Assembly: GCF_000153345.1 (NCBI RefSeq) | Contig: NZ_CH724126.1 | Location: 278,774 to 342,773, forward strand | Reading direction: 5' to 3' | From: Neptuniibacter caesariensis | GTDB lineage: Bacteria > Pseudomonadota > Gammaproteobacteria > Pseudomonadales > Balneatricaceae | Length of the DNA: 64,000 nt | Part shown: positions 1 through 64,000 of the stretch, piece by piece | Position numbering within the stretch: position 1 is the stretch's first letter | Layout: each line of letters begins with the position of its first letter | Notes under the pieces: model-generated | Database searches by the model: none | Seen by the model: only the letters and a program-made list of their open reading frames with translations | Told to the model about the DNA's origin: nothing | Made by a program: the position numbers and the translations under genes

Positions 1-1048
1 CTAATAATTTCATGGCCTGAGCAAAGCTCTTACCCAGAAGTTCGATCCCCTCTGACACCAGTAAGAGTTTCTCGCGCACGGATACATCCTTAATGTGCTG
101 GTGGAGTGGTGTTGGGATGTCATTGAGAATTTTTTCTAAACCAACAAATTGCTCCTCGATACCCTGGGCCAGGTCAATAGCTCCCTGCTCTTCCAGTAGG
201 GCTTTGAGATTGGCTCCAGCCACGCCGCTATACATATGATGCAAAGATTGGATATTTAGCTGCATATTCTGCAGCGAGTGGTTGCTACGCCAGCTTTCTA
301 ATCTTCTGGGTTTGGCTGTGCTTTTTGCCAGAGGGCGCAGTATTTTCAGATCGCGGATGACCTCTAAAGGCTCAATCTGTGCTTTCATCAGATCAATGCT
401 CGCTTCCTGCGCAGTCTCATAGAGGCCCTCTTCTGACTCCAGGTGGGCAAACTCGTCCTTGAAAGCGTTCCACTCGTTGTAGGTATTACGGGATTGCAAT
501 TTTACGTAATCACTAACGGCATGGAGAAACTGGCAACGGAAAGGATTTGTCTGGATCAACTCCAGGGCGTTTTCCGCGAACAGAATACGTTCCATCGCGG
601 GGAGGCCTTTGACCGCGATACTGGCGGTTTGGAAAGCTTTTTCACTGAGACTGCCGGGATCTTCAGCCTGGAGTATTTTGTTCAGCTGTTTAGAGGTAAG
701 GTTTTTCTTATCGGGCCAGAACTGGATGCTGTAACTGCGCATTAAAAGTTCAATTGGGCCGAAGGTAATATGCTGCGCGCCCTGCCAGGCGGACAGTGTA
801 GCCCTGAACTGTGTTTTCGCTGCATCAAGGGTTGCTGTTTGAGGGTCCTTACATAGTGATAAGGTGTTTTCCTCTAATGCTGTACTACTTTCAGAAAGTG
901 CCTGGTACGCAGGTAATATGTGGCCATTAACGATACTCATGTTAAGGTCACGCCACTGCTCCTGACTGACAGTGCCATGGGCTTGGATTGAGATTGCAGC
1001 GCTCGCTAAGCCAATTATCAGTGTTTTGCTATTTGTCAGCAGACTCAT
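1..1048 (-). CDS. Imelysin-like periplasmic protein, partial (C-terminus beyond the window edge)
   Basis: The minus-strand reading frame is open from an ATG at 1048 to the window edge, giving about 349 residues with no stop. It starts MSLLTNSKTLIIGLASAAIS, a plausible Sec signal peptide cut near QAHG. Its start overlaps the stop of the di-haem cytochrome gene by one base (TAATG), so translation is probably coupled. The body has helical segments typical of the imelysin / peptidase M75 family, with a tryptophan-containing stretch SAWQGAQHITFGPIE around residue 92. I do not see the GxHxxE motif in the visible part. Together with the upstream cytochrome and imelysin genes this matches the Pseudomonas imelysin / thiol oxidoreductase / imelysin clusters linked to iron. 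The function is not established, and family assignment rests mainly on context. Confidence 0.75.
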   Translation of the reverse strand, partial: MSLLTNSKTLIIGLASAAISIQAHGTVSQEQWRDLNMSIVNGHILPAYQALSESSTALEENTLSLCKDPQTATLDAAKTQFRATLSAWQGAQHITFGPIELLMRSYSIQFWPDKKNLTSKQLNKILQAEDPGSLSEKAFQTASIAVKGLPAMERILFAENALELIQTNPFRCQFLHAVSDYVKLQSRNTYNEWNAFKDEFAHLESEEGLYETAQEASIDLMKAQIEPLEVIRDLKILRPLAKSTAKPRRLESWRSNHSLQNMQLNIQSLHHMYSGVAGANLKALLEEQGAIDLAQGIEEQFVGLEKILNDIPTPLHQHIKDVSVREKLLLVSEGIELLGKSFAQAMKLL

Positions 1049-2517
1049 TATAGAGACTCCAAAAATTTAATCAGATTATCCCGATCTTGCACGGGCATCG
1101 TCTTAACTGCTCGCATCGCCGTTTCTGCTTCGCCACCATGCCAGAGAATGGCTTCCAGTAGGGTGCGTGCTCTGCCATCATGAAGATAACTGGCTTGCTT
1201 AGAAACCGTTCTCATCAAGCCTATTCCCCACAGAGGCGCTGTACGCCATTCACGGCCATTGGCACTAAATTCAGGTCGATGATCAGCAAGCCCTTCTCCC
1301 ATGTCGTGCAGAAGCATGTCTGTATATGGCCAGATCAGTTGATTACTCAACTGAGGGAGTTCAGGGTTATTCGCTGTTCTGAATTTAGGCTGGTGGCAGT
1401 GCTGACAGCCTGTTTCATAAAATACTTTTTTTCCTGCCAGCACTTCAGGTTTATCGGCCTGACGCCTTGCTGGTACGGCGATATGGCGGGTGTAAAACAG
1501 CAAGACATCATTCATCTTACTGGATGCTTCTACCCCTTCCTGTAACTCGGTATTGCCATTGGCCATCTTCAGGCAAGCGCTTTGCTGTTCAGTACAATCT
1601 CCGTATGGATCCGGCGAATAGGGGGTCGAAATGCCAATATCGCCATTAAACGCAGAGTTGTTCTGTTGATTCAGGCTGGGGTGCCCTGCTTTCCAGCCAA
1701 AGCGGCCGATTCTGAGCTTTTGCACGCTACTATCCCAGACCCAGTTAGGTTTTCCTGAGATTCCGTTACGGTCTCTGTCTGTTGGATCGCTGAGCGCTTT
1801 AATATCTGTTTCTGCAATATTTTCCAGAAGGCCTAAGCCGATCATTGCCGGGGCAATTCTCGGAGAAATCATTAAATCCGGATGGGTTGCTCCGTACTGC
1901 AGGTCGGTAATTTTGTATGCTGGGCGGCGTAATGTAACGCGCTGGCCGCCGCTTAGTTCAACATCAAATTCGCTGTAGCTAATGTTCATGCGGCCTTCGG
2001 CCTGAAGTCCGGTTACCGCAAAGTCCTGTAGTTGTGTACCGTATACAGGATCAGGCACTACCCCAATTCGTCCGGATTTGAGTGCATTTATTTGCTCCTC
2101 GGTCTGAGGAGGAATGCTCAAGCGCAAGAACATCGATACGGCATTATCTTCGGGCCAGTTAGCTTTTGGTGTATGGCCACGTCCATCGCGTGTGTGGCAT
2201 TGCATGCAGGATCGGGCATTGTATAAAGGCCCCAGTCCATCGCTGGCAGTGGTCGAAGACGGTGCTGCCACCCATAATTTTTTAAAGATTCCGTTGCCGA
2301 TCCGGAAATCCAGCTGCTGCTTAAATGGCATATTGGCTGCTGGATGAGTGAATGCCTTAGCATTCACCTTCTTATAGTGAGTTGTATTACCGCCTTGGGC
2401 AATTTCTCCTGGCTCCAGCTGTGTATAACTTTCTTCTGCCATTGCGCCCTTGCTCACCAAGCCTGCTAATAGCATTGCAGAAGTCAGCTTTAGCAGAGGG
2501 CTTTTCATTTTATACAT
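1048..2517 (-). CDS. Di-haem c-type cytochrome (so-called thiol oxidoreductase family)
   Basis: This 489-residue exported protein has a signal peptide ending AMA|EE near residue 27 and two haem-binding CxxCH motifs, CMQCH at 104-108 and CQHCH at 371-375. The spacing and the loop SYLHDGRARTLLEAILWHGG near the C-terminus fit the di-haem oxidoreductase (DUF1111) family, which is often annotated as thiol oxidoreductase. The role is probably periplasmic electron transfer tied to iron uptake by the flanking imelysins, which is an inference from synteny. The start could be M1 or M4 (2508); neither has a strong ribosome binding site. A strong hairpin with a T-run lies just upstream (2525-2560), so expression may depend on read-through from the imelysin gene. 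The downstream imelysin-like gene starts within its stop codon. Confidence 0.88.
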   Translation of the reverse strand: MYKMKSPLLKLTSAMLLAGLVSKGAMAEESYTQLEPGEIAQGGNTTHYKKVNAKAFTHPAANMPFKQQLDFRIGNGIFKKLWVAAPSSTTASDGLGPLYNARSCMQCHTRDGRGHTPKANWPEDNAVSMFLRLSIPPQTEEQINALKSGRIGVVPDPVYGTQLQDFAVTGLQAEGRMNISYSEFDVELSGGQRVTLRRPAYKITDLQYGATHPDLMISPRIAPAMIGLGLLENIAETDIKALSDPTDRDRNGISGKPNWVWDSSVQKLRIGRFGWKAGHPSLNQQNNSAFNGDIGISTPYSPDPYGDCTEQQSACLKMANGNTELQEGVEASSKMNDVLLFYTRHIAVPARRQADKPEVLAGKKVFYETGCQHCHQPKFRTANNPELPQLSNQLIWPYTDMLLHDMGEGLADHRPEFSANGREWRTAPLWGIGLMRTVSKQASYLHDGRARTLLEAILWHGGEAETAMRAVKTMPVQDRDNLIKFLESL

Positions 2518-2524
2518 TGCTCAA

Positions 2525-2560
2525 TCAAAACAAAATCCGGGGTTTATAGCCCCCGGATTT
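2525..2560 (-). terminator. Intra-operon terminator/attenuator between imelysin and cytochrome genes
   Basis: On the minus strand a 10-bp perfect stem (AAATCCGGGG / CCCCGGATTT) with an 8-base loop is followed by TGTTTTG. It lies between the imelysin stop (2583) and the cytochrome start (2517). It looks like a Rho-independent terminator that would let only part of transcription reach the downstream genes. Confidence 0.75.
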
Positions 2561-2582
2561 ATTAACATGCGAGAAGGAAGAG

Positions 2583-3866
2583 TTACTCTGCCGCTAGTAC
2601 TGCATTTGGGTTATCCAGGCTATCAGAGCCTTCCAGCTCAATGCCGTCCAGTTTAAGAACGGCAATGGTGTGCTCAATGGCTTCTGCTTCAGCAACCAGG
2701 GCATCAACAAATGTCTGAACAACCTGATTACCTGCTGCATTGTTTTCACCAATCAGCACGTCAAAGGTATTGCCTTTAGCTGCTTCATCAACCATCACCT
2801 GGGCAGCCGCTTGTGTAGCGTCCAGCTTGTTGCGCAGATTCTGATCTACAACAGGCGCTTCAGCATTGACCAGCTGTGACAGGCTCGCACCGCTTACTTT
2901 AGAGCCATCTACACGAGTGTATTCACCCAGATAAACGTTTTTGATGCCCAGAGCATCATAGAAGTGTGAAGCATGGGTATTGTCAGCGAAGCAATCATGC
3001 TCCTCTTCAGGATCGTGAACCATCAGGCCTAGTTTGGTTCGTTCACCCGCCAGTTCGCCGTACGCCAGGCTGCCCATGCCAGTAAGAATTGTTGCTAAGC
3101 CACCCTGCGGGCCTTTTGCCATCAGGTCCTGACGTGCTGCACCATTGTTCGCCCAGCTGGATGTCATATCCTGCAGATCGTCGATCAACAGTTCTGTCGC
3201 AGCCTTCAGATAATCGCGGCGACGGTCGCAGTTGCCACCTGTGCAGTTCTTCAGGTCGAAGTCAGAAGCTGGACGGTTACCTGCACCCGGGTTAGTACCG
3301 TTCAGATCCTGACCCCATAGCAGGAATTCGATCGCGTGGTAGCCAGTTGCAACGTTTGCTTCAACTTCATCGATTTCATGAAGTGTTTCAGCCAGTAGTT
3401 TTTTATCGATGTTAGTCGAGTCTACCGTCACACCACCCACTTTCAGGGTTTTGTTAGCAATAATGTTTGCTGTGTAGAACGGGTTCTCATCGGATTCAGA
3501 ACCGTAACCTGCGTCAACATAGTCGATCAGGCCTTCATCCAGTGGCCAGGCATTGACTTTACCTTCCCAGTCATCAACCAGCGCATTGCCGAAACGGTAT
3601 GCTTCTGACTGCTGATAAGGAACGCGAGCGGCTACCCAGGCTGCACGAGCTTTCTTTAGGTTGGCTTCGGAAGGGCTGGCCAGGAACTGGTCAATGACCT
3701 TGTTCAGTGTCTGAGCTGTAAGCAGGGAGTCTTCATAAGTTGCGTGAGCAATGTTCGCATAATTATTCAGAATGTCTGTTGTAGCTGGCGCTGCTGCCTG
3801 AGTCTGTGTGGTGCTTAATACCGCCACAGATACAGCCATTGCCGCCAAAGACTTGCGCAGGTTCAT
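2583..3866 (-). CDS. Imelysin family periplasmic protein (iron-regulated, M75-like)
   Basis: The protein has 427 residues with a Sec signal peptide (MNLRKSLAAMAVSVAVLSTT, cleavage near QTQA|AA). The imelysin signature GYHAIEFLLWG is at 175-185, with H177 and E180 forming the GxHxxE motif that defines the family and is thought to bind metal. Family members are periplasmic or outer-membrane proteins induced by iron limitation (ICMP, IrpA, EfeM/EfeO relatives). Protease activity has been claimed for some and is disputed. The gene leads a minus-strand operon with a di-haem cytochrome and a second imelysin-like protein. A Fur-box-like sequence at 3921-3939 lies about 55 bases upstream of the ATG, consistent with iron control. 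The start is well supported: the signal peptide begins directly at this ATG. Confidence 0.92.
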   Translation of the reverse strand: MNLRKSLAAMAVSVAVLSTTQTQAAAPATTDILNNYANIAHATYEDSLLTAQTLNKVIDQFLASPSEANLKKARAAWVAARVPYQQSEAYRFGNALVDDWEGKVNAWPLDEGLIDYVDAGYGSESDENPFYTANIIANKTLKVGGVTVDSTNIDKKLLAETLHEIDEVEANVATGYHAIEFLLWGQDLNGTNPGAGNRPASDFDLKNCTGGNCDRRRDYLKAATELLIDDLQDMTSSWANNGAARQDLMAKGPQGGLATILTGMGSLAYGELAGERTKLGLMVHDPEEEHDCFADNTHASHFYDALGIKNVYLGEYTRVDGSKVSGASLSQLVNAEAPVVDQNLRNKLDATQAAAQVMVDEAAKGNTFDVLIGENNAAGNQVVQTFVDALVAEAEAIEHTIAVLKLDGIELEGSDSLDNPNAVLAAE

Positions 3867-3920
3867 ATAATCAATTCCTTAAGGATTATAGTGATTTGAT
3901 GTGGAGATATTAATGTTAAC

Positions 3921-3939
3921 GAGAATAAATATCAATAAC
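3921..3939 (-). promoter_or_regulatory. Fur-box-like site upstream of the imelysin operon
   Basis: Read on the minus strand, GTTATTGATATTTATTCTC matches the 19-bp Fur consensus GATAATGATAATCATTATC at 14 positions by hand count. It lies 55-73 bases upstream of the imelysin ATG in an AT-rich gap, where an operator would be expected. Other AT-rich overlapping matches exist, so the exact register is uncertain. Confidence 0.5.
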
Positions 3940-3977
3940 AAAAGCATTAACATGTAAGTTTTGTAAATTTGCTGATG

Positions 3978-4610
3978 TTATTGGTGAGGTTGCTCCGGAG
4001 ATGCGCCGGTTAACCAACGCTCAATCGGTGTAACCCAGGCGGGATCGCCGTTGTGCCCAAACCAGGAGTCAACCGCGAAGGCTTGCTCTGAATTAACATC
4101 AATAATGGTTGCGCTGTTATGTGGGATGTTGAGGGTAAACAGCCCGCGATGGATGTTACTGCCTGTTCGGTGAAAACGGAGCAGCTGCTCCCGCTCAAGC
4201 AATAGCAGATATTGTGTGGTGTTCAGGCTTTCCGCAACACAATCTATCTGGTGGGTATTTGGTAATACGGAGAAGTTGTTTTCTGGTTGATCATGCAGGG
4301 TGCCTATGGCTGCACCCGCTTGTTGCTCCATCAGCCCAATGACTTGGCTTATTCTTTTACGTTCATCTAAGGGTGTTTCTGCAGGCGGCTGGAAAGTCGC
4401 TCGGATATTTTGCAGATCAATCGCTGTGAAGGTATAGCCTTTGTTTTTTGTACAACCAAAATCGATACAAAGGGTCAGTTCATGACCCCTTGCGATAGGA
4501 ATATCTTTCAATTTTAGCCATCTGGTTGCAGGCGTTTGAGGGTTATAACTACAACCGGCGCTAAGTATCGAAAGCAGTAGGCTAATCGATCTGAGCGTAC
4601 TCTTCTTCAA
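3978..4610 (-). CDS. Uncharacterised lipoprotein
   Basis: This is a 210-residue predicted lipoprotein. The N-terminus MKKSTLRSISLLLSILSAGC carries a basic n-region, a hydrophobic core and a lipobox (LSAGC), with lipidated Cys at residue 20. The start codon is TTG, and it lies 29 bases inside the 3' end of the gamma-carbonic-anhydrase gene, implying translational coupling. No ATG precedes the lipobox in this frame, so TTG is the best choice. The mature part has several cysteines (LCIDFGCTKNKGY, and IDCVAESLN) that could form disulphides. I do not recognise the family. The extensive overlap and shared strand suggest co-expression with the upstream gene, but no function can be named. Confidence 0.75.
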   Translation of the reverse strand: MKKSTLRSISLLLSILSAGCSYNPQTPATRWLKLKDIPIARGHELTLCIDFGCTKNKGYTFTAIDLQNIRATFQPPAETPLDERKRISQVIGLMEQQAGAAIGTLHDQPENNFSVLPNTHQIDCVAESLNTTQYLLLLEREQLLRFHRTGSNIHRGLFTLNIPHNSATIIDVNSEQAFAVDSWFGHNGDPAWVTPIERWLTGASPEQPHQ

Positions 4611-5130
4611 GGTGTTGATCCTTAAGCTTCACATAATTACCTGCAGTGTAGCTGAAGAATTCACGTTCTTTGTCCGTCAGGGGACGCTGCTGTTTGGCTG
4701 GGCGCCCAACGTATAGGTAGCCGCTCTCGAGGGTTTTACCAGGAGGGACCAGAGCACCTGCTCCGACGATCACTTCATCTTCGATAACGGCACCGTCCAT
4801 GACCATAGCGCCCATTCCGATCAGGATCCGGTTGCCAATGGTACAACCATGCAGCATCGCCTGATGACCGATGGTGACATCTTCACCGATGATTAATGGA
4901 AAGCCATCCGGGTTAAAGGGACCTGCATGGGTAATGTGCAGCACCGATCCGTCCTGAACGCTGGTTCTTGCACCTATGCGAATCCGGTGCATGTCACCTC
5001 GGATCACAGTCAGTGGCCATACCGATACATCATCACCCAGCTCCACATCGCCTAAGACAACTGCGCTTGGGTCAACGAATACACGTTCTCCTAGTTTCGG
5101 GGTCATCCCCTGGTAGGTTCTTATTTTCAT
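4582..5130 (-). CDS. Gamma-carbonic anhydrase family protein (YrdA-like, left-handed beta-helix)
   Basis: The 182-residue protein is built of hexapeptide repeats (for example IGEDVTIGHQ, IGNRILIGMGA, IEDEVIVGAGA), forming a left-handed beta-helix trimer. Candidate zinc-ligand histidines are visible: H65/H68 in LHITHAG, and H89 and H94 in IGHQAMLHGC. This is the pattern of E. coli YrdA / PaaY-type gamma-carbonic anhydrases. These proteins bind zinc or iron, but carbonic anhydrase activity is often weak or untested, so the enzyme activity is uncertain. It is cytoplasmic, with full length typical of the family. A lipoprotein gene overlaps its 3' end, and prlC is divergent. Confidence 0.93.
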   Translation of the reverse strand: MKIRTYQGMTPKLGERVFVDPSAVVLGDVELGDDVSVWPLTVIRGDMHRIRIGARTSVQDGSVLHITHAGPFNPDGFPLIIGEDVTIGHQAMLHGCTIGNRILIGMGAMVMDGAVIEDEVIVGAGALVPPGKTLESGYLYVGRPAKQQRPLTDKEREFFSYTAGNYVKLKDQHLEEEYAQID

Positions 5131-5209
5131 ATTTTTGCTCTGGCTCTAGATTCTTTTCGTATTATGAAATAGCTGCGGCTAATTGAAAAATGCAGAATTA
5201 GTCCCATCT

Positions 5210-5215
5210 TATAAT
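5210..5215 (+). promoter_or_regulatory. Candidate -10 box for prlC-yheV
   Basis: A perfect TATAAT lies 30 bases upstream of the prlC ATG. The nearest -35-like hexamer (TTGAAA, 5183-5188) is 21 bases away, longer than the usual 16-18, so the promoter may rely on another element or an activator. Confidence 0.35.
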
Positions 5216-5244
5216 GATCTTATCTTGCCAATGGAGCCGGAAAA

Positions 5245-7281
5245 ATGAGCAACCCAATGCTTAACCCTCAGGTACTGCCTGCTTTTAGTCAGATCAAACC
5301 CGAGCAGATTGAACCCGCAATTGACCAGTTGCTGGAGGATAACCGTAAGCAAGTTGCTGAAATCTTAGCGCAATTACAAGAAGTGAGCTGGGATTCTCTG
5401 GTAGCGCCACTGGAAGAGATGAATGATCGACTGGCAAAAGCCTGGTCACCGGTCTCGCATATGAACTCAGTGGTTAACACCGATGAGCTCCGTGATGCTT
5501 ACAATGCGTGCCTACCGAAATTGTCTCAGTACTGGACAGAGATGGGGCAGAATCAGGGGTTGTATGAAGCATTCAAACAGCTTGCTGATCACCCGGACTT
5601 TGCCCAGTTGGACGAAGCTCAGCAGAAAGTTGTGACTAATACACTGCGTGATTTCAGATTATCCGGTATCGCATTGAATGATAGTGACAAGCAGCGCTAT
5701 GCCGAACTTCAACAGAAGCTCTCTGAACTGACGACTAAGTTCTCAGAGAATGTCATGGACGCGACCGATGCCTGGAGTAAGCTTCTGGCGAGTGAGGAAG
5801 ATCTGACAGGTCTGCCTCCGATGGCGATCGCTGCAGCAAAACAGATGGCTGAAGCGAAAGGTGAAGAGGGCTGGTTGGTCACGCTGGATTTCCCATCTTA
5901 TCTGGCAACGATCACTTATGCCGATGACCGCGAATTGCGCAAAGAGATCTATACCGCATTCTCCACTCGTGCTTCTGATCAAGGACCAGGAGACGGGCAG
6001 TGGGACAATAGCGGGGTCATGACAGAGATTCTTGAGCTTCGCCTGGAGTTGGCGAAGTTACTCGGCTTTGCTAATTATGCGGAATATTCCCTGGCAACCA
6101 AAATGGCAGATAGCACCGATCAGGTTGTTGGCTTTTTGACTGATCTGGCGGAGAAAAGCCTGCCCGTTGCCAAGCAGGACTATGCTCAGCTGTCAGCATT
6201 TGCCAAAGATGAATACGGTGTAACTGATCTTCAGGCCTGGGATCTGGCTTACTTTGGTGAAAAACTTAAGCAAGCTAAATATGCGATCTCTGAAGAGCAG
6301 ATCCGCCCCTACTTCCCACTACCCAAGGTCTTAGATGGGCTGTTCGGTGTAGCGGGCAAGCTGTTTGATATCGAAATTAGCGAAGTCACCGAGTTTGATC
6401 GCTGGCATAAAGACGCTCGCCTATTTGAGATAAGCCGAAACGGACAGTTGATCGCACGTTTCTTTATGGACCTGTATGCACGCGAGAAAAAGCGTGGCGG
6501 TGCCTGGATGGATGATTGCCGGGTGCGTCGTCGTTTAGATGATGGTTCTTTGCAGCTGCCAGTGGCTTATCTTGTGTGTAACTTCAGTTCGCCTGTGGGA
6601 GATGATCCTGCGCTGCTAACGCATAATGAAGTGACAACGTTATTCCATGAATTTGGCCATGGTTTACATCATATGCTGACCCAGATTGAATGTGCGGATG
6701 TCAGTGGTATCAATGGCGTAGCCTGGGATGCGGTTGAACTGCCAAGCCAGTTCCTGGAAAACTGGTGCTATGAGCCAGAAGCGTTGGCGCTTATCTCTGG
6801 GCATTACCTGACCGGAGAGACTCTGCCGGAAGATCTTTTGCAGAAGATGCTAGCCGCTAAGAACTACCAGTCAGGCATGATGATGGTCCGTCAGTTGGAA
6901 TTCTCCCTGTTTGATTTCATCCTGCACCGTGACTACCAACCGGGTACAACGGTTATCCAGGAGGTATTGGATAAGGTTCGCAGCGAAGTCGCTGTAGTCA
7001 CTCCGCCTTCTTTCAACCGCTTTCAGCACGGCTTCAGTCATATCTTCGCGGGTGGATATGCTGCGGGCTATTACAGTTACAAGTGGGCAGAAGTGCTGTC
7101 TGCGGATGCTTTCTCCCGTTTTGAGGAGGAGGGTATCTTTAATACCCAAACGGGTAGTGACTTCCGTGCTAATATTCTCGAGATGGGTGGGTCTAAGGAA
7201 CCGATGGAGCTGTTTATTGCCTTCCGTGGGCGAGAGCCTGAAGTTGATGCACTGCTGCGCCATAGCGGTATTACAGAGTAG
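5245..7281 (+). CDS. prlC: Oligopeptidase A (M3 family zinc metallopeptidase)
   Basis: This 678-residue cytoplasmic peptidase has the length of E. coli PrlC/OpdA. The zinc site HEFGH is at 468-472 within NEVTTLFHEFGHGLHHML. The third ligand is expected in the downstream ELPSQFLENW segment about 25 residues later, the classic M3 arrangement. The C-terminal YAAGYYSYKWAEVLSADAFSRF block is also characteristic. The enzyme degrades short peptides, including cleaved signal peptides, released by other proteases. It starts at an ATG preceded by GGAG, about ten bases upstream. It is followed after five bases by the yheV-like gene, so the two are almost certainly co-transcribed, an arrangement shared with pseudomonads. 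Confidence 0.97.
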   Translation: MSNPMLNPQVLPAFSQIKPEQIEPAIDQLLEDNRKQVAEILAQLQEVSWDSLVAPLEEMNDRLAKAWSPVSHMNSVVNTDELRDAYNACLPKLSQYWTEMGQNQGLYEAFKQLADHPDFAQLDEAQQKVVTNTLRDFRLSGIALNDSDKQRYAELQQKLSELTTKFSENVMDATDAWSKLLASEEDLTGLPPMAIAAAKQMAEAKGEEGWLVTLDFPSYLATITYADDRELRKEIYTAFSTRASDQGPGDGQWDNSGVMTEILELRLELAKLLGFANYAEYSLATKMADSTDQVVGFLTDLAEKSLPVAKQDYAQLSAFAKDEYGVTDLQAWDLAYFGEKLKQAKYAISEEQIRPYFPLPKVLDGLFGVAGKLFDIEISEVTEFDRWHKDARLFEISRNGQLIARFFMDLYAREKKRGGAWMDDCRVRRRLDDGSLQLPVAYLVCNFSSPVGDDPALLTHNEVTTLFHEFGHGLHHMLTQIECADVSGINGVAWDAVELPSQFLENWCYEPEALALISGHYLTGETLPEDLLQKMLAAKNYQSGMMMVRQLEFSLFDFILHRDYQPGTTVIQEVLDKVRSEVAVVTPPSFNRFQHGFSHIFAGGYAAGYYSYKWAEVLSADAFSRFEEEGIFNTQTGSDFRANILEMGGSKEPMELFIAFRGREPEVDALLRHSGITE

Positions 7282-7286
7282 TCAAA

Positions 7287-7556
7287 ATGAGTGTTATTAA
7301 ACGATTTATTGCCGGAGCCGTTTGTCCGCGATGTGGAGAGATGGATTGCATTCGAACCTTTCGTGACGAGGAGCGTGAATACAAAGAGTGCGTGCGTTGC
7401 GATTATGAAGATTCCATGCGTTTGGATGGCGAGCCGGATACTCCAATGGAGGAGTTGGAGACCCGTGTGAATCAAGAGAAAAAGCCGGAACTAGAAGAGG
7501 GTGCACAACCCCTTCTGTTTACCGCAAACCCCGGTGCGGGTCGTAAAGATCACTAA
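7287..7556 (+). CDS. yheV: YheV family putative zinc-ribbon protein
   Basis: The protein has 89 residues with an N-terminal zinc ribbon: CPRCG (15-19), then C23, and CVRC about 18 residues further on, ahead of a polar acidic C-terminus. It matches the YheV family of small cytoplasmic proteins found next to prlC or kefB. Their biochemical role is unknown, though nucleic acid or protein binding through the ribbon is plausible. The ATG lies five bases after the prlC stop. A clear Rho-independent terminator follows at 7570-7595, closing the two-gene unit. Confidence 0.9.
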   Translation: MSVIKRFIAGAVCPRCGEMDCIRTFRDEEREYKECVRCDYEDSMRLDGEPDTPMEELETRVNQEKKPELEEGAQPLLFTANPGAGRKDH

Positions 7557-7569
7557 GGGGATCAGATTT

Positions 7570-7595
7570 AAAAAAGGGGCATACGCCCCTTTTTT
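7570..7595 (+). terminator. Rho-independent terminator after prlC-yheV
   Basis: The stem AAAAAAGGGGC / GCCCCTTTTTT with a 4-base loop ATAC is followed directly by the T-run, 14 bases after the yheV stop. The A/T-rich stem flanks make it potentially bidirectional. Confidence 0.9.
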
Positions 7596-7659
7596 ATTCT
7601 CATGACTGGGTTGCTGCTCAGTCCGGACGATTAACAACGCCTTTTGTGTCGCGCTTTTC

Positions 7660-7668
7660 TGTTATGAT
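7660..7668 (+). promoter_or_regulatory. Candidate extended -10 promoter of the EamA gene
   Basis: TGTTATGAT fits an extended -10 (TGnTATAAT) with one mismatch, 38 bases before the ATG at 7707. No convincing -35 hexamer is seen at 17 bases. Confidence 0.35.
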
Positions 7669-7706
7669 CCGCGGCTTGATTCATTTGCTCTGTACAGGCA
7701 CTTTCC

Positions 7707-8570
7707 ATGTCAATTTTATCCGTACCGGTTGCTGTTCGTTATATGCTGCTCTCGGCGCTGGGCTTTGCTTTAATGGCTGCCTGCGTTAAGGCGGTAAGTG
7801 GTTATGGCATTCCGGTGCTTGAGATTGTGGCCGCCAGGGCAATTGTCTCGTTGGTGTTGAGCTATCTGGATGTGAAGCGCAAACGGATCTCTGTGTGGGG
7901 AACACATCGTTGGTTGTTAACCGCCCGAGGGGTGGTGGGTGCTCTGGCATTAGTCTGTGTCTATTATTCGGTAACCACACTAACGTTGGCTGACGCGACG
8001 GTGTTGCAGTATACCTATCCTGCCTTTACTGCTGTTCTCGCCCTGATATTTCTTAAAGAGCAGATTAAACGTTCAACGATTCTATGCATCACGCTAAGCT
8101 TTATCGGTGTATTAGTGATGGTTCGCCCCTGGAGTGGCGAGCTGGAAGCTGCGATGCCAGCTCTGAGCTTAATGGCTGCTTTAGCCGGAGCGTTTGGCAG
8201 TGCTGCGGCCTATGTGTTAGTACGCAAATTAAGTCAGTTGGAAGATAGTTCGGTGATTATCTTTTACTTCCCGCTGGTGGCCCTGCCTGTATCCCTGCTG
8301 CTGTTAGGTAACGACTTTGTGATGCCGGGTTGGGAAGCGTTATTGCTTCTGGTTTTGGTGGGCGTATTTACCCAGGTTGGCCAGGTAGGTTTGACTAAAG
8401 CAATGGCAGCCGAAGCGGCGGGTAAAGTCTCTGCTTATGCTTATGTGCAAGTGATCTTCTCAGCGGTGCTGGGGATGATCTTCTTTAGTGAGATCCCAAC
8501 CCTCTGGACACTTTTAGGGGGCTGCCTGATCATTGCCGGCGCTCTGATCAACGCGCTATGGAAACGTTAA
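7707..8570 (+). CDS. EamA / DMT superfamily transporter
   Basis: This 287-residue inner-membrane protein has about ten hydrophobic helices arranged as two EamA repeats. The first repeat starts RYMLLSALGFALMAACVKAV and the second around AALAGAFGSAAAYVLVRKL. The VLQYTYPAFTAVLALIFLKE segment, followed later by IFSAVLGMIFFSEIPTLWTLLGG, is the usual DMT helix 4/9 signature. Family members export metabolites or amino acids such as cysteine or threonine. The substrate cannot be told from sequence. It is monocistronic, between the yheV terminator and the convergent znuB gene. Confidence 0.92.
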   Translation: MSILSVPVAVRYMLLSALGFALMAACVKAVSGYGIPVLEIVAARAIVSLVLSYLDVKRKRISVWGTHRWLLTARGVVGALALVCVYYSVTTLTLADATVLQYTYPAFTAVLALIFLKEQIKRSTILCITLSFIGVLVMVRPWSGELEAAMPALSLMAALAGAFGSAAAYVLVRKLSQLEDSSVIIFYFPLVALPVSLLLLGNDFVMPGWEALLLLVLVGVFTQVGQVGLTKAMAAEAAGKVSAYAYVQVIFSAVLGMIFFSEIPTLWTLLGGCLIIAGALINALWKR

Positions 8571-8598
8571 TCAGAGCGAGCTATCTGGTATTGCTTGG

Positions 8599-9387
8599 CT
8601 ATTGTGTTTGCTTTGAGGGCAGGGCGTACAACAGCATAAAGATCAGCAGGGATGTGACGACCACAGAGGGGCCTGCGGGAGTGTCATAATGCCAGGAGAG
8701 GGCAAGCCCTCCAGCCACGGATAGACAGCCAACCAAGCAGGCGCCCAGCGCCATCTGTTCCGGTGTCTTCGCTAGTCTTCTGGAAGCCGCGGCTGGAATA
8801 ATCAGCAATGAGGTAATAAGCAGCAAGCCGACAATCTTCATGGCAATGGCAATGACCACTGCGATGAGTAACATCAGTGCCAACCTTGTCCAGGCGACAT
8901 TGACCCCTTCAACATGGGCCAGCTCTTCATTGATGGTGATCGCCAGCAGGGGTTCCCAGAGTAGCTTCAAAAGAAAAAGAACCAGTACACCACCGCCGTA
9001 GATCCAGTACAGGTCAGTGGCTGTCACTGCGAGCAGATCACCAAACAGGTAGGCCATCAAATCAACCCTGATCTCCAGAATGGATACCGCTACTAAACCG
9101 AGTGACAAGGCACTATGCGCCATAATGCCAAGCAGCGTATCCGTAGCGACCATACGTTGCCGCTGCATTGCAACTAAGAGCAACGCTAAAGCCACACAGC
9201 AGAACACTACCGCCAGGTTCAGATTGATATCCAATAGAAAGCCGATTGTGATACCGAGCAAAGCTGAATGAGCCAGCGTGTCGCCGAAGTAGGCCATTCT
9301 GCGCCAGACCACAAAAGAGCCCAGTGGGCCTGCGACAGCTGCTACGCCGAGTCCGCCGAAGAGGGCGTAGAGAAGAAAATCAGGCAT
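8599..9387 (-). CDS. znuB: Zinc ABC transporter permease ZnuB
   Basis: The 262-residue integral membrane permease belongs to the ABC-3 family, with about eight hydrophobic helices and the family segments GPLGSFVVWRRMAYFGDTLAHSALLG (residues ~20-45) and INEELAHVEGVN. It forms the membrane channel of the high-affinity zinc importer with ZnuC and ZnuA. The chosen ATG at 9387 overlaps the znuC stop by one base (TAATG). A frame extension to 9393 would need a TTG start and is less likely. It is the last gene of a zur-znuC-znuB operon and should be repressed by Zur when zinc is sufficient. Confidence 0.95.
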   Translation of the reverse strand: MPDFLLYALFGGLGVAAVAGPLGSFVVWRRMAYFGDTLAHSALLGITIGFLLDINLNLAVVFCCVALALLLVAMQRQRMVATDTLLGIMAHSALSLGLVAVSILEIRVDLMAYLFGDLLAVTATDLYWIYGGGVLVLFLLKLLWEPLLAITINEELAHVEGVNVAWTRLALMLLIAVVIAIAMKIVGLLLITSLLIIPAAASRRLAKTPEQMALGACLVGCLSVAGGLALSWHYDTPAGPSVVVTSLLIFMLLYALPSKQTQ

Positions 9388-10163
9388 TAACAACCGCCTT
9401 TACAGTCGTGGTCATGGATAATATCACCATGGTCATTGTGACGATGGTTATGATGGTGGCTGTACACTGCCAGCTGCTCACTACCTTTGATGCCAAATAG
9501 TTCGGTAAATGAGGGATCATTGGTGACCTGTTCTGGGTGGCCTGAGCAACAGACATGGTGGTTGATACACACCACGTGGTCTGTCGCTGCCATCACCAGA
9601 TGAAGGTCATGGCTAACCATCAGTACACCACAGCCGCGTTCATCGCGGATGCGCGTAATCAGGTTATATAGCTCCAACTGGCCATTAATATCGACCCCTT
9701 GCACCGGTTCGTCCAGCACTAACAGGTTTGGATCGCGAAGCAGGGCACGCGCTAACAAAACACGTTGCATCTCACCCCCGGATAAATTGTGGATCGACTG
9801 TTTTAATAGTTTTTCTGCACCCACGTCGGTCAGTACCGACAGCATCTTCTGCGTATCTTTACACTGAGCGGTACGAAGGAAACGCTCTACCGTTAGGGGA
9901 AAGGTTTTATCGATGTGCAGTTTCTGCGGCATATAGCCGATGCGCAGATCCTGCTCTTGCCAGATGGTTCCGTTGGTGGGTTTCAACAGGCCAAGTACGA
10001 CTCTTACGAGGGTCGTTTTACCGGCACCATTCGGGCCGATAAGTGTTGTTATGCAACCGCGGTGCAGCTCCGCGCTGATATCCTGTAGGACATGGTTTTG
10101 GCCAAATTTTAAATTAACCTGGTCAAGGCGAATCAGTGGCTCATGTTGGTGCGGTGATGTCAT
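9387..10163 (-). CDS. znuC: Zinc ABC transporter ATP-binding protein ZnuC with His-rich tail
   Basis: The protein has 258 residues. Walker [10 protein letters not shown] is at 43-51, the ABC signature LSGGE at 127-131, and Walker B LLVLDEP at 147-153, followed by the H-loop SHDLHLV. It is the cytoplasmic ATPase of the ZnuABC zinc importer. The last 24 residues form a His/Asp/Cys-rich tail (starting [12 protein letters not shown] and ending CKGGC), probably a zinc-binding appendage that could buffer or sense cytosolic zinc. That role is an inference. The ATG overlaps the zur stop by four bases and the stop overlaps the znuB ATG, so the three genes are tightly coupled. Confidence 0.96.
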
Positions 10164-10651
10164 GAAAGCTTATCCGGTACGCACTCAGGGCAAGTGCCAA
10201 GCACTTCGATCGATTGTTTCTCGGGAATAAAGCCCAACTTGCTGGCCTGGGAGTTAATGACCTGTCCCACTTCATCGGTATCGATCTCTACAGCATTATT
10301 GCACGCTTTACAGATCAAAAATGACCCCTGGTGTTGTTCATTAGGATGTGGGCAACCGATAAAAGCGTTTAGCAGGGCAATACGGTGAACTAAGCCTTGT
10401 TCCTGAAGGAAATCCAGCGCTCTATACACTGTGGGTGGCGCGGAGTTAAAGCCCGCCTCCGCCAAAGCCGGTAACAGCTCATAGGCCCCCAGGGGTTTAT
10501 GGCTTTGCCAGATGGTTTTCAGAACCAGCTCTCGGATTGGGGTAAATCGTAAGTTCCGCTCACTACAGAGGGCACGAGCACCCTCAAGGGCCTGTTCTAT
10601 ACAGCCTGTATGGTCGTGATCAGAATGAAACCCTAAATTTTGATTAGCCAT
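10160..10651 (-). CDS. zur: Zinc uptake regulator Zur (Fur family)
   Basis: This is a 163-residue Fur-family repressor. The winged-helix DNA-binding domain occupies about residues 18-92 ([35 protein letters not shown]). The C-terminal dimerisation domain carries the structural zinc pairs C114/C117 (CKAC) and C154/C157 (CPEC). H9, H11 and H13 near the N-terminus may bind metal. The first gene of zur-znuC-znuB, divergent from znuA, marks it as Zur rather than Fur. It should bind the palindrome at 10677-10689 and so regulate both its own operon and znuA. Confidence 0.94.
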
Positions 10652-10671
10652 GTAGATTATAACGATTCTTG

Positions 10672-10694
10672 TTTGTGTTATATTGTAACTTTAA
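10672..10694. promoter_or_regulatory. Zur-box-like palindrome between zur and znuA
   Basis: The core GTTATATTGTAAC (10677-10689) is an imperfect palindrome resembling the gammaproteobacterial Zur consensus (GAAATGTTATANTATAACATTTC). It sits in the 67-bp divergent gap between the zur start (10651) and the znuA start (10719), placed to control both promoters. Confidence 0.6.
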
Positions 10695-10718
10695 AACCTG
10701 ATGAGATGTATGTTTAAC

Positions 10719-11636
10719 ATGAAAAAGCTCTTCGCTTTGTTGTTCATATTAGGCGCCACAACTGCTAATGCAGCTGAAAAAATCAAAGTGGTGGCCAGTA
10801 TTAAGCCTCTGCAACTGGTTTCTCAAGCCATAGTAGCAGACCTGGGGCAAGTTGATGTACTTATTCCCCCAGGCGGATCTCCGCATCATTACTCGTTAAA
10901 ACCCTCGGATGTTAAGAAACTGTATGGTGCAGACCTTATTGTCTGGGTTGGCCCGGATCTGGAACAGTTTCTGAGTAAATCTCTGAGCAGGACTGATGCT
11001 GAAAAGCTACAGCTACTTGAAAGCGATGAAGCGGCAGAGGGTGGTCATGACGATGATGAGCACGAGTCCCACGAAGAGCATGCTCATGAGGGCCACGGGC
11101 ATGATGATCATGGTCATCACCATGGTGACAATGACCCTCACGTATGGATGGACCCTGCGCTGATGGTTGAGGCGGCTGAGAAACTGGCAAAGCAGCTAAG
11201 CGTTCTTCATCCTCAGCATAAAGCAAAGCTAGAGCAAAATTATCAGGCGTTTGCCGCGGAGCTGCTACAGACGGACCGAGCTATTCGTCAAAAGCTTCTA
11301 CCTTATCAGGATAAAGGCTTTGTGGTTTTCCACGATGCATTTACTTTGCTGGTAGCGCATTACGGACTTAAGCAAGAGGCTTACTTTACGGTTGATCCGG
11401 CAAGAGCGCCTGGGGCAAAACGACTCCATGAAATTCAGGGTTTGATAACAAAGCAGGGTGTTAGTTGCGTATTCCTGGAACCGCAATTTGAGGCTGCTGT
11501 TGTTAAGGCGCTGGTTGCCGATCTACCTGTTAACGTAGGGCGCTTAGACCCTCTGGCGATTGATACCACCGCTGAGCAAGGCTACACCGGTTACCTGAAG
11601 CAGTTGGCAGGCAACATTGAGAACTGCCTGAAATAG
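10719..11636 (+). CDS. znuA: Zinc ABC transporter substrate-binding protein ZnuA
   Basis: This periplasmic cluster A-I (TroA-like) binding protein has 305 residues from the preferred ATG at 10719, whose product MKKLFALLFILGATTANA is a clean signal peptide. Upstream in-frame ATGs at 10701 and 10710 would spoil it. A charged His-rich loop at about residues 110-135 (HDDDEHESHEEHAHEG and following) is typical of ZnuA and helps capture zinc. Likely zinc ligands include H56 in PHHYSL, H141 in DPHVWMDP, and a later histidine in FHDAFTLL. It delivers zinc to ZnuB and ZnuC, encoded on the opposite strand across a shared Zur-box-like site. Confidence 0.96.
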   Translation: MKKLFALLFILGATTANAAEKIKVVASIKPLQLVSQAIVADLGQVDVLIPPGGSPHHYSLKPSDVKKLYGADLIVWVGPDLEQFLSKSLSRTDAEKLQLLESDEAAEGGHDDDEHESHEEHAHEGHGHDDHGHHHGDNDPHVWMDPALMVEAAEKLAKQLSVLHPQHKAKLEQNYQAFAAELLQTDRAIRQKLLPYQDKGFVVFHDAFTLLVAHYGLKQEAYFTVDPARAPGAKRLHEIQGLITKQGVSCVFLEPQFEAAVVKALVADLPVNVGRLDPLAIDTTAEQGYTGYLKQLAGNIENCLK

Positions 11637-11642
11637 GGTGGT

Positions 11643-12071
11643 TTAAAAAGATGGGAGATCAACGGGGTTTAACAGCAGACTGTTGATCTTCTGACACAGA
11701 GCCCGGGGCTGATAAGGTTTCACTATGTAGCTATCGACCCCGGCTGTGATGCTTTCGTGTATAAGATCTGCTTCAGCGTGTGCGGTAAGCATGACAAATG
11801 GGATGGTACTTAGTCGCTCATCCGATCTTATTTTTCTTAGTAGTTCCATGCCGTTCATCGATGGCATATCCCAGTCGCAGACAATCAGGTTGATGTTCAT
11901 CAACTTGAGCCTTTTTAGCGCTTCTTCGCCGTTAGGACTTTCGACAAACGTTTTGAATCCCATCTCCTTGAGCGTCGTACGGGTCAACATACGCATGGCT
12001 TGCATATCATCAACAATCAGAACGACCGTTTTCTCTGGGGGCTGGGCTATTTTACGTTTATCTTTGGACAT
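11643..12071 (-). CDS. Stand-alone CheY-like response regulator
   Basis: The 142-residue single-domain receiver has the acidic pair in VVLIVDDMQ (D21, D22) and the phospho-acceptor D66 in VCDWDMPSMNG. The switch Thr is in VMLTAHAE and the conserved lysine in YIVKPYQP. The DWxMP context resembles CheY-type receivers. There is no output domain, so it must act by protein contact. A 15-residue basic N-terminal extension precedes the domain. No kinase is adjacent: the neighbours are znuA (convergent, six bases away) and the tRNA-Leu genes. The partner is unknown, although several kinases lie within 10 kb. Confidence 0.9.
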   Translation of the reverse strand: MSKDKRKIAQPPEKTVVLIVDDMQAMRMLTRTTLKEMGFKTFVESPNGEEALKRLKLMNINLIVCDWDMPSMNGMELLRKIRSDERLSTIPFVMLTAHAEADLIHESITAGVDSYIVKPYQPRALCQKINSLLLNPVDLPSF

Positions 12072-12213
12072 AGGTTGGACTTTTCTGAGGCTAATCTTCT
12101 GTTTCTAAACGGGAATATTATGAAGGTTTTACAGCTAAACCAATCATTATCTTGATTAATACTAATATAGGTCTGTGTTTTTAAGTATTAGTTTAATTAT
12201 CAATATCTTTTGC

Positions 12214-12249
12214 TTCACAAACAAAAACGATATCTATATAATGCGCCCC
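12214..12249 (+). promoter_or_regulatory. Promoter of the tRNA-Leu pair with GC-rich discriminator
   Basis: The -35 TTCACA (12214-12219) and perfect -10 TATAAT (12237-12242) have a 17-base spacer. They are followed by the discriminator GCGCCCC. A GC-rich discriminator is the hallmark of stringently controlled stable-RNA promoters. Confidence 0.8.
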
Positions 12250-12258
12250 ACTTTTGAC

Positions 12259-12345
12259 GCAGATGTGGTGGAATTGGTAGACACGCTAGCTTCAGGTGCT
12301 AGTGCCTTCACGGGCGTGGGAGTTCGAGTCTCCCCATCTGCACCA
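12259..12345 (+). tRNA. tRNA-Leu (anticodon CAG), copy 1
   Basis: This is an 87-nt class II tRNA with encoded 3' CCA. The acceptor arms GCAGATG / CATCTGC pair fully, the D-loop contains GGTAGACACG, and the anticodon stem CTAGC / GCTAG encloses the loop TTCAGGT, with CAG at 12293-12295. A long variable arm (TGCCTTCACGGGCG) and a T-loop GTTCGAGTC follow. It is identical to copy 2, 70 bases downstream. An inverted repeat containing its CCA end follows immediately. Confidence 0.97.
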
Positions 12346-12366
12346 AACTCTCTTAGCAGTTTGGTG
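12341..12366 (+). repeat. Hairpin embedding the 3' CCA of tRNA-Leu copy 1
   Basis: CACCAAACT and AGTTTGGTG form a 9-bp perfect stem around an 8-base loop. The first arm starts inside the tRNA 3' end. It is possibly an RNA-processing or partial termination element between the two tRNAs. Confidence 0.6.
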
Positions 12367-12415
12367 CGAAAAAGTTCAGGGTTGCGCCTCTAATAGCAGA
12401 CAATTAGATTGACAC

Positions 12416-12502
12416 GCAGATGTGGTGGAATTGGTAGACACGCTAGCTTCAGGTGCTAGTGCCTTCACGGGCGTGGGAGTTCGAGTCTCCCCATCTGCAC
12501 CA
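12416..12502 (+). tRNA. tRNA-Leu (anticodon CAG), copy 2
   Basis: This 87-nt sequence is identical to copy 1, with anticodon CAG at 12450-12452 and encoded CCA at the end. No separate promoter is seen in the 70-base spacer, so both are probably processed from one transcript. Confidence 0.97.
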
Positions 12503-12530
12503 ATCGTTTTCCTATGATTGGTTCTTCTTA
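12499..12530 (+). terminator. Likely terminator of the tRNA-Leu operon
   Basis: ACCAATC and GATTGGT form a stem around a short loop starting in the CCA end of copy 2. The following TCTTCTTAGATATTTTCTT is T-rich but not a clean run. It overlaps the 3' end of the convergent GGDEF-EAL gene. Confidence 0.5.
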
Positions 12531-14642
12531 GATATTTTCTTCCTGTTTTAACTTTCTTTCCTTTTTGAAATAGCATCTCGCAAAGTTTTCTGCCGATATA
12601 GGTTTAGCAAAGAAGTAGCCTTGCGCCTGATCGCATCCTTGTTCTGCAAGAATAGTCGCCTGTACTTCGTGCTCCAGGCCTTCAGCGATCACGGTTAGGT
12701 TAAGACTGTGGCCGAGCGCAATGACGGCTTGGCAGATAGCGGCATCTTCAGGGTTTATTTCAAGTCCATCTACAAAGGATTTGTCGATCTTGAGCTTATC
12801 AAGGGGGAGTTTCTTAAGGTAAGCGAGCGATGAGTAGCCGGTGCCGAAGTCATCCATTGCCAGTCTTATACCGAGTGCTTTTAATTGCTCTAGTTTATGG
12901 ATCGCATCTTCCGGATCACTGAGGACACAGCTTTCAGTGATCTCAAGCTCCAGGTGCTGAGCATTCAACCCCGTTGTATGCAGGATATCGCTGATTGAGC
13001 CAGCAAGTTCTGGCGTATTCAGCTGTTTTGCGGAGAGGTTAACTGCCAGAGCAATTTGTGCTTCCCTTTCTCCATTCCACTGCGCCATTTGTTGGCAGGC
13101 TTTAGTCAAAATAATCGACCCAACCTGATGAATCAGTCCTTTCTCTTCTGCCAGTGGAATAAAGGTACAGGGGGGAATCAGGCCTTTTTCAGGGTGAATC
13201 CAGCGAGCCAGTGCTTCTACCCCGACTAACTTCCTGGTTTTGAGATCAAATTGGGGTTGGTAATAGACGGTTAATTGATCCTGTTGGATTGCCGACCTTA
13301 GCTCGCTTTCTAACTGGATTTTGGCCAGCGTATCTTGATTCATCAATCGGTTGTAGAAATGGAATGTATTGCCCCCCGCCTTTTTTGCCTGGTACATGGC
13401 CGAGTCTGCATTTTTCATCAGCTCTTGAGGGGTGGTGCCATCCTCAGGATACACAGCGATACCGATACTGGTGTTTAGATAGAGGGTTTGATCTTCATAT
13501 TCATAAGGCTCCTCTAAGCTGGCAATCAGCTTCTTAGCCAGCTCTGCCGCGTCTTTAGACTCATATAACGGATCGATGATCACGGTAAATTCATCGCCGC
13601 CGATCCGGGCTAGCGAGTCACTTTTACGTAGGGTGCTGGTAAAGCGGTGAGCCATTTCTATTAAGACGGCATCGCCGGCGCTGTGCCCCATTGAGTCATT
13701 GATCTGCTTGAACTTGTCCAGATCGATAAAGAATACCGCGGCCCTTCGCTTGTTTGTTGAGCAATGAATAATCACTTCATTCAGGCTCTTCAGAAAGGCT
13801 TCTCGGTTTGCCAGGCCGGTTAGACTGTCATGCTCTGCAATCTGCCTTAGGCTGTTTTTTTGCTGCTCTAGCTCAGATGTCCGCTTGCTGATCTCTTGTT
13901 GCAACTGGTCCACAGAGATTGTGCTGGCCTTCAGGCGATTGGTCATCTGATTAAAATGTTGTGCTAGCTGCGAGATTTCATCCTTCCGGCCGACATCGAT
14001 GGTGTAGTCCATCTTTCCTACAGACAGTTGCTTTATTCCTTGTTCTAACTCTTTAAGGCGGATGCGGAAAAGGCGTAAGGTCTGGAAAGCCGAAAGGGAA
14101 ATGAGTATGGCAAGTATGATTAGCATGCTCTGCATGAGTCTGGCCTTATACTCGCTTTCCTCTTGTGAGTTTTGCAGCGCGTGATCTGCTAAGCGAAAGC
14201 TGTCTTCGCTCATACTGAGAATAGAGCTATCTAAGCGATCCAGAAGGTAGTGATGATTGGCCTCTTCTTCGGCTTTAGAGAGGTTTGAGCTGTGCACCCT
14301 AAGCATATGCGCATACAGTGCGACAACGCTGTCACTTGAACGCTTCAGGCTGTTTAAAAACGTGAACTCGTTATTATGGGTGGGTTGTAACTGATCCAGT
14401 TGAAGCTGAAGATCTTTTAGTGTCTCGCCGCCCTGATGAATCGACTCGATATCATGATAGCGTTCATGAAGTCTGAATTGGCTCCGCAGCGTGCTAATTT
14501 GTACCTGAATACGGGAGATGGTGTTGATATGATTAAACAGGCTGGAACGTTGCTGATCCATCCATAGCAACCCTGCAACCATACCAAGACAAAGGGCCAC
14601 GGTTAGTGTGGCCAGAATGATTAATCGGTTTCTAATGCTCAT
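12528..14642 (-). CDS. Membrane sensor GGDEF-EAL protein (c-di-GMP metabolism)
   Basis: The protein has 704 residues. TM1 is at about 8-28, a helical periplasmic domain follows, TM2 is at about 168-190 and a HAMP linker at about 190-240, then a short coiled coil. The GGDEF domain has an intact GGDEF motif at 348-352 and the EAL domain an intact EAL at 476-478 (GVEALARW). The later DDFGTGYSSL and KIDKSFV motifs needed for phosphodiesterase activity are present. Both activities are therefore possible, and which dominates cannot be read from sequence. It lies 21 bases downstream of a solute-binding-protein gene on the same strand. The two probably form an operon in which the binding protein presents a ligand to the periplasmic domain (inference). 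Confidence 0.93.
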   Translation of the reverse strand: MSIRNRLIILATLTVALCLGMVAGLLWMDQQRSSLFNHINTISRIQVQISTLRSQFRLHERYHDIESIHQGGETLKDLQLQLDQLQPTHNNEFTFLNSLKRSSDSVVALYAHMLRVHSSNLSKAEEEANHHYLLDRLDSSILSMSEDSFRLADHALQNSQEESEYKARLMQSMLIILAILISLSAFQTLRLFRIRLKELEQGIKQLSVGKMDYTIDVGRKDEISQLAQHFNQMTNRLKASTISVDQLQQEISKRTSELEQQKNSLRQIAEHDSLTGLANREAFLKSLNEVIIHCSTNKRRAAVFFIDLDKFKQINDSMGHSAGDAVLIEMAHRFTSTLRKSDSLARIGGDEFTVIIDPLYESKDAAELAKKLIASLEEPYEYEDQTLYLNTSIGIAVYPEDGTTPQELMKNADSAMYQAKKAGGNTFHFYNRLMNQDTLAKIQLESELRSAIQQDQLTVYYQPQFDLKTRKLVGVEALARWIHPEKGLIPPCTFIPLAEEKGLIHQVGSIILTKACQQMAQWNGEREAQIALAVNLSAKQLNTPELAGSISDILHTTGLNAQHLELEITESCVLSDPEDAIHKLEQLKALGIRLAMDDFGTGYSSLAYLKKLPLDKLKIDKSFVDGLEINPEDAAICQAVIALGHSLNLTVIAEGLEHEVQATILAEQGCDQAQGYFFAKPISAENFARCYFKKERKLKQEENI

Positions 14643-14663
14643 TTACTACTGAACTACTAATAT

Positions 14664-15665
14664 CTATAAGGATGTTGCTCTTTGATCTATGGATTTCAGT
14701 AAAGAGGGATCCAGCACGGTAGAAAAGTTGGGTGAGGCATCCGTAGTAATAAGCCCGGATTCAATTGCCCAGTATGCTTGTTGTTCCAGTGAGACTAATA
14801 ACGACTGACTCAGCGACAGTTTGAACAAATAGTCTTGCCATATCCAGCTGATAAAGTCCTTGCTGAGTTTTAAGCGATGACGAAGGATCAGTTGCGATTC
14901 CTCCGGATGGCGAGAGATGTAATGGACCGCTTTATTCAGGGCAGTTAAAACGCGTTTCTTCTGTTCATCTTGCTCAGAGGAGCTGTTTTTCATACCCACC
15001 AGATTAAAAGACAGGTTGTACAGGCCTTTGGTTTCGATCAAGTGGGCTGTAGATTCCTTGGCTTTCGCTGTTTTGAAGGCGAAGGGCTCCCACACCGATA
15101 TCGCATCAACTTTTTCCGAATGTAGCGCCTCTGGCATTTCACTGACACTCAGAGGTACATATTCCACGCTGTCAGGGTTGGCCCCGCCTAAGGTTAACCA
15201 GGTATGGAAAAAGTATTCACTAGCGCTGCCTTTGACCACACCCACCTTGCGATGTTTGAAGTCATTCACCTGGGTAATCTGGTTCTTCTCCAGGGTCAGT
15301 AATTTAATATCATTATCAGACTCTACAAAGCTGGAAAGCACGGAGAAGTTGTCATGTTTAAAGCTGTTAAACATGATTACCGAGTTAGATGTGGTTGCCA
15401 GATCAACCTGGCCCTCCTGTAATGCTTTAAAACATTTTCCGCCCCCGGCAATATCGATAATTTCGACATTGACGCCTGCTTCACGAAAAAAGCCTCTTTG
15501 ATCTGCAATATAAAAAGGTGCTGACAAAGGCGTGGTCGAGACGGCTATCCTGATAGGGGCTTCCTGTTCGGATAGGGACGCGGTTTTTGATTGGGGTAAT
15601 AAGAAAACCAGCATCACAATGACAATAGTTAGAGCAGGGATTCCAATTTTGATCAAACCTTTCAT
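14664..15665 (-). CDS. NMT1/SsuA-type periplasmic solute-binding protein without ABC partners
   Basis: This 333-residue protein has an N-terminal hydrophobic segment (residues ~5-24) that may be a signal peptide or an anchor. A fold resembling the nitrate/taurine/thiamine-precursor binding proteins follows: IRIAVSTTPLSAPFYIADQRGFF, then VEIIDIAGGGKCFKALQEGQVDLA and VGVVKGSASEYFFHTWL. No permease or ATPase gene is nearby. The next gene is a membrane GGDEF-EAL protein 21 bases downstream. This layout points to a sensory binding protein rather than a transporter subunit. The ligand is unknown; relatives bind alkanesulphonates, nitrate or pyrimidine precursors. Confidence 0.85.
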   Translation of the reverse strand: MKGLIKIGIPALTIVIVMLVFLLPQSKTASLSEQEAPIRIAVSTTPLSAPFYIADQRGFFREAGVNVEIIDIAGGGKCFKALQEGQVDLATTSNSVIMFNSFKHDNFSVLSSFVESDNDIKLLTLEKNQITQVNDFKHRKVGVVKGSASEYFFHTWLTLGGANPDSVEYVPLSVSEMPEALHSEKVDAISVWEPFAFKTAKAKESTAHLIETKGLYNLSFNLVGMKNSSSEQDEQKKRVLTALNKAVHYISRHPEESQLILRHRLKLSKDFISWIWQDYLFKLSLSQSLLVSLEQQAYWAIESGLITTDASPNFSTVLDPSLLKSIDQRATSL

Positions 15666-15821
15666 GGTTACCTCGGATCACAGCAAAAAAAACAGTGCTC
15701 AAGATTAACAATCCTTTAAATTAGTATTCGCTCAATTATGCCGTGATGCAAGCGGTTCAGAGCGATTTTGTTGTTATAAATTGGTGGGAGCACGGAAATT
15801 TTTCAGAGGGGTGATCGAGAT

Positions 15822-15850
15822 CAAATTAAAAGCGCCCGAAGGCGCTTTGG
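15822..15850 (-). terminator. Rho-independent terminator after the 40-codon microgene
   Basis: On the minus strand AAAGCGCC-TTCG-GGCGCTTT forms an 8-bp stem with a stable UUCG tetraloop, followed by TTAATTT. It lies 19 bases past the microgene stop and ahead of the solute-binding-protein gene. Confidence 0.85.
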
Positions 15851-15868
15851 GGTGGGGTAATTGATGAG

Positions 15869-15991
15869 TTAGCTGAGAATCAGTGCAAGCTGTATGATCG
15901 CTGGCAGGATGGCTACGACTAAGCCTGCAACAACCATCAGGACTGAAGGTACAACTCCGATTACTTCAACATTTTGTTCTACTTCGCTCAT
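15869..15991 (-). CDS. 40-residue single-span membrane microprotein, unrecognised
   Basis: A small reading frame encodes 40 residues: an acidic N-terminus (MSEVEQNVEV), then a hydrophobic stretch covering about residues 11-40 with a central proline (LVVAILPAIIQLALILS). The ATG at 15991 follows a strong ribosome binding site, GAGGAG, with eight bases between. There is a promoter-like sequence at 16016-16045 and a textbook terminator at 15822-15850. The complete transcription and translation signals argue that it is a real monocistronic gene. I do not recognise the family. It could be a regulatory small membrane protein. Its neighbours on the same strand are a histidine kinase upstream and a solute-binding protein downstream. 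Confidence 0.72.
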   Translation of the reverse strand: MSEVEQNVEVIGVVPSVLMVVAGLVVAILPAIIQLALILS

Positions 15992-16015
15992 GGCCTGACT
16001 CCTCATATGCCAATG

Positions 16016-16045
16016 TTTATATTGGTTTAGCATTAAGGGTGCCAA
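16016..16045 (-). promoter_or_regulatory. Promoter of the microgene (sigma-70 and/or sigma-54-like)
   Basis: On the minus strand TTGGCA and TATAAA are separated by 18 bases, a reasonable sigma-70 promoter. The same DNA also reads TGGCAC-N5-ATGCT (16030-16044), one mismatch from the sigma-54 -24/-12 consensus, with the correct GG-to-GC spacing. Which one is used cannot be decided by eye. Confidence 0.5.
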
Positions 16046-16178
16046 GTTTTACGCTGTTCTTATCTGTCTGATTTTTAAATAGTTTTATTTGGTAGGGTTG
16101 ATGCTGTGCACTTGGGCTGACAGATTTGTCATGTCGTGAGTGGCAGTGGATGTCGAATGCATCAGTTGCTGTGTTGTC

Positions 16179-17810
16179 TTATTCGTCGGGGAGTGCTTTT
16201 TTGACGATAAGTGGTGTTTGAATACGAACATGAATCCCTTTATCAGAGTCTTGAAGAGAGATCCGACCACCGAGTTGTCTGGCAACAATGTTATAGACAA
16301 TAGACATGCCCAGGCCGCTGCCCCCTTTACCGCGTTTAGTGGTAAAAAATGGCTCAAAGAGTTTTTTGGCTTCTTCACTGGAGAGGCCACGACCGTCGTC
16401 TCGGTAATCCAAAATCAGATCACCATTATCGCTGCGCCCGGAAATGGAGATTGTGCCGCCTGTTTCCTTATCGAAACCATGAAGTGTCGTGTTGTTGATT
16501 AGATTGCTGAGTATTTGATGGTATGCACCCGGATAACTCTCCATCTCTATATCGGGTTCTACATCGATAGAAAAGTTAACATTACTATGCTTGTATTGCG
16601 GCAAAATTGTCTGGATTGAGGATTCAAGGTACTCATCAAAAGTAAAATGCTGGCAGGCATCATAGCTCTGGTCTGTTGCGATCTGTTTAAAGCTTGAGAT
16701 CAGTTTACTGGCTTTAACAATATTGGTTTCAAATAGGGTGCTGGATTCGTCTACGCCATCCAGAAAGTCGTTGAGGTCTGACTGGGTTAAGGTGCTGGAT
16801 TTCAGCTTGTCACGGATGATCTTGCTGTGATCCGCCTGAAAACTAGCTGCGGTTCGGCATACCCCGATCGGGGTGTTGATTTCATGAGCAACCCCGGCAA
16901 CCATATTCCCCAGGGCCGCCATTTTTTCCGTTTCGACTAGCAGGTCCTGGGCTGACCTTAAGTTATTCATAGAGTCCTGAAGCTGTTGGGTACGTTCTGT
17001 TACTTTCTCTTCAAGATGTTCTTTATGTTCTCTTTCGCTGACTAATAATGCATCTCGCTCTTTAACCAGTTCCTGAAGGTGTAGCTTATTTTGGTTTAGC
17101 TCTTCATAGGATTTATGCAGACTGCGGCACATCTGGTTAATGGTATTGGCAACGTTATCAATCTCGTCCTCTTTAGCTGGAGCGGTTTTTTTCTTTAACT
17201 GAAGCGGCTCTACAGTTCTGGTCAGATCGATATCTTTCAGATAATCAGAGATCGTTTTCAGGTGGCGGTTAAAGTAAAACCAGACCAAAAGCAGGATAAA
17301 ACCTGACACCAGGAATGTTTTGATGCCGTTGCTGATCAGAATAACCCCGGCTTTATTGATCAGACGCTGATAAACGTTATCGATGCTGGCGGTGACGCGT
17401 AATGAGCCAATGTTTTGCGAGGAAATTCCTGGTGCGGTGTAATCTAATGGGAGATCTACAGTCCGGTTCGCTGCTGATCTTGCCTCGCCCACTTCCCAGT
17501 TGATCTCACCATCGACAATGATTGAGACATATTCAATATCCGGGAGCTGGCTGAGACCGACGAGCTGGGTTTCTATCTGGGAATCATCCAAAGACCAGAC
17601 ACTGAGTGTTATGGCCTGAAGATAAGAGGTCTGAATGTTCTGGAACTGCTGCTCAATACGGCTTATATCTGCCCGGTAGTCTAAACCCAGCTGTAAAGAG
17701 GTGCTCAATAAGGTGAAGCATGAGCTAAAGAGTATGATCAGGATTGCAAACTTCTTGCCCAGGCGGCCTGAAGTGATTTTCTTGGGCAAACTTTGATCTT
17801 TTTGCTGCAT
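16179..17810 (-). CDS. Membrane sensor histidine kinase paired with the HD-GYP regulator
   Basis: The kinase has 543 residues from the preferred ATG at 17810. A TTG at 17822 directly after the upstream stop would add four residues. TM1 is near 20-45, a periplasmic domain of about 115 residues follows, TM2 is near 160-180, and a HAMP-like linker and coiled coil precede the catalytic core. The phospho-acceptor His is in GVAHEINTPIG (about residue 309), and the ATPase domain carries DDGRGL and GKGGSGLGMSIV motifs. Its core closely resembles that of the kinase at 21116-23053, including SSFKQIATDQ. It starts 12 bases after the DUF3369/HD-GYP regulator, which is its obvious partner. Confidence 0.93.
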   Translation of the reverse strand: MQQKDQSLPKKITSGRLGKKFAILIILFSSCFTLLSTSLQLGLDYRADISRIEQQFQNIQTSYLQAITLSVWSLDDSQIETQLVGLSQLPDIEYVSIIVDGEINWEVGEARSAANRTVDLPLDYTAPGISSQNIGSLRVTASIDNVYQRLINKAGVILISNGIKTFLVSGFILLLVWFYFNRHLKTISDYLKDIDLTRTVEPLQLKKKTAPAKEDEIDNVANTINQMCRSLHKSYEELNQNKLHLQELVKERDALLVSEREHKEHLEEKVTERTQQLQDSMNNLRSAQDLLVETEKMAALGNMVAGVAHEINTPIGVCRTAASFQADHSKIIRDKLKSSTLTQSDLNDFLDGVDESSTLFETNIVKASKLISSFKQIATDQSYDACQHFTFDEYLESSIQTILPQYKHSNVNFSIDVEPDIEMESYPGAYHQILSNLINNTTLHGFDKETGGTISISGRSDNGDLILDYRDDGRGLSSEEAKKLFEPFFTTKRGKGGSGLGMSIVYNIVARQLGGRISLQDSDKGIHVRIQTPLIVKKALPDE

Positions 17811-17822
17811 CACTTTCCGCAA

Positions 17823-19379
17823 TTAGTCCGGGAAGCTCTGACAGATATCCAGAATATCATCCAGATTCTCTTCGAAGAGCTTAATTAAATGAGGATCAAA
17901 GTGGCTACCGCTTTGCTCTTTCATAAAACTCAGTGTTTTATCAACGGGCCAGGGTTCTTTGTAGCAGCGCGCACTATTCAAGGCGTCAAAGACATCGGCG
18001 ACGGCTGAGATTCTGCCCGCGAGAGGGATCGCATCATCTGAAAGCCCTTTCGGGTATCCTGAACCGTCCCATTTCTCATGATGGTTACCCGCGATTTGGG
18101 CGGCTAGCTGAAAGATCGGTCGATCCGAGTTTTGCAGCATGCTTGCACCAATCTCAGCATGGGTCTGCATAATGGCCCATTCATCTGGGTCCAGTTTGCC
18201 AGGCTTATTGAGGATCGCATCTGGGATCGCTATTTTTCCTAAGTCATGCAAGGGAGAGGCTAAGCGGATATTATCAACGTAGAGTTCGTTACAACCACAG
18301 GCTTTAGCCAGCACTGCCGATATTTCGGCAACACGCTTAACGTGGGCGCCAGTCTCTTTTGAACGTTTTTCTACCGCCTCGCCAAGGATATAGATCAGCT
18401 CTTCCTGGGTATGCTGGATCTCTTCTTTTAGTAGCAATGTATGATAAGTGGAGATGACATCGGCACTAAAGATCTCCAGTAAGTGTTTGGCGTGTTCGTC
18501 AATATTACTATTATGTTTGATGTAGAGCAGGCTCTCTGCACCCGATACGCCCGCATGGTAGGCGATGTAGCCATGTTCAGTATGCAGCGAACGTTTCTGT
18601 TCTAGTGCCTGATTAAAAACCTTCTGTAACTCATTGGGCAGCTCGACCTCATCGTAGTCTATTGTGGCCATGCTGGTTTCAGCCTCCTGCAGTAAAGACT
18701 CCATGGCGCCCGTAGCGGCAAGCACGGTAAACCTTGGTTTGTCTTTGTAGATTCTGCGAGTGCTGCAATAAATTGAATCAGGCTCGAAATTCAGCAGAGA
18801 GATCAGTTGGCTAAGAATGGCCGATGCTAGACGGCTGAGGGAATTAATCTGGTTAATATGACCGATTGCGTGGATAACGGTTTCCAGCGAGCTACGCTGG
18901 TGGTCAATGGTCTGAATATCGCGATAAGAGCGCAAAGAGGAATAGAGCAGGGTTTTTAGCTTTGTGCCGGTGAGCTCAGTTTTATCCTTGTAGTCGTTAA
19001 TGTCGTATTCTTGAATGATCTGTTCTTCAGGAGCCTGACCGGGTTGCCCGGTACGAAGAACAATACGTGTCATTTCATTATGAAGGTCGTCGCGAATCAC
19101 CTGAACCAGACGTAATCCGGCATCATCCGTTTCCATGACCACATCAATCATTGCCAGGGCGATGTTGGTACCTTCTTGCTCTAAGATAGCCTTGGCTGCG
19201 GCTCCCGAATGAGCTTCAAGAAGTTCAATGGGGCGCCCATCGAAGGTGACATCTTTGAGAACTAACTGTGTAACACGATGAACACTCTCCTCATCGTCAA
19301 CAATCAGTACCTTCCAGGGAGGGAGGCCCGGTTGTGATGCGATCGGATCCTCCGCTGCGAAAAGAAGGGTATCTGTCAT
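17823..19379 (-). CDS. Response regulator with DUF3369 and HD-GYP domains (c-di-GMP phosphodiesterase)
   Basis: The protein has 518 residues. The receiver domain (about 22-150) has acidic residues D28/D29 and phospho-acceptor D79 in MIDVVMETDDAG. A DUF3369 region (about 170-320) links it to an HD-GYP domain. HD is at 378-379 in SPLHDLGKIA and HHEKWDGSGYP at 433-443, so the catalytic motifs are complete and it should hydrolyse c-di-GMP. It begins the two-gene unit with the kinase at 16179-17810. Its N-terminal half is clearly paralogous to that of the EAL regulator at 24192-26426, with shared RIILRTGQPGxAPE and YDINDYK motifs. Confidence 0.93.
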   Translation of the reverse strand: MTDTLLFAAEDPIASQPGLPPWKVLIVDDEESVHRVTQLVLKDVTFDGRPIELLEAHSGAAAKAILEQEGTNIALAMIDVVMETDDAGLRLVQVIRDDLHNEMTRIVLRTGQPGQAPEEQIIQEYDINDYKDKTELTGTKLKTLLYSSLRSYRDIQTIDHQRSSLETVIHAIGHINQINSLSRLASAILSQLISLLNFEPDSIYCSTRRIYKDKPRFTVLAATGAMESLLQEAETSMATIDYDEVELPNELQKVFNQALEQKRSLHTEHGYIAYHAGVSGAESLLYIKHNSNIDEHAKHLLEIFSADVISTYHTLLLKEEIQHTQEELIYILGEAVEKRSKETGAHVKRVAEISAVLAKACGCNELYVDNIRLASPLHDLGKIAIPDAILNKPGKLDPDEWAIMQTHAEIGASMLQNSDRPIFQLAAQIAGNHHEKWDGSGYPKGLSDDAIPLAGRISAVADVFDALNSARCYKEPWPVDKTLSFMKEQSGSHFDPHLIKLFEENLDDILDICQSFPD

Positions 19380-19855
19380 CTTGTCATCCTTATACTACCT
19401 TAAAGGAAAAACTCTCTCAGGTAAGTGTAGTTCAAACCTAAAACTTTAAAGTCGTTTTTCTCAAAGTTAGTTTTAGTTACAGCTGCTTACCGCAATAGTG
19501 AGCTGCTAAATAAGAATCATACTGGCTATTCAGGCTAACGTTATTTGTGCATTTAACCAAGTGTTCGTTTCAGGTGTTGACTCTTTGTTAGTTAAGTCTG
19601 TGTCGTCATGACCTTCCAGGAAGGATCTAAAATTCAGCATTCTTAACTCATCAAGCATCCACTTTTTTCAAACTTGTTAATATCAGGCTGCTCAATATTT
19701 GCACTCATCTAACTCTAACCAAATGTATGAGAGGGCGCAAAATAAAATAGTGATCACTCAAAAATTGCAGAATCAGCAGAAATAGGTACCCAAGTACCAT
19801 AGCGAAATAAGCGGCAGCTTTTACACTGTGAAGAAACAGCGAAAGGGGAATCCTC
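19380..19855. other. Intergenic region, 476 bases
   Basis: This gap separates the divergent HD-GYP regulator and the secreted-protein gene. A perfect 6-bp inverted repeat CCTTCC-A-GGAAGG is at 19612-19624, with a TTGACT hexamer nearby at 19577-19582. I see no RNA gene, no repeat array and no convincing ORF. A 68-codon minus-strand frame at 19705-19911 runs over the start of the next gene and is probably a shadow. Confidence 0.5.
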
Positions 19856-20413
19856 ATGCTTACAGGCGCTCGGAGTTGGCTTTTTTTGATGCTTTTTATC
19901 ACCAATAGCAACTTAGCTTTGGCTAACCCTCTTTCTGGAGAGAAAGAGATAATCCTGTTGGATAAACAGGAAAGTGAGATTGTTATTGGCCATGTCGTCT
20001 TTACGCCTGAACAGGGGGTAAGTGGCTACCGTCTGCACATGGATCATGAAAAGTTTCGCGATTATTTCCTGTCTATGAAAGAGATGAAGTGCCTGGTAGG
20101 ACCTGAATTATGGTGTCATCTTGCATACCCGTATGAGCAGCCGCGTCGGGTTAGCCACGAAGACCTAAGCTGGCTGTCACATGATCTCCTTTTTATGTTT
20201 AAGAAGAGGGATGAGTTTGGCGCCAACTTCTGGAACGGCATTTACTATCATATGCGTGTAGAGGATGGCGTTATCAAAGGTGAGGCCCAGGCGGTTGACT
20301 TGAACCTGCTTGCTTCCCCCCCTGAAGATCTGAGTACCCCGCCAATGCATGAGGGAGAACGTGATGAAATTGAACGTAGTCAGCGTTGGTTACCTGACAT
20401 CGTGATTCGTTAG
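19856..20413 (+). CDS. Uncharacterised secreted protein
   Basis: This 185-residue protein has a signal peptide (MLTGARSWLFLMLFITNSNLALA|NP), so it is probably periplasmic. The ATG follows AAGGGGAA with good spacing. The mature part is acidic and aromatic-rich (GPELWCHLAYPYEQPRRVSHEDLSWLSHD). Two cysteines about ten residues apart could form a disulphide. It has the look of a small periplasmic protein, but I do not recognise any family. The next gene, on the same strand, starts 97 bases later with its own ribosome binding site. A functional link is not evident. Confidence 0.7.
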   Translation: MLTGARSWLFLMLFITNSNLALANPLSGEKEIILLDKQESEIVIGHVVFTPEQGVSGYRLHMDHEKFRDYFLSMKEMKCLVGPELWCHLAYPYEQPRRVSHEDLSWLSHDLLFMFKKRDEFGANFWNGIYYHMRVEDGVIKGEAQAVDLNLLASPPEDLSTPPMHEGERDEIERSQRWLPDIVIR

Positions 20414-20509
20414 CCGGAACCCTAAGAACAAGTACAGTGCGTTATTCCCGTTCTGTTCATCTTTATCGGTTATGATAGCTGGATAGTCGACTGAATTGGG
20501 AAGGTTTAA

Positions 20510-21112
20510 ATGCGTAAGCTGCTGATTTTAGGTGTTGTTGTCGGCCTATCGGGCTGTGCCAGCCTGAGCCAGGAGGAGTGCCTGACTGGTGACTGGCACG
20601 GTATTGGGTATAGCGATGGGGTGCAAGGTAAGGTTGAGTCTGTTCTGGCCGAGCATCAGGAAGCTTGCTCAGAATATCAAATTAAACTGGATCTTCAGGC
20701 TTACCTGAATGGACGTCAGCAGGGGCTGAAAACTTATTGTAAGCCTGATAATGGCTATCGCCTGGGGTTGAATGGTTCTACCTATCATTATGTGTGCCCT
20801 GAACCTGATCATTCTGCTTTTCTCATTATGTATCGCAAAGGCAAAGCTCAGTATGACCAGCAGCAGAAAGTTAAAAAGCTAGAGCGAGAACTGAGTCAGT
20901 TGCAGCGTCAGCAAGATTCACTTGAAGAGCAGATTAAAGAAACGGAAAACAAACTGGTAGCTGATGGCTTATCTTCAATCGAGCGACAACGTTTATTGAA
21001 GCAGCTCCGTGACCTTGAGCTGCAGCGTCCGGATAAAGACTATGAATATCGGCAAACAAGTAGCCTTCTGCATTTAGAAAGAGAAGCGCTGTACCGTTTG
21101 CAGCGAGAATAG
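20510..21112 (+). CDS. DUF2799-type lipoprotein with coiled-coil tail
   Basis: The 200-residue predicted lipoprotein has MRKLLILGVVVGLSGC, with lipidated Cys at residue 16. The N-terminal half (ECLTGDWHGIGYSDGVQGK, then YLNGRQQGLKTYCKPDNGYRLGLNG) matches my recollection of the DUF2799 family, small envelope lipoproteins of unknown function. Residues from about 125 to the end are a charged, heptad-like coiled coil (KKLERELSQLQRQQDSLEEQ). The serine at position +2 predicts outer-membrane sorting under the E. coli rule. GGGAAGG precedes the ATG. It is convergent with the histidine kinase gene, whose stop is three bases away. Confidence 0.82.
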   Translation: MRKLLILGVVVGLSGCASLSQEECLTGDWHGIGYSDGVQGKVESVLAEHQEACSEYQIKLDLQAYLNGRQQGLKTYCKPDNGYRLGLNGSTYHYVCPEPDHSAFLIMYRKGKAQYDQQQKVKKLERELSQLQRQQDSLEEQIKETENKLVADGLSSIERQRLLKQLRDLELQRPDKDYEYRQTSSLLHLEREALYRLQRE

Positions 21113-21115
21113 TAG

Positions 21116-23053
21116 TCAGAGCGCTGAAGGGAAGTGAAGTTTCATGGTTGTGCCTTTACCAGGCTCGCTTTGGACACAGATCTGCCCTTCAAGCACATTA
21201 CTTATCAGGTTATGCACAATATGCAGCCCCAGCCCGCTTCCTCCCTGGCCTAATTTTGTCGTATAGAAAGGGTCAAAGATTGAATTGATCATATCCTGGG
21301 TCATCCCCTTACCGTCATCAGTCACGATCAATTCCACTGTCCTATCGTCCAGATAAGACGCAGAGATAGAAATATGCCCTGGGGTTTTATCGTCGAAAGC
21401 ATGCACCAACGCATTCTGGATAAGATTGGTTAAAATCTGGGAAAGTGCACCAGGAAAACTGTCCAGATGGATAGTGCCTTCTAATGAGCTAGTGACCTCT
21501 ATGCGGGTTTTTTTCAATTGTGGGCGGAGGGTGGTTAAGACTTCATTGATGTGTTGACCGAGTTCGAAGCGGCGCTTTTTCGCGCTGGATTGATCGACCG
21601 CAACCTGCTTAAAGCTATGAATCAACTCTGATGCCCTGTACAGGTTTTTGACGAGGATCTCGCTACCTTCAGAAGATTCATGAATGAAGTGGTCAAAGTC
21701 TTTTTTGGTTAATTGGTTCTGATCTGTTTTTTTGACAACTTTGTCGACACTCTCTTTGAGTGTGGTTGCGGCCATCAAGCTGTTACCTATGGGGGTATTC
21801 AGTTCATGGGAAACGCCTGCGACCAGCGAGCCTAAAGCGGATAATTTTTCAGAATGGATCAGTTGCTCTTGGGTCAGTTTTAAATCGTGAAGGGTTTGCT
21901 CAAGTTCCGCATGTGAATGGCGTAGATCTTCCGTACGCTCTTCTACTCTTTGCTCCAATTCGGTGTTGAGCTGGGTAATATGGTTCTCGCGCTTCTCAAT
22001 CTCCTGACCTGTTTTATTCAGGTCTTCCCTAAGTTTATAGAGTTCCAGAATACGTGAATATTGCGGTGTCTCTGAATACTTACCACGGGCCAGGGATCTG
22101 GCCTGGCGGGCCGTATCGTAAAAACCCATAACCAGCTCTTTGGTCAACAACAGGGCAATAAACATGGCTGAAACAATTCCGATCAGCACGGCCGCGATAA
22201 AAATATCCCTGATCGCAGCTTGCTCCCCCTCTAATAGCTTCTGAGGTTGGGCAACAATGACCATCCAGTTAAGGTTAGGTATCAGGGTAGCGCTGCCAAT
22301 AAATTGCTGATTATCGAACTCAAAGGGGATGCTAAGAGATTCGCCTGCATCGGTCCTTTGTACAAGTTCCAGGTTGGATAGGTTGATCTGCTGCTGGCTT
22401 AGTTGTGCATCAGGGTGAGCGATTAGTTGCTTGTTTTGGTCAAGAACCATAACCGTGACGTTGTTTTGCTTTGCCAGCTTCTCAACGAGCTTTGGCAGTT
22501 CTTCTATGGCTATCTCCCCGACCAACACGCCTTCAATGAAGGGCTGGGAATAGGCAATCGATAAGCTACCGCTGATGGTAGATAAGTATTCGTTTGACCA
22601 CTGTGCGATATTTCTTTCTTTGATACCTTTGAATACGTGGCTGTTACTCATATCCAGGTTCAAATAGGTTTGGCGCATAAACTGGCGGTGGCTAGGTAAG
22701 CCGATGTTTCTGATATGGCCTTTGTTGTCTGTAATATAGATCGCGCTAAAGTACGCTTGGTTGTTGGTATAGATATTCAGTAAGTCATATTGCTCGGTTA
22801 ACAAGGTTTGCTCTTGCATGGCAAAGGATGCCAGCACATTAATATCGGACTCTGCATTGGCTAAATAGGTCGTGATCTGGCCGGCAATCGAGTTGGCAAG
22901 GGCCTGTTGGTTAATGAAAATATTCTGATTGATTCTGGGTAGGAGTAAAAAAATTGAGAGAAGGCTGGCAATAACAATAGGTACTGCCGCAACGATGAGA
23001 AACTGCGTAGATAGAATTGCGCGTAGTGACCAGAAGGTTGTCTTCGCTGCCAT
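21116..23053 (-). CDS. dCache-type sensor histidine kinase
   Basis: The kinase has 645 residues. TM1 is near 15-38, a large periplasmic region of about 240 residues with a double-Cache-like appearance (YFSAIYITDNKGHIRNIG, LVGEIAIEELPK, LIPNLNWMVIVAQP) follows, and TM2 is near 284-308. A coiled coil comes next, then a HisKA-type core with H416 in GVSHELNTPIGN and ATPase motifs DDGKGM and GQGGSGLGLHIV. The solute-binding lipoprotein gene ends four bases before its start, so the pair probably senses a ligand together. The DUF3369-EAL regulator upstream in the same operon is the likely phosphorylation partner. Its core is paralogous to the kinase at 16179. Confidence 0.93.
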   Translation of the reverse strand: MAAKTTFWSLRAILSTQFLIVAAVPIVIASLLSIFLLLPRINQNIFINQQALANSIAGQITTYLANAESDINVLASFAMQEQTLLTEQYDLLNIYTNNQAYFSAIYITDNKGHIRNIGLPSHRQFMRQTYLNLDMSNSHVFKGIKERNIAQWSNEYLSTISGSLSIAYSQPFIEGVLVGEIAIEELPKLVEKLAKQNNVTVMVLDQNKQLIAHPDAQLSQQQINLSNLELVQRTDAGESLSIPFEFDNQQFIGSATLIPNLNWMVIVAQPQKLLEGEQAAIRDIFIAAVLIGIVSAMFIALLLTKELVMGFYDTARQARSLARGKYSETPQYSRILELYKLREDLNKTGQEIEKRENHITQLNTELEQRVEERTEDLRHSHAELEQTLHDLKLTQEQLIHSEKLSALGSLVAGVSHELNTPIGNSLMAATTLKESVDKVVKKTDQNQLTKKDFDHFIHESSEGSEILVKNLYRASELIHSFKQVAVDQSSAKKRRFELGQHINEVLTTLRPQLKKTRIEVTSSLEGTIHLDSFPGALSQILTNLIQNALVHAFDDKTPGHISISASYLDDRTVELIVTDDGKGMTQDMINSIFDPFYTTKLGQGGSGLGLHIVHNLISNVLEGQICVQSEPGKGTTMKLHFPSAL

Positions 23054-23056
23054 AGT

Positions 23057-24163
23057 TTATTCCAATACGACAAACTTGCCTTGTTCAACACGTGTTACAA
23101 ACGTCTTGCTCTTACCATCACCATAGGCATCCAGTTTCAGGGGCCCTTGTACTCCCTGGTAACTATTAAGATTCAGCATGGCTTGCTTCAAATCTTTCTC
23201 GTCGGACTGCATCCCCTGAAAAACCATTCTGGCCGCTTCATAACAAAACAGCCCGGGAAAGCCCGGTGCATTTTTGAAACGTTTCTCAAAAGTTGTTTTG
23301 AAATTGATAAAACCCATGTCATTACTGGAGCGGTTGATATATTGCGGGACATACATGTTCTCAGTATAGATCCCACCGAGTTCGATCAATCGCTCAGTGC
23401 CGGCCCACTCCGATGAGGCAATGATCAGATCAGGATTTTTAACCCTGATCTGTTTCGTAATCAGTGCGGCATCCACCGAATTCATGGAAAGCAGGATTAA
23501 GGATGGATTGTGTTTGAGGGCCGTGTTGGCGATACCAACAAAGTTACTATCCGCACCAGAAACATAAGACTCAGTGGCTACTAGCTCGCCACCATTGCTC
23601 TCGAAGGTTTTTTTAAAGCCTTGTAACCAGCTTTCTGTGTAGGCGCGATTCCCAAAATCCAGTATCGCAACCGCTTTTGATGCTCCAGGTTCATATTGAT
23701 TGAGAAGCTTAGCAAGCTTGCCGGAATGTTCAGAGATGGCACTCAAGGGACGCATAAAGTAATCATCGATGCCGGTGAGTTGATCTGTAGTGACGGTGCA
23801 AGCCATCATCAGCGTTTCAGCCTGATTGATCTGATCTACTGTGGCAACGGCCATTGCGCTGGTCATTGGACCAATAATTGCGTCAACCTCTTCTGCGATG
23901 AGCTCATCTATCAATGTTTGGGCGAGAGCCGGCTGTTGTTGATCATCTTTGTAGATGGGCTGTATTTTGCGGCCATTGATCCCGCCCCGAGCATTTTGCT
24001 CTTCAAGCGCCAAAGTAAAGCCATTCCTCCCTGCGGTGCCTAGGTCGGCCACCCGGCCAGATGTTCCGCCGATGAAGCCTACTTTAATCGGTTCTTCCTC
24101 TGCACAGCCAACGAGCAGAGTGAACAGACATAAACTTGCGAGCCGACCTTTGCCTGACAGCAT
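23057..24163 (-). CDS. Branched-chain-amino-acid-type solute-binding lipoprotein (sensory)
   Basis: This 368-residue periplasmic-binding protein (Peripla_BP_6, LivJ/AmiC-like) carries a lipobox, LFTLLVGC, with Cys at residue 20. The opening IKVGFIGGTSGRVADLGTAGRNGFTLALEEQNARGGINGRKI and the VDAIIGPMTSAMA region are characteristic of type I binding proteins for branched amino acids, amides or urea. No Liv-type permease or ATPase is nearby. The gene sits between the DUF3369-GGDEF-EAL regulator (28-base gap) and the dCache kinase (3-base gap), so a sensing role is more likely than transport. The ATG at 24163 follows GGAG. Confidence 0.9.
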   Translation of the reverse strand: MLSGKGRLASLCLFTLLVGCAEEEPIKVGFIGGTSGRVADLGTAGRNGFTLALEEQNARGGINGRKIQPIYKDDQQQPALAQTLIDELIAEEVDAIIGPMTSAMAVATVDQINQAETLMMACTVTTDQLTGIDDYFMRPLSAISEHSGKLAKLLNQYEPGASKAVAILDFGNRAYTESWLQGFKKTFESNGGELVATESYVSGADSNFVGIANTALKHNPSLILLSMNSVDAALITKQIRVKNPDLIIASSEWAGTERLIELGGIYTENMYVPQYINRSSNDMGFINFKTTFEKRFKNAPGFPGLFCYEAARMVFQGMQSDEKDLKQAMLNLNSYQGVQGPLKLDAYGDGKSKTFVTRVEQGKFVVLE

Positions 24164-24191
24164 GCTGGAACTCCATTTGCTTTAGTCTGAG

Positions 24192-26426
24192 TTATCCTTG
24201 CTTGGCTATATGCCCATCTAACCAGATCTCTAATGATTTCATATCCATAGGTTTACCGAAGAAATAACCCTGGGCTTCAAAGCAATTAAGGCCTTTGAGG
24301 CGACTGACCTGCTCTTGTGTCTCAACCCCCTCAGCAATCACTGACATGTCCAGATCCCGTCCAAGGTTTATGATCATTTCCGGAATATAGGTGCCTGCGT
24401 TCTCATTGGACATCTTATCGATAAACGACTTATCAATTTTAAGACGATCAAAGTGCAGCGTTTCGAGGTAACTCAGACAGGAAAAGCCGGTTCCAAAATC
24501 GTCGATAGCGACTTGCGCACCCAGATCATGGATCTGCTTCAGGGTGGCGCGGACAGTATCAATATCCATCATCGCCACCGATTCAGTGATTTCAAATTCG
24601 ACCTGATTTCGAGAAAGGTTGAATTTGTTCAGCTCAGTTTTAATGGTGTTGAGAAAGTTAGGGTGCCTGAACTGTACCGGAGAGATGTTGATACCCATCT
24701 GTAGGCCCAGAGCATAGCGATTCTCCAGATGTTCCAGATCCCGCAGGGCTGAACACATAATCCATTCACCCAACTGAACAATCAAACCTGAACTTTCGGC
24801 CACAGGGATAAACTGGTCGGGGGGGATCATGGTGCCATTGTGCGTTTTCCAACGAATCAGTGCCTCCAGGCCATTAATTTTACCGGTATTCAGATCTATC
24901 TGTGGCTGGTAAACCATAAACAGTTCATGTTCTGCATGGGCTTTGCGTAACCCTTGCAGCATGAGCATGCGTTGATGGGTTTCTTTCTCTATCTCATGGG
25001 TGTATTCAACGGCATCACCGCGGATAATGTCTTTGGCCCGTTTCAGGGCGATGTTGGCCCGTTTGATCGCATCATTTCCGCTAACGTTGGCATCACGCAA
25101 CACGTAAAAGCCCTGGGTCGTGGAGATGACGATTTCGTCACCAAATAAGGTGAATGGTTTCTCGACGAGTTCAGTGACCGTCTCTGGTGAGAGATTGTGT
25201 GCTGAGCCCATTATCCCAAAGGTGTCACCGGATACACGGCTTACAAAAGTACCTTCTGGCAGATTTTTAGTCAGCCGTTGCGCAACAAGCCTAAGCAGCT
25301 CGTCACCGGTATTGGTTCCCAGGGTATCGTTTATACCGCTGAAGTGGTCGATATCGATCAGGCAGATCAGCTGATCATCCGCGGCACTTGCCATCATCTT
25401 ATCGATGTACCGGGCGAACGAAACACGGTTTGGAATTCCCAGAAGCGAATCAAAGTAGGCGTAGTTATGTAAGCGGTCGAGGATCGTTGCATTGTCCAGG
25501 CAGACCGAAATGTTGCTACAGAAAACCTCTAGTAGTTGATGCTCGGTTTCTTCCAGTGCCCTATGCAGGTCAAGATAGAGCATCATGTCATCACGGAACT
25601 CACTGGGAAAGTAGAGAACACAATCAGAACCGCCGTCAACGCTGCGTCGCTTCATAGCAGCATCTAACAGCATCGCCATAATATTGGGGTCCTCGAGTAC
25701 CTCTTCATTCTGTGCAACGGATCGTTGCCCGGAGGCTGCGACCACGGCAAAGTCCGCCGTAGTGGGACCTTTCTGCTTATCATGGGAGCTTTTTATGCAG
25801 ATCATGCCCTCTTCGGGGGTACCTAATAGCGCAGCTAACTGGGTAATAATGCCGTTTGCTAATTCACGTATGCCGTGTAATGACATCAATTCGCTGGAAG
25901 CATGAACAATCTGTTCAAGGCCTTTTCTACTGGTATCTAGTGCTTGAATCTCAGAATAAGAGCGAATGGCTGCCGTGACAGAGGTATAAAGCCGGGTTCG
26001 GGTTAAATCGGCTTTATTTTTATAATCGTTAATATCGTATTTGAGGATAACCTCTATTTCAGGGGCATAGCCTGGCTGACCTGTTCGCAGGATAATGCGG
26101 GTGCTTTTACGGCCTAAATCCTCGCGGATCACCTTTACCAGCTCGAGACCTGCACTTTCAGTCTCCATGACTACGTCGAGCAGGATAACCGCAACTTCAT
26201 GAGTCTCTCGAAGAATTTCAGTGGCTTCTTTGGCGGAATATGCATGGAGTAGCTCTAAAGGCTGACCAAGGAACACCAAACCTTTTAAACCAAACTTTGT
26301 CGCTTCATGGACATCCCGATCGTCATCGACGACCAGTACTTTCCAAGGCCTTGAACTTAGTTGGTTTGCTGAGACAACATTTTCGTTACTCTCCTCTTCA
26401 GCAAAGACAATGAGCTCATCAGACAT
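24192..26426 (-). CDS. Response regulator DUF3369-GGDEF-EAL with degenerate GGDEF
   Basis: The protein has 744 residues from the ATG at 26426, preceded by GAGGG with seven bases between. A TTG start at 26432 is possible but unnecessary. The receiver has phospho-acceptor Asp in ILLDVVMETESAG (about residue 98), then a DUF3369 region, a GGDEF domain and an EAL domain. The GGDEF signature is replaced by SGDTF at about 399-403, so cyclase activity is probably lost. The EAL motif at about 521-523 (GLEALIRW) with DDFGTGFSCL and KIDKSFI is intact, predicting c-di-GMP phosphodiesterase. It is the first gene of an operon with a binding lipoprotein and a kinase. Confidence 0.93.
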   Translation of the reverse strand: MSDELIVFAEEESNENVVSANQLSSRPWKVLVVDDDRDVHEATKFGLKGLVFLGQPLELLHAYSAKEATEILRETHEVAVILLDVVMETESAGLELVKVIREDLGRKSTRIILRTGQPGYAPEIEVILKYDINDYKNKADLTRTRLYTSVTAAIRSYSEIQALDTSRKGLEQIVHASSELMSLHGIRELANGIITQLAALLGTPEEGMICIKSSHDKQKGPTTADFAVVAASGQRSVAQNEEVLEDPNIMAMLLDAAMKRRSVDGGSDCVLYFPSEFRDDMMLYLDLHRALEETEHQLLEVFCSNISVCLDNATILDRLHNYAYFDSLLGIPNRVSFARYIDKMMASAADDQLICLIDIDHFSGINDTLGTNTGDELLRLVAQRLTKNLPEGTFVSRVSGDTFGIMGSAHNLSPETVTELVEKPFTLFGDEIVISTTQGFYVLRDANVSGNDAIKRANIALKRAKDIIRGDAVEYTHEIEKETHQRMLMLQGLRKAHAEHELFMVYQPQIDLNTGKINGLEALIRWKTHNGTMIPPDQFIPVAESSGLIVQLGEWIMCSALRDLEHLENRYALGLQMGINISPVQFRHPNFLNTIKTELNKFNLSRNQVEFEITESVAMMDIDTVRATLKQIHDLGAQVAIDDFGTGFSCLSYLETLHFDRLKIDKSFIDKMSNENAGTYIPEMIINLGRDLDMSVIAEGVETQEQVSRLKGLNCFEAQGYFFGKPMDMKSLEIWLDGHIAKQG

Positions 26427-26585
26427 ATACAACCCTCAGACGACATGAATACTCTTAAGTTAAGCACAGATCTGGGAAAAAAAAGGAAAAATTCCCGTAT
26501 ATTAGTCATGACTCAAGTTACATTAATCTATCCTGAATTTATACGCCTTTCGCGGTTGGTGAGGATCATCCCTTAATAACGAATA

Positions 26586-27008
26586 TTATTGGTAGATAAG
26601 GCGAACCTGGCTGTCAAACATGCCCTCATTGATAGTCAGTTTTGCTTCATCAAATGAAGGTGCCGCCTGTTTACCCAGGCCTTGACTAAACCCATAGCCT
26701 TCCAGGGGAATACCTTCTTTCTCATTCAGCCTGCCGTCGTCATTTTCGTCATGATGGACAATCAGGGCATACTCGCCCACAGATAGGTTGGAGAAGCGGA
26801 AACGCATACTACCTTGAATTGCCTGCTGTATTGTCAGAACTTTAGCTTGATTCATATCGGCCGCAGCAAAGGCTTTGGATTGGCTAAATAGGGATACAAT
26901 AACTTTGCCTTTAGCGCTTCGGATACCATCAATCTGCACATCCAGGCTGCTGGCTGCTGTCTGGCAAGCCATTACGGATAGCATGAGCGGGGCTAGATAG
27001 GCTTTCAT
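26586..27008 (-). CDS. DUF2141 secreted protein
   Basis: This 140-residue protein has a signal peptide (MKAYLAPLMLSVMACQTAAS). The mature domain shows DUF2141 features: the IDGIRSAKGKVIVSLF strand, the central VGEYALIVHHDENDDGRLN loop, and a GIPLEGYGFSQG segment before the C-terminal strand. Such proteins look like beta-sandwich periplasmic domains of unknown role and often sit beside sterol-desaturase or carotenoid-type oxygenase genes. The ATG directly abuts the TAA of the Rieske oxygenase gene, making it the last gene of the TetR-headed operon. Confidence 0.85.
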   Translation of the reverse strand: MKAYLAPLMLSVMACQTAASSLDVQIDGIRSAKGKVIVSLFSQSKAFAAADMNQAKVLTIQQAIQGSMRFRFSNLSVGEYALIVHHDENDDGRLNEKEGIPLEGYGFSQGLGKQAAPSFDEAKLTINEGMFDSQVRLIYQ

Positions 27009-28145
27009 TTACTGCTCCATTTCCAGGTTAATAATGCTCTGGAAGTCTCTTACCGAGGCTTCCTGATTCTGTGCTGTCGGTCCCACTGAGAAATAGGGGG
27101 AATTCAGCGCTTTTTGCTGTTGCTCGCAAGCAAAAATATCTTCTGCCATGAAATCACCGCTCTGCATTGGGTCATCAGGAGACGTTCCTTCGGCGTATTT
27201 TCCTGACATGCTGGCAAAGGCATTGTTGCTTCGTTGGGACTGGCGGAAGTAAGCCCAGCCCGATGCTGGCATCACTTTAGTACGGGTGATAACGCGGGTA
27301 AGGTTGGGTGCCAGTGGAATAATGTGGAAAATTGACCAGCTACTTTCACTTGCGCCGATCCCCAGATTAGGGAAGATCAGCGGCACATAGGCCCCTAGTG
27401 GTTGCTCTTCGGTAAAATGATCTATCGGTGGTAACGGACTCATCTCTTTTAGGTTGTCGGCATACTTGTCAGTTAGGGGCTCATAAAATGCAAAATGTTT
27501 GCCGACGAAGCCACACTCCTGCTGCTGGTGGGCATACATATTCAAAGTTGCGGAATGAAGATGGGCTAAGTGGTATCCGTCTATATAGTTCTCAGCCACG
27601 ATTTTCCAATTAGCTTTGATCTCATGCTCTGTCGCGGAATCTGGGTCTTCTATGAGCTCCTCCACTCGATGGGGGCCGACTAAGCCTTTGATATCGCCAA
27701 GCCAGTCTGTCAACGGCTCAGGGGCCGGTTCGGGATGGACCCAGATCATCTCTTTCCATATTGAAACACTGGCCCTATGCAGCCCAAGCATCTTCTTATC
27801 CAGATCAGGGAACTCTTCACGTTGTTGCGGTACCGACAACAGATCACCTTCCAGAGAGTAACTCCAGTCATGGTAAGGGCAGGTTAAAGCTTTTCCTGCC
27901 TTACCACAGGTACGTAATAACTGGGTTCCACGGTGGCGGCATTGGTTATGAAAGGCTCTGATTTTCAGATCAGGGCCTTTAACTACGATCAGGTTGATTC
28001 GCCCGACCTGCACGGTCAGAAACTCCCCCGCCTCATTCAGGTCTGAGGTAAAGCCTGCAAACTGCCAGTTTTGCTCAAAGATTTTTTCCTGTTCTTTTTC
28101 AAACCATGTCGTCGATGTATAGGCGTCTTTAGGAAGATTGATCAT
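27009..28145 (-). CDS. Rieske non-haem iron oxygenase, alpha-subunit type
   Basis: The 378-residue oxygenase starts from the ATG at 28145, one base after the upstream stop. The longer frame to 28208 would overlap the upstream gene and looks artefactual. The Rieske [2Fe-2S] centre ligands are C69/H71 (CRHRGTQ) and C89/H92 (CPYHDW). The catalytic iron site is DGYHLAHLH with H192 and H197, plus a distal Asp not located here. The architecture matches ring-hydroxylating and choline/carnitine-type oxygenases. A separate reductase is needed and is not in this operon. Its neighbours, a sterol-desaturase-family protein and a DUF2141 protein, suggest oxidation of a lipid or quaternary-amine-type substrate. 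The substrate is unknown. Confidence 0.92.
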   Translation of the reverse strand: MINLPKDAYTSTTWFEKEQEKIFEQNWQFAGFTSDLNEAGEFLTVQVGRINLIVVKGPDLKIRAFHNQCRHRGTQLLRTCGKAGKALTCPYHDWSYSLEGDLLSVPQQREEFPDLDKKMLGLHRASVSIWKEMIWVHPEPAPEPLTDWLGDIKGLVGPHRVEELIEDPDSATEHEIKANWKIVAENYIDGYHLAHLHSATLNMYAHQQQECGFVGKHFAFYEPLTDKYADNLKEMSPLPPIDHFTEEQPLGAYVPLIFPNLGIGASESSWSIFHIIPLAPNLTRVITRTKVMPASGWAYFRQSQRSNNAFASMSGKYAEGTSPDDPMQSGDFMAEDIFACEQQQKALNSPYFSVGPTAQNQEASVRDFQSIINLEMEQ

Positions 28146-28146
28146 C

Positions 28147-29013
28147 TTAAGCGTCCTCAGATTTAGGCTTCCAGCCTGGCCCTTTAAATAGATAACTACA
28201 GAACTCACCGGCTCCCTTAGCTGATTTCAGATCTTTGTACAGTTTAGAAAACTCATAAAACTGCACGGTGATCGGGTTCTTACTGGTCATCTGCGTTGTC
28301 AGACCATATTTGGGTATCTCTTCCTCTTTCTGAAATGTGCCGAATAAACGGTCCCAGATGATCAGAATGCCAGCGAAGTTTTTGTCGATGTACTTGTCAT
28401 CGGAGCCATGGTGCACCCGGTGGTGGGATGGGGTATTAAGAATCCATTCAAGCGGTCCGAGTTTGCCAATCATCTCGTTATGCAGCCAGAATTGATAAGC
28501 CTGAACCAGAATCTCCGCAGCAAAAATCAGGATAGGGTTAAAGCCCATCAATACCAGAGGCAGGTGGAACAGAACGGAGACCACCGGATCAAACAGGCTG
28601 AAGCGGAACGCGGTAGCCGTATTCATCATGCCTGAGCTGTGGTGAACCGAGTGTGCTAGCCAAAACAGGCGGATTTTGTGGATACAGTAGTGCTCGATGT
28701 AATAGGTTAGGTCGGCGAGTAAGAGAACCAGCGCTGCGGTATGCATGTTGACGGGGATCTTCCATGGGATCATTTCATGGATGGTAAAGAAACCGTAGAC
28801 GGCAGCGCCGAAGATAAACATTTCAGACAAGTAATAGGGGATCTGGGTAACGCAACTGGATAAGGTTTCCAGCATACGCTCTCCTGTGAAACGCTTGGTG
28901 ACAACATCATTGAGCAGCTCTAAGGCCAGGAATGCCAGTGCAAATACCAGTACCCAGTCGTAAATATTGAACGACATGAATTCGATATAGTTAAGAAATT
29001 CATCAGTATTCAT
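28147..29013 (-). CDS. Sterol desaturase / fatty acid hydroxylase family membrane protein
   Basis: This 288-residue integral membrane di-iron protein has the histidine boxes of the family: HYCIHKIRLFWLAHSVHHSS in the middle and HHRVHHGSD near residue 220, with further histidines around HNEMIG. About four or five hydrophobic segments surround them. The ATG at 29013 is preferred, since TGGAG lies eight bases upstream. An in-frame ATG at 29037 would overlap the previous gene. Family members hydroxylate or desaturate fatty acyl chains, sterols, carotenoids or alkylglycerols using di-iron and oxygen. In this operon it probably works on the same lipid pathway as the Rieske oxygenase (inference). 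Confidence 0.92.
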   Translation of the reverse strand: MNTDEFLNYIEFMSFNIYDWVLVFALAFLALELLNDVVTKRFTGERMLETLSSCVTQIPYYLSEMFIFGAAVYGFFTIHEMIPWKIPVNMHTAALVLLLADLTYYIEHYCIHKIRLFWLAHSVHHSSGMMNTATAFRFSLFDPVVSVLFHLPLVLMGFNPILIFAAEILVQAYQFWLHNEMIGKLGPLEWILNTPSHHRVHHGSDDKYIDKNFAGILIIWDRLFGTFQKEEEIPKYGLTTQMTSKNPITVQFYEFSKLYKDLKSAKGAGEFCSYLFKGPGWKPKSEDA

Positions 29014-29026
29014 TATGGGTCTCCAC

Positions 29027-29623
29027 TCATTGAGCAACAGAGAGAAAGGCTGTTTGTGATTTCAGCTTATAGCGGTCGTCCAGCTGGTAAATCTCAAAAT
29101 CTGAACGAAACAGCAAAGCGTTGGCAGACGACTCCGCTCCACTCCAGACATCAATTACGCTGGTGTTTTTCTGCTTCAGGTAGGTGCCTGGAGAAATATC
29201 GATGCTGCTCCAGCTAGGCTTCTCTTCGCTTTGATTGGGGTAGCCAAGTACGACAGAAACCGTTTGATCGGTATCTGAGTACTCGCCAAATACCAGGTAG
29301 ACCCTCTTCGGCTTTTGAGGATTCAATACGGAGATCAGATCGGCTGATTCAAAACGATTCCAAAGCTGGATATATTGCGGCTCAAGGGGGCGCCGAAGAT
29401 CCAACACCTGCTGAATACCAGCGATATTCAGAGGGGTAAGTTGAGTCACTCTCTGTTTGTCAGCGGTCCCTTCTGATTGGCTGGAGGTGCCTGCAAATAA
29501 CGCGTTACCCTGGTTGTCATAGGGAAGGCTTGTCCAGATGATAAAACTGAACATCCCCATCACCAGCACAGCATAAAGCAGCAGAATAATTGGATTTCGT
29601 TTGGGCAGTTGGATGCTATTCAT
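29027..29623 (-). CDS. Membrane-anchored protein, possibly with GyrI-like effector-binding fold
   Basis: This 198-residue protein starts from the ATG at 29623, two bases after the stop of the 58-codon gene. An upstream in-frame ATG at 29668 would lie inside that gene. A basic N-terminus (MNSIQLPKRN) and one hydrophobic helix at about 11-33 anchor it to the inner membrane. The soluble part contains RVYLVFGEYSDTDQTVSVVLGY and SSIDISPGTYLKQ, which faintly recall GyrI-like small-molecule-binding domains. That similarity is weak and judged by eye. It sits mid-operon between the small membrane protein and the sterol-desaturase gene, so it may be an accessory to the oxygenases. Confidence 0.75.
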   Translation of the reverse strand: MNSIQLPKRNPIILLLYAVLVMGMFSFIIWTSLPYDNQGNALFAGTSSQSEGTADKQRVTQLTPLNIAGIQQVLDLRRPLEPQYIQLWNRFESADLISVLNPQKPKRVYLVFGEYSDTDQTVSVVLGYPNQSEEKPSWSSIDISPGTYLKQKNTSVIDVWSGAESSANALLFRSDFEIYQLDDRYKLKSQTAFLSVAQ

Positions 29624-29625
29624 GG

Positions 29626-29802
29626 TTATACCTGCCAGTAAAAGCAAGAAACGGCGACCGCAGTCCACAGCAAGATTAACAGCCAGTAGGCTGTAGGTTC
29701 CTGAGCGCGGTAAAACTCACGATGTAACCAAACGCTGCCCGCGTATAGATCGTATGCCACCCAAAGCAGTAGGGCGATACCAAGTATGCTAGTCCAGGCC
29801 AT
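29626..29802 (-). CDS. 58-residue two-helix membrane protein (small ORF)
   Basis: This short frame encodes 58 residues with two hydrophobic helices (about 3-20, ILGIALLLWVAYDLYAG, and 39-55, YWLLILLWTAVAVSCFYW). A polar aromatic loop WLHREFYRAQEPTA separates them. The ATG follows GGGAG with seven to eight bases between. The gene begins 12 bases after the TetR stop and ends two bases before the next start. The tight spacing in a six-gene operon strongly supports a real gene. I do not recognise the family. It may be a membrane partner of the desaturase or of the anchored protein next to it. Confidence 0.72.
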   Translation of the reverse strand: MAWTSILGIALLLWVAYDLYAGSVWLHREFYRAQEPTAYWLLILLWTAVAVSCFYWQV

Positions 29803-29814
29803 GTTTGTTCTCCC

Positions 29815-30396
29815 TTAGTTGGATAATGAGTTAATTAATCGTTGTGCGGCTTTGTAGGCGGGTTCCCGATATTGATCGTTGAGACCAATGGGTGCCAAGG
29901 AATCCAAATTGAAATACAGCGATACAATGCCAAATGCGACGGCGGAGAGATCTTCCGCGGAGTTCTGCGGAAAGTCGCGAGCGATAATCCCGGTGACATC
30001 ATCGGTAAAGCGTTTTAGCCATTGTTGCATCAGTTGCTGTAACTCGGGTTTCTGACTGGATGCAAAGATCAATGACTCAATCACCAGAACAAATTCAGGA
30101 TCGCTGGTTGCTTCGTGGAACAGACCTTCCAACAAGGCTTCTACCGCACCTTGAGGGGGAAGAATTTCAAGAAATGCTGACCATTGAGCATCTGACTGCG
30201 CGATCACTCGATCGGCCAGCATGGCGATCAAGTCATCGCGATTACCAACAAAGTGGCGAACCAGACTTCTCTGTAAGCCTGCCTCTTCGGCTATTCTTTC
30301 CAGGCTGCTACCTTCTAAACCAAAGCGTGCAACGCAGCGCTGGAAGGCCTGCAAGATCTCTTCTGTGCGTTCCTGTTTTTTGCTCGGACGACCCAT
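29815..30396 (-). CDS. TetR family transcriptional regulator
   Basis: The 193-residue repressor has an N-terminal helix-turn-helix (RTEEILQAFQRCVARFGLEGSSLERIAEEAGLQRSLVRHFVGNRDDLI, about residues 10-57). The all-helical ligand-binding domain that follows is typical of TetR regulators; the RHFVGNRDDL segment is reminiscent of BetI. It is the first gene of an operon running to the DUF2141 gene and is divergent from acpH. A 7-bp-arm inverted repeat and an 11-bp direct repeat upstream (30411-30469) are likely operators, implying autoregulation. The inducer is presumably the substrate of the oxygenases, which is an inference. Confidence 0.93.
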   Translation of the reverse strand: MGRPSKKQERTEEILQAFQRCVARFGLEGSSLERIAEEAGLQRSLVRHFVGNRDDLIAMLADRVIAQSDAQWSAFLEILPPQGAVEALLEGLFHEATSDPEFVLVIESLIFASSQKPELQQLMQQWLKRFTDDVTGIIARDFPQNSAEDLSAVAFGIVSLYFNLDSLAPIGLNDQYREPAYKAAQRLINSLSN

Positions 30397-30410
30397 CGTT
30401 GCCTCAATTA

Positions 30411-30469
30411 GTAAATTGTCATTGTTGGTAGTTTATTGTAGATGATTGTAAATTGTCAAATATGACAAT
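30411..30469. promoter_or_regulatory. Putative TetR operators between the TetR gene and acpH
   Basis: A perfect inverted repeat ATTGTCA-AATA-TGACAAT lies at 30452-30469. The 11-mer GTAAATTGTCA occurs twice, at 30411-30421 and 30448-30458, 37 bases apart. One copy lies just upstream of the TetR ribosome binding site and the other overlaps the inverted repeat. Confidence 0.55.
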
Positions 30470-30514
30470 AAACTTGTTCTGAAAAAATCTTCTGTCCTGA
30501 GGTAAGATTCGAAT

Positions 30515-31111
30515 ATGAACTATCTCGCTCATCTTTTTCTTGCCAAAGCTGATACCGAATCCCGGGTGGGAAATCTTCTGGGGGATTTCTCAAGAGGGGT
30601 GGATCAAACCACTTTATCACCGCGAGTTTATGCGGGTTTGCAAAACCACCGTTTGGTTGATCGTTTTACCGATCATCACCCTGAAGTTGCCAGGCTTAAA
30701 GGGTGTATTTCCAGGCAACGTCGAAGGTTTGCTGGAATCATGCTGGATATGGCATTTGACCATTATCTGATAAAGCACTGGCAGGTGTTTAGTGCTCGGC
30801 CGTTTGCAGATTGTTGCAAGGATTATTATGGCTCGCTGCGAGAAGGGCAGGTATTGATGCCTGAAAGGATGCAACAGGTCACTGCACGTGTAGCAGAACA
30901 TGACTGGTTTTCTTCTTACGCTACGCTGGAAGGTGTCGGTTTCGCGCTGGATCGTATTGCTGAACGTATTCGCTTTGCTAATAACTTTGCGGGTGCTGTT
31001 GATGAACTAAAAGTACTTGATGAAGAGATTGAAGCATCATTTCTGAGATTTATGCCTGAACTCATTGATGAAGTTCGTTGTCGTGGACCAGAGGTGGAAT
31101 CCGCGATTTGA
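30515..31111 (+). CDS. acpH: Acyl carrier protein phosphodiesterase
   Basis: The protein has 198 residues and full family length. The N-terminus MNYLAHLFLAK, the acidic-metal motif LLGDFSRGV, and the pattern NHRLVDRFTDHHPEVARLK with MLDMAFDHYLIKHW define AcpH (DUF479), an HD-like metal hydrolase. It removes the 4'-phosphopantetheine group from holo-ACP in the cytoplasm. The ATG has GAGGTAAG upstream with good spacing. It is divergent from the TetR gene, and the shared gap contains possible TetR operators. The symporter downstream begins 82 bases after its stop. Confidence 0.93.
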   Translation: MNYLAHLFLAKADTESRVGNLLGDFSRGVDQTTLSPRVYAGLQNHRLVDRFTDHHPEVARLKGCISRQRRRFAGIMLDMAFDHYLIKHWQVFSARPFADCCKDYYGSLREGQVLMPERMQQVTARVAEHDWFSSYATLEGVGFALDRIAERIRFANNFAGAVDELKVLDEEIEASFLRFMPELIDEVRCRGPEVESAI

Positions 31112-31193
31112 GCCAACATCGCGGTTGTGTGGAACCCTGCCCGTTTATCTTTGTCTTAGCTTCACAATTAACTCTTCAACTGGTGGATCTGCA

Positions 31194-32573
31194 ATGGAAA
31201 TCTGGCTGGCAGGTTTAGTCTCTGCTCTGGCACTTATCTCTGTACTCTTATCAAGACGTGTAACCCATGAGCAGGGTTTTTATCGGGGGCATTCTCAGGA
31301 TGGAAGAGCGCCTGAACTGCTGACCCTGATCTTTTCTCAGGTCACCACCTGGATCTTTGCCCGCTCCCTGTTAAACGCGGCTATTCTGGGGTTTTATTAC
31401 GGTATCTGGGGAGCACTTGCTTATGCTGCCTATTACCTCTCCTTCCTCACAGGTGGGCGTATCATTGATCATCTGCGCTTTGAGCAGGGCTATGACAGTG
31501 TTCAGGCCTTTCTCGCAGATCGCTTTGGTAGTTGGGGAACACGCTGTTATAACTTTGTGATCGGTGTTCGCCTAGTGAGTGAAGTCTTTGCCAACCTTCT
31601 GGTTATCGGCATTTTGTTTGGTGCCGCTGGAACGAGCTCATATACCTTAGCGGTAGTCGGCTTAGCTGCTGTAACACTACTCTATTCCATGTTGGGCGGG
31701 CTGCATGCTTCTTTGCGTACTGATTTCTACCAGATGGTGATTTTCCTGGTGGTGCTGGGCTTGTTGCTAGTCCTCGTTGCGGGCGGGGGGCACTACTCTT
31801 CTGAGTTGTTAAGTTTCAAACCCTTCGATATTTCAGAGCCTGGCCCAATCCTACTGGCAGTTGCACTGCTACAGGTGTGGAGCTACCCAATGCATGATCC
31901 TGTGATGATGGACCGCGGTTTCCTTGCCGATCGCGAAACGACACGCCGTAGTTTCCTCCATGCGGGCTGGATTAGCAGCCTTTGCATTATCGCCTTCGGT
32001 TCCTTGGGGGTCGTGGCTGGCAGTAATGCGCTGGATGGCGAGGATATGAATCAGGTATTGACCCGTTTGTTGGGTGAGGTCCCTATGTTCCTGTTTAGTG
32101 CGTCTTTAGTGATATCGGCCATGTCCACTCTGGATAGCACCCTGACCAGTTCGGCAAAAATGCTGGTGGTTGATATGCGTATTATGTCGGTTAACTTGCG
32201 AAATGGTCGCATAGCGATGGCACTGTTTATGCTGGCAGGATTAGCGATGGTGTTCCTGGGGAATAAGGACCTGTTCAGTGCTGTGGCGGTCAGTGGTACG
32301 GCTTCTATGTACCTGGTGCCTGTGATTTTCTTCAGTTTATGGGGGAATCGCAGAAATATCCCTGTTTGGAGTTATCTGGGCAGCTTTGCGCTGGCGCTGC
32401 TGGGCGCGCTGCTGTATTTCACTGAGTCCTCGGGGCATAGCCAGCTGTTAGGGGACGCACATAAATATACCAAGCTGTTATGGATCTGTATTGTTGTGAT
32501 GGTCGGTGGATGTCTGCTGTTTATGATTGGCGGAGCAACCGAGAAACAAGCTGAAGCTGTTGTTAGTGGTTGA
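31194..32573 (+). CDS. Sodium:solute symporter family protein
   Basis: This 459-residue membrane protein starts from the ATG at 31194 (MEIWLAGLVSALALISVLL). A longer frame to 31065 would overlap acpH and lacks a hydrophobic start. About twelve to thirteen hydrophobic helices follow the SSS/SLC5 pattern, including GFYRGHSQDGRAPELLTLIFSQVTTWIFARSLLNAA and the conserved SAMSTLDSTLTSSAKMLVVD segment (sodium-site helix). The substrate is not predictable. The downstream metallophosphoesterase-like gene starts 18 bases later and is probably co-transcribed. Confidence 0.9.
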   Translation: MEIWLAGLVSALALISVLLSRRVTHEQGFYRGHSQDGRAPELLTLIFSQVTTWIFARSLLNAAILGFYYGIWGALAYAAYYLSFLTGGRIIDHLRFEQGYDSVQAFLADRFGSWGTRCYNFVIGVRLVSEVFANLLVIGILFGAAGTSSYTLAVVGLAAVTLLYSMLGGLHASLRTDFYQMVIFLVVLGLLLVLVAGGGHYSSELLSFKPFDISEPGPILLAVALLQVWSYPMHDPVMMDRGFLADRETTRRSFLHAGWISSLCIIAFGSLGVVAGSNALDGEDMNQVLTRLLGEVPMFLFSASLVISAMSTLDSTLTSSAKMLVVDMRIMSVNLRNGRIAMALFMLAGLAMVFLGNKDLFSAVAVSGTASMYLVPVIFFSLWGNRRNIPVWSYLGSFALALLGALLYFTESSGHSQLLGDAHKYTKLLWICIVVMVGGCLLFMIGGATEKQAEAVVSG

Positions 32574-32591
32574 AGATTAAGAAGGTAAAAG

Positions 32592-33422
32592 ATGGATCTG
32601 GGTGAACTGAATGGGCCTGTTCTGGTTTTTGGCGGGCCCTATAGTAATTTGTCGGCCACGCGTGAGATGAAACGGATCGCTGAGCAGCAGGGTATACCTG
32701 CTGCATCGGTTATCTGTACCGGTGATCTGGTTGCGTATTGTGCTGATCCAACTGAGACCGTTTCACTTATTCGGGAGTGGGGCTGTCATGTGGTGATGGG
32801 GAATTGTGAAGAATCCCTGGCCGCCAGTGCACCGGATTGCGGTTGTGGGTTTGATGAAGGTTCTGCCTGTTCGTTGTTATCTGTGCAGTGGTATGCCTAT
32901 GCGAACAACAGGGTGAGCCCAGAGCAGAAATTCTGGATGGGCGGGTTACCCCGACAGTTAAGGTTCTCTTTATCAGGTCGGCAGTTCCATGTGCTTCATG
33001 GCAGCGTTACCAGTATCAACGATTTTATCTTTGCGAGCACTGACCATGGTTACAAGGCGAAGCAGCAACAGTCTGTATCAGCTGAAGTCATCATTGGGGG
33101 GCATAGCGGGCTGCCTTTTGTCTCAGAAACGACAGAGGGCTACTGGCTAAATGCCGGGGTCATCGGTATGCCTGCGAATGATGGTACATCGGATTGCTGG
33201 TATATGTTGCTGGAGCCACAGGCTGAGGGTATTAAGGCCAGTTGGCACCGTTTAACTTATGCGGTTAATGAAACGGTCGAGAGCATGAAAAAAGCTGAAA
33301 TTAGTGCTGCTTATGCCACCTGCTTACAGAATGGCTTGTGGCCTAGCCTGGATATTCTTCCTGAGCAGGAAAAGCGCCAAACTGGAAAAGCGATTGAGCT
33401 CAGGCCGATTTTAATTCGCTAA
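32592..33422 (+). CDS. Metallophosphoesterase-superfamily protein with altered metal motifs and a Cys cluster
   Basis: This 276-residue cytoplasmic protein has a calcineurin-like layout: TGDLVAYC (43-50), GNCEE (70-74), VLHGS, GGHSG and NAGVIGMPAND. The first motif, normally DxH, reads GGPYSN (14-19), and the usual GNH is GNC. A cysteine group, C72, C83, C85 and C93 (NCEESL, DCGCGF, SAC), could bind a metal. These changes appear to be a trait of this subfamily, as far as I recall, so activity may differ from standard phosphoesterases. AAGG precedes the ATG. Its 3' end overlaps the convergent GGDEF gene by 23 bases. Confidence 0.85.
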   Translation: MDLGELNGPVLVFGGPYSNLSATREMKRIAEQQGIPAASVICTGDLVAYCADPTETVSLIREWGCHVVMGNCEESLAASAPDCGCGFDEGSACSLLSVQWYAYANNRVSPEQKFWMGGLPRQLRFSLSGRQFHVLHGSVTSINDFIFASTDHGYKAKQQQSVSAEVIIGGHSGLPFVSETTEGYWLNAGVIGMPANDGTSDCWYMLLEPQAEGIKASWHRLTYAVNETVESMKKAEISAAYATCLQNGLWPSLDILPEQEKRQTGKAIELRPILIR

Positions 33423-35259
33423 CGACACGGTTACGTCCACGACGTTTAGCCGCGTAGAGATTGTTGTCTGCGGCATCGAGTGCCGCCTCTAGGCTTATAA
33501 AGCGTCGACAAGCCTCAACGGCGCCAATACTAATCGTGTAGTGAATCTGTTCATCTGCTGAGGTGACCGGACTGTGCTCAATCAGTTCGCGTAAGCGCTC
33601 CAGACCGATCTCGGCTTCTGGCAGGGGCTGGTTCAGAATCAGGGCAAACTCCTCTCCGCCAATCCGTGCAACCAGATCACTTTGGCGCATATGTTCTGTG
33701 AGGTGCCTGGCGAGTTCAACTAATACATCGTCCCCCACACTGTGACTATGTTCATCGTTGATTCGTTTGAAATAATCAATATCGATCATAGCGATGGTCA
33801 GCGGGTTTCGGGTGCGCAGGTGGTATTGCCACTCTTTGTTCCCTGCGATGGAGAAACCGCGCCGGTTTAGTAATCCTGTCAGAGGGTCGGTAATAGCCTG
33901 GGTATGCAATTTTTGCTTTTCGTCTTCGAGTGCCTGAAGGGCTGCTTTAAGTTTCTCTTCCGACTCGTGAAGGGCGACATTTTGCCGAGCTAATTCAACG
34001 GTATTGCGCTCTTTTTGCAGTACCAGGCGATTCAGATTAGTGATCATCGTACTGAAAGCGTTCGCCATCGAATGAATTTCCGCAGTCTCAGATATCTGGC
34101 GTCGGTCCACTTTGACACTCAGATCTCCGTCAGCAGCTTTCGTGGCAAGTGCCTCAATATACTCGATTGGATGGGTAATACGCTGGGCCAGGAAATAAGC
34201 GATAGCTGAACTGAGCAGGATAAAAACGATACAGATATAGAATATCTGCTTCTGGATATCATTCAGGCCCGCATAAAATTCATCGAGATCAGCGCTGGCG
34301 CCGATGACCCAATCCCATTCAGAAACGTAGGTTACCGCTGCTGCTTTAGGATGCGGTTTTTCCTCACCAATATTGCGCCACTGATAGTAGATCATTTTGC
34401 TATCGCCGATCGGTTGGGAGATAGCTTGATTGACCATATACTGGACCAGCGACTGACCATTCTGGTCGATGACATTGGACATGTTCTCCCCGTCCCGCAA
34501 ATGATCTCTGGAGACGATGTACTCACCTTTACTGTTCAACACCCATATGTAACCTCGGTCGCCGATACGCTCAATCGCCAATCGGTTTCTCAATTGATTT
34601 TGCAACTTACGCTCAAATGCTGTGCTCTTGTAATCGGTCTCATTGATTGTGACACCTAAAACCATCTGCCAGTTTTCAAGGTAAGCTAGCGCTGTTTGGC
34701 GGTAATGATAGTTACCTTTTTCGGTGAGGTTCCAGGGGTAGCGAATAGAGATGATTTCACCGGAAAGCAACAGAGGCATTGCTTCCTCGATGAGACCTAA
34801 AAAGTGGTTATAAAAGCGCGGGCGACTGTGGTTTTCTAATAGGGCGCTGTTAAAGACAGGGGAATTATTGTCATCAAGCAAAAATATATGGCCGCCCCGG
34901 TTCAAGCGAATGTCGGAGAGTTTTTGCAGTATTCGATGTGGGTCAGGATCTTCACCTTCTATTTTGGGTTTCATGGAAACGGGAAGGGTTAATAAGACCT
35001 GTTGGCTGGTCAGAGCGATCGATTCTATGCGTTTTAAAACCAGGGCCTCTTCACGTTTGAGTACCCTGTCTTTTTGCTCAATAAACGTATTGGCAAGGGC
35101 GTGCATCTCTTCACTACGCTGTTTTAGCTGTGATTCCAATGCTGACTCGGCAAAGCTTTGATAAGAGTAATAGCCAAGCGCGCCCATGAGTGTCGTAGGT
35201 ATGGTTACCAGTACGACACAAAGCAGCATTAATTCCCATTTCAAACCGGGGCGCTTCAT
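33400..35259 (-). CDS. dCache-HAMP-GGDEF diguanylate cyclase
   Basis: The protein has 619 residues. TM1 is at about 9-31, followed by a large periplasmic double-Cache domain (GGHIFLLDDNNSPVFNSALL, then GYIWVLNSKGEYIVSRDHLRDG). TM2 is at about 339-361, followed by a HAMP linker, a coiled coil and a GGDEF domain. The active-site motif GGEEF at 534-538 is a functional variant, and there is no EAL domain, so it should synthesise c-di-GMP. It begins three bases after the stop of a family 1 solute-binding protein, implying that the binding protein and the Cache domain act together. Confidence 0.95.
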   Translation of the reverse strand: MKRPGLKWELMLLCVVLVTIPTTLMGALGYYSYQSFAESALESQLKQRSEEMHALANTFIEQKDRVLKREEALVLKRIESIALTSQQVLLTLPVSMKPKIEGEDPDPHRILQKLSDIRLNRGGHIFLLDDNNSPVFNSALLENHSRPRFYNHFLGLIEEAMPLLLSGEIISIRYPWNLTEKGNYHYRQTALAYLENWQMVLGVTINETDYKSTAFERKLQNQLRNRLAIERIGDRGYIWVLNSKGEYIVSRDHLRDGENMSNVIDQNGQSLVQYMVNQAISQPIGDSKMIYYQWRNIGEEKPHPKAAAVTYVSEWDWVIGASADLDEFYAGLNDIQKQIFYICIVFILLSSAIAYFLAQRITHPIEYIEALATKAADGDLSVKVDRRQISETAEIHSMANAFSTMITNLNRLVLQKERNTVELARQNVALHESEEKLKAALQALEDEKQKLHTQAITDPLTGLLNRRGFSIAGNKEWQYHLRTRNPLTIAMIDIDYFKRINDEHSHSVGDDVLVELARHLTEHMRQSDLVARIGGEEFALILNQPLPEAEIGLERLRELIEHSPVTSADEQIHYTISIGAVEACRRFISLEAALDAADNNLYAAKRRGRNRVVSELKSA

Positions 35260-35262
35260 AGA

Positions 35263-36633
35263 TTACTCTCTGTAGTAACCGGATTGTTCAAAGGTTTGCT
35301 CCCACTCCTGGGCTAAGTTATCCAGAGTATCTTTTGCCGAGATACTGTCGTGATTCAGGTAAAAACTCCAATGTTGCTGGGATTGCTTTAACAGTTCGGC
35401 GTATTCAGGCACCGCCCAGAAATCTTCGACAAACTCAAAAGATTCGCTGAAGGCCTGATGCATAGGTGATGCATCCAGGAACCTGGCTGATTTGAGCACC
35501 TCTATGTGACAGCTCAGCCCACCTAGTTCAGACCACTTCTCCTGAGTCTTTTTGCTAATGAACCATTCCAGAAACTGCAAGCTGTACTCTTTCTTTTTAG
35601 AGTAGCTGATCAGAGAGATTCCTTGCCCACCAAGGGAAGTTGCACGTGCTGCGGGACCCGCTGGCGTTGAAAAGAACCCCATTTCATTGGCATAAGGGTT
35701 TTTAGCAGGGTCAAGCAGTTCGGGGGTTATCGCAAAATAAACCATAGTCATGGCGACTTTACCCTCGATCATGGGCTTGTTTGAGCTGGCTTCGGTATCA
35801 AGGTAATAATTTCGCCAGTCCGGGTTGCTTAGCTGAACCAGTTGTTTATAAAACAGCAATGCTTCAGCCGCCTCCACAGAGTTCAGAATCCCTTTAACCT
35901 GATAACTTTCCTGATCACCCAGTCCGGCCCCCCAGCCCCAGAGTAGAGTCTGCATAGCCATTGTCAGTCCATCGTAATAGGGCTCCTGCCATGCCATAAG
36001 CCCCCATAGGTCTTCTGCCGGTCGATAGAAAAATTCAGCGATATCCCTGAGCTGAAACCAGGTTTTGGGAACATCCAGCTCATAGCCATAACGAGCCGAA
36101 AAGGCGGCTTTTTCTGCTGGATCATTGAAGAGGTCTTTACGGTATGCAAAGCCCATGGCGTCGCCTTCTACCGGAATCGCCCAATACCTTTTACTGCCTT
36201 TGGGATATTCGGAATAGCCTTTGAGAGCCGTGCTGATGAACTGCTCTTCAACACTGTGGCGTTTCATCCAGTGGGTCAGATTGACATAGTGGCCTTGCTC
36301 CGCTCCGTACCCCAGCCATTGTGAGTCACCAATCACCATGTCATAGCGTTGGCTTTTATGGCCCATTTCGTTGGCGAAATGTTGCTGCCAGTCAGACCAG
36401 GAACGTTGGGTGATGTTTACTTCGATGCCGGTCTCTTTGGAAAATTCCCGGGTGAGCTTTTGCAAATAGTCTGCGGGTTTCCATTCAGCCCAGAGAATAT
36501 TGAGGCTGGGTGCGGGTTTCTGTTCAATAAAAACACGCGCCTCTCCACCATGCGGCGTGGGTGAGGGAATAATTAAAATAGCTGTCGCAACAGCCACAAG
36601 GATCATGGCTGATATCAAAGTGAATCTTTTCAC
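35263..36633 (-). CDS. Family 1 extracellular solute-binding protein without ABC partners
   Basis: This 456-residue protein has an N-terminal hydrophobic signal or anchor (residues ~5-24) and the SBP_bac_1 fold of carbohydrate-binding proteins. Recognisable parts are LNILWAEWKPADYLQKLTREFSKETGIEVNI, then RYDMVIGDSQWLGYGAEQG and the C-terminal EYSLQFLEWFISKKTQEKWSELGG. The start is a GTG codon (GTG AAA AGA), with no ATG in frame nearby. The permease and ATPase genes usually found beside it are absent. The dCache diguanylate cyclase gene follows after three bases, so a ligand-presenting sensory role is likely. The ligand may be a sugar or glycerol-phosphate-like compound (family knowledge only). 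Confidence 0.9.
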   Translation of the reverse strand: MKRFTLISAMILVAVATAILIIPSPTPHGGEARVFIEQKPAPSLNILWAEWKPADYLQKLTREFSKETGIEVNITQRSWSDWQQHFANEMGHKSQRYDMVIGDSQWLGYGAEQGHYVNLTHWMKRHSVEEQFISTALKGYSEYPKGSKRYWAIPVEGDAMGFAYRKDLFNDPAEKAAFSARYGYELDVPKTWFQLRDIAEFFYRPAEDLWGLMAWQEPYYDGLTMAMQTLLWGWGAGLGDQESYQVKGILNSVEAAEALLFYKQLVQLSNPDWRNYYLDTEASSNKPMIEGKVAMTMVYFAITPELLDPAKNPYANEMGFFSTPAGPAARATSLGGQGISLISYSKKKEYSLQFLEWFISKKTQEKWSELGGLSCHIEVLKSARFLDASPMHQAFSESFEFVEDFWAVPEYAELLKQSQQHWSFYLNHDSISAKDTLDNLAQEWEQTFEQSGYYRE

Positions 36634-36742
36634 ATTGTGAACTCTATCAGCGAAGAATTAGTAAATCTTATGATATGAATGGTCATTCAACCACCCTTGC
36701 CGTTGGTTTTTTAACCAGTGTTCAACCATTCTCTGTCTCAGA

Positions 36743-39301
36743 TCAGGTTCTCGATTGATGGCTATTCAGTTTAGTATTCAGATAGTTACAGAAATCATGC
36801 TGTGGGATTGGTTTGCTCAGCCAATAGCCTTGAATATAGCGACACTTGAGGGAAGCCAGGTAATTCGCCTGACTTGATGTTTCGACGCCCTCAGCAACTA
36901 CTTGCAGACGAAGGCTTTCAGCCATTGATAATATCGCTTCTACCAATGCTGAATCTTCCTGGCAATTGGGAAGCCCCTGTATGAAAGATCGGTCAATTTT
37001 CAGATAGGAAACGGGAAATTTCTTTAGGTAACTTAAAGATGAATATCCGGTACCGAAGTCATCGACTGATAGGGCAACGCCCATTAACCGTAAACTGTTT
37101 AATTGGTGGATCGTTGAATCTTCATCATCAATCATCAGGCTTTCTGTTATTTCTAGTGTCAGTCGATCTGCGGATAATCCAGTGTCTGTCAGAATTTGTT
37201 TTACTAACGCTGGCATATTCTGGTTCTGGAACTGACGTGTAGAAATATTAACCGAGACTTTGGGGGGGACAGAACAATGATGATCCCAATGCATCGCATC
37301 CTGACAGGCTTGTTTTAATATCCATTCACCTAGGGGAGCTATAAGGCTGGTCTCTTCCATAAAAGGAATAAATTCAATCGGTGAAACGAGCCCGCGTAGC
37401 GGATGATTCCAACGGATCAATGCTTCTGCAGATATAACCTCAGCATCAAGTGTCTCGATTGGCTGATAATATAGCTCGAATTCCTGGTTCTCGATCGCTC
37501 GATTCAGATCTTGCTCTAGCTGTCGTTTGCGAAGTGCTTCTTTCTCAATCTCTTCGGTAAAGAAGTGGAAGTTATTTCTGCCATCCTCTTTGGCTTTATA
37601 CATTGCACTATCGGCTTTACGAAGGAGGTCTGCCACCTCGCAGCCATCCTCGGGGAAGAGGGCAATACCTATACTGGCTGAAATGGTGGTTTCGTTACCT
37701 GACAGATCATAAGGCGCAGCTAAAGAATTGAGTAGCTTAGTTACCAAGGGCTCGATAACTTCGGGCCTGCCTGTGCCAGATAGCAAAATAGCAAATTCAT
37801 CACCGGCAAGGCGGGCAATAATATCCGACTTGCGGCTGTTCTCCTTGAGTCGTTTTGCAGCATCATTGAGTAGCTTATCGCCCATTGAGTGGCCAAGGGT
37901 ATCGTTAACCTGTTTAAACCGATCAAGGTCGATGTAAAGCAGGGCAAACTTATCCCCTTGTCGCTCAGCCAAATCAATCGTATGAGATAAACTATCGGTG
38001 AAATAGTTTCGGTTGGCTAGTCCGGTTAGTTGATCAAAGTTGGCTTGGCGCCAGATCTTCTGTTCGTCCTGCTTGCGTTGGGTAATATCAACCACGCTGA
38101 CGGGGACATTTGCATACTCGAGAATAGTTTCGGGAATCTGAAAAGAGACAATAGCGGCAAGCTCTTCATTATCGACATTTCGGAATACGACTTCATGGCG
38201 GATATTCGGCTGTCTTTCCCAAATCGCGCAGAGCTGTTCGACAAACATGCTCATTGGTAGTGTTCGCATCAGTTGCTCGGATTGTGCTCTTGGGTCTAGG
38301 TCTGTTTCTGCTGAAAACAGCTCTAAACTTGCAGTATTAATATCCGTGATATGAATGGTGTCTGCTAAGGCTGGCGCGATCTCTCTGTTCTCGTAAAGGT
38401 GCTGGCGTAAATTAGTAACCCCGCGCTTTCTTAAATTCTCCAGTTCTCCATGAACACCGGAAAGATCAACATTCCAAAGAGCGACCTCATTATTCTCAAA
38501 GAGGCGGCGAAAGCGCCGCTCGCTTGCTAGCAGCTCTGAATAAGGTTTCTTAATGTTCGAAATAACAATGGCATTGAAGATCAGCCAGTAAGAGGCAAGT
38601 TTGAATAGGTGGCCAACAATATTTGATAGCCCATACACGCTCACATAAAAGGTAAAAGCTAATTCGGCAAGCATCGTCATGACAATAGACGCAGCAATCA
38701 ATTGTTTTTCTCTATAGCGAATCCCTTCCCCACAGCGAAATAATGAAATTAATGCGGCTAACAGAATCAGATCGATCAGATACTCACTGTATATTTTAAA
38801 GTCGGTTAACCCCTCCCCATCAATAAAAGTTCTTGGAAACAGATCATTAAAAACCAGAACGGTAATGATCAGGCTGATGCAGGCAAACAGAAAGAAGATC
38901 GGTTTGCCTCGGACCTTCTGTCTGGCGGCAAAGGGTGAGTATAAAAGTATTAAAGCTTCCAGATAGCGAGTACCTATCCAGAATTGAATGGCAATGTCGT
39001 CATGGGTGTGGTGCTCATTTAATAGCTGCATCCCTCTGTAGGTTAAGGTGTGTAATAGATCGAGAGCGCCGACCCAGAAATAGCCGCAGGCGAGAAACAG
39101 TAGAAAGTTATTGCGAATAAAGCGTCGTGTTGACCATGCAAAGGCGAACATCACGAAAGAGACGATGATCGAGAAAAATTCGGCAAGGGTGTGAAAGAAA
39201 AGAAAACTGAACTGGGCGATGATAAGGAGAAAAATTGAAGCTAAAGCAGCAGGTAACCATAGCGCTGTTGAAAATAGAGGATTAACGGATCTCTCTGTCA
39301 T
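36743..39301 (-). CDS. MASE3-PAS-GGDEF-EAL protein (c-di-GMP metabolism)
   Basis: The 852-residue protein has about eight N-terminal hydrophobic helices matching MASE3 (FFHTLAEFFSIIVSFVMFAFAW, FFLFACISLIITVLVFNDLF). A PAS-like region (about 265-420) and a GGDEF domain follow; its motif AGDEF at 499-503 is an accepted active variant. The EAL domain has intact EAL at 626-628, DDFGTGYSSL and KIDRSFI. Both cyclase and phosphodiesterase activities are possible. It lies 110 bases downstream of the GTG start of the binding-protein gene, reading on the same strand but as a separate unit. Confidence 0.93.
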   Translation of the reverse strand: MTERSVNPLFSTALWLPAALASIFLLIIAQFSFLFFHTLAEFFSIIVSFVMFAFAWSTRRFIRNNFLLFLACGYFWVGALDLLHTLTYRGMQLLNEHHTHDDIAIQFWIGTRYLEALILLYSPFAARQKVRGKPIFFLFACISLIITVLVFNDLFPRTFIDGEGLTDFKIYSEYLIDLILLAALISLFRCGEGIRYREKQLIAASIVMTMLAELAFTFYVSVYGLSNIVGHLFKLASYWLIFNAIVISNIKKPYSELLASERRFRRLFENNEVALWNVDLSGVHGELENLRKRGVTNLRQHLYENREIAPALADTIHITDINTASLELFSAETDLDPRAQSEQLMRTLPMSMFVEQLCAIWERQPNIRHEVVFRNVDNEELAAIVSFQIPETILEYANVPVSVVDITQRKQDEQKIWRQANFDQLTGLANRNYFTDSLSHTIDLAERQGDKFALLYIDLDRFKQVNDTLGHSMGDKLLNDAAKRLKENSRKSDIIARLAGDEFAILLSGTGRPEVIEPLVTKLLNSLAAPYDLSGNETTISASIGIALFPEDGCEVADLLRKADSAMYKAKEDGRNNFHFFTEEIEKEALRKRQLEQDLNRAIENQEFELYYQPIETLDAEVISAEALIRWNHPLRGLVSPIEFIPFMEETSLIAPLGEWILKQACQDAMHWDHHCSVPPKVSVNISTRQFQNQNMPALVKQILTDTGLSADRLTLEITESLMIDDEDSTIHQLNSLRLMGVALSVDDFGTGYSSLSYLKKFPVSYLKIDRSFIQGLPNCQEDSALVEAILSMAESLRLQVVAEGVETSSQANYLASLKCRYIQGYWLSKPIPQHDFCNYLNTKLNSHQSRT

Positions 39302-39632
39302 ACATCTTCCCTTACTGACAGCATTGGCTTTAATGATAGAAGTGCGTTACTTCTGCTCTATAACTGCTGTGTGAGTTCAATTCCTTAGTTTAGTCAATAA
39401 TCAGAGTAGTGAAGGAAAACGAATTGAATCATTGTTTTTCAACTGAAAAATCATCTCTAGAAAAGGCGCTTTTGATTTTTTAATGTGGGTGAATTTGCTG
39501 CGATTGTGTAGGCAAATGCTCATAATTAAACAGCCAGAAAGCATTTTTGGCCTGTGGTCGTTGGTCCCCTTCAATTCACTTTACGCTTTACGAAACGATA
39601 AATATAGGGTATAGATTAGGGTAAACCCCTAC
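39302..39632. other. Intergenic region, 331 bases
   Basis: This gap separates the divergent MASE3 gene and the acyl-CoA dehydrogenase operon. It is AT-rich. Apart from the candidate promoter at 39587-39615 I see no RNA gene or ORF. A short TTCAATTC direct pair occurs near 39377 and 39571, without obvious meaning. Confidence 0.45.
39587..39615 (+). promoter_or_regulatory. Candidate promoter of the acyl-CoA dehydrogenase operon
   Basis: TTTACG and TATAGA are separated by 17 bases, about 20-30 bases before the start codon. Both hexamers match four of six consensus bases. The repeated TTTACG (also 39579-39584) may instead be part of an activator or repressor site. Confidence 0.35.
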
Positions 39633-40802
39633 ATGGAAACCCTTATGGATCTTTCACTAACAGAAGAACAACAACTTATTCAGGATACAGCTAAACGTTT
39701 TGCTGAGTCTGAATTGGCTCCGGTTGCTGAAAAACTGGACCAGACCAAAGATAAATCCATTCTGCTGGCCAATTGTAAGAAGCTTGCTGAGTTAGGCTTC
39801 ATGGGACTGAATATTCAGGGTGAATACGGTGGCACCGAAGCAGGTGTTGTGTCATTCAGCCTGGCGATGACTGAAATTGCCCGTGCTTGTGCATCCACTG
39901 CGGTCACTATGTCGGTAACCAACATGGTTGCTGAAGTGATTCAGGCAATGGGAACGGAAGAGCAAAAGAACAAGTATCTACCACTGATCTGCAGTGGTGA
40001 ATTTGCAGCAGGCAGCTTCTGTCTGACGGAGTCGGGGGCGGGTTCTGATCCGGCTTCAATGCGAACCCAGGCAGTGAAAACTGCTGATGGTTTCTCCATT
40101 AGCGGTACTAAACAGTGGATTACCAGCGCTGAGTTTGCTGGCGTCTTCGTGGTATGGGCCGTGACTGATCCGGAAGCGAAAAAAGGCAAAGGCATCACAT
40201 GCTTCCTGGTAGATGCTGATGCGCCGGGTATCACTGTTGGCCCCGCTGAGAAGAAGATGGGCCAACACGGTTCCGCAACGAACGAAGTTCATTTCGATAA
40301 TGTTGAAGTGCCTGAATCAGCGATTCTAGGCAAACTCAATGATGGTTTCCGTCTCGCAGTAGCTGAGTTGGCGGGTGGTCGTATCGGCATTGGTTCCCTT
40401 GCTTTGGGTGTAGGCCTTGCAGCGATGGGTTATGCGACGGCATATACAACTGAACGCAAGCAGTTTGGCCGTCCGATTTCAGATTTCCAGGGTTTGCAGT
40501 GGACAATTGCTGATCGCTATACGGAGCTGGAAGCTGCTCGACTGTTATTGATGAGCGCTGCGGATCGTAAAGAGCGTGGGCTACCTTTTGCTAAAGAAGC
40601 TTCGATGGCAAAAGTATTTGCCAGCGAGAAAGCTAACCAGGCTTGTTATAGCGCCCTGCAGCTACTGGGTGGCTACGGCTATATGCAAGAGTACCCGCTG
40701 GAGCGCTTTGCGCGTGATGTGCGCATTACCTCGATTTACGAAGGTACCAGTGAGGTACAACGCCTGATCATCGCTCGTGAAATTCTGCGTGAACACAGCT
40801 AG
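39633..40802 (+). CDS. Acyl-CoA dehydrogenase (short/medium-chain type)
   Basis: The 389-residue flavoenzyme has typical blocks: FAAGSFCLTESGAGSDPASM in the middle domain, ERKQFGRPISDFQGLQW, and the C-terminal IYEGTSEVQRLIIAREIL. The Glu in YEGT is the catalytic base in medium- and short-chain enzymes. It oxidises an acyl-CoA to the trans-2-enoyl-CoA and passes electrons to ETF. An alternative start is the ATG at 39645 (MDLSLTEEQQL), equally plausible because both have weak ribosome binding sites. It leads a plus-strand operon with a CoA-transferase, an acyl-CoA synthetase and thioesterases. The chain length specificity is unknown. Confidence 0.93.
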   Translation: METLMDLSLTEEQQLIQDTAKRFAESELAPVAEKLDQTKDKSILLANCKKLAELGFMGLNIQGEYGGTEAGVVSFSLAMTEIARACASTAVTMSVTNMVAEVIQAMGTEEQKNKYLPLICSGEFAAGSFCLTESGAGSDPASMRTQAVKTADGFSISGTKQWITSAEFAGVFVVWAVTDPEAKKGKGITCFLVDADAPGITVGPAEKKMGQHGSATNEVHFDNVEVPESAILGKLNDGFRLAVAELAGGRIGIGSLALGVGLAAMGYATAYTTERKQFGRPISDFQGLQWTIADRYTELEAARLLLMSAADRKERGLPFAKEASMAKVFASEKANQACYSALQLLGGYGYMQEYPLERFARDVRITSIYEGTSEVQRLIIAREILREHS

Positions 40803-40812
40803 GTCAGAGCCG

Positions 40813-41958
40813 ATGAAACCACTATCCGGGCTAAAAGTACTCGACTTCTCAACCCTGTTGCCGGGACCCTACGCAACGATGTTGCTGGCGGACTTAGGGG
40901 CAGAGGTTGTGCGTGTTGAGTCGCCGTCCCGAGATGACCTGGTTCGTAATATGCAGCCGCAGATTGATGGTCAGTCTGCGGCGTTTCGTTATCTGAATCG
41001 CGGTAAGCAGTCGATCACTCTCGATCTGAAACACCCTGATGCGGTAACTGTTATCCACAGCCTGCTGGATGAGTTCGATATTGTGATCGAGCAGTTTCGG
41101 CCGGGTGTGATGGATCGGCTAGGTTTGGGTTATGAAGCGCTGAAGCAGATTAAACCGGGTTTGATCTACTGCTCCATTACCGGCTACGGCCAGACCGGAT
41201 CTCATGCGGAGCGTGCAGGCCATGATCTTAATTTTCTTGCACTTTCTGGATGTGCCAGCCATATGGGGCGTGCTGCCCATGGCCCAGCGCCGTTAGGTGT
41301 GCAGGTGGCTGATGTGGCTGCGGGCTCCCATCCGGCGGTGATTGGGATTCTATCGGCAGTCATTCAACGTGACCGTTGCGGGGATGGCGCGCATATCGAT
41401 ATCTCTATGGCGGATAACAGCATGGCACTTCAGGCGCTCTTAGCGCCAGGCGCTTTGAATGGCGGCGCGGAAGAGTCCTATGAAACCCATTTTCTGAATG
41501 GTGGTGGTTTTTATGATTACTACCAGACCAAGGATCAACGTTATATCGCGGTAGGCAGTCTGGAACCTCAGTTCAAGCAGCGGTTGCTGGAAACACTAGA
41601 GGCGACTGAGTTGGCTTGCCTGGATGATATGACGCTGAAGATCCGTCTACAGGCGATCTTTATCAGCGAAGAGCTTGCGGTGTGGCAGGCGCGCTTTGCT
41701 GAAGTGGATGCTTGTGTTGAACCGGTGCTTAGCATGCAGGAAGCGGCGGAGCATGAGCTGTTCCATAGCCGCAATATGATTCTTGAAAGTGCTCAGGGAG
41801 AGCGACAGATCGCGCCGGCAATTCGTTTTGATAATCAGATTCCAGTGATGCCTGAAAGTGCACCTTTGCGCGGTCAGGATACTGAAGCAGTAATGGCCCG
41901 TACCGGGCTGAAACAAGAAGAGTTAGAGAGCTTTCGACAGGCTGGTTTGTTTGGCTAA
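40813..41958 (+). CDS. CaiB/BaiF family III CoA-transferase
   Basis: This 381-residue enzyme starts from the ATG at 40813, eleven bases after the dehydrogenase stop; a longer frame from 40777 would overlap it. The start MKPLSGLKVLDFSTLLPGPYATMLLADLGAEVVRVE is the class III signature. SITGYGQTG and HDLNFLALSG also fit, and the aspartate in the latter region is the expected acyl-anhydride nucleophile. It moves CoA between carboxylic acids, or acts as a racemase such as AMACR: the HDLNFLALSG and LLADLGAEVVRVE pattern resembles both. It may activate the substrate for the neighbouring dehydrogenase or epimerise 2-methylacyl-CoA. Confidence 0.92.
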   Translation: MKPLSGLKVLDFSTLLPGPYATMLLADLGAEVVRVESPSRDDLVRNMQPQIDGQSAAFRYLNRGKQSITLDLKHPDAVTVIHSLLDEFDIVIEQFRPGVMDRLGLGYEALKQIKPGLIYCSITGYGQTGSHAERAGHDLNFLALSGCASHMGRAAHGPAPLGVQVADVAAGSHPAVIGILSAVIQRDRCGDGAHIDISMADNSMALQALLAPGALNGGAEESYETHFLNGGGFYDYYQTKDQRYIAVGSLEPQFKQRLLETLEATELACLDDMTLKIRLQAIFISEELAVWQARFAEVDACVEPVLSMQEAAEHELFHSRNMILESAQGERQIAPAIRFDNQIPVMPESAPLRGQDTEAVMARTGLKQEELESFRQAGLFG

Positions 41959-42015
41959 GGGGCTTTGAGCCTGTCGAGTTTAAAGAATAACAATGATAAC
42001 TATGAGAGAAATAAA

Positions 42016-43671
42016 ATGACTACGGAAAACTATCAGAGCTATTACGATAAGTTTGATCCGGCCATGATTGAAGAGCTGATGATCGGTAATCTCAAAGATG
42101 GCTTTAACGTCTGCGAAGAGATCGTTGATAAGTGGGCAGAAGGAGATCGAGTTGCCCTCAAATATGAAGGTGCTGAGCGTCCAGCTTCGCAACTGACATT
42201 TGTTGAGCTTAAGGAAAAAGCTGCTCAGTTCGCTAATTTCCTCAAATCCCAGGGCGTTGGTAAAGGTGATCGTGTTGCTGCTTTGCTGCCACGTACACCA
42301 GAACTACTGGTTGTTATCATGGGTACCCTGCGAGCGGGTGCTGTTTATCAGCCGCTGTTTACCGCATTTGGCCCTGGTGCGATTGAATATCGTGTTCAGC
42401 AGGCGAGCACTAAGTTGGTTGTAACTGATCCTGCTAACCGTCATAAGCTGGATGATGTGACCGGTTGCCCTCCTATTCTGACGGTAAACCGAGCAGCGGC
42501 AGATGCTCAATACGCGGCTGATCGTGATTTCGCAGCAGAAGTAGATACTCAGTCAACAGACTTTGCACCGGTTAAAGTAGGTAAAGACGATCCATTCCTG
42601 CAGATGTTCACATCAGGTACGGTAGGTAAGTCAAAAGGTGTTGCGGTACCTAGCCGTGCGATCCTTTCTTTCTATGTCTATATGCGTTTTGCGATTGGTC
42701 TTCGTCCTGAAGATACATACTGGAACGTTGCCGATCCAGGTTGGGCGTATGGTCTTTACTATGCGGTTGTTGGTCCACTTCTATTAGGTAACACGACTCA
42801 TTTCTGTGAGGCCGCGTTTACGCCGGAAACGACTTACGACATGCTGCGCAAGTACAACATCACTAACCTGGCCGCAGCGCCTACAGCTTATCGTATGCTG
42901 ATGGCAAACGATGATGTATTGGGTGCTGATGATAAGTTTGACCTGCGTGTTGCGAGCAGTGCGGGTGAGCCGCTGAACCCAGAAGTTATTAGCTGGGTTG
43001 ATAAGCGCCTGGGCTGCCCGGTAATGGATCACTACGGCCAGACTGAAACAGGTATGACTGCATGTAACCATCACGATCTGAAGCAAGATGTGGTACGTGT
43101 CGGCTCGATGGGCTTCTCTATGCCGGGTCACCGTGTTGTTGCACTGGACGGTGATTACAACGAGATTCCAGAAGGCGAAACAGGCCAGTTGGCGGTGGAT
43201 GTGGATAACTCCCCGTTGTTCTTCTTCCAGGGCTACACCTGGCAGGAAAAGAACCCGTTCCACGGCAAATACTACCTCACCGGTGATGTAGTCATGAGCC
43301 ACGGTGATGGCAGTTACTCCTTCACCGGTCGTGATGACGATATCATCACTACGGCGGGTTACCGTGTAGGGCCTGCGGATGTAGAAAGTACACTGCTTGA
43401 ACACGATGCAGTTGCTGAATCGGGTGTTATCGGTAAGCCAGATCCAAAACGTGGCTCTATCATCAAAGCTTACGTGGTCATTAAGCGTGAATTCGATCCA
43501 ACCGACGAGCTGAAAGATGAGCTGAAACAGCTGGTTCGTGACCGCCTGTCTACGCATGCCTTCCCGCGTGAAATTGAGTTCATGCATGAACTGCCAAAAA
43601 CACCAAGTGGTAAGATCCAGCGCTTTATTCTGCGTAATAAAGCCCGTGATGAGAGCGATGCCAACGCATAA
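42016..43671 (+). CDS. Acyl-CoA synthetase (AMP-forming, acetyl/medium-chain-like)
   Basis: The 551-residue ligase starts from the ATG at 42016 (MTTENYQSYYDKFD), preceded by GAGAG. The frame extends to 41965 but lacks a good start there. It has the AMP-binding P-loop FTSGTVGKSKGV, the A5 motif YGQTETGM, GRDDDIITTAGYRVGPADVE, and the C-terminal catalytic lysine segment PKTPSGKIQRF. It activates a carboxylic acid to acyl-CoA using ATP. It resembles the acetyl/propionyl and medium-chain groups. The operon context suggests it supplies the dehydrogenase substrate. Confidence 0.92.
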   Translation: MTTENYQSYYDKFDPAMIEELMIGNLKDGFNVCEEIVDKWAEGDRVALKYEGAERPASQLTFVELKEKAAQFANFLKSQGVGKGDRVAALLPRTPELLVVIMGTLRAGAVYQPLFTAFGPGAIEYRVQQASTKLVVTDPANRHKLDDVTGCPPILTVNRAAADAQYAADRDFAAEVDTQSTDFAPVKVGKDDPFLQMFTSGTVGKSKGVAVPSRAILSFYVYMRFAIGLRPEDTYWNVADPGWAYGLYYAVVGPLLLGNTTHFCEAAFTPETTYDMLRKYNITNLAAAPTAYRMLMANDDVLGADDKFDLRVASSAGEPLNPEVISWVDKRLGCPVMDHYGQTETGMTACNHHDLKQDVVRVGSMGFSMPGHRVVALDGDYNEIPEGETGQLAVDVDNSPLFFFQGYTWQEKNPFHGKYYLTGDVVMSHGDGSYSFTGRDDDIITTAGYRVGPADVESTLLEHDAVAESGVIGKPDPKRGSIIKAYVVIKREFDPTDELKDELKQLVRDRLSTHAFPREIEFMHELPKTPSGKIQRFILRNKARDESDANA

Positions 43672-43685
43672 CCTCTGAGGTGCAT

Positions 43686-44114
43686 ATGAAACCGAAAAAC
43701 CCGGATTATGAGTTAGAAACTCGCCGGGTTTTCGATCAGGCACCTTTTATCCGATTGCTGGGTGCTGAACTGGTTGAGTTCAGCCCCGGTCTTTGCCGAA
43801 CCCGGATAGTCCTGAACGAAAACCATAAACAACAGGATGGCTTTGTCCATGCTGGTGTCCAGGCGACATTGGCTGACCATAGTTGTGGCACAGCTGCTGC
43901 GACTTTGATAGGGCCAGGGCAACGTGTATTAACCGCCGACTTCAATGTGAACCTGCTGCGCCCGGCTCAAGGGCTAATCCTCGAATGTGAAGCCAAAGTC
44001 ATTAAACAGGGCAACCTGCTAAGCGTGGCCGAAGGCGAAGTTTATACCGTAGGAAAAGAGCGCAAGCTGGTGGCTAAAGCAACGGTAACCCTGGCAGTGG
44101 TGAATGTTGACTAA
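43686..44114 (+). CDS. PaaI-like hotdog thioesterase (first of two)
   Basis: This 142-residue hotdog-fold protein starts from the ATG at 43686, preceded by CTGAGG with five bases between. A GTG two codons earlier is in frame but too close to that site. The core QDGFVHAGVQATLADHSCGTAAA has the conserved HAG and D of PaaI-type thioesterases, and the strand VLTADFNVNLLRPAQG follows. It probably hydrolyses an acyl-CoA to relieve CoA sequestration in the same operon. Confidence 0.9.
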   Translation: MKPKNPDYELETRRVFDQAPFIRLLGAELVEFSPGLCRTRIVLNENHKQQDGFVHAGVQATLADHSCGTAAATLIGPGQRVLTADFNVNLLRPAQGLILECEAKVIKQGNLLSVAEGEVYTVGKERKLVAKATVTLAVVNVD

Positions 44115-44140
44115 TTAATTCGATAGATTGGGGTGGATCT

Positions 44141-44563
44141 ATGGAGATGAATTTTAAGCAGATGCAGGCTTTCCTTCAGGAGCATTTTCCACAAGGTGCT
44201 CAGTATGGTGAGTTACTGGATCTGGGCGAGGGCACGTCAAAAATGCGCCTGCCCGTTGATGACCAGCATCTGAGACCCGGTGGGACTGTTTCAGGCCCTG
44301 CAATGATGGGGCTGGCAGATGTGGCAATCTATGCCGCACTGCTAAGTAAAATCGGCCCGGTACCTTTGGCGGTGACGACCAACCTGAATATTAACTTCCT
44401 GCGTAAACCGGTAGCCGATGCAGATATCATTGCCGAAGCGAAGATGCTTAAAGTGGGCAAACGCTTAGGAGTGGGTGAAGTCTCAATTCTTTCCGATGGC
44501 GATGAAGACCCGGTGGCTCACGCAACGATGACCTACTCTATTCCTGTTCCGGAGAAGCGTTAA
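44141..44563 (+). CDS. PaaI-like hotdog thioesterase (second of two)
   Basis: The 140-residue hotdog-fold protein has the core LRPGGTVSGPAMMGLADVAIYAALLSKIG, followed by VTTNLNINFLRKPV. In place of HxG the helix start carries VSGP, so the catalytic Asn/His residues differ from the first copy. GGGGTGG precedes the ATG. It differs in sequence from the first thioesterase, so the two are not a recent duplication. Its stop overlaps the ATG of the next gene by one base (TAATG). Confidence 0.88.
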   Translation: MEMNFKQMQAFLQEHFPQGAQYGELLDLGEGTSKMRLPVDDQHLRPGGTVSGPAMMGLADVAIYAALLSKIGPVPLAVTTNLNINFLRKPVADADIIAEAKMLKVGKRLGVGEVSILSDGDEDPVAHATMTYSIPVPEKR

Positions 44564-45357
44564 TGGCTATTTCCTGGGCAGATCGCATGCTCACCCTGCC
44601 GGATGGGCAGAAGATTCATGCTAAGCACGGAATTCATTCACAGGGTGCAGGGAAGCCTACACTGGTGTTTCTCCATGAAGCCTTGGGTCATATCCGGATG
44701 TGGAAAACGTTTCCGGAGCAGTTGGCTGAGCAGCTAGGCTGTAATGTGTTTGTTAATGAACGCCTTGGTTATGGTGAATCATCACCTATAACTCTGCCGC
44801 GGGCAGATGATTATCTGGTTCCGGAGGGAGAGCAGCGTTTGGCTGAAACACTGGATGCTGCAGGGATCGATAAAGTGATTTTGATCGGCCACAGCGACGG
44901 TGGAACGGTAGCGCTGATTGGCGCTGCAACACTTGGCGAACGTGTCGTGGCGATGATCACCGAAGCGGCACATATTTATGCGGATCACCTGACTTTAAAA
45001 GGGATCCGAGAAGCGGTCGAGCTGTATCAGACAACCAATCTGCCTGAGCGTCTGGCACGTTATCATGGTGAGCGGACCGATCTTTTGTTCCGTGCCTGGT
45101 CGGAAACCTGGTTACGCGAAAGCTGCCATCAGAATATGGATTTCCGTCCCTGGCTGAAGGATATTCGCTGCCCATCGCTGATTATTCAGGGAAAACAGGA
45201 TCAGTATGGTGTTCCTGAACAGGTGACTGATATCTGTTCAGGTATTGGTGATCACGCTCAACCCTGTTATGTGGATAACTGCGGGCATGTGCCACACCTG
45301 GAAGCCCCAGAAGCGGTTCTTGAAGTGATGGAAGGTTTTATTCGGGACCAGCTTTAG
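44563..45357 (+). CDS. Alpha/beta hydrolase
   Basis: This 264-residue enzyme has the nucleophile elbow GHSDGG, with S111, and the oxyanion region LVFLHEALGHIRMW. The catalytic His is H242 in NCGHVPHLEAPE. The acid residue is probably in IIQGKQDQYG. The fold is complete and lacks a signal peptide, so it is cytoplasmic. It may be an esterase or C-C hydrolase acting on an intermediate of the operon; the substrate is unknown. It is the last gene of the 39.6-45.4 kb operon, followed by a terminator. Confidence 0.92.
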   Translation: MAISWADRMLTLPDGQKIHAKHGIHSQGAGKPTLVFLHEALGHIRMWKTFPEQLAEQLGCNVFVNERLGYGESSPITLPRADDYLVPEGEQRLAETLDAAGIDKVILIGHSDGGTVALIGAATLGERVVAMITEAAHIYADHLTLKGIREAVELYQTTNLPERLARYHGERTDLLFRAWSETWLRESCHQNMDFRPWLKDIRCPSLIIQGKQDQYGVPEQVTDICSGIGDHAQPCYVDNCGHVPHLEAPEAVLEVMEGFIRDQL

Positions 45358-45371
45358 CGGAAAAGAAATGA

Positions 45372-45404
45372 GGTGCAAAAGTTTGTTTGCACCCCATCTT
45401 TTTA
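45372..45404 (+). terminator. Rho-independent terminator after the acyl-CoA operon
   Basis: The stem GGTGCAAA / TTTGCACC with a 6-base loop is followed by CCATCTTTTT. It lies 15 bases after the hydrolase stop and up against the convergent response-regulator stop. Confidence 0.75.
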
Positions 45405-46016
45405 AGCATCGCCAATCATTGAGGCCTGTTTTACCAGCTCTGGCAAGCTGCCTGCCCGCATCTTACTCATGACGCGAGAGCGGTGTACTTCAACCGTTTT
45501 CGGGCTGATATCCAGCTCTTCGGCGATCTGGCGGTTTGCATTACCCGCAACCACAAGTGCCATTACCTCTTTCTCACGACGGCTTAGGTTAGCGTAACAA
45601 TCCAGGACTTCCTGTTGCGCTCCCTGCTCATCTTTGGCTTTGTTGGCTTTGGTCAGGGCACGGCTTACCAGGCGAAGTAGCACATCACCATCGAACGGCT
45701 TTTCAAGGAAATCCATCGCGCCTTGCTTCATGGCACTGACCGCCATCGGAATATCACCGTGACCAGAGATCACGATGATCGGCATATTGATGCCGCGATC
45801 CTGCATAATCTGCTGCAACGCAAGACCATTGATCTCGGGCATACGTACATCCAATAGCATGCAGCCGATTTCGCCATCAAAGTCATCCAGAAAATCACGT
45901 GCTGAAGGAAAAGTGATTACTTTGTGATTGGCTGATTCCAGCAGCCATTGCATTGAGTCACGAAAATCTTCGTCGTCGTCAACGATGTAGATAGTACCAG
46001 TAACATTTGCTTGCAT
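45402..46016 (-). CDS. FixJ/NarL-family response regulator
   Basis: The 204-residue regulator has a receiver (about 8-120) with acidic residues D13-D15 and phospho-acceptor D56 in LLDVRMPEINGL, then a C-terminal LuxR-type helix-turn-helix (LSRREKEVMALVVAGNANRQIAEELDISPKTVEVHRSRVM). The FLEKPF motif and overall sequence resemble FixJ / TodT-type regulators. The gene overlaps the kinase stop by one base, so they form a two-component pair. It likely controls the flanking acyl-CoA catabolic operons (inference from position). Confidence 0.94.
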   Translation of the reverse strand: MQANVTGTIYIVDDDEDFRDSMQWLLESANHKVITFPSARDFLDDFDGEIGCMLLDVRMPEINGLALQQIMQDRGINMPIIVISGHGDIPMAVSAMKQGAMDFLEKPFDGDVLLRLVSRALTKANKAKDEQGAQQEVLDCYANLSRREKEVMALVVAGNANRQIAEELDISPKTVEVHRSRVMSKMRAGSLPELVKQASMIGDA

Positions 46017-47530
46017 TATTGTTCTCTTAACGGCAATTTCAAATAAAAGTGGGTCCCTGTTTCGCCGTCACTTTCCGCCCAGAGTTGCCCACCATGTGTT
46101 TCGATGATGGTCTGGGAAATGGATAAGCCCATACCCAATCCTGTGGATTTTGAGGTGTAGAACGGCTCAAACAGATTAGCCAGTCCTTCGCGGCTAATCC
46201 CTTTTGCTTTGTCCTCTACCGAAACGTGGATGTAACCTTCGGTAGTATGGGTGGAGATAATAACGGGTCTGTATGCCTTCTTACAATCGCTATAAGCTTC
46301 TATTGCGTTTCGCATCAGGTTGAGCAGTACTTGTTCAATCTGAACTTTATCCGCTACAAGATCTGGTAGCCCCTCGCCAAGATGGAAATCGAAGGTGATA
46401 TTGTGATCTAACGCTTCCTGATAGAGGAAAGCACTGACTTCACGACAGCTGTCGTTAACCGAAAACTCAATACACTGATAATCGGTTTTACGAACAAAGG
46501 AACGCATCCGCTTGATGATCTCTGAAGCTCGCTTCGCCTGCTTCATAATCAGCTTCATGGAATTGGAAACTGTTTGTACCGGGTCATCTACCCCTTCGCC
46601 CAGACGGCGTTGTGTGCCGTGGCAGTAATTTAATATCGCTGCCAGTGGTTGGTTCACTTCATGGGCCAGGCCGGTTGCCATTTCGCCCACCGAAAGTAAC
46701 CGCGACATATGGGCCAGCTCTAACTGGTGACGTTTCGCTTCCTCTTCGGCCTGACGGCGCAGGGTAATATCACGACCGATAATGGAGTAGTACTCGACCT
46801 TGTCATTCTCGCGGCGGTTACGGTGGGCAATAATCTCACGTACTTCCGCAACACGGTTGAGGTTTTCGGGCAGTTGCATCGGGATACTGCCGTACCAGAC
46901 GCCATGCAGCGAGGCATGTTCCAATGCGTCTTTGACCAGTGTGTTCAGAACATCTTCGGCAAATAGCTGGTTCAGGTAGTAGATAACCGGCGTGTCTTTT
47001 TCACTGCCGAGGGTGTGGTAGGCCGATTCGTTAAGATAGGTTAGCTTATGTGTCTCATGATTACAGAACATGATCATATCTGATGCAGCTTCTACTACGC
47101 GGGCCAAACGGCGCATATCGCGTTGAGCTTCCTCTCGTTCCGTTACATCACGGGATACGCAGATAATCTCCTTAGACTTACCATTTTCATCTCGGATCAC
47201 CTTACTGGTGGTTTCCAGCCAGATGTAATGGCCCTGTTTATGCCGGTAGCGGTACACGTTGGTGTACACCCCCTGCCGATAGCGAACACTGTCATCGCGT
47301 CTGGACAGGTTGTCGGCATCTTCAGGATGGAAGTGTTCATACCCGGCCATGCCGATGATCTCTTCCGGTTTGTAGCCAACCACAAGCTCTACCGCAGGGC
47401 TTGCGTCTATGTAAGTCCACTCTTTGGTCGGCGTGTGCCGGGAGATCATATCGGTGGATTGCTCCACCAATAAGCGATAACGGTCAGCTTCTTCTCGGCA
47501 TGCTGCCAGCTCTTGGGTGTTGTCTATCAT
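46016..47530 (-). CDS. PAS-domain histidine kinase (FixL-like)
   Basis: This 504-residue kinase has no transmembrane helix. Two PAS domains with PAC motifs (about 15-135 and 140-270) carry phrases such as YKPEEIIGMAGYEHFHPEDADNL and GHYIWLETTSKVIRDENGK. The HisKA motif follows, with H290 in GLAHEVNQPLAA. The ATPase domain contains SREGLANLF, PFYTSKSTGLGMGLSIS and QLWAESDGE. The sensed signal is unknown, and no haem-binding His is obvious. It is divergent from the DmdB-like ligase gene by 156 bases and translationally coupled to the response regulator. Confidence 0.94.
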   Translation of the reverse strand: MIDNTQELAACREEADRYRLLVEQSTDMISRHTPTKEWTYIDASPAVELVVGYKPEEIIGMAGYEHFHPEDADNLSRRDDSVRYRQGVYTNVYRYRHKQGHYIWLETTSKVIRDENGKSKEIICVSRDVTEREEAQRDMRRLARVVEAASDMIMFCNHETHKLTYLNESAYHTLGSEKDTPVIYYLNQLFAEDVLNTLVKDALEHASLHGVWYGSIPMQLPENLNRVAEVREIIAHRNRRENDKVEYYSIIGRDITLRRQAEEEAKRHQLELAHMSRLLSVGEMATGLAHEVNQPLAAILNYCHGTQRRLGEGVDDPVQTVSNSMKLIMKQAKRASEIIKRMRSFVRKTDYQCIEFSVNDSCREVSAFLYQEALDHNITFDFHLGEGLPDLVADKVQIEQVLLNLMRNAIEAYSDCKKAYRPVIISTHTTEGYIHVSVEDKAKGISREGLANLFEPFYTSKSTGLGMGLSISQTIIETHGGQLWAESDGETGTHFYLKLPLREQ

Positions 47531-47686
47531 CTGAAACCTGCGGGAAATCCCTGCTACAAATTTATGACTCTTATAGTATGACTTTAGAATAGCTTGAGTA
47601 ATAAGGGAAATTACGTAGTATTGTTTAGGGAATGTACTAAATTAGAAAAATAATCTATCAGACGGTCAGACACAGGAATAAGAATA

Positions 47687-49315
47687 ATGAGCACTACACA
47701 TAACCCTTACGCCTTGGGTTTGGATCAGAACCAGGCGAACTTTGCAGCACTGACGCCCTTAAGCTTTGTTGAGCGTGCCGCTTTTGTATATCCAGAGCAC
47801 ACCGCAACAGTGCATGGTGATGTGCGTCGTAACTGGGCAGAAACATATACTCGTTGTCGTCAGTTAGGTAGTGCTCTCCAGAAACGCGGTATTGGTCAGG
47901 GTGATACGGTGTCAGTGATTGCACCGAACCTGCCTGAAGTGTTTGAGTCGCATTTTGGTGTGCCGATGGCGGGTGCTGTACTCAATGCGGTTAATATTCG
48001 TCTGGACGCAGAGGCGATCGCTTTTATTCTGCAGCATGCTGAAAGCAAAGTAGTGATTGTCGAACGTGAGTTTTCAGACGTCGTGCAAAAGGCGCTACGT
48101 ATCGCCGGTACTTCACCCCTGGTGATTGATATTGATGATCCAACTTATGAAGGCGGTGAGCTGATTGGCTCGATGGATTATGAAGCCTTTATCGCGGAAG
48201 GTGATCCGGAATTTGCATGGCAGCCTCCTGCAGATGAGTGGGATGCGATTACCCTGAACTACACCTCCGGTACGACCGGTAACCCGAAAGGGGTTGTATA
48301 CCATCATCGCGGCGCTTACCTGAATGCGATGAGCAATATTGTTTCCTGGGATATGGGCCGTCACCCGAACTATCTGTGGACGCTGCCGATGTTCCACTGT
48401 AACGGCTGGTGTTTCCCATGGTCTATTGCCGCTGCGGCGGGTACCAGCGTGTCTCTGCGGCATGTCCGTGATCAGGACATCTATGACCTGATCCGGAAAG
48501 AAAAAGTCACTCACTTCTGTGGAGCGCCAATTGTTCTGAACATGCTGAACAATGCTCCGGATGAGATGAAAGCCGGTATCGAGCATGAAATTAAAGTAAT
48601 GACGGCGGGAGCTGCGCCACCGGCAGCAGTGATTCAGGGCATGGAAGAGATGGGGATCGAAGTAACCCATGTTTATGGCCTGACCGAAACTTATGGCCCA
48701 TCAGTGGTCTGTGCATGGCACGACAAATGGGACGATAACAGCCTGGAAGATAAAGCTCGCCTGAAATCCCGCCAGGGTGTTAAAGCGCCTATGTTAGAAG
48801 GACTGATGGTGGCAAACCCTGAGACCCTCGAACCGGTCCCTCAGGATGGTGAAACCATGGGTGAGATCTTCATGCGCGGCAATCTGGTGATGAAAGGCTA
48901 TCTGAAGAACCCATCCACGACGGATGAGTCCTTTGAGGGAGGCTGGTTCCATTCCGGTGATCTGGCGGTATGGCATGAAGATGGCTATATCGAAATCAAA
49001 GATCGCTCGAAAGATATCATTATTTCTGGTGGTGAAAATATCTCCTCTATCGAGGTTGAAGATGTGCTCTACCGTCACCCTGCTGTGATGGAAGCGGCGG
49101 TTGTCGCGAAATCTGATGAGAAGTGGGGCGAGGTTCCTTGTGCGTTTATTAAAACCAAAGAGGGCGTAGAGGTTACCGCTGAAGAGATTAAGGAATTCTG
49201 CCGTAACAACATGGCGCGCTTTAAAGCGCCGAAAGCGATTGTCTTTGGTGAATTACCGAAGACCTCTACCGGCAAGATTCAAAAGTTTGTGCTGCGTGAG
49301 AAAGCAGAAAGTTAA
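47687..49315 (+). CDS. Acyl-CoA ligase, DmdB-like
   Basis: The 542-residue AMP-forming ligase has NYTSGTTGNPKGVV (about 191-204), the HVYGLTETYGPS motif, the GGENISSIEVEDVL hinge and PKTSTGKIQKF at the C-terminus. The HCNGWCFPW stretch and the length fit the family that includes 3-methylmercaptopropionyl-CoA ligase DmdB, but also other medium-chain ligases. It activates an acid to acyl-CoA. The next gene encodes a long acyl-CoA dehydrogenase of the DmdC size class, so the pair could act in methylmercaptopropionate (DMSP) or fatty acid use. No dedicated DmdA or DmdD gene is seen nearby. Confidence 0.9.
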   Translation: MSTTHNPYALGLDQNQANFAALTPLSFVERAAFVYPEHTATVHGDVRRNWAETYTRCRQLGSALQKRGIGQGDTVSVIAPNLPEVFESHFGVPMAGAVLNAVNIRLDAEAIAFILQHAESKVVIVEREFSDVVQKALRIAGTSPLVIDIDDPTYEGGELIGSMDYEAFIAEGDPEFAWQPPADEWDAITLNYTSGTTGNPKGVVYHHRGAYLNAMSNIVSWDMGRHPNYLWTLPMFHCNGWCFPWSIAAAAGTSVSLRHVRDQDIYDLIRKEKVTHFCGAPIVLNMLNNAPDEMKAGIEHEIKVMTAGAAPPAAVIQGMEEMGIEVTHVYGLTETYGPSVVCAWHDKWDDNSLEDKARLKSRQGVKAPMLEGLMVANPETLEPVPQDGETMGEIFMRGNLVMKGYLKNPSTTDESFEGGWFHSGDLAVWHEDGYIEIKDRSKDIIISGGENISSIEVEDVLYRHPAVMEAAVVAKSDEKWGEVPCAFIKTKEGVEVTAEEIKEFCRNNMARFKAPKAIVFGELPKTSTGKIQKFVLREKAES

Positions 49316-49379
49316 ACACAGGCAGTCTGCGGAATAAGTTATCCACAGGCTGCGTTTAAGCTGAAAGGATGAACACTGA

Positions 49380-51176
49380 ATGGCTGATTATAAAGCGCCT
49401 CAGAAAGATATGAATTTTGCCCTGAGCCACAATGCGCGCATGGCAGAGTTAGCTCAGTTACCCGGTTTTGAAGAAGCGACTGATGATATGGTTGCAGCGA
49501 TTCTTGAAGAAGCGGGTAAGGTGGCAAATGAAGTACTCTCACCACTGAATGAAGTGGGTGATCACACCGGGGTAAAACTTGAAGGTGTGGATGTACCTAC
49601 CCCGGCAGGTTTTGCTGATGCCTACCAGCAGTTTGCCGAAGGCGGCTGGGGCTCTTTGCAGTTTGACCCTGAATTCGGTGGTCAGGGCTTACCTTATGCG
49701 TTGTCTATTCCGGTGATGGAGATGTGGCAATCAGCGAATATGGCCTGGGGTTTGTGTCCTTTGCTGAGCCAGGGTGCGGTTGAAGCGATTTTCCACAATG
49801 GCTCCGATGAACTGAAGGCTAAATACCTTCCGCAACTGGTTAGCGGCGAGTGGACGGGCACTATGAACCTGACAGAACCGCAGGCAGGTTCAGATCTGGC
49901 AGCGATTCGCTCAACGGCAAAACCAGTAGGGGATCACTACCGGATTAAAGGTCAGAAGATCTTTATTACCTGGGGTGAGCATGACATGGCTGAGAACATT
50001 ATCCATCTGGTATTGGCGCGTCTGCCGGATGCACCGCCGGGGGTGAAAGGCATCAGTCTGTTTGTGGTACCTAAATTCCTGGTCAATGATGATGGCTCCC
50101 TGGGCGAACGTAACGATGCCAAATGTGTTTCTTTAGAGCACAAGCTGGGTATCCATGCCAGCCCGACCTGTGTGATGGCGTTTGGCGATGATGAAGGCGC
50201 TATTGGCTATCTAGTGGGTGAAGAAAACCGTGGCCTGGCCTGTATGTTCACGATGATGAACAATGCGCGTCTGGCGGTTGGTCTGCAAGGTGTCGCAATC
50301 TCTGAGCGTGCTTATCAGCATGCTTTAGAATACGCACATGATCGTGTGCAAAGCCCGCCTGTAGGTAGCAGAGAAGCGGCTCCGATTATTCAGCATGCGG
50401 ATGTACGTCGTATGCTGCTGACCATGAAAACGATGACAGAAGCCGGTCGGGCACTGGCATATGATGCCTGTGCCAGCCTGGATTTTGCCCATCATTCTGA
50501 AGATCCGGCTATTCGGGCGAAAGAATCTGCGCGCGCAGCTTATCTGACGCCGATCGTTAAAGGCTGGTGTACTGAGTTTGCTCAAGAAGTGACTTCTCTG
50601 GGCGTTCAGGTACATGGCGGTATGGGCTTTATCGAAGAAACCGGTGCTGCCCAGCATTACCGTGATGCGCGTATTCTACCTATCTATGAGGGTACCAATG
50701 CAATTCAGGCACTGGACTTGGTAGGCCGGAAAACCCTGTTTGATGGTGGCGAAGCGGGCGCAGCCGTTCAGGCTGAGATTGCAGAGTTGATTGAACAGTT
50801 ACAGGCACAAGGTTCCTTTGCTGCTGAGGCTACTCAGTTACAGGCGGCTCTGGAACTTGCTAAGACCGCTCAGGCGGAACTGCTAAACGGTGCTAAGGAT
50901 GATGTGCAGCTTGCTGGATCAGTTGCTTTCAATTACCTGATGCTGATGGGGACGTTGTGCGGTGGCTGGCAATTACTGCGTGCCGCTTTGGCGGCTACTG
51001 CCGAACTATCAGAAGGAGGCGATGAAACCTTCCTGAGTGCGAAGGTGAACAGTGCTCGTTTCTATAGTGCTCAAATCCTTCCGCGTAGCGCGTCTTATGC
51101 TCAGATGGTGGCAGCGGGAAGCGAGTCGGTCATGACCATGTCCGATGACGAACTGGCTTCAGCCTGGTACTCGTAA
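49380..51176 (+). CDS. Long acyl-CoA dehydrogenase, DmdC-like
   Basis: The 598-residue flavoprotein is longer than classical acyl-CoA dehydrogenases and matches the roughly 590-600-residue class that includes DmdC. Key blocks are TMNLTEPQAGSDLAAIRS, YRIKGQKIFITWGEHDM, VQVHGGMGFIEETGAAQHYRDARILPIYEGTNAIQALDL, with the catalytic Glu in YEGT. An extra C-terminal region of about 150 helical residues is typical. The ATG follows GAAAGG. It is 65 bases after the ligase gene and is followed by a terminator, so the two genes form one unit. Confidence 0.92.
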   Translation: MADYKAPQKDMNFALSHNARMAELAQLPGFEEATDDMVAAILEEAGKVANEVLSPLNEVGDHTGVKLEGVDVPTPAGFADAYQQFAEGGWGSLQFDPEFGGQGLPYALSIPVMEMWQSANMAWGLCPLLSQGAVEAIFHNGSDELKAKYLPQLVSGEWTGTMNLTEPQAGSDLAAIRSTAKPVGDHYRIKGQKIFITWGEHDMAENIIHLVLARLPDAPPGVKGISLFVVPKFLVNDDGSLGERNDAKCVSLEHKLGIHASPTCVMAFGDDEGAIGYLVGEENRGLACMFTMMNNARLAVGLQGVAISERAYQHALEYAHDRVQSPPVGSREAAPIIQHADVRRMLLTMKTMTEAGRALAYDACASLDFAHHSEDPAIRAKESARAAYLTPIVKGWCTEFAQEVTSLGVQVHGGMGFIEETGAAQHYRDARILPIYEGTNAIQALDLVGRKTLFDGGEAGAAVQAEIAELIEQLQAQGSFAAEATQLQAALELAKTAQAELLNGAKDDVQLAGSVAFNYLMLMGTLCGGWQLLRAALAATAELSEGGDETFLSAKVNSARFYSAQILPRSASYAQMVAAGSESVMTMSDDELASAWYS

Positions 51177-51193
51177 GGCCTTGTTTCAGGCAT

Positions 51194-51223
51194 AAAAAAT
51201 CCCCGCTAAGCGGGGATTTTTTT
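51194..51223. terminator. Bidirectional terminator
   Basis: AAAAATCCCCGC-TAA-GCGGGGATTTTT forms a 12-bp stem with a 3-base loop and T-runs on both strands. It ends the DmdB/DmdC-like unit on the plus strand and the convergent gene on the minus strand. Confidence 0.92.
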
Positions 51224-51232
51224 GTTTAGGGA

Positions 51233-52594
51233 TCAGGTAACCTTACGGCGTATCCGTTCCAGCTCTCTGGCCTGCTTTTGAGAGGCCTGGGCATGTGCCG
51301 CTGCGCTCTGTGCCTGCAGTTGCTGGGCCATGGCTGCGCGTTCTGCACTTTGTGCTTGCTGCTCTGCGTAAGCGGCCTGGCGTTGCTGGGCCAGATTAGC
51401 TTCATGTGCCTGTTGCTCGACATAACTCTGATGTTCCAGCTCGCCGATACGGCCGTTGATATCAAAACGGAAAGGCTCCATCCACTCTGTCTCGAACAGG
51501 TATTCTTTGATCAACCGTAGCTGGTGGAGGTCATTCCAGTTGTTCTCGAGTTCGGTTTTCAACGCATTTTCAGGGTAATTACCCGAGGTGTCTGCGCGAG
51601 ACATCAGGATATAACGGAACTCATTGAAAATTGGCGCATTTAACAGACGTGACAACATCTCTTCGTTCTGGGTGTGACGGACAAAGTTCATCATGCGTTC
51701 AAGCCAGTTGTCACTGAAGAGCGTCAGTTGTTTGAGTTCATAATGGGACAGACTATTAGGGTTGTCTTCTAATAGGTTGAGGTAGTGGGATTCTATCCGC
51801 GAATCCTCACCGATCAACTGCAACCAGGCGATACGCTGGTGATCTGGCTCTTCCGGATCAAAGCTGTCAAACCCCCCATCTTCAAAATATTCGCAGAATG
51901 GATCATGCAATTTCTGCAGCAGATGTTGTGCGGCTTCAGAGCTCTGGTAATTGGCGACTAGAACTTTTGCTACCTCAATGGCCTGCTCAGCCTTATAGCC
52001 GGAGAAATTATTTGCGATCAGGTGATCAATGAAGGCCTCCCCAAGCTCCTGAATCAGTGGGTCTGCTTGTTGGGATCGGTCTGTATGTGGATATAGCTTG
52101 TTGATCATCAACAAAACAAGGTCATCAATCTTGCCAGGCAAGGTCCCTTCATCACGGATCTGTTGCAGCATGGTTTGATAATGATCGCTGTTACGGAAGT
52201 TAAGCTCTTCCACCAGCTTATCGGCCTCTTTCACGACCGACTGAATCTTGGGTTCTTTGTAGTTAGGAACAATGAAGTATTCAAGGTACCAGGGTAGGAA
52301 AAACACCAAATGAACGGGATGCTCCTCCTCATTCACTTGCTGTAACCGGGCCTTGCGTCCTGCACCATTATTCAGCCACTGTGACAGGCCTATCTGTAAG
52401 GCAAAATAGAGAGCAATAGCTACACCAGCGGCGATCCAAAATGACAGATTCAGATCTTGTAGCCCATAGTATCCAGCGGCGGCTGCGGCAATCAGGGCAA
52501 TTAGTTTTGGTGCAGAGGAGTGCTTTATTTTTTTATGGATGTCGGGGCAATTGTCGTAAATATTAGATGAGCTTGTTAACTCTGAATACTTCAT
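51233..52594 (-). CDS. Membrane protein with long helical cytoplasmic region and Q/A-rich coiled coil
   Basis: This 453-residue protein starts from the ATG at 52594; a GTG one codon upstream is also in frame. AAGGAAG is eight bases ahead. Two hydrophobic helices near residues 29-48 and 50-70 (LIALIAAAAAGYYGL, FWIAAGVAIALYFALQIGL) anchor it. The central part is acidic and helical. The last 70 residues are a Gln/Ala-rich coiled coil (AQQRQAAYAEQQAQSAERAA). I do not recognise the family. It is convergent with the DmdC-like gene and shares its terminator. Confidence 0.75.
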   Translation of the reverse strand: MKYSELTSSSNIYDNCPDIHKKIKHSSAPKLIALIAAAAAGYYGLQDLNLSFWIAAGVAIALYFALQIGLSQWLNNGAGRKARLQQVNEEEHPVHLVFFLPWYLEYFIVPNYKEPKIQSVVKEADKLVEELNFRNSDHYQTMLQQIRDEGTLPGKIDDLVLLMINKLYPHTDRSQQADPLIQELGEAFIDHLIANNFSGYKAEQAIEVAKVLVANYQSSEAAQHLLQKLHDPFCEYFEDGGFDSFDPEEPDHQRIAWLQLIGEDSRIESHYLNLLEDNPNSLSHYELKQLTLFSDNWLERMMNFVRHTQNEEMLSRLLNAPIFNEFRYILMSRADTSGNYPENALKTELENNWNDLHQLRLIKEYLFETEWMEPFRFDINGRIGELEHQSYVEQQAHEANLAQQRQAAYAEQQAQSAERAAMAQQLQAQSAAAHAQASQKQARELERIRRKVT

Positions 52595-52741
52595 CACAGC
52601 TTCCTTGGTGCGTAGGACTATTTCAGAAGATTTGAATATTAAACGCTCAAAAAAAACAGGGATATAGTTCTTGGACTAATCGACGGTTTTTATTGATCTG
52701 AAACGCTGGAATCTGCAAAAAATGATAGTAGTTTCAAGGAG

Positions 52742-53380
52742 CTAGGGGGCGCTAGACGTCACAAGCCTGGCACCGAATGCGACCAGGATAAGCCCGGTTA
52801 TGCTATCCAGCGTTTTGCTTACTTTAGGTTGCTGAAGCCATACCCGGGCCCGTTTAACCATCAGAACCAGACCACCCTGCCAAAGCATGGCTAACACGAA
52901 ATGAATACCGGCCATCATCAGTGCCTGGGGAATAGGAGGGTGATCCGGATCGATAAACTGGGGAAGGAAGGCCATATAGAAAACGATGGTTTTCGGGTTT
53001 AGCACATTGGACAGTAAACCCTCACGCAGCGAGCGGAATACTGACACTTCGGCGACAGACGATACGCTCTCATAAGGTAGTGTCTGGTGCTTTAACGCAG
53101 AGCGGATGCTTTGTACACCGAGCCAAATCAAATAAGCCGCGCCGGCCAGTTTCAGTAACGTAAACAGTTCCGCTGAGCTGAGCAGAATCAACGAGAGGCC
53201 CGCAGCAGAGATCAATGCATGGGCAAACAACCCCAAACAGATGCCAAGGCTGGTATACATACCGTCTTTGCTGCCGCCACGTGCAGAGTTTCTGATAACT
53301 AATACTGAATCGACACCAGGGGTAATGGTCAGGGCAGTAATCGTGATCAGGAACGGTAACCAAAGAAAGTGCTCAAACAT
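52742..53380 (-). CDS. LysE family translocator
   Basis: This 212-residue membrane protein has about six hydrophobic helices. The N-terminal FLITITALTITPGVDSVLVIRNSARGGSKDGMYTSLGICLG matches the LysE/RhtB signature, including the TPGVD-type motif and the loop RGGSKDG. FLSNVLNPKTIVFYMAFLPQF is a second family block. Family members export amino acids such as lysine, threonine or homoserine lactone. The substrate is unknown. It stands alone between two unrelated genes. Confidence 0.93.
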   Translation of the reverse strand: MFEHFLWLPFLITITALTITPGVDSVLVIRNSARGGSKDGMYTSLGICLGLFAHALISAAGLSLILLSSAELFTLLKLAGAAYLIWLGVQSIRSALKHQTLPYESVSSVAEVSVFRSLREGLLSNVLNPKTIVFYMAFLPQFIDPDHPPIPQALMMAGIHFVLAMLWQGGLVLMVKRARVWLQQPKVSKTLDSITGLILVAFGARLVTSSAP

Positions 53381-53610
53381 AGGTAATCCAGTACTTAGAC
53401 AAGGGGGATTATGCCTTGAGCACTCCAGGGGTGTCTATCTCTTTGCCGCCTACCTCTGGTGCATAAGCTATATGGGTTGGTGATGATTGGTGCAACTTTC
53501 AGTGGAAGTAGGCCCGGTTATCCAGAAAGACTAGCTATTCAAGGCATGGAACGAAAATTGCTGAAACAATTGTTTTAATTAACTCGTTTAAACCAATTCA
53601 GGGCACTAAC

Positions 53611-54099
53611 ATGAATCAGGATTCAGGTCTTAGCTTTAAGAACAGCCTGTTTACTTGTTGCCGCGAAAAAGGCAGTGGCTCGTTTTTCCTTGCAACGTCA
53701 GACAATCGTTCAGCACAAGTGGTTTTGCATCAAGGGAATCTCATCGGGGTCAACTATGCTGATATGTCGGCAAACGATGCATTGCAGGCGTTATTTTCCA
53801 TGTCTGAGCTGCGCCACTCTTTTCAATATGAATTGATCTATCCGGTGCGTGAGACCTTGTTACCGAATGAAGCCGCTGCTTTGTTAGAGGGATTTGGGTT
53901 TATCGCAATTGAAGAACCTCTACCTGAATCTAATGTCCAAGATATCCCCGAAGTAGAAGAGATGGATGTGATTGAGACCGGACCTGAGCCCAAGGAAAGT
54001 AGAGTATTGATGTACCGTGGGCAGAAGGTTATTAAAGAGGTCGCACAGCCTGCCCGAGCAGCGACACGCATCTATCGTGGCCAGAGGATTGAAGGTTAG
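53611..54099 (+). CDS. DUF4388-like protein with tandem YRGQ motifs
   Basis: The 162-residue cytoplasmic protein has an N-terminal region (about 10-95) whose pattern, GSGSFFLATSDNRSAQVVLHQGNLIGVNYADMSANDALQALF, resembles the DUF4388/PATAN-type domains of signalling proteins. An acidic linker follows, then two copies of a short motif: MYRGQKV at 134-140 and IYRGQRI at 154-160, twenty residues apart. The motif recalls the short cyanobacterial DUF4278 repeats. The assignment is by eye and tentative. A palindrome AAACAATTGTTT at 53564-53575 lies about 35 bases upstream. Confidence 0.65.
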   Translation: MNQDSGLSFKNSLFTCCREKGSGSFFLATSDNRSAQVVLHQGNLIGVNYADMSANDALQALFSMSELRHSFQYELIYPVRETLLPNEAAALLEGFGFIAIEEPLPESNVQDIPEVEEMDVIETGPEPKESRVLMYRGQKVIKEVAQPARAATRIYRGQRIEG

Positions 54100-54144
54100 C
54101 ACCTTATTTTATTCGTTGGTTACGAAGCTTAAGCGGATGCAAAC

Positions 54145-54453
54145 TTATGCTATTGCGCCACTATAGGCAACAACGACACCAAGTTGGATACCCACGGTTA
54201 ATAGGGCAATAAAAACACTCTGCATATATTTAGCCCCTAGAATCATAGAGAACATCAGGGCAGTTAGGGCTATGGATGCAACAAAGGATAGGCCTTCATT
54301 GCTAATAAGAGTACCTGCACCTGTATAGGCCGCTGCAGAAGCTATCACTGCAATTAAGCATGGAAAGAAACTGGTATTGGCTGCATTGAATACCCGCGCA
54401 GAGATCATGACGGGAACAATAGTTAAGAATATGAGTAAGAGAAATGTAGTCAT
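54145..54453 (-). CDS. Small hydrophobic membrane protein
   Basis: This 102-residue protein has three or four hydrophobic helices covering nearly its whole length (FLLLIFLTIVPVMISARVF, CLIAVIASAAAYTGAGTLI, FVASIALTALMFSMILGA, FIALLTVGIQLGVVVAYSG). It has few charges and no recognised motif. Its ATG follows a weak AGGAAG-like site. The neighbours are a DUF4388-like gene (convergent) and a methyltransferase gene upstream on the same strand, with no obvious functional link. I do not recognise the family. Confidence 0.7.
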   Translation of the reverse strand: MTTFLLLIFLTIVPVMISARVFNAANTSFFPCLIAVIASAAAYTGAGTLISNEGLSFVASIALTALMFSMILGAKYMQSVFIALLTVGIQLGVVVAYSGAIA

Positions 54454-54536
54454 TGATTACTTCCTTGAGAGATTGATCGCTTATTCCGCTTAAGCTTCTA
54501 TCTAGGTCTTACCTTAAAGACTTTATTTGATTAAAT

Positions 54537-55364
54537 TTAGTTTGTTTTAGTAGCGACAACCTCTACAACCCTGGCTGCTTTATTAGATAGATTCTTCATC
54601 ACATTTTTGCCCATCGCCTGAAATTCCGGACCTAGCACCATAGCAGGGCTAACCGGTGCGGCGGTAGGTTTTGCCTGGGTCTCTTTTGTGCTCTGGCGTT
54701 GGCGCCAGGCAAGCGCCTCTTCGGACCAATCTGAGAAAGCGCTAATATCAAAGCCAGACTGATCTAATCGATTCATGAGTTGAGCTTCTGTGATCAGGTG
54801 CGAGTTTTCCGCATCTCTCGCCCAGGGAACCGGATAACTCATCTCTACAAAGTTATCTCCCTGGATCACTTCGTGCAGAAGTAACTGACCTTCAGGTTTG
54901 AGAATACGGTAGCACTCAGATAAAACCTGTTTGTCATCGGGCATATTCAACAGGCTATGCTGGAAGATAATCAGATCAAACTGATCGTCAGGGAAGGGCA
55001 GGTGATGAGCATCACCGGTAATCAGCTGAGGAGATTGTCTATCGCTACAGAGTGCTGAGAGTTGTTGGTTAATCCTATTTAAACCGTGGGTGATATCGAG
55101 ACCCACGATGGTTAGGCCCAGGTCAGATTCAGCCAGGCGCATCAAGCCGCCAAGCCCAGATCCTATATCCAGTATCTGCATGCCTTTAGAGGCTGTAATA
55201 CGCTCTAAAAGCTTTTGTGATGCTTTTATGCCACCGATATGCAACTGATCTACAGGTGCTAACTGGAAAGGATTTGGGCCTTGTGGATAAGCCTCTCGCA
55301 GGCGCTTAATGATCTGCGTTGTTTCCAGTTTCTGATCATAATGCTGGCTGACCGGGTGGCCCAT
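54537..55364 (-). CDS. Class I SAM-dependent methyltransferase
   Basis: The 275-residue enzyme has SAM-binding motif I MQILDIGSGLGGLMRLAES (about residues 66-84), the acidic strand VGLDIT, then GDAHHLPFPDDQFDLIIFQHSLLNMPD and a VLSECYRILKPEGQLLLHE segment. This is the Methyltransf_11 pattern. The opening SQHYDQKLETTQIIKRLRE and the QLHIGG segment resemble sarcosine / dimethylglycine-type or UbiE-like small-molecule methyltransferases, but the substrate is not determined. The protein has a C-terminal 50-residue tail that the core does not need. Confidence 0.88.
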   Translation of the reverse strand: MGHPVSQHYDQKLETTQIIKRLREAYPQGPNPFQLAPVDQLHIGGIKASQKLLERITASKGMQILDIGSGLGGLMRLAESDLGLTIVGLDITHGLNRINQQLSALCSDRQSPQLITGDAHHLPFPDDQFDLIIFQHSLLNMPDDKQVLSECYRILKPEGQLLLHEVIQGDNFVEMSYPVPWARDAENSHLITEAQLMNRLDQSGFDISAFSDWSEEALAWRQRQSTKETQAKPTAAPVSPAMVLGPEFQAMGKNVMKNLSNKAARVVEVVATKTN

Positions 55365-55395
55365 AACATTGCCTCATTAATAACGGTGATTTAGA

Positions 55396-55424
55396 CAAAA
55401 ACGCCAACCCGTAGGTTGGCGTTA
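55396..55424 (-). terminator. Rho-independent terminator of the liu operon
   Basis: On the minus strand AACGCCAACC / GGTTGGCGTT form a 10-bp stem with a 4-base loop, followed by TTTG. It is 21 bases past the stop of the last liu-cluster gene. Confidence 0.9.
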
Positions 55425-55444
55425 ACTAGCGTGGATAACTGACC

Positions 55445-57133
55445 TTAGTCGTTATCCAGACCCAGTTCTTCGATTGAGATTTCACGCATCTTAAACTTCT
55501 GGATTTTACCGGTTACCGTCATCGGGAAATCATCGGTAAACTTGAAGTAGCGAGGGATCTTGAAGTGGGTAATCTTACCCTTACAGAACGCTTTCAGTTC
55601 TTCTTCAGTCACTTCATCTGCACCTGGCGCCAGTTTCACCCAGGCAACCAGCTCTTCACCGTATTTCTTATCCGGTACACCGGTTACCTGAACATCAGAG
55701 ATAGATGGGTGAGTGTACAGGAACTCTTCGATCTCTTTCGGGTACACGTTTTCACCGCCACGGATGACCATATCTTTAATACGGCCAACGATCTGGATGT
55801 AACCCTCTTCGTCCATAGTTGCCAGGTCGCCTGTGTGCATCCAGCCGCCATTATCAATAGCGCCAGCTGTTGCTTCAGGGTTGTTCCAGTATTTCAGCAT
55901 AACGCTGTAGCCGCGGGTACATAGCTCACCCACTTCACCACGGGCAACAACATTGCCTGATGCCGGGTCGACAATCTTGGTTTCCAGGTGTGGCTGAGTA
56001 CGGCCCACAGTAGTTACCTGTTTCTCGAATGGGTCATCGGCTGCAGTCTGTGTAGAAACCGGGCTGGTTTCTGTCATACCGTAAGCGATCTGAACTTCTT
56101 TCATGTGCAGTTTTGAGTTAACTGCTTTCATCACTTCTTCTGGGCAGATTGCACCGGCCATGATACCTGTGCGCAGGGAAGAAACGTCATACTGATCGAA
56201 ATCCGGGTGATCCATTTCGGCGATAAACATGGTTGGCACGCCATACAGTGCTGTTGCACGCTCTTCAGCGACCGCTTCCAGTACTGACTTAGGCTCGAAT
56301 GCATCATCCGGGTAAATCATGGTCGCACCGTGGGTGATACAACCCAGGTTACCCATCACCATACCGAAGCAATGGTATAGCGGAACAGGAATGACCAGAC
56401 GGTCTTTCTCTGTGAAGTTCATACTTTCTGCAACGAAGAAGCCGTTGTTCAGAATATTGTGGTGCGACAGTGCAGCCCCTTTCGGGAAGCCTGTAGTGCC
56501 AGATGTGTACTGAATATTGATCGGATCGTCGAACTGCAGTTCAGACTGAATACGTTCCAGTTGAGACATATCGATCTTTTCTGCCATCTCAACAAAATCT
56601 GCCCAGCGCCACATCCCCGCATGCTTTTCTTCAGCCAGGTTGATGATACCTTTCAGGTTAGGTAACTTCGCCGAGTTCAGCTCACCTTCCTCAGCATCTT
56701 TTAGCTCAGGTGCCAGTTCGTTCAGCATCTGCGTGTAGTTGGAGGACTTGAAAGTATCTGCAGTCACTAGGAACTTGGCTTCTGACTGGTTCATCGCGTA
56801 TTCCAGCTCATGCAAGCGGTAGGCTGGGTTAACGTTTACCAGAATCGCACCGACTTTCGCTGTCGCAAACTGAGTGATCGTCCATTCTGCACAGTTGGGT
56901 GACCACATGCCTACACGATCACCTCGTTTAACCCCGATCGCGAGGAAGGCACGTGCTGCTTCGTTGACTCTTTGTTGCAGTTCGGCATAGGTGTAACGCA
57001 AACCCTGATGACGCACAATCAGCGCATCATTGTCTGGGTATTTGTTAGCTATTTCATCGAACTTGTCACCAATCGTCATACCGATCAGTGGTTGTGTACT
57101 TGGACCGCTTGTGTAGCTAGGGAGTTTGCTCAT
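55445..57133 (-). CDS. Acyl-CoA synthetase in the liu cluster (FadD/ligase family)
   Basis: The 562-residue AMP-forming ligase has [21 protein letters not shown] (about 205-225), [13 protein letters not shown], the hinge [22 protein letters not shown] and the C-terminal [14 protein letters not shown] with catalytic Lys. It is a cytoplasmic enzyme that activates a medium- or long-chain or branched acid. It is the last gene of the liu cluster and is probably co-transcribed, though an 8-bp hairpin lies between it and the AhpD-like gene. It could activate isovalerate or acetoacetate; the substrate is uncertain. Confidence 0.93.
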
Positions 57134-57177
57134 CGTTCATGACCCCATTTACGCATTATTTTTTTAATTCAAAGGGC

Positions 57178-57202
57178 GCCCGGATATCCAGATGATCCGG
57201 GC
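57178..57202 (-). repeat. Intercistronic hairpin before the acyl-CoA synthetase gene
   Basis: GCCCGGAT and ATCCGGGC form an 8-bp stem around a 9-base loop in the 81-base gap between the AhpD-like and synthetase genes. No T-run follows directly, so it is more likely an mRNA-stability or attenuation structure than a terminator. Confidence 0.5.
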
Positions 57203-57214
57203 AAGCATTTATTC

Positions 57215-57796
57215 TTATCTGTACAGGCTGTGATATTCAGGATTTGGCTGCATATCCGAAGCGCTGGCAACACGGTTAGTCATGTTGTAGAACCCGGTGA
57301 TGTTAGCGATATCCCAAATATCCTGATCGCTAAAGCCTGCATCACGCAGAGCCTGACGATCAGCTTCAAGAATCTTATGTGGTGTTTCCGTTAGCTTGAC
57401 TGCAAAATCCAGCATCGCACGATGGCGCTCGGAAAGTTCTGCCACGCGATAGTTCATCACCATCAGTTCGCCAAGTTTTGGATCTTCTGAATACTGGCGT
57501 ACAGCCGCACCGTGAGCGACCTGGCAGTAGTAGCAGGCATTAGTAGAGGATACCGCGACCGCGATCATCTCTTTTTCCAATACGCTAAGGCCGCTTTCAC
57601 CGAACATCAGTTCGTTGTAGATACGGGAGAATACGTCCAGCTGTGCCTGGTTCTGGCTGTAAGCCTTAAGCACATTTGGCACCATGCCAAGCTTCTCTTC
57701 ACAAACGGAGAAGTACTTCTGAAACTCGGGTGACAGTTGATCATGCTCAGGTATAGGCAGATCAAGCGCCGTGATATGGTCGGGTTGTGACTTCAT
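57215..57796 (-). CDS. AhpD-like / peroxidase-related carboxymuconolactone decarboxylase-family protein
   Basis: This 193-residue alpha-helical protein has the core SSTNACYYCQVAHGAAVRQ (about 88-107). The CxxC pair and the downstream His form the redox active site of the AhpD/CMD family. The EKEMIAVAVSS lead-in is typical. Family members act as alkylhydroperoxidases or of unknown redox role. It lies between liuE and the ligase gene on the same strand. A role in protecting the pathway from peroxides made by acyl-CoA oxidation is only a guess. GAGG precedes its ATG. Confidence 0.9.
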   Translation of the reverse strand: MKSQPDHITALDLPIPEHDQLSPEFQKYFSVCEEKLGMVPNVLKAYSQNQAQLDVFSRIYNELMFGESGLSVLEKEMIAVAVSSTNACYYCQVAHGAAVRQYSEDPKLGELMVMNYRVAELSERHRAMLDFAVKLTETPHKILEADRQALRDAGFSDQDIWDIANITGFYNMTNRVASASDMQPNPEYHSLYR

Positions 57797-57828
57797 TTTC
57801 TACCTCGTTTTTTGTTTTTGTCTCGAGG

Positions 57829-57847
57829 CAGCGCCATTAAGGCGCTG
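57829..57847. repeat. Intercistronic hairpin between liuE and the AhpD-like gene
   Basis: CAGCGCC-ATTAA-GGCGCTG is a perfect 7-bp stem with a 5-base loop. A poly-T stretch lies on the plus-strand side only, so it is not a good minus-strand terminator. It may be a processing site. Confidence 0.5.
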
Positions 57848-57863
57848 AATCAATTTTTATAAC

Positions 57864-58778
57864 TTATTCACAGCCAATAGCCAGGGAAACCTTTGAGCCA
57901 TTACTACGGCCCAGTTGTTGGGTGATCCAGTGGCTGGTGGCTACCAGTTTGTTCAGATCAACCCCGGTCTCAATTCCTAAACCATTGAGCATATATAAAA
58001 CATCTTCTGTGGCAACATTGCCGGATGCACCTTTCGCATAAGGGCATCCGCCCAGGCCAGCCACAGAGGTATCGACAACGGCAATACCTTCCTCGATCAC
58101 TGCATACAGATTAGCCAGCGCCTGTCCGTAGGTATCGTGGAAATGCGCAGCCAGTTTCTCAACCGGAACTGATTTGCTGACCACTTCAAGCATCTTCTTC
58201 GCTTTAAGTGGCGTTCCTACACCGATGGTGTCGCCCAGAGAGATCTCATAGCAGCCCATATCCAGCATATCGCGGCAAACGGCAGCGACCTGCTCAGGTG
58301 CAATATCGCCATTGTAAGGACAGCCTAACACCGTAGAAACGTAACCACGGACACGGATATTATTGGCTTTTGCCGTTTCCATGATAGGGGTAAAACGTTC
58401 AAGGCTCTCTTTAATCGAGCAGTTAATGTTTTTCTGTGTGAAAGCTTCAGATGCGGCGCTAAACACCGCAACTTCATCGACCTTAGCTTCAATCGCGCCT
58501 TCAAGCCCCTTCATGTTTGGGGTCAGGGCTGCATAGGTAACCCCTGATTTACGGTTGATACCTGCCATTACTGCACTGGCATCACCCATCTGTGGTACCC
58601 ATTTAGGAGAGACAAAGCTCGCCGCTTCCACATAGCTTAATCCCGCATCTGAGAGACGGTTGATCAGCTCAACTTTCACTTCTGTTGGGATAATGTCACC
58701 CGGTTCATTCTGGAGGCCGTCACGGGGACCGACCTCCACAATGCGGACTGACTTAGGCAAAGAGTCAGGCAGTGCCAT
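57864..58778 (-). CDS. liuE: Hydroxymethylglutaryl-CoA lyase
   Basis: The 304-residue enzyme splits HMG-CoA into acetoacetate and acetyl-CoA, the last step of leucine degradation. It has the TIM-barrel opening [14 protein letters not shown] (metal-site residues), the [15 protein letters not shown] segment with metal-binding histidines, and the conserved loop [17 protein letters not shown], with the active-site Cys. The length matches the family. The ATG overlaps the liuD stop (TAATG), consistent with a liuABCDE operon. Confidence 0.96.
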
Positions 58779-60772
58779 TACGCCGCCTCCTCGTCGCCCG
58801 CTTCAACTGCGATCAGGTCGGCGCCTTCGTTAACCAGGTCGCCTTCGGCGAAGAAGATATCGGAAACGATACCGTCGTAAGGAGCGGAGATGCTGTGTTC
58901 CATCTTCATCGCTTCCATCACAACCAGCGTTTCACCTTCGCTGACCTTCTGGCCTTTCTCAACCAGTACCGCTACCACCGCACCGTTCATTGGTGCAGCC
59001 AGAGACGCGTCGCCGCCCTCTTCGGATTCGGTGAAGGTATCGCGGTGCTGACGGCACTGGAACTGTTCGCCTTCGTGGAACAGGGTCAGATTATCGCCAT
59101 CCTGGAAGCAGTGCACCGTCAGACGATGGCCGTTGACGACTACGTTAAGGGCATCTCCGTTAAGTTCAGCTGCCACACGGTAGCTGGCACCATCAACGCT
59201 GATTTCGTATTCACCCTGGTTCTCTAAGATGCTGAGCTCATGTAGCTCGTCGTTCTGCATCAGCTTCATCGGACGGGCATACTGAGAGTTCAGACGCCAG
59301 CCGTTTTGCGCAGAGAATGGAGAGAATTGGTCGCCCTTGATAGCGCTATCCGCTTTACCTGCTTCAAGGAAGAAGGCTGCAGACATCACCAAACAATACT
59401 GGCTATCCAGATGTGCTTCCGGGAATAGCAGCTCGCGGTGCTTTTCAATGAAGCCGGTATCCAGGTCCTGAGCGCGGAACGGTGCAGCATCGGCCAGGTT
59501 ACGCAGGAATTTAGTATTGGTTTTCAATCCAGCAATACGGTATTCCTCAAGTGCCTGTACCATACGGTTGATGGCCGCTTCGCGGTTCTCATCCCATACG
59601 ATCAGCTTGGCGATCATTGGATCGTAGAATACGCTCACTTCGTCGCCCTGGATAACACCCGTATCAACACGAACGTGGGCATTTTCAGCCGGTGTCTGCA
59701 GATACTTTAGGGTACCTGTTGCAGGCAGGAAGTCATTGTCTGGGTCTTCAGCGTAGATACGTGCTTCCAACGCATGGCCGCGAATCTGTAACTGGTCCTG
59801 AGCAATCGGTAGTTCGCTACCGGCAGCAATGCGAAGCTGCCACTCAACCAGATCCAGGCCGGTAATCATCTCGGTAACCGGGTGTTCTACCTGCAGACGG
59901 GTGTTCATCTCCATGAAGTAGAATGAACCGTCGACGTCGTATAGGAACTCAACGGTACCTGCGCCTACGTAATCGATCGCTTGTGCTGCACGTACTGCGG
60001 CTTCACCCATTGCAACCCTAACTTCATCGGACAGTCCTGGTGCTGGGGCTTCTTCAATAACTTTCTGGTGACGACGCTGTACAGAACAATCACGTTCTGC
60101 CAGGTAGATACCATTACCGTGCTTATCGCAGAATACCTGGATCTCTACATGGCGTGGCTGGGTCAGGTAACGCTCGATCAGCATATCCGGATTACCAAAA
60201 GCATTCTGTGCTTCACGGCATGCAGATACCAGTGCTTCGTCGAACTCTTCCAGGGATTCCACAACGCGCATCCCTTTACCGCCACCACCGGCTACTGCTT
60301 TCAGTAGCTGTGGATAACCACATTTCTCAGATTCAGCTTTCAGCAGGGCCGGGTCCTGGTCTTCACCGTGGTAGCCAGGTACCAGAGGTACGTTGGCATG
60401 CGACATAATCTCTTTTGCCGCAGATTTAGAACCCATCGCAGCGATGGCTGAGGATGGAGGGCCGATAAAGGTAATACCGTTCGCTTCCAGCGCTTCAGCA
60501 AACTCAGTGTTTTCTGAAAGGAAACCATAGCCTGGGTGAACTGCCTGAGCGCCAGACTGTTTGCAGATATCGATAATCTTGTCCGCGCGCAGATAACTTT
60601 CTGTACTCGGCGCAGGGCCCAGCAGGAAAGCTTCATCTGCCATCGCAACATGACGTGAATTTGCGTCAGCTTCAGAATAAACAGCGACACACTTGATGCC
60701 CAGACGGTGTGCAGTCTGGATAACGCGACAGGCGATCTCACCCCTATTCGCAATTAGAATTTTACTAAACAT
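58778..60772 (-). CDS. liuD: Methylcrotonyl-CoA carboxylase, biotin-carboxylase/biotin-carrier subunit
   Basis: The 664-residue alpha subunit has a biotin carboxylase domain (about 1-450) with the ATP-grasp features [41 protein letters not shown] and [16 protein letters not shown]-like active-site residues (seen as [17 protein letters not shown]). The carrier domain has biotinylated K623 in VMEAMKMEH. With LiuB it carboxylates 3-methylcrotonyl-CoA in leucine degradation. It starts five bases before the liuC stop region and is coupled to liuE by a one-base overlap. Confidence 0.96.
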
Positions 60773-60777
60773 GGCGA

Positions 60778-61572
60778 TTACTCCTGAATCCAGTTTGGCT
60801 TGCGCTTCTGCAGGAATGAGCCAAGCCCTTCCTGACCTTCCGCACTGACGCGAATCTCAGCGATACGGCGCGCCGTATCGTCGATAACCGCCTGATCGAT
60901 ATCTTTGCCGCTTACCGCAAAGACCAGATCTTTTGCTGCTTGCATACCCTGTGGGCTGTTACGGCGTAACTGCTCAACAAAACGGTTGCAGGCATCGTCC
61001 ATCATCTCTACATCAGCAACGACTTCATGCACCAAACCGAAATCCTGTGCCTGACGGGCAGTGAATACTTCAGCGGTAACAAAGTAACGACGTGACTGAC
61101 GTTCGCCGATAGCACGGACTACATAAGGAGAGATAACCGCTGGAATCAGCCCAATCTTCACTTCGCTTAGACAGAACTGGCTGGACTCAGCTGCAATCAC
61201 GATATCGCAGCAAGCTGCCAGACCTACAGCACCACCATAAGCGGCACCCTGAACCAGACCGATGGTCGGTTTTGTCAGGTTGCTCAGCACTTCCATCAAT
61301 TTGGCAAGGCGACCCGCATCATCAAGATTTTCCTGGTAGCTGTTCTGCGCCATACGCTTCATCCAGGCCAGATCAGCACCTGCGGAGAAGTTCTTACCAT
61401 TGGAACGCAGCACCAGTACGCGGACTTCACTGTCTTCGTTGACTGCTTCTAACTGGTTAATCAGTTGCTCGATCACATCATCATCGAAAGCGTTATGGAC
61501 TTCCGGGCGATTGATGATCAGGTGAGCAACGCCGTTTGCCTGTTTTTCGAGTAATACAAAATTGTTCGACAT
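60778..61572 (-). CDS. liuC: Methylglutaconyl-CoA hydratase
   Basis: The 264-residue crotonase-family enzyme starts from the ATG at 61572, preceded by AAGGGGG; an earlier frame start at 61614 would overlap liuB. It has the oxyanion-hole stretch SNGKNFSAGADLAWMK and VQGAAYGGAVGLAACCDIVIA, with the expected acidic residues in SEVKIGLIPAVISPYV. It hydrates 3-methylglutaconyl-CoA to HMG-CoA. The position between liuB and liuD supports this call over a general enoyl-CoA hydratase. Confidence 0.94.
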   Translation of the reverse strand: MSNNFVLLEKQANGVAHLIINRPEVHNAFDDDVIEQLINQLEAVNEDSEVRVLVLRSNGKNFSAGADLAWMKRMAQNSYQENLDDAGRLAKLMEVLSNLTKPTIGLVQGAAYGGAVGLAACCDIVIAAESSQFCLSEVKIGLIPAVISPYVVRAIGERQSRRYFVTAEVFTARQAQDFGLVHEVVADVEMMDDACNRFVEQLRRNSPQGMQAAKDLVFAVSGKDIDQAVIDDTARRIAEIRVSAEGQEGLGSFLQKRKPNWIQE

Positions 61573-61582
61573 GGCAGCCCCC

Positions 61583-63190
61583 TTACATACGGAATACACC
61601 AAACTTGGTGTCACCGATCGGTTTGTTAAGTGCTGCCGACAGACCCATGCCGATCACGTCACGGGTTTGTGCCGGATCGATTACACCGTCATCCCAAAGA
61701 CGCGCGCTTGCGTAGTATGGGTGACCCTGATGTTCATAGGTGTCGATAATTGGTTTCTTGAATTCTGCTTCTTCATCCGCAGACCATTCCTGGCCAACGC
61801 GATCCATATTGTCACGCTTAACGGTTGCCAGTACGCCAGCTGCCTGCTCGCCACCCATTACTGAGATACGCGCATTTGGCCACATCCACAGGAAGTTAGG
61901 GCTGTAAGCACGGCCACACATGCCGTAGTTACCTGCACCAAACGAGCCGCCAATCAATACAGTCAGTTTTGGTACATCGGCACAAGCGACCGCGTTAACC
62001 ATTTTCGCACCGTGTTTAGCGATACCTTCAGATTCAGCTTTCTGGCCCACCATGAAGCCCGTGATGTTCTGTAGGAACAGCAGAGGGATTTTGCGCTGAC
62101 AGCACAACTCGATAAAGTGCGCGCCTTTCTGGGCAGAGTCGCCAAACAAGATACCGTTGTTGGCTACGATGCCAACTGGATAACCATGGATATGTGCAAA
62201 GCCGGTTACCAGTGTAGTGCCGTACATCTTTTTAAATTCGTCGAATTCAGAGCCATCAACGATACGGGCAATGATTTCACGTACATCAAATGGTTTCTTA
62301 AGATCGGTACCGACGATGCCGTAGATCTCATCCGCACTGTATAGCGGTGCTTTAGGCTCGCGGATATCCAGATCCAGGTTTTTCTTGCGGTTCAGATTAG
62401 AGACACAAGTACGTGCAATCTGCAGGGCGTGCGCATCGTTTTCTGCGTAGTGGTCGGCTACACCGGAAACTTTGCAGTGTACGTCTGCGCCACCCAGATC
62501 TTCAGCAGAAACCACTTCACCGGTTGCTGCTTTTACCAGCGGTGGACCCGCCAGGAAGATCGTACCCTGATTACGTACGATAATTGATTCATCTGCCATC
62601 GCAGGTACATAAGCACCGCCGGCAGTACACAGACCCATTACCACAGCGATCTGCGGGATGCCCTTGGAAGACATACGGGCCTGGTTAAAGAAGATGCGAC
62701 CGAAGTGGTCACGATCCGGGAATACATCATCCTGCTGAGGTAGGTTGGCACCACCGGAATCTACCAGATAGATACATGGCAGGTGGTTTTGCTCAGCGAT
62801 CTCTTGTGCGCGCAGGTGCTTCTTAACGGTTAGCGGGAAATAAGTGCCGCCTTTAACCGTAGCATCGTTGGCAACGATCATACATTCCTGACCGCTAACA
62901 CGGCCAACACCAGCGATAATGCCCGCCGCTGGAATCACATCGTCATATACTTCATGGGCTGCCAACTGGGACAGTTCCATGAAAGGAGCGCCTTCGTCGA
63001 GCAGAGCGTTAATTCGTTCGCGTGGGAGAAGTTTGCCGCGAGACAGATGACGTTCCTGATACTTAGGACCGCCTCCCTGTTCAATAGTAGCGACTTTATC
63101 ACGCAGATCATTCACAGCCTCGGCCATGGAATCGTGGTTGCTACGGAAGTCTTCTGCGCGTGGATTTATTTTTGTTTGCAGAACGGCCAT
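61583..63190 (-). CDS. liuB: Methylcrotonyl-CoA carboxylase, carboxyltransferase subunit
   Basis: The 535-residue carboxyltransferase beta subunit has the N-terminal core [30 protein letters not shown], the acyl-CoA binding glycine-rich runs [17 protein letters not shown] and [18 protein letters not shown], and [17 protein letters not shown] near the C-terminus. It transfers CO2 from carboxybiotin (on LiuD) to 3-methylcrotonyl-CoA. It is the second gene of the operon, after liuA, with a hairpin in between. Confidence 0.96.
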
Positions 63191-63214
63191 ACCGATCTCC
63201 TGAATAAATTACCT

Positions 63215-63247
63215 GAAAAGAGAAAAATGGTGGGCCAGCGGCCCACC
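63215..63247 (-). terminator. Hairpin with T-run between liuA and liuB (likely attenuator)
   Basis: On the minus strand GGTGGGCC / GGCCCACC form an 8-bp stem with a 3-base loop, then ATTTTTCTCTTTTC. This is a good terminator 17 bases after the liuA stop, but liuB continues in the same direction. It probably terminates part of the transcripts and raises liuA above the rest. Confidence 0.7.
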
Positions 63248-63263
63248 TAAAGCGACGGCTTTG

Positions 63264-64000
63264 TTACTTGTTCAGGAACAACTCGCGGCCGATCAGCATA
63301 CGACGGATCTCAGAAGTACCCGCGCCAATTTCATACAGCTTGGCATCACGTAGCAGACGACCTGTTGGGAATTCATTGATGTAACCGTTACCACCCAAGA
63401 GCTGGATAGCGTCTAGAGCGATCTTGGTTGCCATTTCAGCGGTGTACAGAATGCAGCCAGCAGCATCTTTACGTGAAGCTTCGCCACGTACTGCAGCCTG
63501 TGCCGCCATATAAACATAGGACTTAGATGCGTTCATGATCGAGTACATATCGGCAACTTTACCCTGTACTAATTCGAACTCACCAATAGCCTGACCGAAC
63601 TGTTTACGGTCACGGATGTATGGAATAACGATATCCATCGCTGCTTCCATAATGCCCAGAGGACCGCCGGACAGTACCAGACGCTCGTAGTCCAGGCCGG
63701 ACATCAGTACTTTTACGCCACCGTTCAGTTCACCCAGGATGTTTTCTTTAGGCACTGGGCAGTCTTCGAAAACCAGCTCACAGGTGTTCGAACCGCGCAT
63801 ACCCAGCTTGTCCAGTTTCTGGTGGCGAGAGAAACCAGGGAAGTCACGTTCCACGATGAAAGCAGTGATCCCTTTAGGGCCCGCTTTAATGTCGGTCTTC
63901 GCGTAGATTACGTAAGTATTTGCATCTGGACCGTTAGTGATCCACATTTTGTTGCCGTTTAGCAGATAGTGATCGCCGTTGTCGCGAGCGTGAAGCTTCA
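63264..64000 (-). CDS. liuA: Isovaleryl-CoA dehydrogenase, partial (N-terminus beyond the window)
   Basis: The visible 245 residues are in frame to the window edge, beginning [23 protein letters not shown], so the N-terminal third is missing. An internal ATG at 63947 is not the real start. Blocks present are [90 protein letters not shown]. The [12 protein letters not shown] ending, with Gly rather than Glu before AGTS, is the isovaleryl-CoA dehydrogenase pattern, where the catalytic base is elsewhere (as in human IVD, on helix G). It oxidises isovaleryl-CoA to 3-methylcrotonyl-CoA and is first in this part of the operon. Confidence 0.94.

Follow-up and report, generated by a model that had tools for sequence, protein, structure and literature searches.

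The window, a stretch of 64,000 nucleotides of Neptuniibacter caesariensis DNA, probably encodes three independent and dedicated receptors of the NspS-MbaA/XylFII-LytS type, each coupled to its own solute-binding protein (SBP; Table 1). The inputs of most c-di-GMP enzymes are not known, and a recurring SBP-sensor module would offer a direct handle on them, as the ligand of the soluble SBP may reveal what dozens of bacterial cyclases respond to. Furthermore, with the NMT1 pairing a further SBP family would join the SBP-c-di-GMP receptors; among the largely open-access papers listed, none pairs an NMT1-family SBP with a cyclase, judging by title, opening of the abstract or extract.

Each SBP would have descended from an ABC-transporter binding protein and, no longer feeding a permease, would bind its ligand and dock on the membrane sensor encoded next to it, at the periplasmic domain. 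The NMT1/SsuA-like SBP is proposed to dock on a four-helix-bundle domain and to decide whether a GGDEF-EAL enzyme makes or degrades c-di-GMP, in the manner of NspS and MbaA. The LivJ-type lipoprotein, whose probable ligand is an alpha-amino acid other than Leu, Ile or Val, would dock on a dCache kinase that in turn may phosphorylate the neighbouring REC-DUF3369-EAL phosphodiesterase, and the sugar-type SBP could dock on a Cache-GGDEF cyclase. We infer co-transcription, physical docking, the ligands, the direction of c-di-GMP change and kinase-regulator specificity.

Table 1. Features of the window, in order of position, with the basis of each assignment.
Feature	Position	Strand	Basis
ABC-3 permease	8599-9393		
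ABC ATPase	9387-10163		
FUR-family regulator	10160-10651		
ZnuA-family SBP	10701-11636		
HAMP-GGDEF-EAL receptor, TM-(predicted four-helix periplasmic domain)-TM-HAMP	12528-14642	-	Pfam, motifs, AF2, Foldseek, sensor homology
NMT1/SsuA-like SBP	14664-15665	-	Pfam; N-terminal membrane anchor likely (by eye)
CHASE5 histidine kinase, no SBP adjoining	16179-17822	-	Pfam; H-box and G-box
REC-DUF3369-HD-GYP response regulator, putative phosphodiesterase	17823-19379	-	Pfam; HD and GYP motifs
dCache_1 histidine kinase, partner of LivJ-type SBP	21116-23053	-	Pfam
LivJ-type (Peripla_BP_6) lipoprotein SBP	23057-24163	-	Pfam; LVGC lipobox by eye
REC-DUF3369-GGDEF(degenerate)-EAL response regulator	24192-26432	-	Pfam, motifs, operon conservation
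Cache-HAMP-GGDEF diguanylate cyclase	33400-35259	-	Pfam; GGEEF and I-site motifs
SBP_bac_1 sugar-type SBP	35263-36633	-	Pfam, alignment A3; N-terminal anchor likely (by eye)
MASE3-GGDEF-EAL protein, upstream of SBP_bac_1 pair	36743-39301	-	Pfam

Pfam and the ORF coordinates agree with the first-pass annotation that three SBPs of different families lie 3-28 nt from c-di-GMP or kinase genes. The NMT1 SBP gene is upstream of the HAMP-GGDEF-EAL gene on the same strand with a gap of 21 nt, the LivJ-type gene is 3 nt before the dCache_1 kinase gene and 28 nt after that of the REC-DUF3369-GGDEF-EAL regulator, and the SBP_bac_1 gene is 3 nt before the Cache-HAMP-GGDEF gene. The statement that the window has no transporter had to be dropped, as ZnuABC-type genes with their own SBP occupy 8599-11636; we read them as ZnuBC-Zur-ZnuA, an ABC transporter. 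PF00528 and PF02653 permeases are absent from the window, the ABC scan of 39-64 kb being for these two families. The CHASE5 kinase and the REC-DUF3369-HD-GYP regulator appear to form a neighbouring two-component c-di-GMP unit.

The partner of the NMT1 SBP has a periplasmic domain flanked by two predicted transmembrane helices and intact catalytic motifs (GGDEF with I-site, and EAL), and is a putative bifunctional diguanylate cyclase/phosphodiesterase. The AF2 model of the SBP itself (pLDDT 92.7) has SsuA/TauA as its closest solved folds in Foldseek, while its score against the NCBIfam SsuA model TIGR01728 (94.6 bits) is below the curated cut-off of 163.5. The nearest structures point to no single ligand for it: besides SsuA/TauA, they include binding proteins for HMP, nitrate and bicarbonate. 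PotD/PotF matches were absent from the NMT1, Peripla_BP_6 and SBP_bac_1 proteins of the window (Pfam, NCBIfam), which are therefore not NspS-MbaA orthologues.

The periplasmic domain of this partner spans about 140 residues and had no Pfam match in the four copies checked. Residues 1-262 are modelled by AF2 as a four-helix bundle (pLDDT 89.3) that resembles the 122-residue chain L of the XylFII-LytSN complex (PDB 5XSJ; TM 0.87 on the target, 1.9 A), with 8% sequence identity over the match. The top Foldseek match is NarQ (best E 2.9e-4, against 0.025-0.027 for LytS), which senses nitrate directly and without an SBP. Four-helix bundles easily resemble one another, and the likeness to LytS is one of predicted fold class only.

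Among the best 80 of 148 NMT1 relatives in the named-genome scan, 77 could be assessed, and in 72 of these the next gene encodes a sensor, whose output is GGDEF (57), GGDEF and EAL (11) or a kinase (4). Left out of the 80-locus count were L145, whose SBP ORF was removed by an overlap filter, and L170 and L188, which are at contig ends; at L145 the SBP ORF is present with a same-strand ORF after it. A single periplasmic-domain cluster takes in all 72 sensor partners and the window protein, across the three kinds of output, and all six control sensors tested fall outside it. Four of these six are paired with other SBP types, and a seventh control, the dCache kinase, was left out because the TM rule did not cut it. 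Alignment A1 used 19 of 20 sequences (L080, with an over-called start, was omitted), A4 used 33 of the 72 partners plus the window protein, and A5 used 31 of 79 relatives plus the window protein. Carriers of the pair among these best 80 relatives include Vibrio (for example V. mimicus, L179, and V. metoecus, L189), Shewanella, Psychromonas, Salinivibrio and Marinobacterium as well as others. Permease and ATPase genes were absent around the loci examined, which is weak evidence given the small reference set. The TAXI proteins L005-L007, at first taken for NMT1 orphans, were set aside, and DctM adjoins two of them.

In 116 genomes of the family, all 14 full-length NMT1-partner sensors adjoin an NMT1 SBP. 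Conversely, five of the eight NMT1-bearing genus members, the host included among the eight, have the SBP without an adjoining partner or a detectable sensor in the genome, and so the NMT1 SBP may work with a different partner or serve some other purpose. A mirror-tree of 67 pairs did not favour SBP-sensor co-evolution (partial r 0.35 for SBP-sensor vs 0.54 for SBP-GGDEF). It is a tentative proposal, with a chance a little short of even, that the four-helix domain of about 140 residues and an NMT1-type SBP lineage form a two-gene receptor module, feeding one conserved small-molecule input to three outputs (diguanylate cyclase, bifunctional GGDEF-EAL and histidine kinase), and that Neptuniibacter stacked two further SBP receptors beside it, giving a single locus through which nutrients of three classes influence c-di-GMP.

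Seven of the 116 family genomes have the LivJ-type SBP, these same seven have its dCache-kinase sensor, and the two are adjacent every time, and the gene order of SBP, kinase and DUF3369-EAL regulator is conserved in relatives. The GGDEF motif of this regulator is degenerate (SGDTF) and its EAL motif intact; owing to the degenerate GGDEF it is probably a phosphodiesterase, and likely the output of the dCache kinase. Cys20 is invariant in the alignment of the SBP. In the pocket alignment the SBP is identical to LivJ at S79, T102, Y150 and E226, pocket residues of LIV-type amino-acid SBPs, and differs at positions 18, 202 and 276, making Leu, Ile or Val an unlikely ligand. Relatives in G057, G062 and G068 deviate at one or two of the four aligned positions. 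Similarly, the sugar-type SBP and the Cache-GGDEF sensor are found, paired, in the same 5 of 116 genomes, and the MASE3-GGDEF-EAL gene adjoins the corresponding pair in G068 too (L097). The Cache-GGDEF partner, like that of the NMT1 SBP, combines a periplasmic sensor domain (Cache, by Pfam) with an output whose catalytic motifs are intact.

The host genome has 113 GGDEF matches in 3.92 Mb, and chance adjacency in so GGDEF-rich a background was ruled out by co-occurrence and by cross-genus conservation. Of 23 over-cut-off matches to the three SBP families, seven adjoin a GGDEF protein or are fused to one, where an approximate gene count would predict 0.7-1.4. None of the 13 transporter-linked SBPs is GGDEF-linked, compared with seven of the ten remaining (Fisher P 4.9e-4, with transporter linkage by our own assignment). 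The census of 23 is a lower bound, one more SBP_bac_1 match (L191) being transporter-linked. Further SBP and GGDEF pairs and an NMT1-SBP_bac_3-GGDEF fusion were also found in the host, together with a PotD-like SBP and GGDEF-EAL pair (L039), arranged like NspS-MbaA and probably of that kind.

It is very unlikely that the SBPs remain transport proteins for permeases whose genes lie at other loci and that their c-di-GMP neighbours are incidental. The abundance of GGDEF proteins would allow for this, as would the five congeners that hold the NMT1 SBP alone and a relative of the sugar-type SBP, 34-35% identical, among MalFGK-type genes (L107); moreover, SBP genes distant from their transporter genes are known (PMC9602780). 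However, a cognate permease elsewhere, named beforehand as the finding that would count against the receptors, was not found: all five LIV-type permease sites and all 16 inspected PF00528 matches, of 22, have their own SBP (the others are C3:688084, C3:689200, C4:413957, C4:415073, C4:178027 and C4:179629). The pairing is also conserved across genera, as the synteny check in the 116 family genomes and the named genomes bore out, and for the LivJ-type and sugar-type pairs SBP and sensor are jointly present or absent. Cache and dCache domains often sense ligands by binding them themselves. Together with the NarQ match of the helical domain, this leaves it quite unlikely, rather than negligible, that the sensors' own domains bind the ligand while the SBP scavenges or concentrates it without sensor contact. 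Such a scavenger would not need to stay with a single kind of sensor domain, as the NMT1 SBP does whichever of the three outputs follows, and docking has precedents in XylFII-LytS, MBP-Tar and NspS-MbaA. Against the receptor reading itself stand the common ancestry of the co-occurring genomes, which are not independent, the unpaired NMT1 SBPs of the genus and a mirror-tree that does not discriminate.

The earlier proposal of a sensing hub integrating three ligands fared differently in its two parts. That the SBPs would present ligands to their sensors, each pair separately, is well supported: adjacency is conserved, the genes co-occur, none of the permeases inspected is an orphan and, in the case of the NMT1 partner, the predicted four-helix fold is of a class with known SBP binding. 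A single functional hub on a shared local c-di-GMP pool, selected as a cluster, is unlikely, and the pairs are better described as a physical cluster. In G068 the three pairs follow one another as in the host within some 31 kb, accompanied by the CHASE5/HD-GYP pair and the MASE3 protein, and G059, G061 and G063 hold parts on one contig; however, the host and G068 are the only 2 of 116 genomes with all three pairs, each pair is also found without the others, other genes separate the pairs into distinct blocks in the window, and the many GGDEF proteins are spread genome-wide.

Five known systems are close to these receptors. In CdgH and RmcA, an SBP fold is the input of a GGDEF protein, but these are fused family-3 domains whereas the SBPs of the window are separate proteins of other families. 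ArtI of Salmonella is also part of a transporter, unlike the SBP and cyclase of the window, which are adjacent and have no transporter found. This periplasmic arginine-binding protein and the dCache cyclase STM1987 are both required for the c-di-GMP response (PMC8846402). In ScrB-ScrC of Vibrio parahaemolyticus, one operon encodes a c-di-GMP enzyme of dual function and the periplasmic protein that binds the signal and switches it (PMC10269520); there the signal is made by ScrA of the same operon. XylFII-LytS of Clostridium beijerinckii (PDB 5XSJ) has a periplasmic sensor of four helices, of which H3/H4 associate with the SBP (PMC9769921). The NMT1 partner, with its predicted four-helix periplasmic bundle, resembles it, but there a xylose SBP works with a histidine kinase, whereas the output in the window is GGDEF-EAL. 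In NspS-MbaA of Vibrio cholerae and Sinorhizobium meliloti, the SBP gene immediately precedes that of a transmembrane GGDEF-EAL protein, with a 16-bp overlap in V. cholerae, and the SBP controls c-di-GMP, signalling without the need for import (PMC8079147 and PMC9993111). NspS is a PotD-like polyamine sensor, unlike the NMT1/SsuA-like, LivJ-like and sugar-like SBPs described here, and the LivJ-type gene adjoins kinase and REC-EAL genes instead of a transmembrane GGDEF/EAL gene. The NMT1 and SBP_bac_1 genes, by contrast, share with NspS-MbaA a conserved, adjacent and co-directional arrangement with transmembrane GGDEF(/EAL) genes.

The locus is best read as three separate receptors loaded by solute-binding proteins (SBPs), of the NspS-MbaA and XylFII-LytS kind. 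Each SBP, carrying its ligand, would dock on the adjoining sensor; docking, ligands and direction of response are what we infer here. The NMT1 and sugar-type receptors would act directly on c-di-GMP enzymes, and the route of the LivJ-type receptor would run from a kinase to a response-regulator phosphodiesterase. The first-pass annotation's coordinates and spacings for the three SBP pairs proved exact against Pfam and ORF coordinates. On motif inspection, GGDEF, I-site and EAL are all intact in the partner of the NMT1 SBP, the Cache partner of the sugar-type SBP carries GGEEF and an I-site, and the DUF3369-EAL regulator combines a degenerate GGDEF (SGDTF) with an intact EAL. HD-GYP motifs are present in the HD-GYP regulator, and H-boxes and G-boxes in both window kinases (CHASE5 and dCache). 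The CHASE5/HD-GYP unit is retained in G068 (probably Neptuniibacter sp. PT1), G063 and G059 among the family genomes. In G068 and G063 the NMT1 pair is followed by an ORF similar in size to the window's single-domain response regulator, and in G062 such an ORF comes after the lone SBP.

Features of the window and of related loci elsewhere in the host genome (G000)
Feature	Position	Strand	Remarks
ZnuB-ZnuC-Zur-type genes and divergent ZnuA-family SBP	8599-11636		
Single-domain response regulator	11643-12071		downstream of NMT1/GGDEF-EAL pair
HAMP-GGDEF-EAL	12528-14642	-	partner of NMT1 SBP
NMT1-family SBP	14664-15665	-	21 nt before HAMP-GGDEF-EAL gene
CHASE5 kinase and REC-DUF3369-HD-GYP	16179-19379	-	two-component unit between SBP pairs; second DUF3369 phosphodiesterase unit of the window
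dCache histidine kinase	21116-23053	-	partner of LivJ-type SBP
LivJ-type lipoprotein SBP	23057-24163	-	28 nt after REC-DUF3369-GGDEF-EAL gene; 3 nt before dCache kinase
REC-DUF3369-GGDEF-EAL	24192-26432	-	
Rieske ring-hydroxylase alpha subunit family gene adjoining fatty-acid hydroxylase family gene	27009-29037		amid the signalling pairs
Cache-HAMP-GGDEF	33400-35259	-	partner of sugar-type SBP
SBP_bac_1 protein (sugar-type SBP)	35263-36633	-	3 nt before Cache-HAMP-GGDEF gene
MASE3-GGDEF-EAL	36743-39301	-	upstream of SBP_bac_1 gene
NMT1 + SBP_bac_3 + GGDEF	L023:6700-8943 (C3)		natural fusion in one protein, 747 aa
UrtA-like, lipoprotein-looking SBP	L031:7460-10456 (C3)		abuts HAMP-GGDEF gene
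PotD/PotF-like SBP gene	L039:7826-11213 (C5)		overlaps GGDEF-EAL gene
CHASE5-type kinase, kin to the window's	L026:6102-12660 (C5)		between two TAXI-family SBPs; DctM transporter gene after the second

The earlier statement that ABC components are missing from the window was literally wrong, as a ZnuABC-Zur-type locus with its own SBP lies there; the Pfam-scanned window proteins showed no other ABC transporter. A cognate permease for the three paired SBPs was not found in the host genome among five LIV-type sites, each with its own SBP beside it, and 16 inspected PF00528 matches (of 22), all of which have their own SBP in the cluster (NMT1, SBP_bac_1, OpuAC, SBP_bac_11, PBP_like_2, SBP_bac_3 or SBP_bac_5).

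Adjacency alone is weak evidence in a host genome whose 3.92 Mb on 6 contigs yielded 113 GGDEF matches. A census of its SBPs gave 23 matches over cut-off (nine NMT1, eight of nine Peripla_BP_6 and six SBP_bac_1). By our assignment, 13 are linked to an ABC or TRAP transporter, seven to GGDEF genes (the window's three, L031, L038, L039 and the fusion L023) and three to neither: a TAXI protein (L026), a 606-aa protein (L034) and a polyamine-type SBP whose neighbour is a glutamine-synthetase-family gene (L036). The transporter-linked and GGDEF-linked classes share no protein (Fisher P 4.9e-4 for the 23 SBPs), and no transporter was recognised beside the UrtA-like SBP of L031. Judged by eye, signal peptides of the classic cleavable type prevail among the transporter-linked SBPs; in the window, the LivJ-type SBP is a lipoprotein, and membrane anchors seem likely for the NMT1 and sugar-type SBPs. 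Anchoring is not a rule, since the GGDEF-paired SBPs of L038 and L039 have cleavable-looking signal peptides.

Conserved synteny of the SBP-sensor pairs in related genomes, raised in the earlier annotation as a check, was found for all three. The NMT1 SBP is present in 20 of 116 family genomes, host included; among the 19 others, 13 have a GGDEF-EAL gene directly next, G114 has a kinase and then a REC protein between SBP and GGDEF-EAL gene, and five of the same genus (L067, L069, L070, L071, L073) have the SBP without partner. The partner's sensor part has a near-full-length match in 14 genomes, with the SBP adjoining in all 14, and a partial match only (residues 117-238, mostly the HAMP side) in five further genomes. 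A search of the 116 genomes found this sensor in none of the five partner-less congeners, whose lone SBPs keep most conserved motifs and may use another sensor or be on the way to loss; these genomes count against the receptor reading. The LivJ-type SBP (E up to 1e-40) and its kinase sensor (E up to 1e-15) occur in the same seven of 116 genomes, adjoining in each. The DUF3369-EAL regulator precedes this SBP in six of the seven, and in G054 it was not recognised within 12 kb around the pair. G059 keeps the regulator and lacks both SBP and kinase sensor, as if a single loss (or gain) had affected both. The sugar-type SBP is found in six of the 116 genomes, the Cache-GGDEF gene adjoins in five, and the Cache sensor occurs in exactly those five. 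The chance of such exact set agreement is 6e-9 and 2e-11, figures that ignore shared ancestry and linkage. The sixth sugar-type SBP (G097, 34-35% identity) lies among MalFGK-type transporter genes and has, by eye, a classic cleavable signal peptide, which suggests how the sensor form arose. A further point against the receptor reading is that Cache domains may bind ligand themselves. As for a single sensing hub, as first proposed, the three pairs do form a physical cluster, but they are found all together only in the host and G068 of the 116 genomes, in G068 in the same order over about 31 kb, and each occurs without the others in other genomes.

A GTDB genome scan with the NMT1 alignment gave 148 relatives, and the best 80 of these include Vibrio, Shewanella, Psychromonas, Salinivibrio, Motilimonas, Marinobacterium, Competibacter and others. 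The SBP ORF was recognised in 79 of the 80, two of which end at a contig edge. At the 77 assessable loci the next same-strand gene encodes GGDEF in 57, GGDEF and EAL in 11 and a kinase in four; the partner-less five are four Neptuniibacter loci and L149. SBP and partner genes often overlap by 4 nt (gap -4), as is typical where translation is coupled, and a few gaps are 78-280 nt. With a small reference set, no permease was found near the best 80 of the 148, and an ABC ATPase, probably ZnuC, was found near the SBP in four Neptuniibacter loci. At L154 an NMT1 SBP and a PAS hybrid kinase lie on a contig labelled as a Chitinophagaceae MAG, possibly misbinned proteobacterial DNA.

When the proteins were trimmed to the part that separates the two TM helices and clustered (single linkage, phmmer E below 1e-3), all 72 partners, kinases included, fell with the window protein into one sensor cluster. 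Seven control sensors were chosen from the host genome; the dCache kinase was left out as not cut by the TM rule, and the six tested all lay outside. Each of the four kinase-linked domains directly matches that of the GGDEF+EAL-linked L184 (E 1.3e-7 to 4.3e-20). One cluster across all three partner kinds indicates that the SBP follows the sensor domain and not the output. A mirror-tree test showed no special SBP-sensor co-evolution, which counts against the receptor reading. Pfam gave no above-cut-off match for the domain in four proteins checked (E up to 1). AlphaFold2 predicted residues 1-262 of the NMT1 partner as an all-helical bundle (mean pLDDT 89.3, pTM 0.65). Foldseek ranked NarQ first (E 2.9e-4). 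Its matches also included one chain from the QseG-QseE complex and 5xsj_L of the XylFII-LytSN complex (rmsd 1.9 Å over 123 columns, TM 0.87 on target, E 0.027), a 122-aa chain that we take to be LytS. Because four-helix bundles resemble each other, this similarity supports the mechanism only at the level of fold class.

The NMT1 protein was modelled at a mean pLDDT of 92.7, with lower values at the N-terminus, and shows an SBP fold plus an N-terminal helix; its nearest structures are SsuA and TauA, and its score is below the SsuA cut-off. Invariant positions in 32 aligned sequences include S43, T91, S93, N118-D119, K121 and W192-E193-P194, which suggests one common ligand type. In the LivJ-type SBP, the residues aligned with LivJ S79, T102, Y150 and E226, presumably amino-acid-backbone contacts, are kept and positions 18, 202 and 276 differ, so its ligand is probably an amino acid other than Leu, Ile or Val.

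The most novel part of the locus is the widespread module of NMT1 SBP and four-helix sensor. The SBP-loaded receptor itself is of a known type, with NspS-MbaA and XylFII-LytS as precedents, and the host genome holds a probable NspS-MbaA-type pair of its own at L039, in the same layout as NspS-MbaA.
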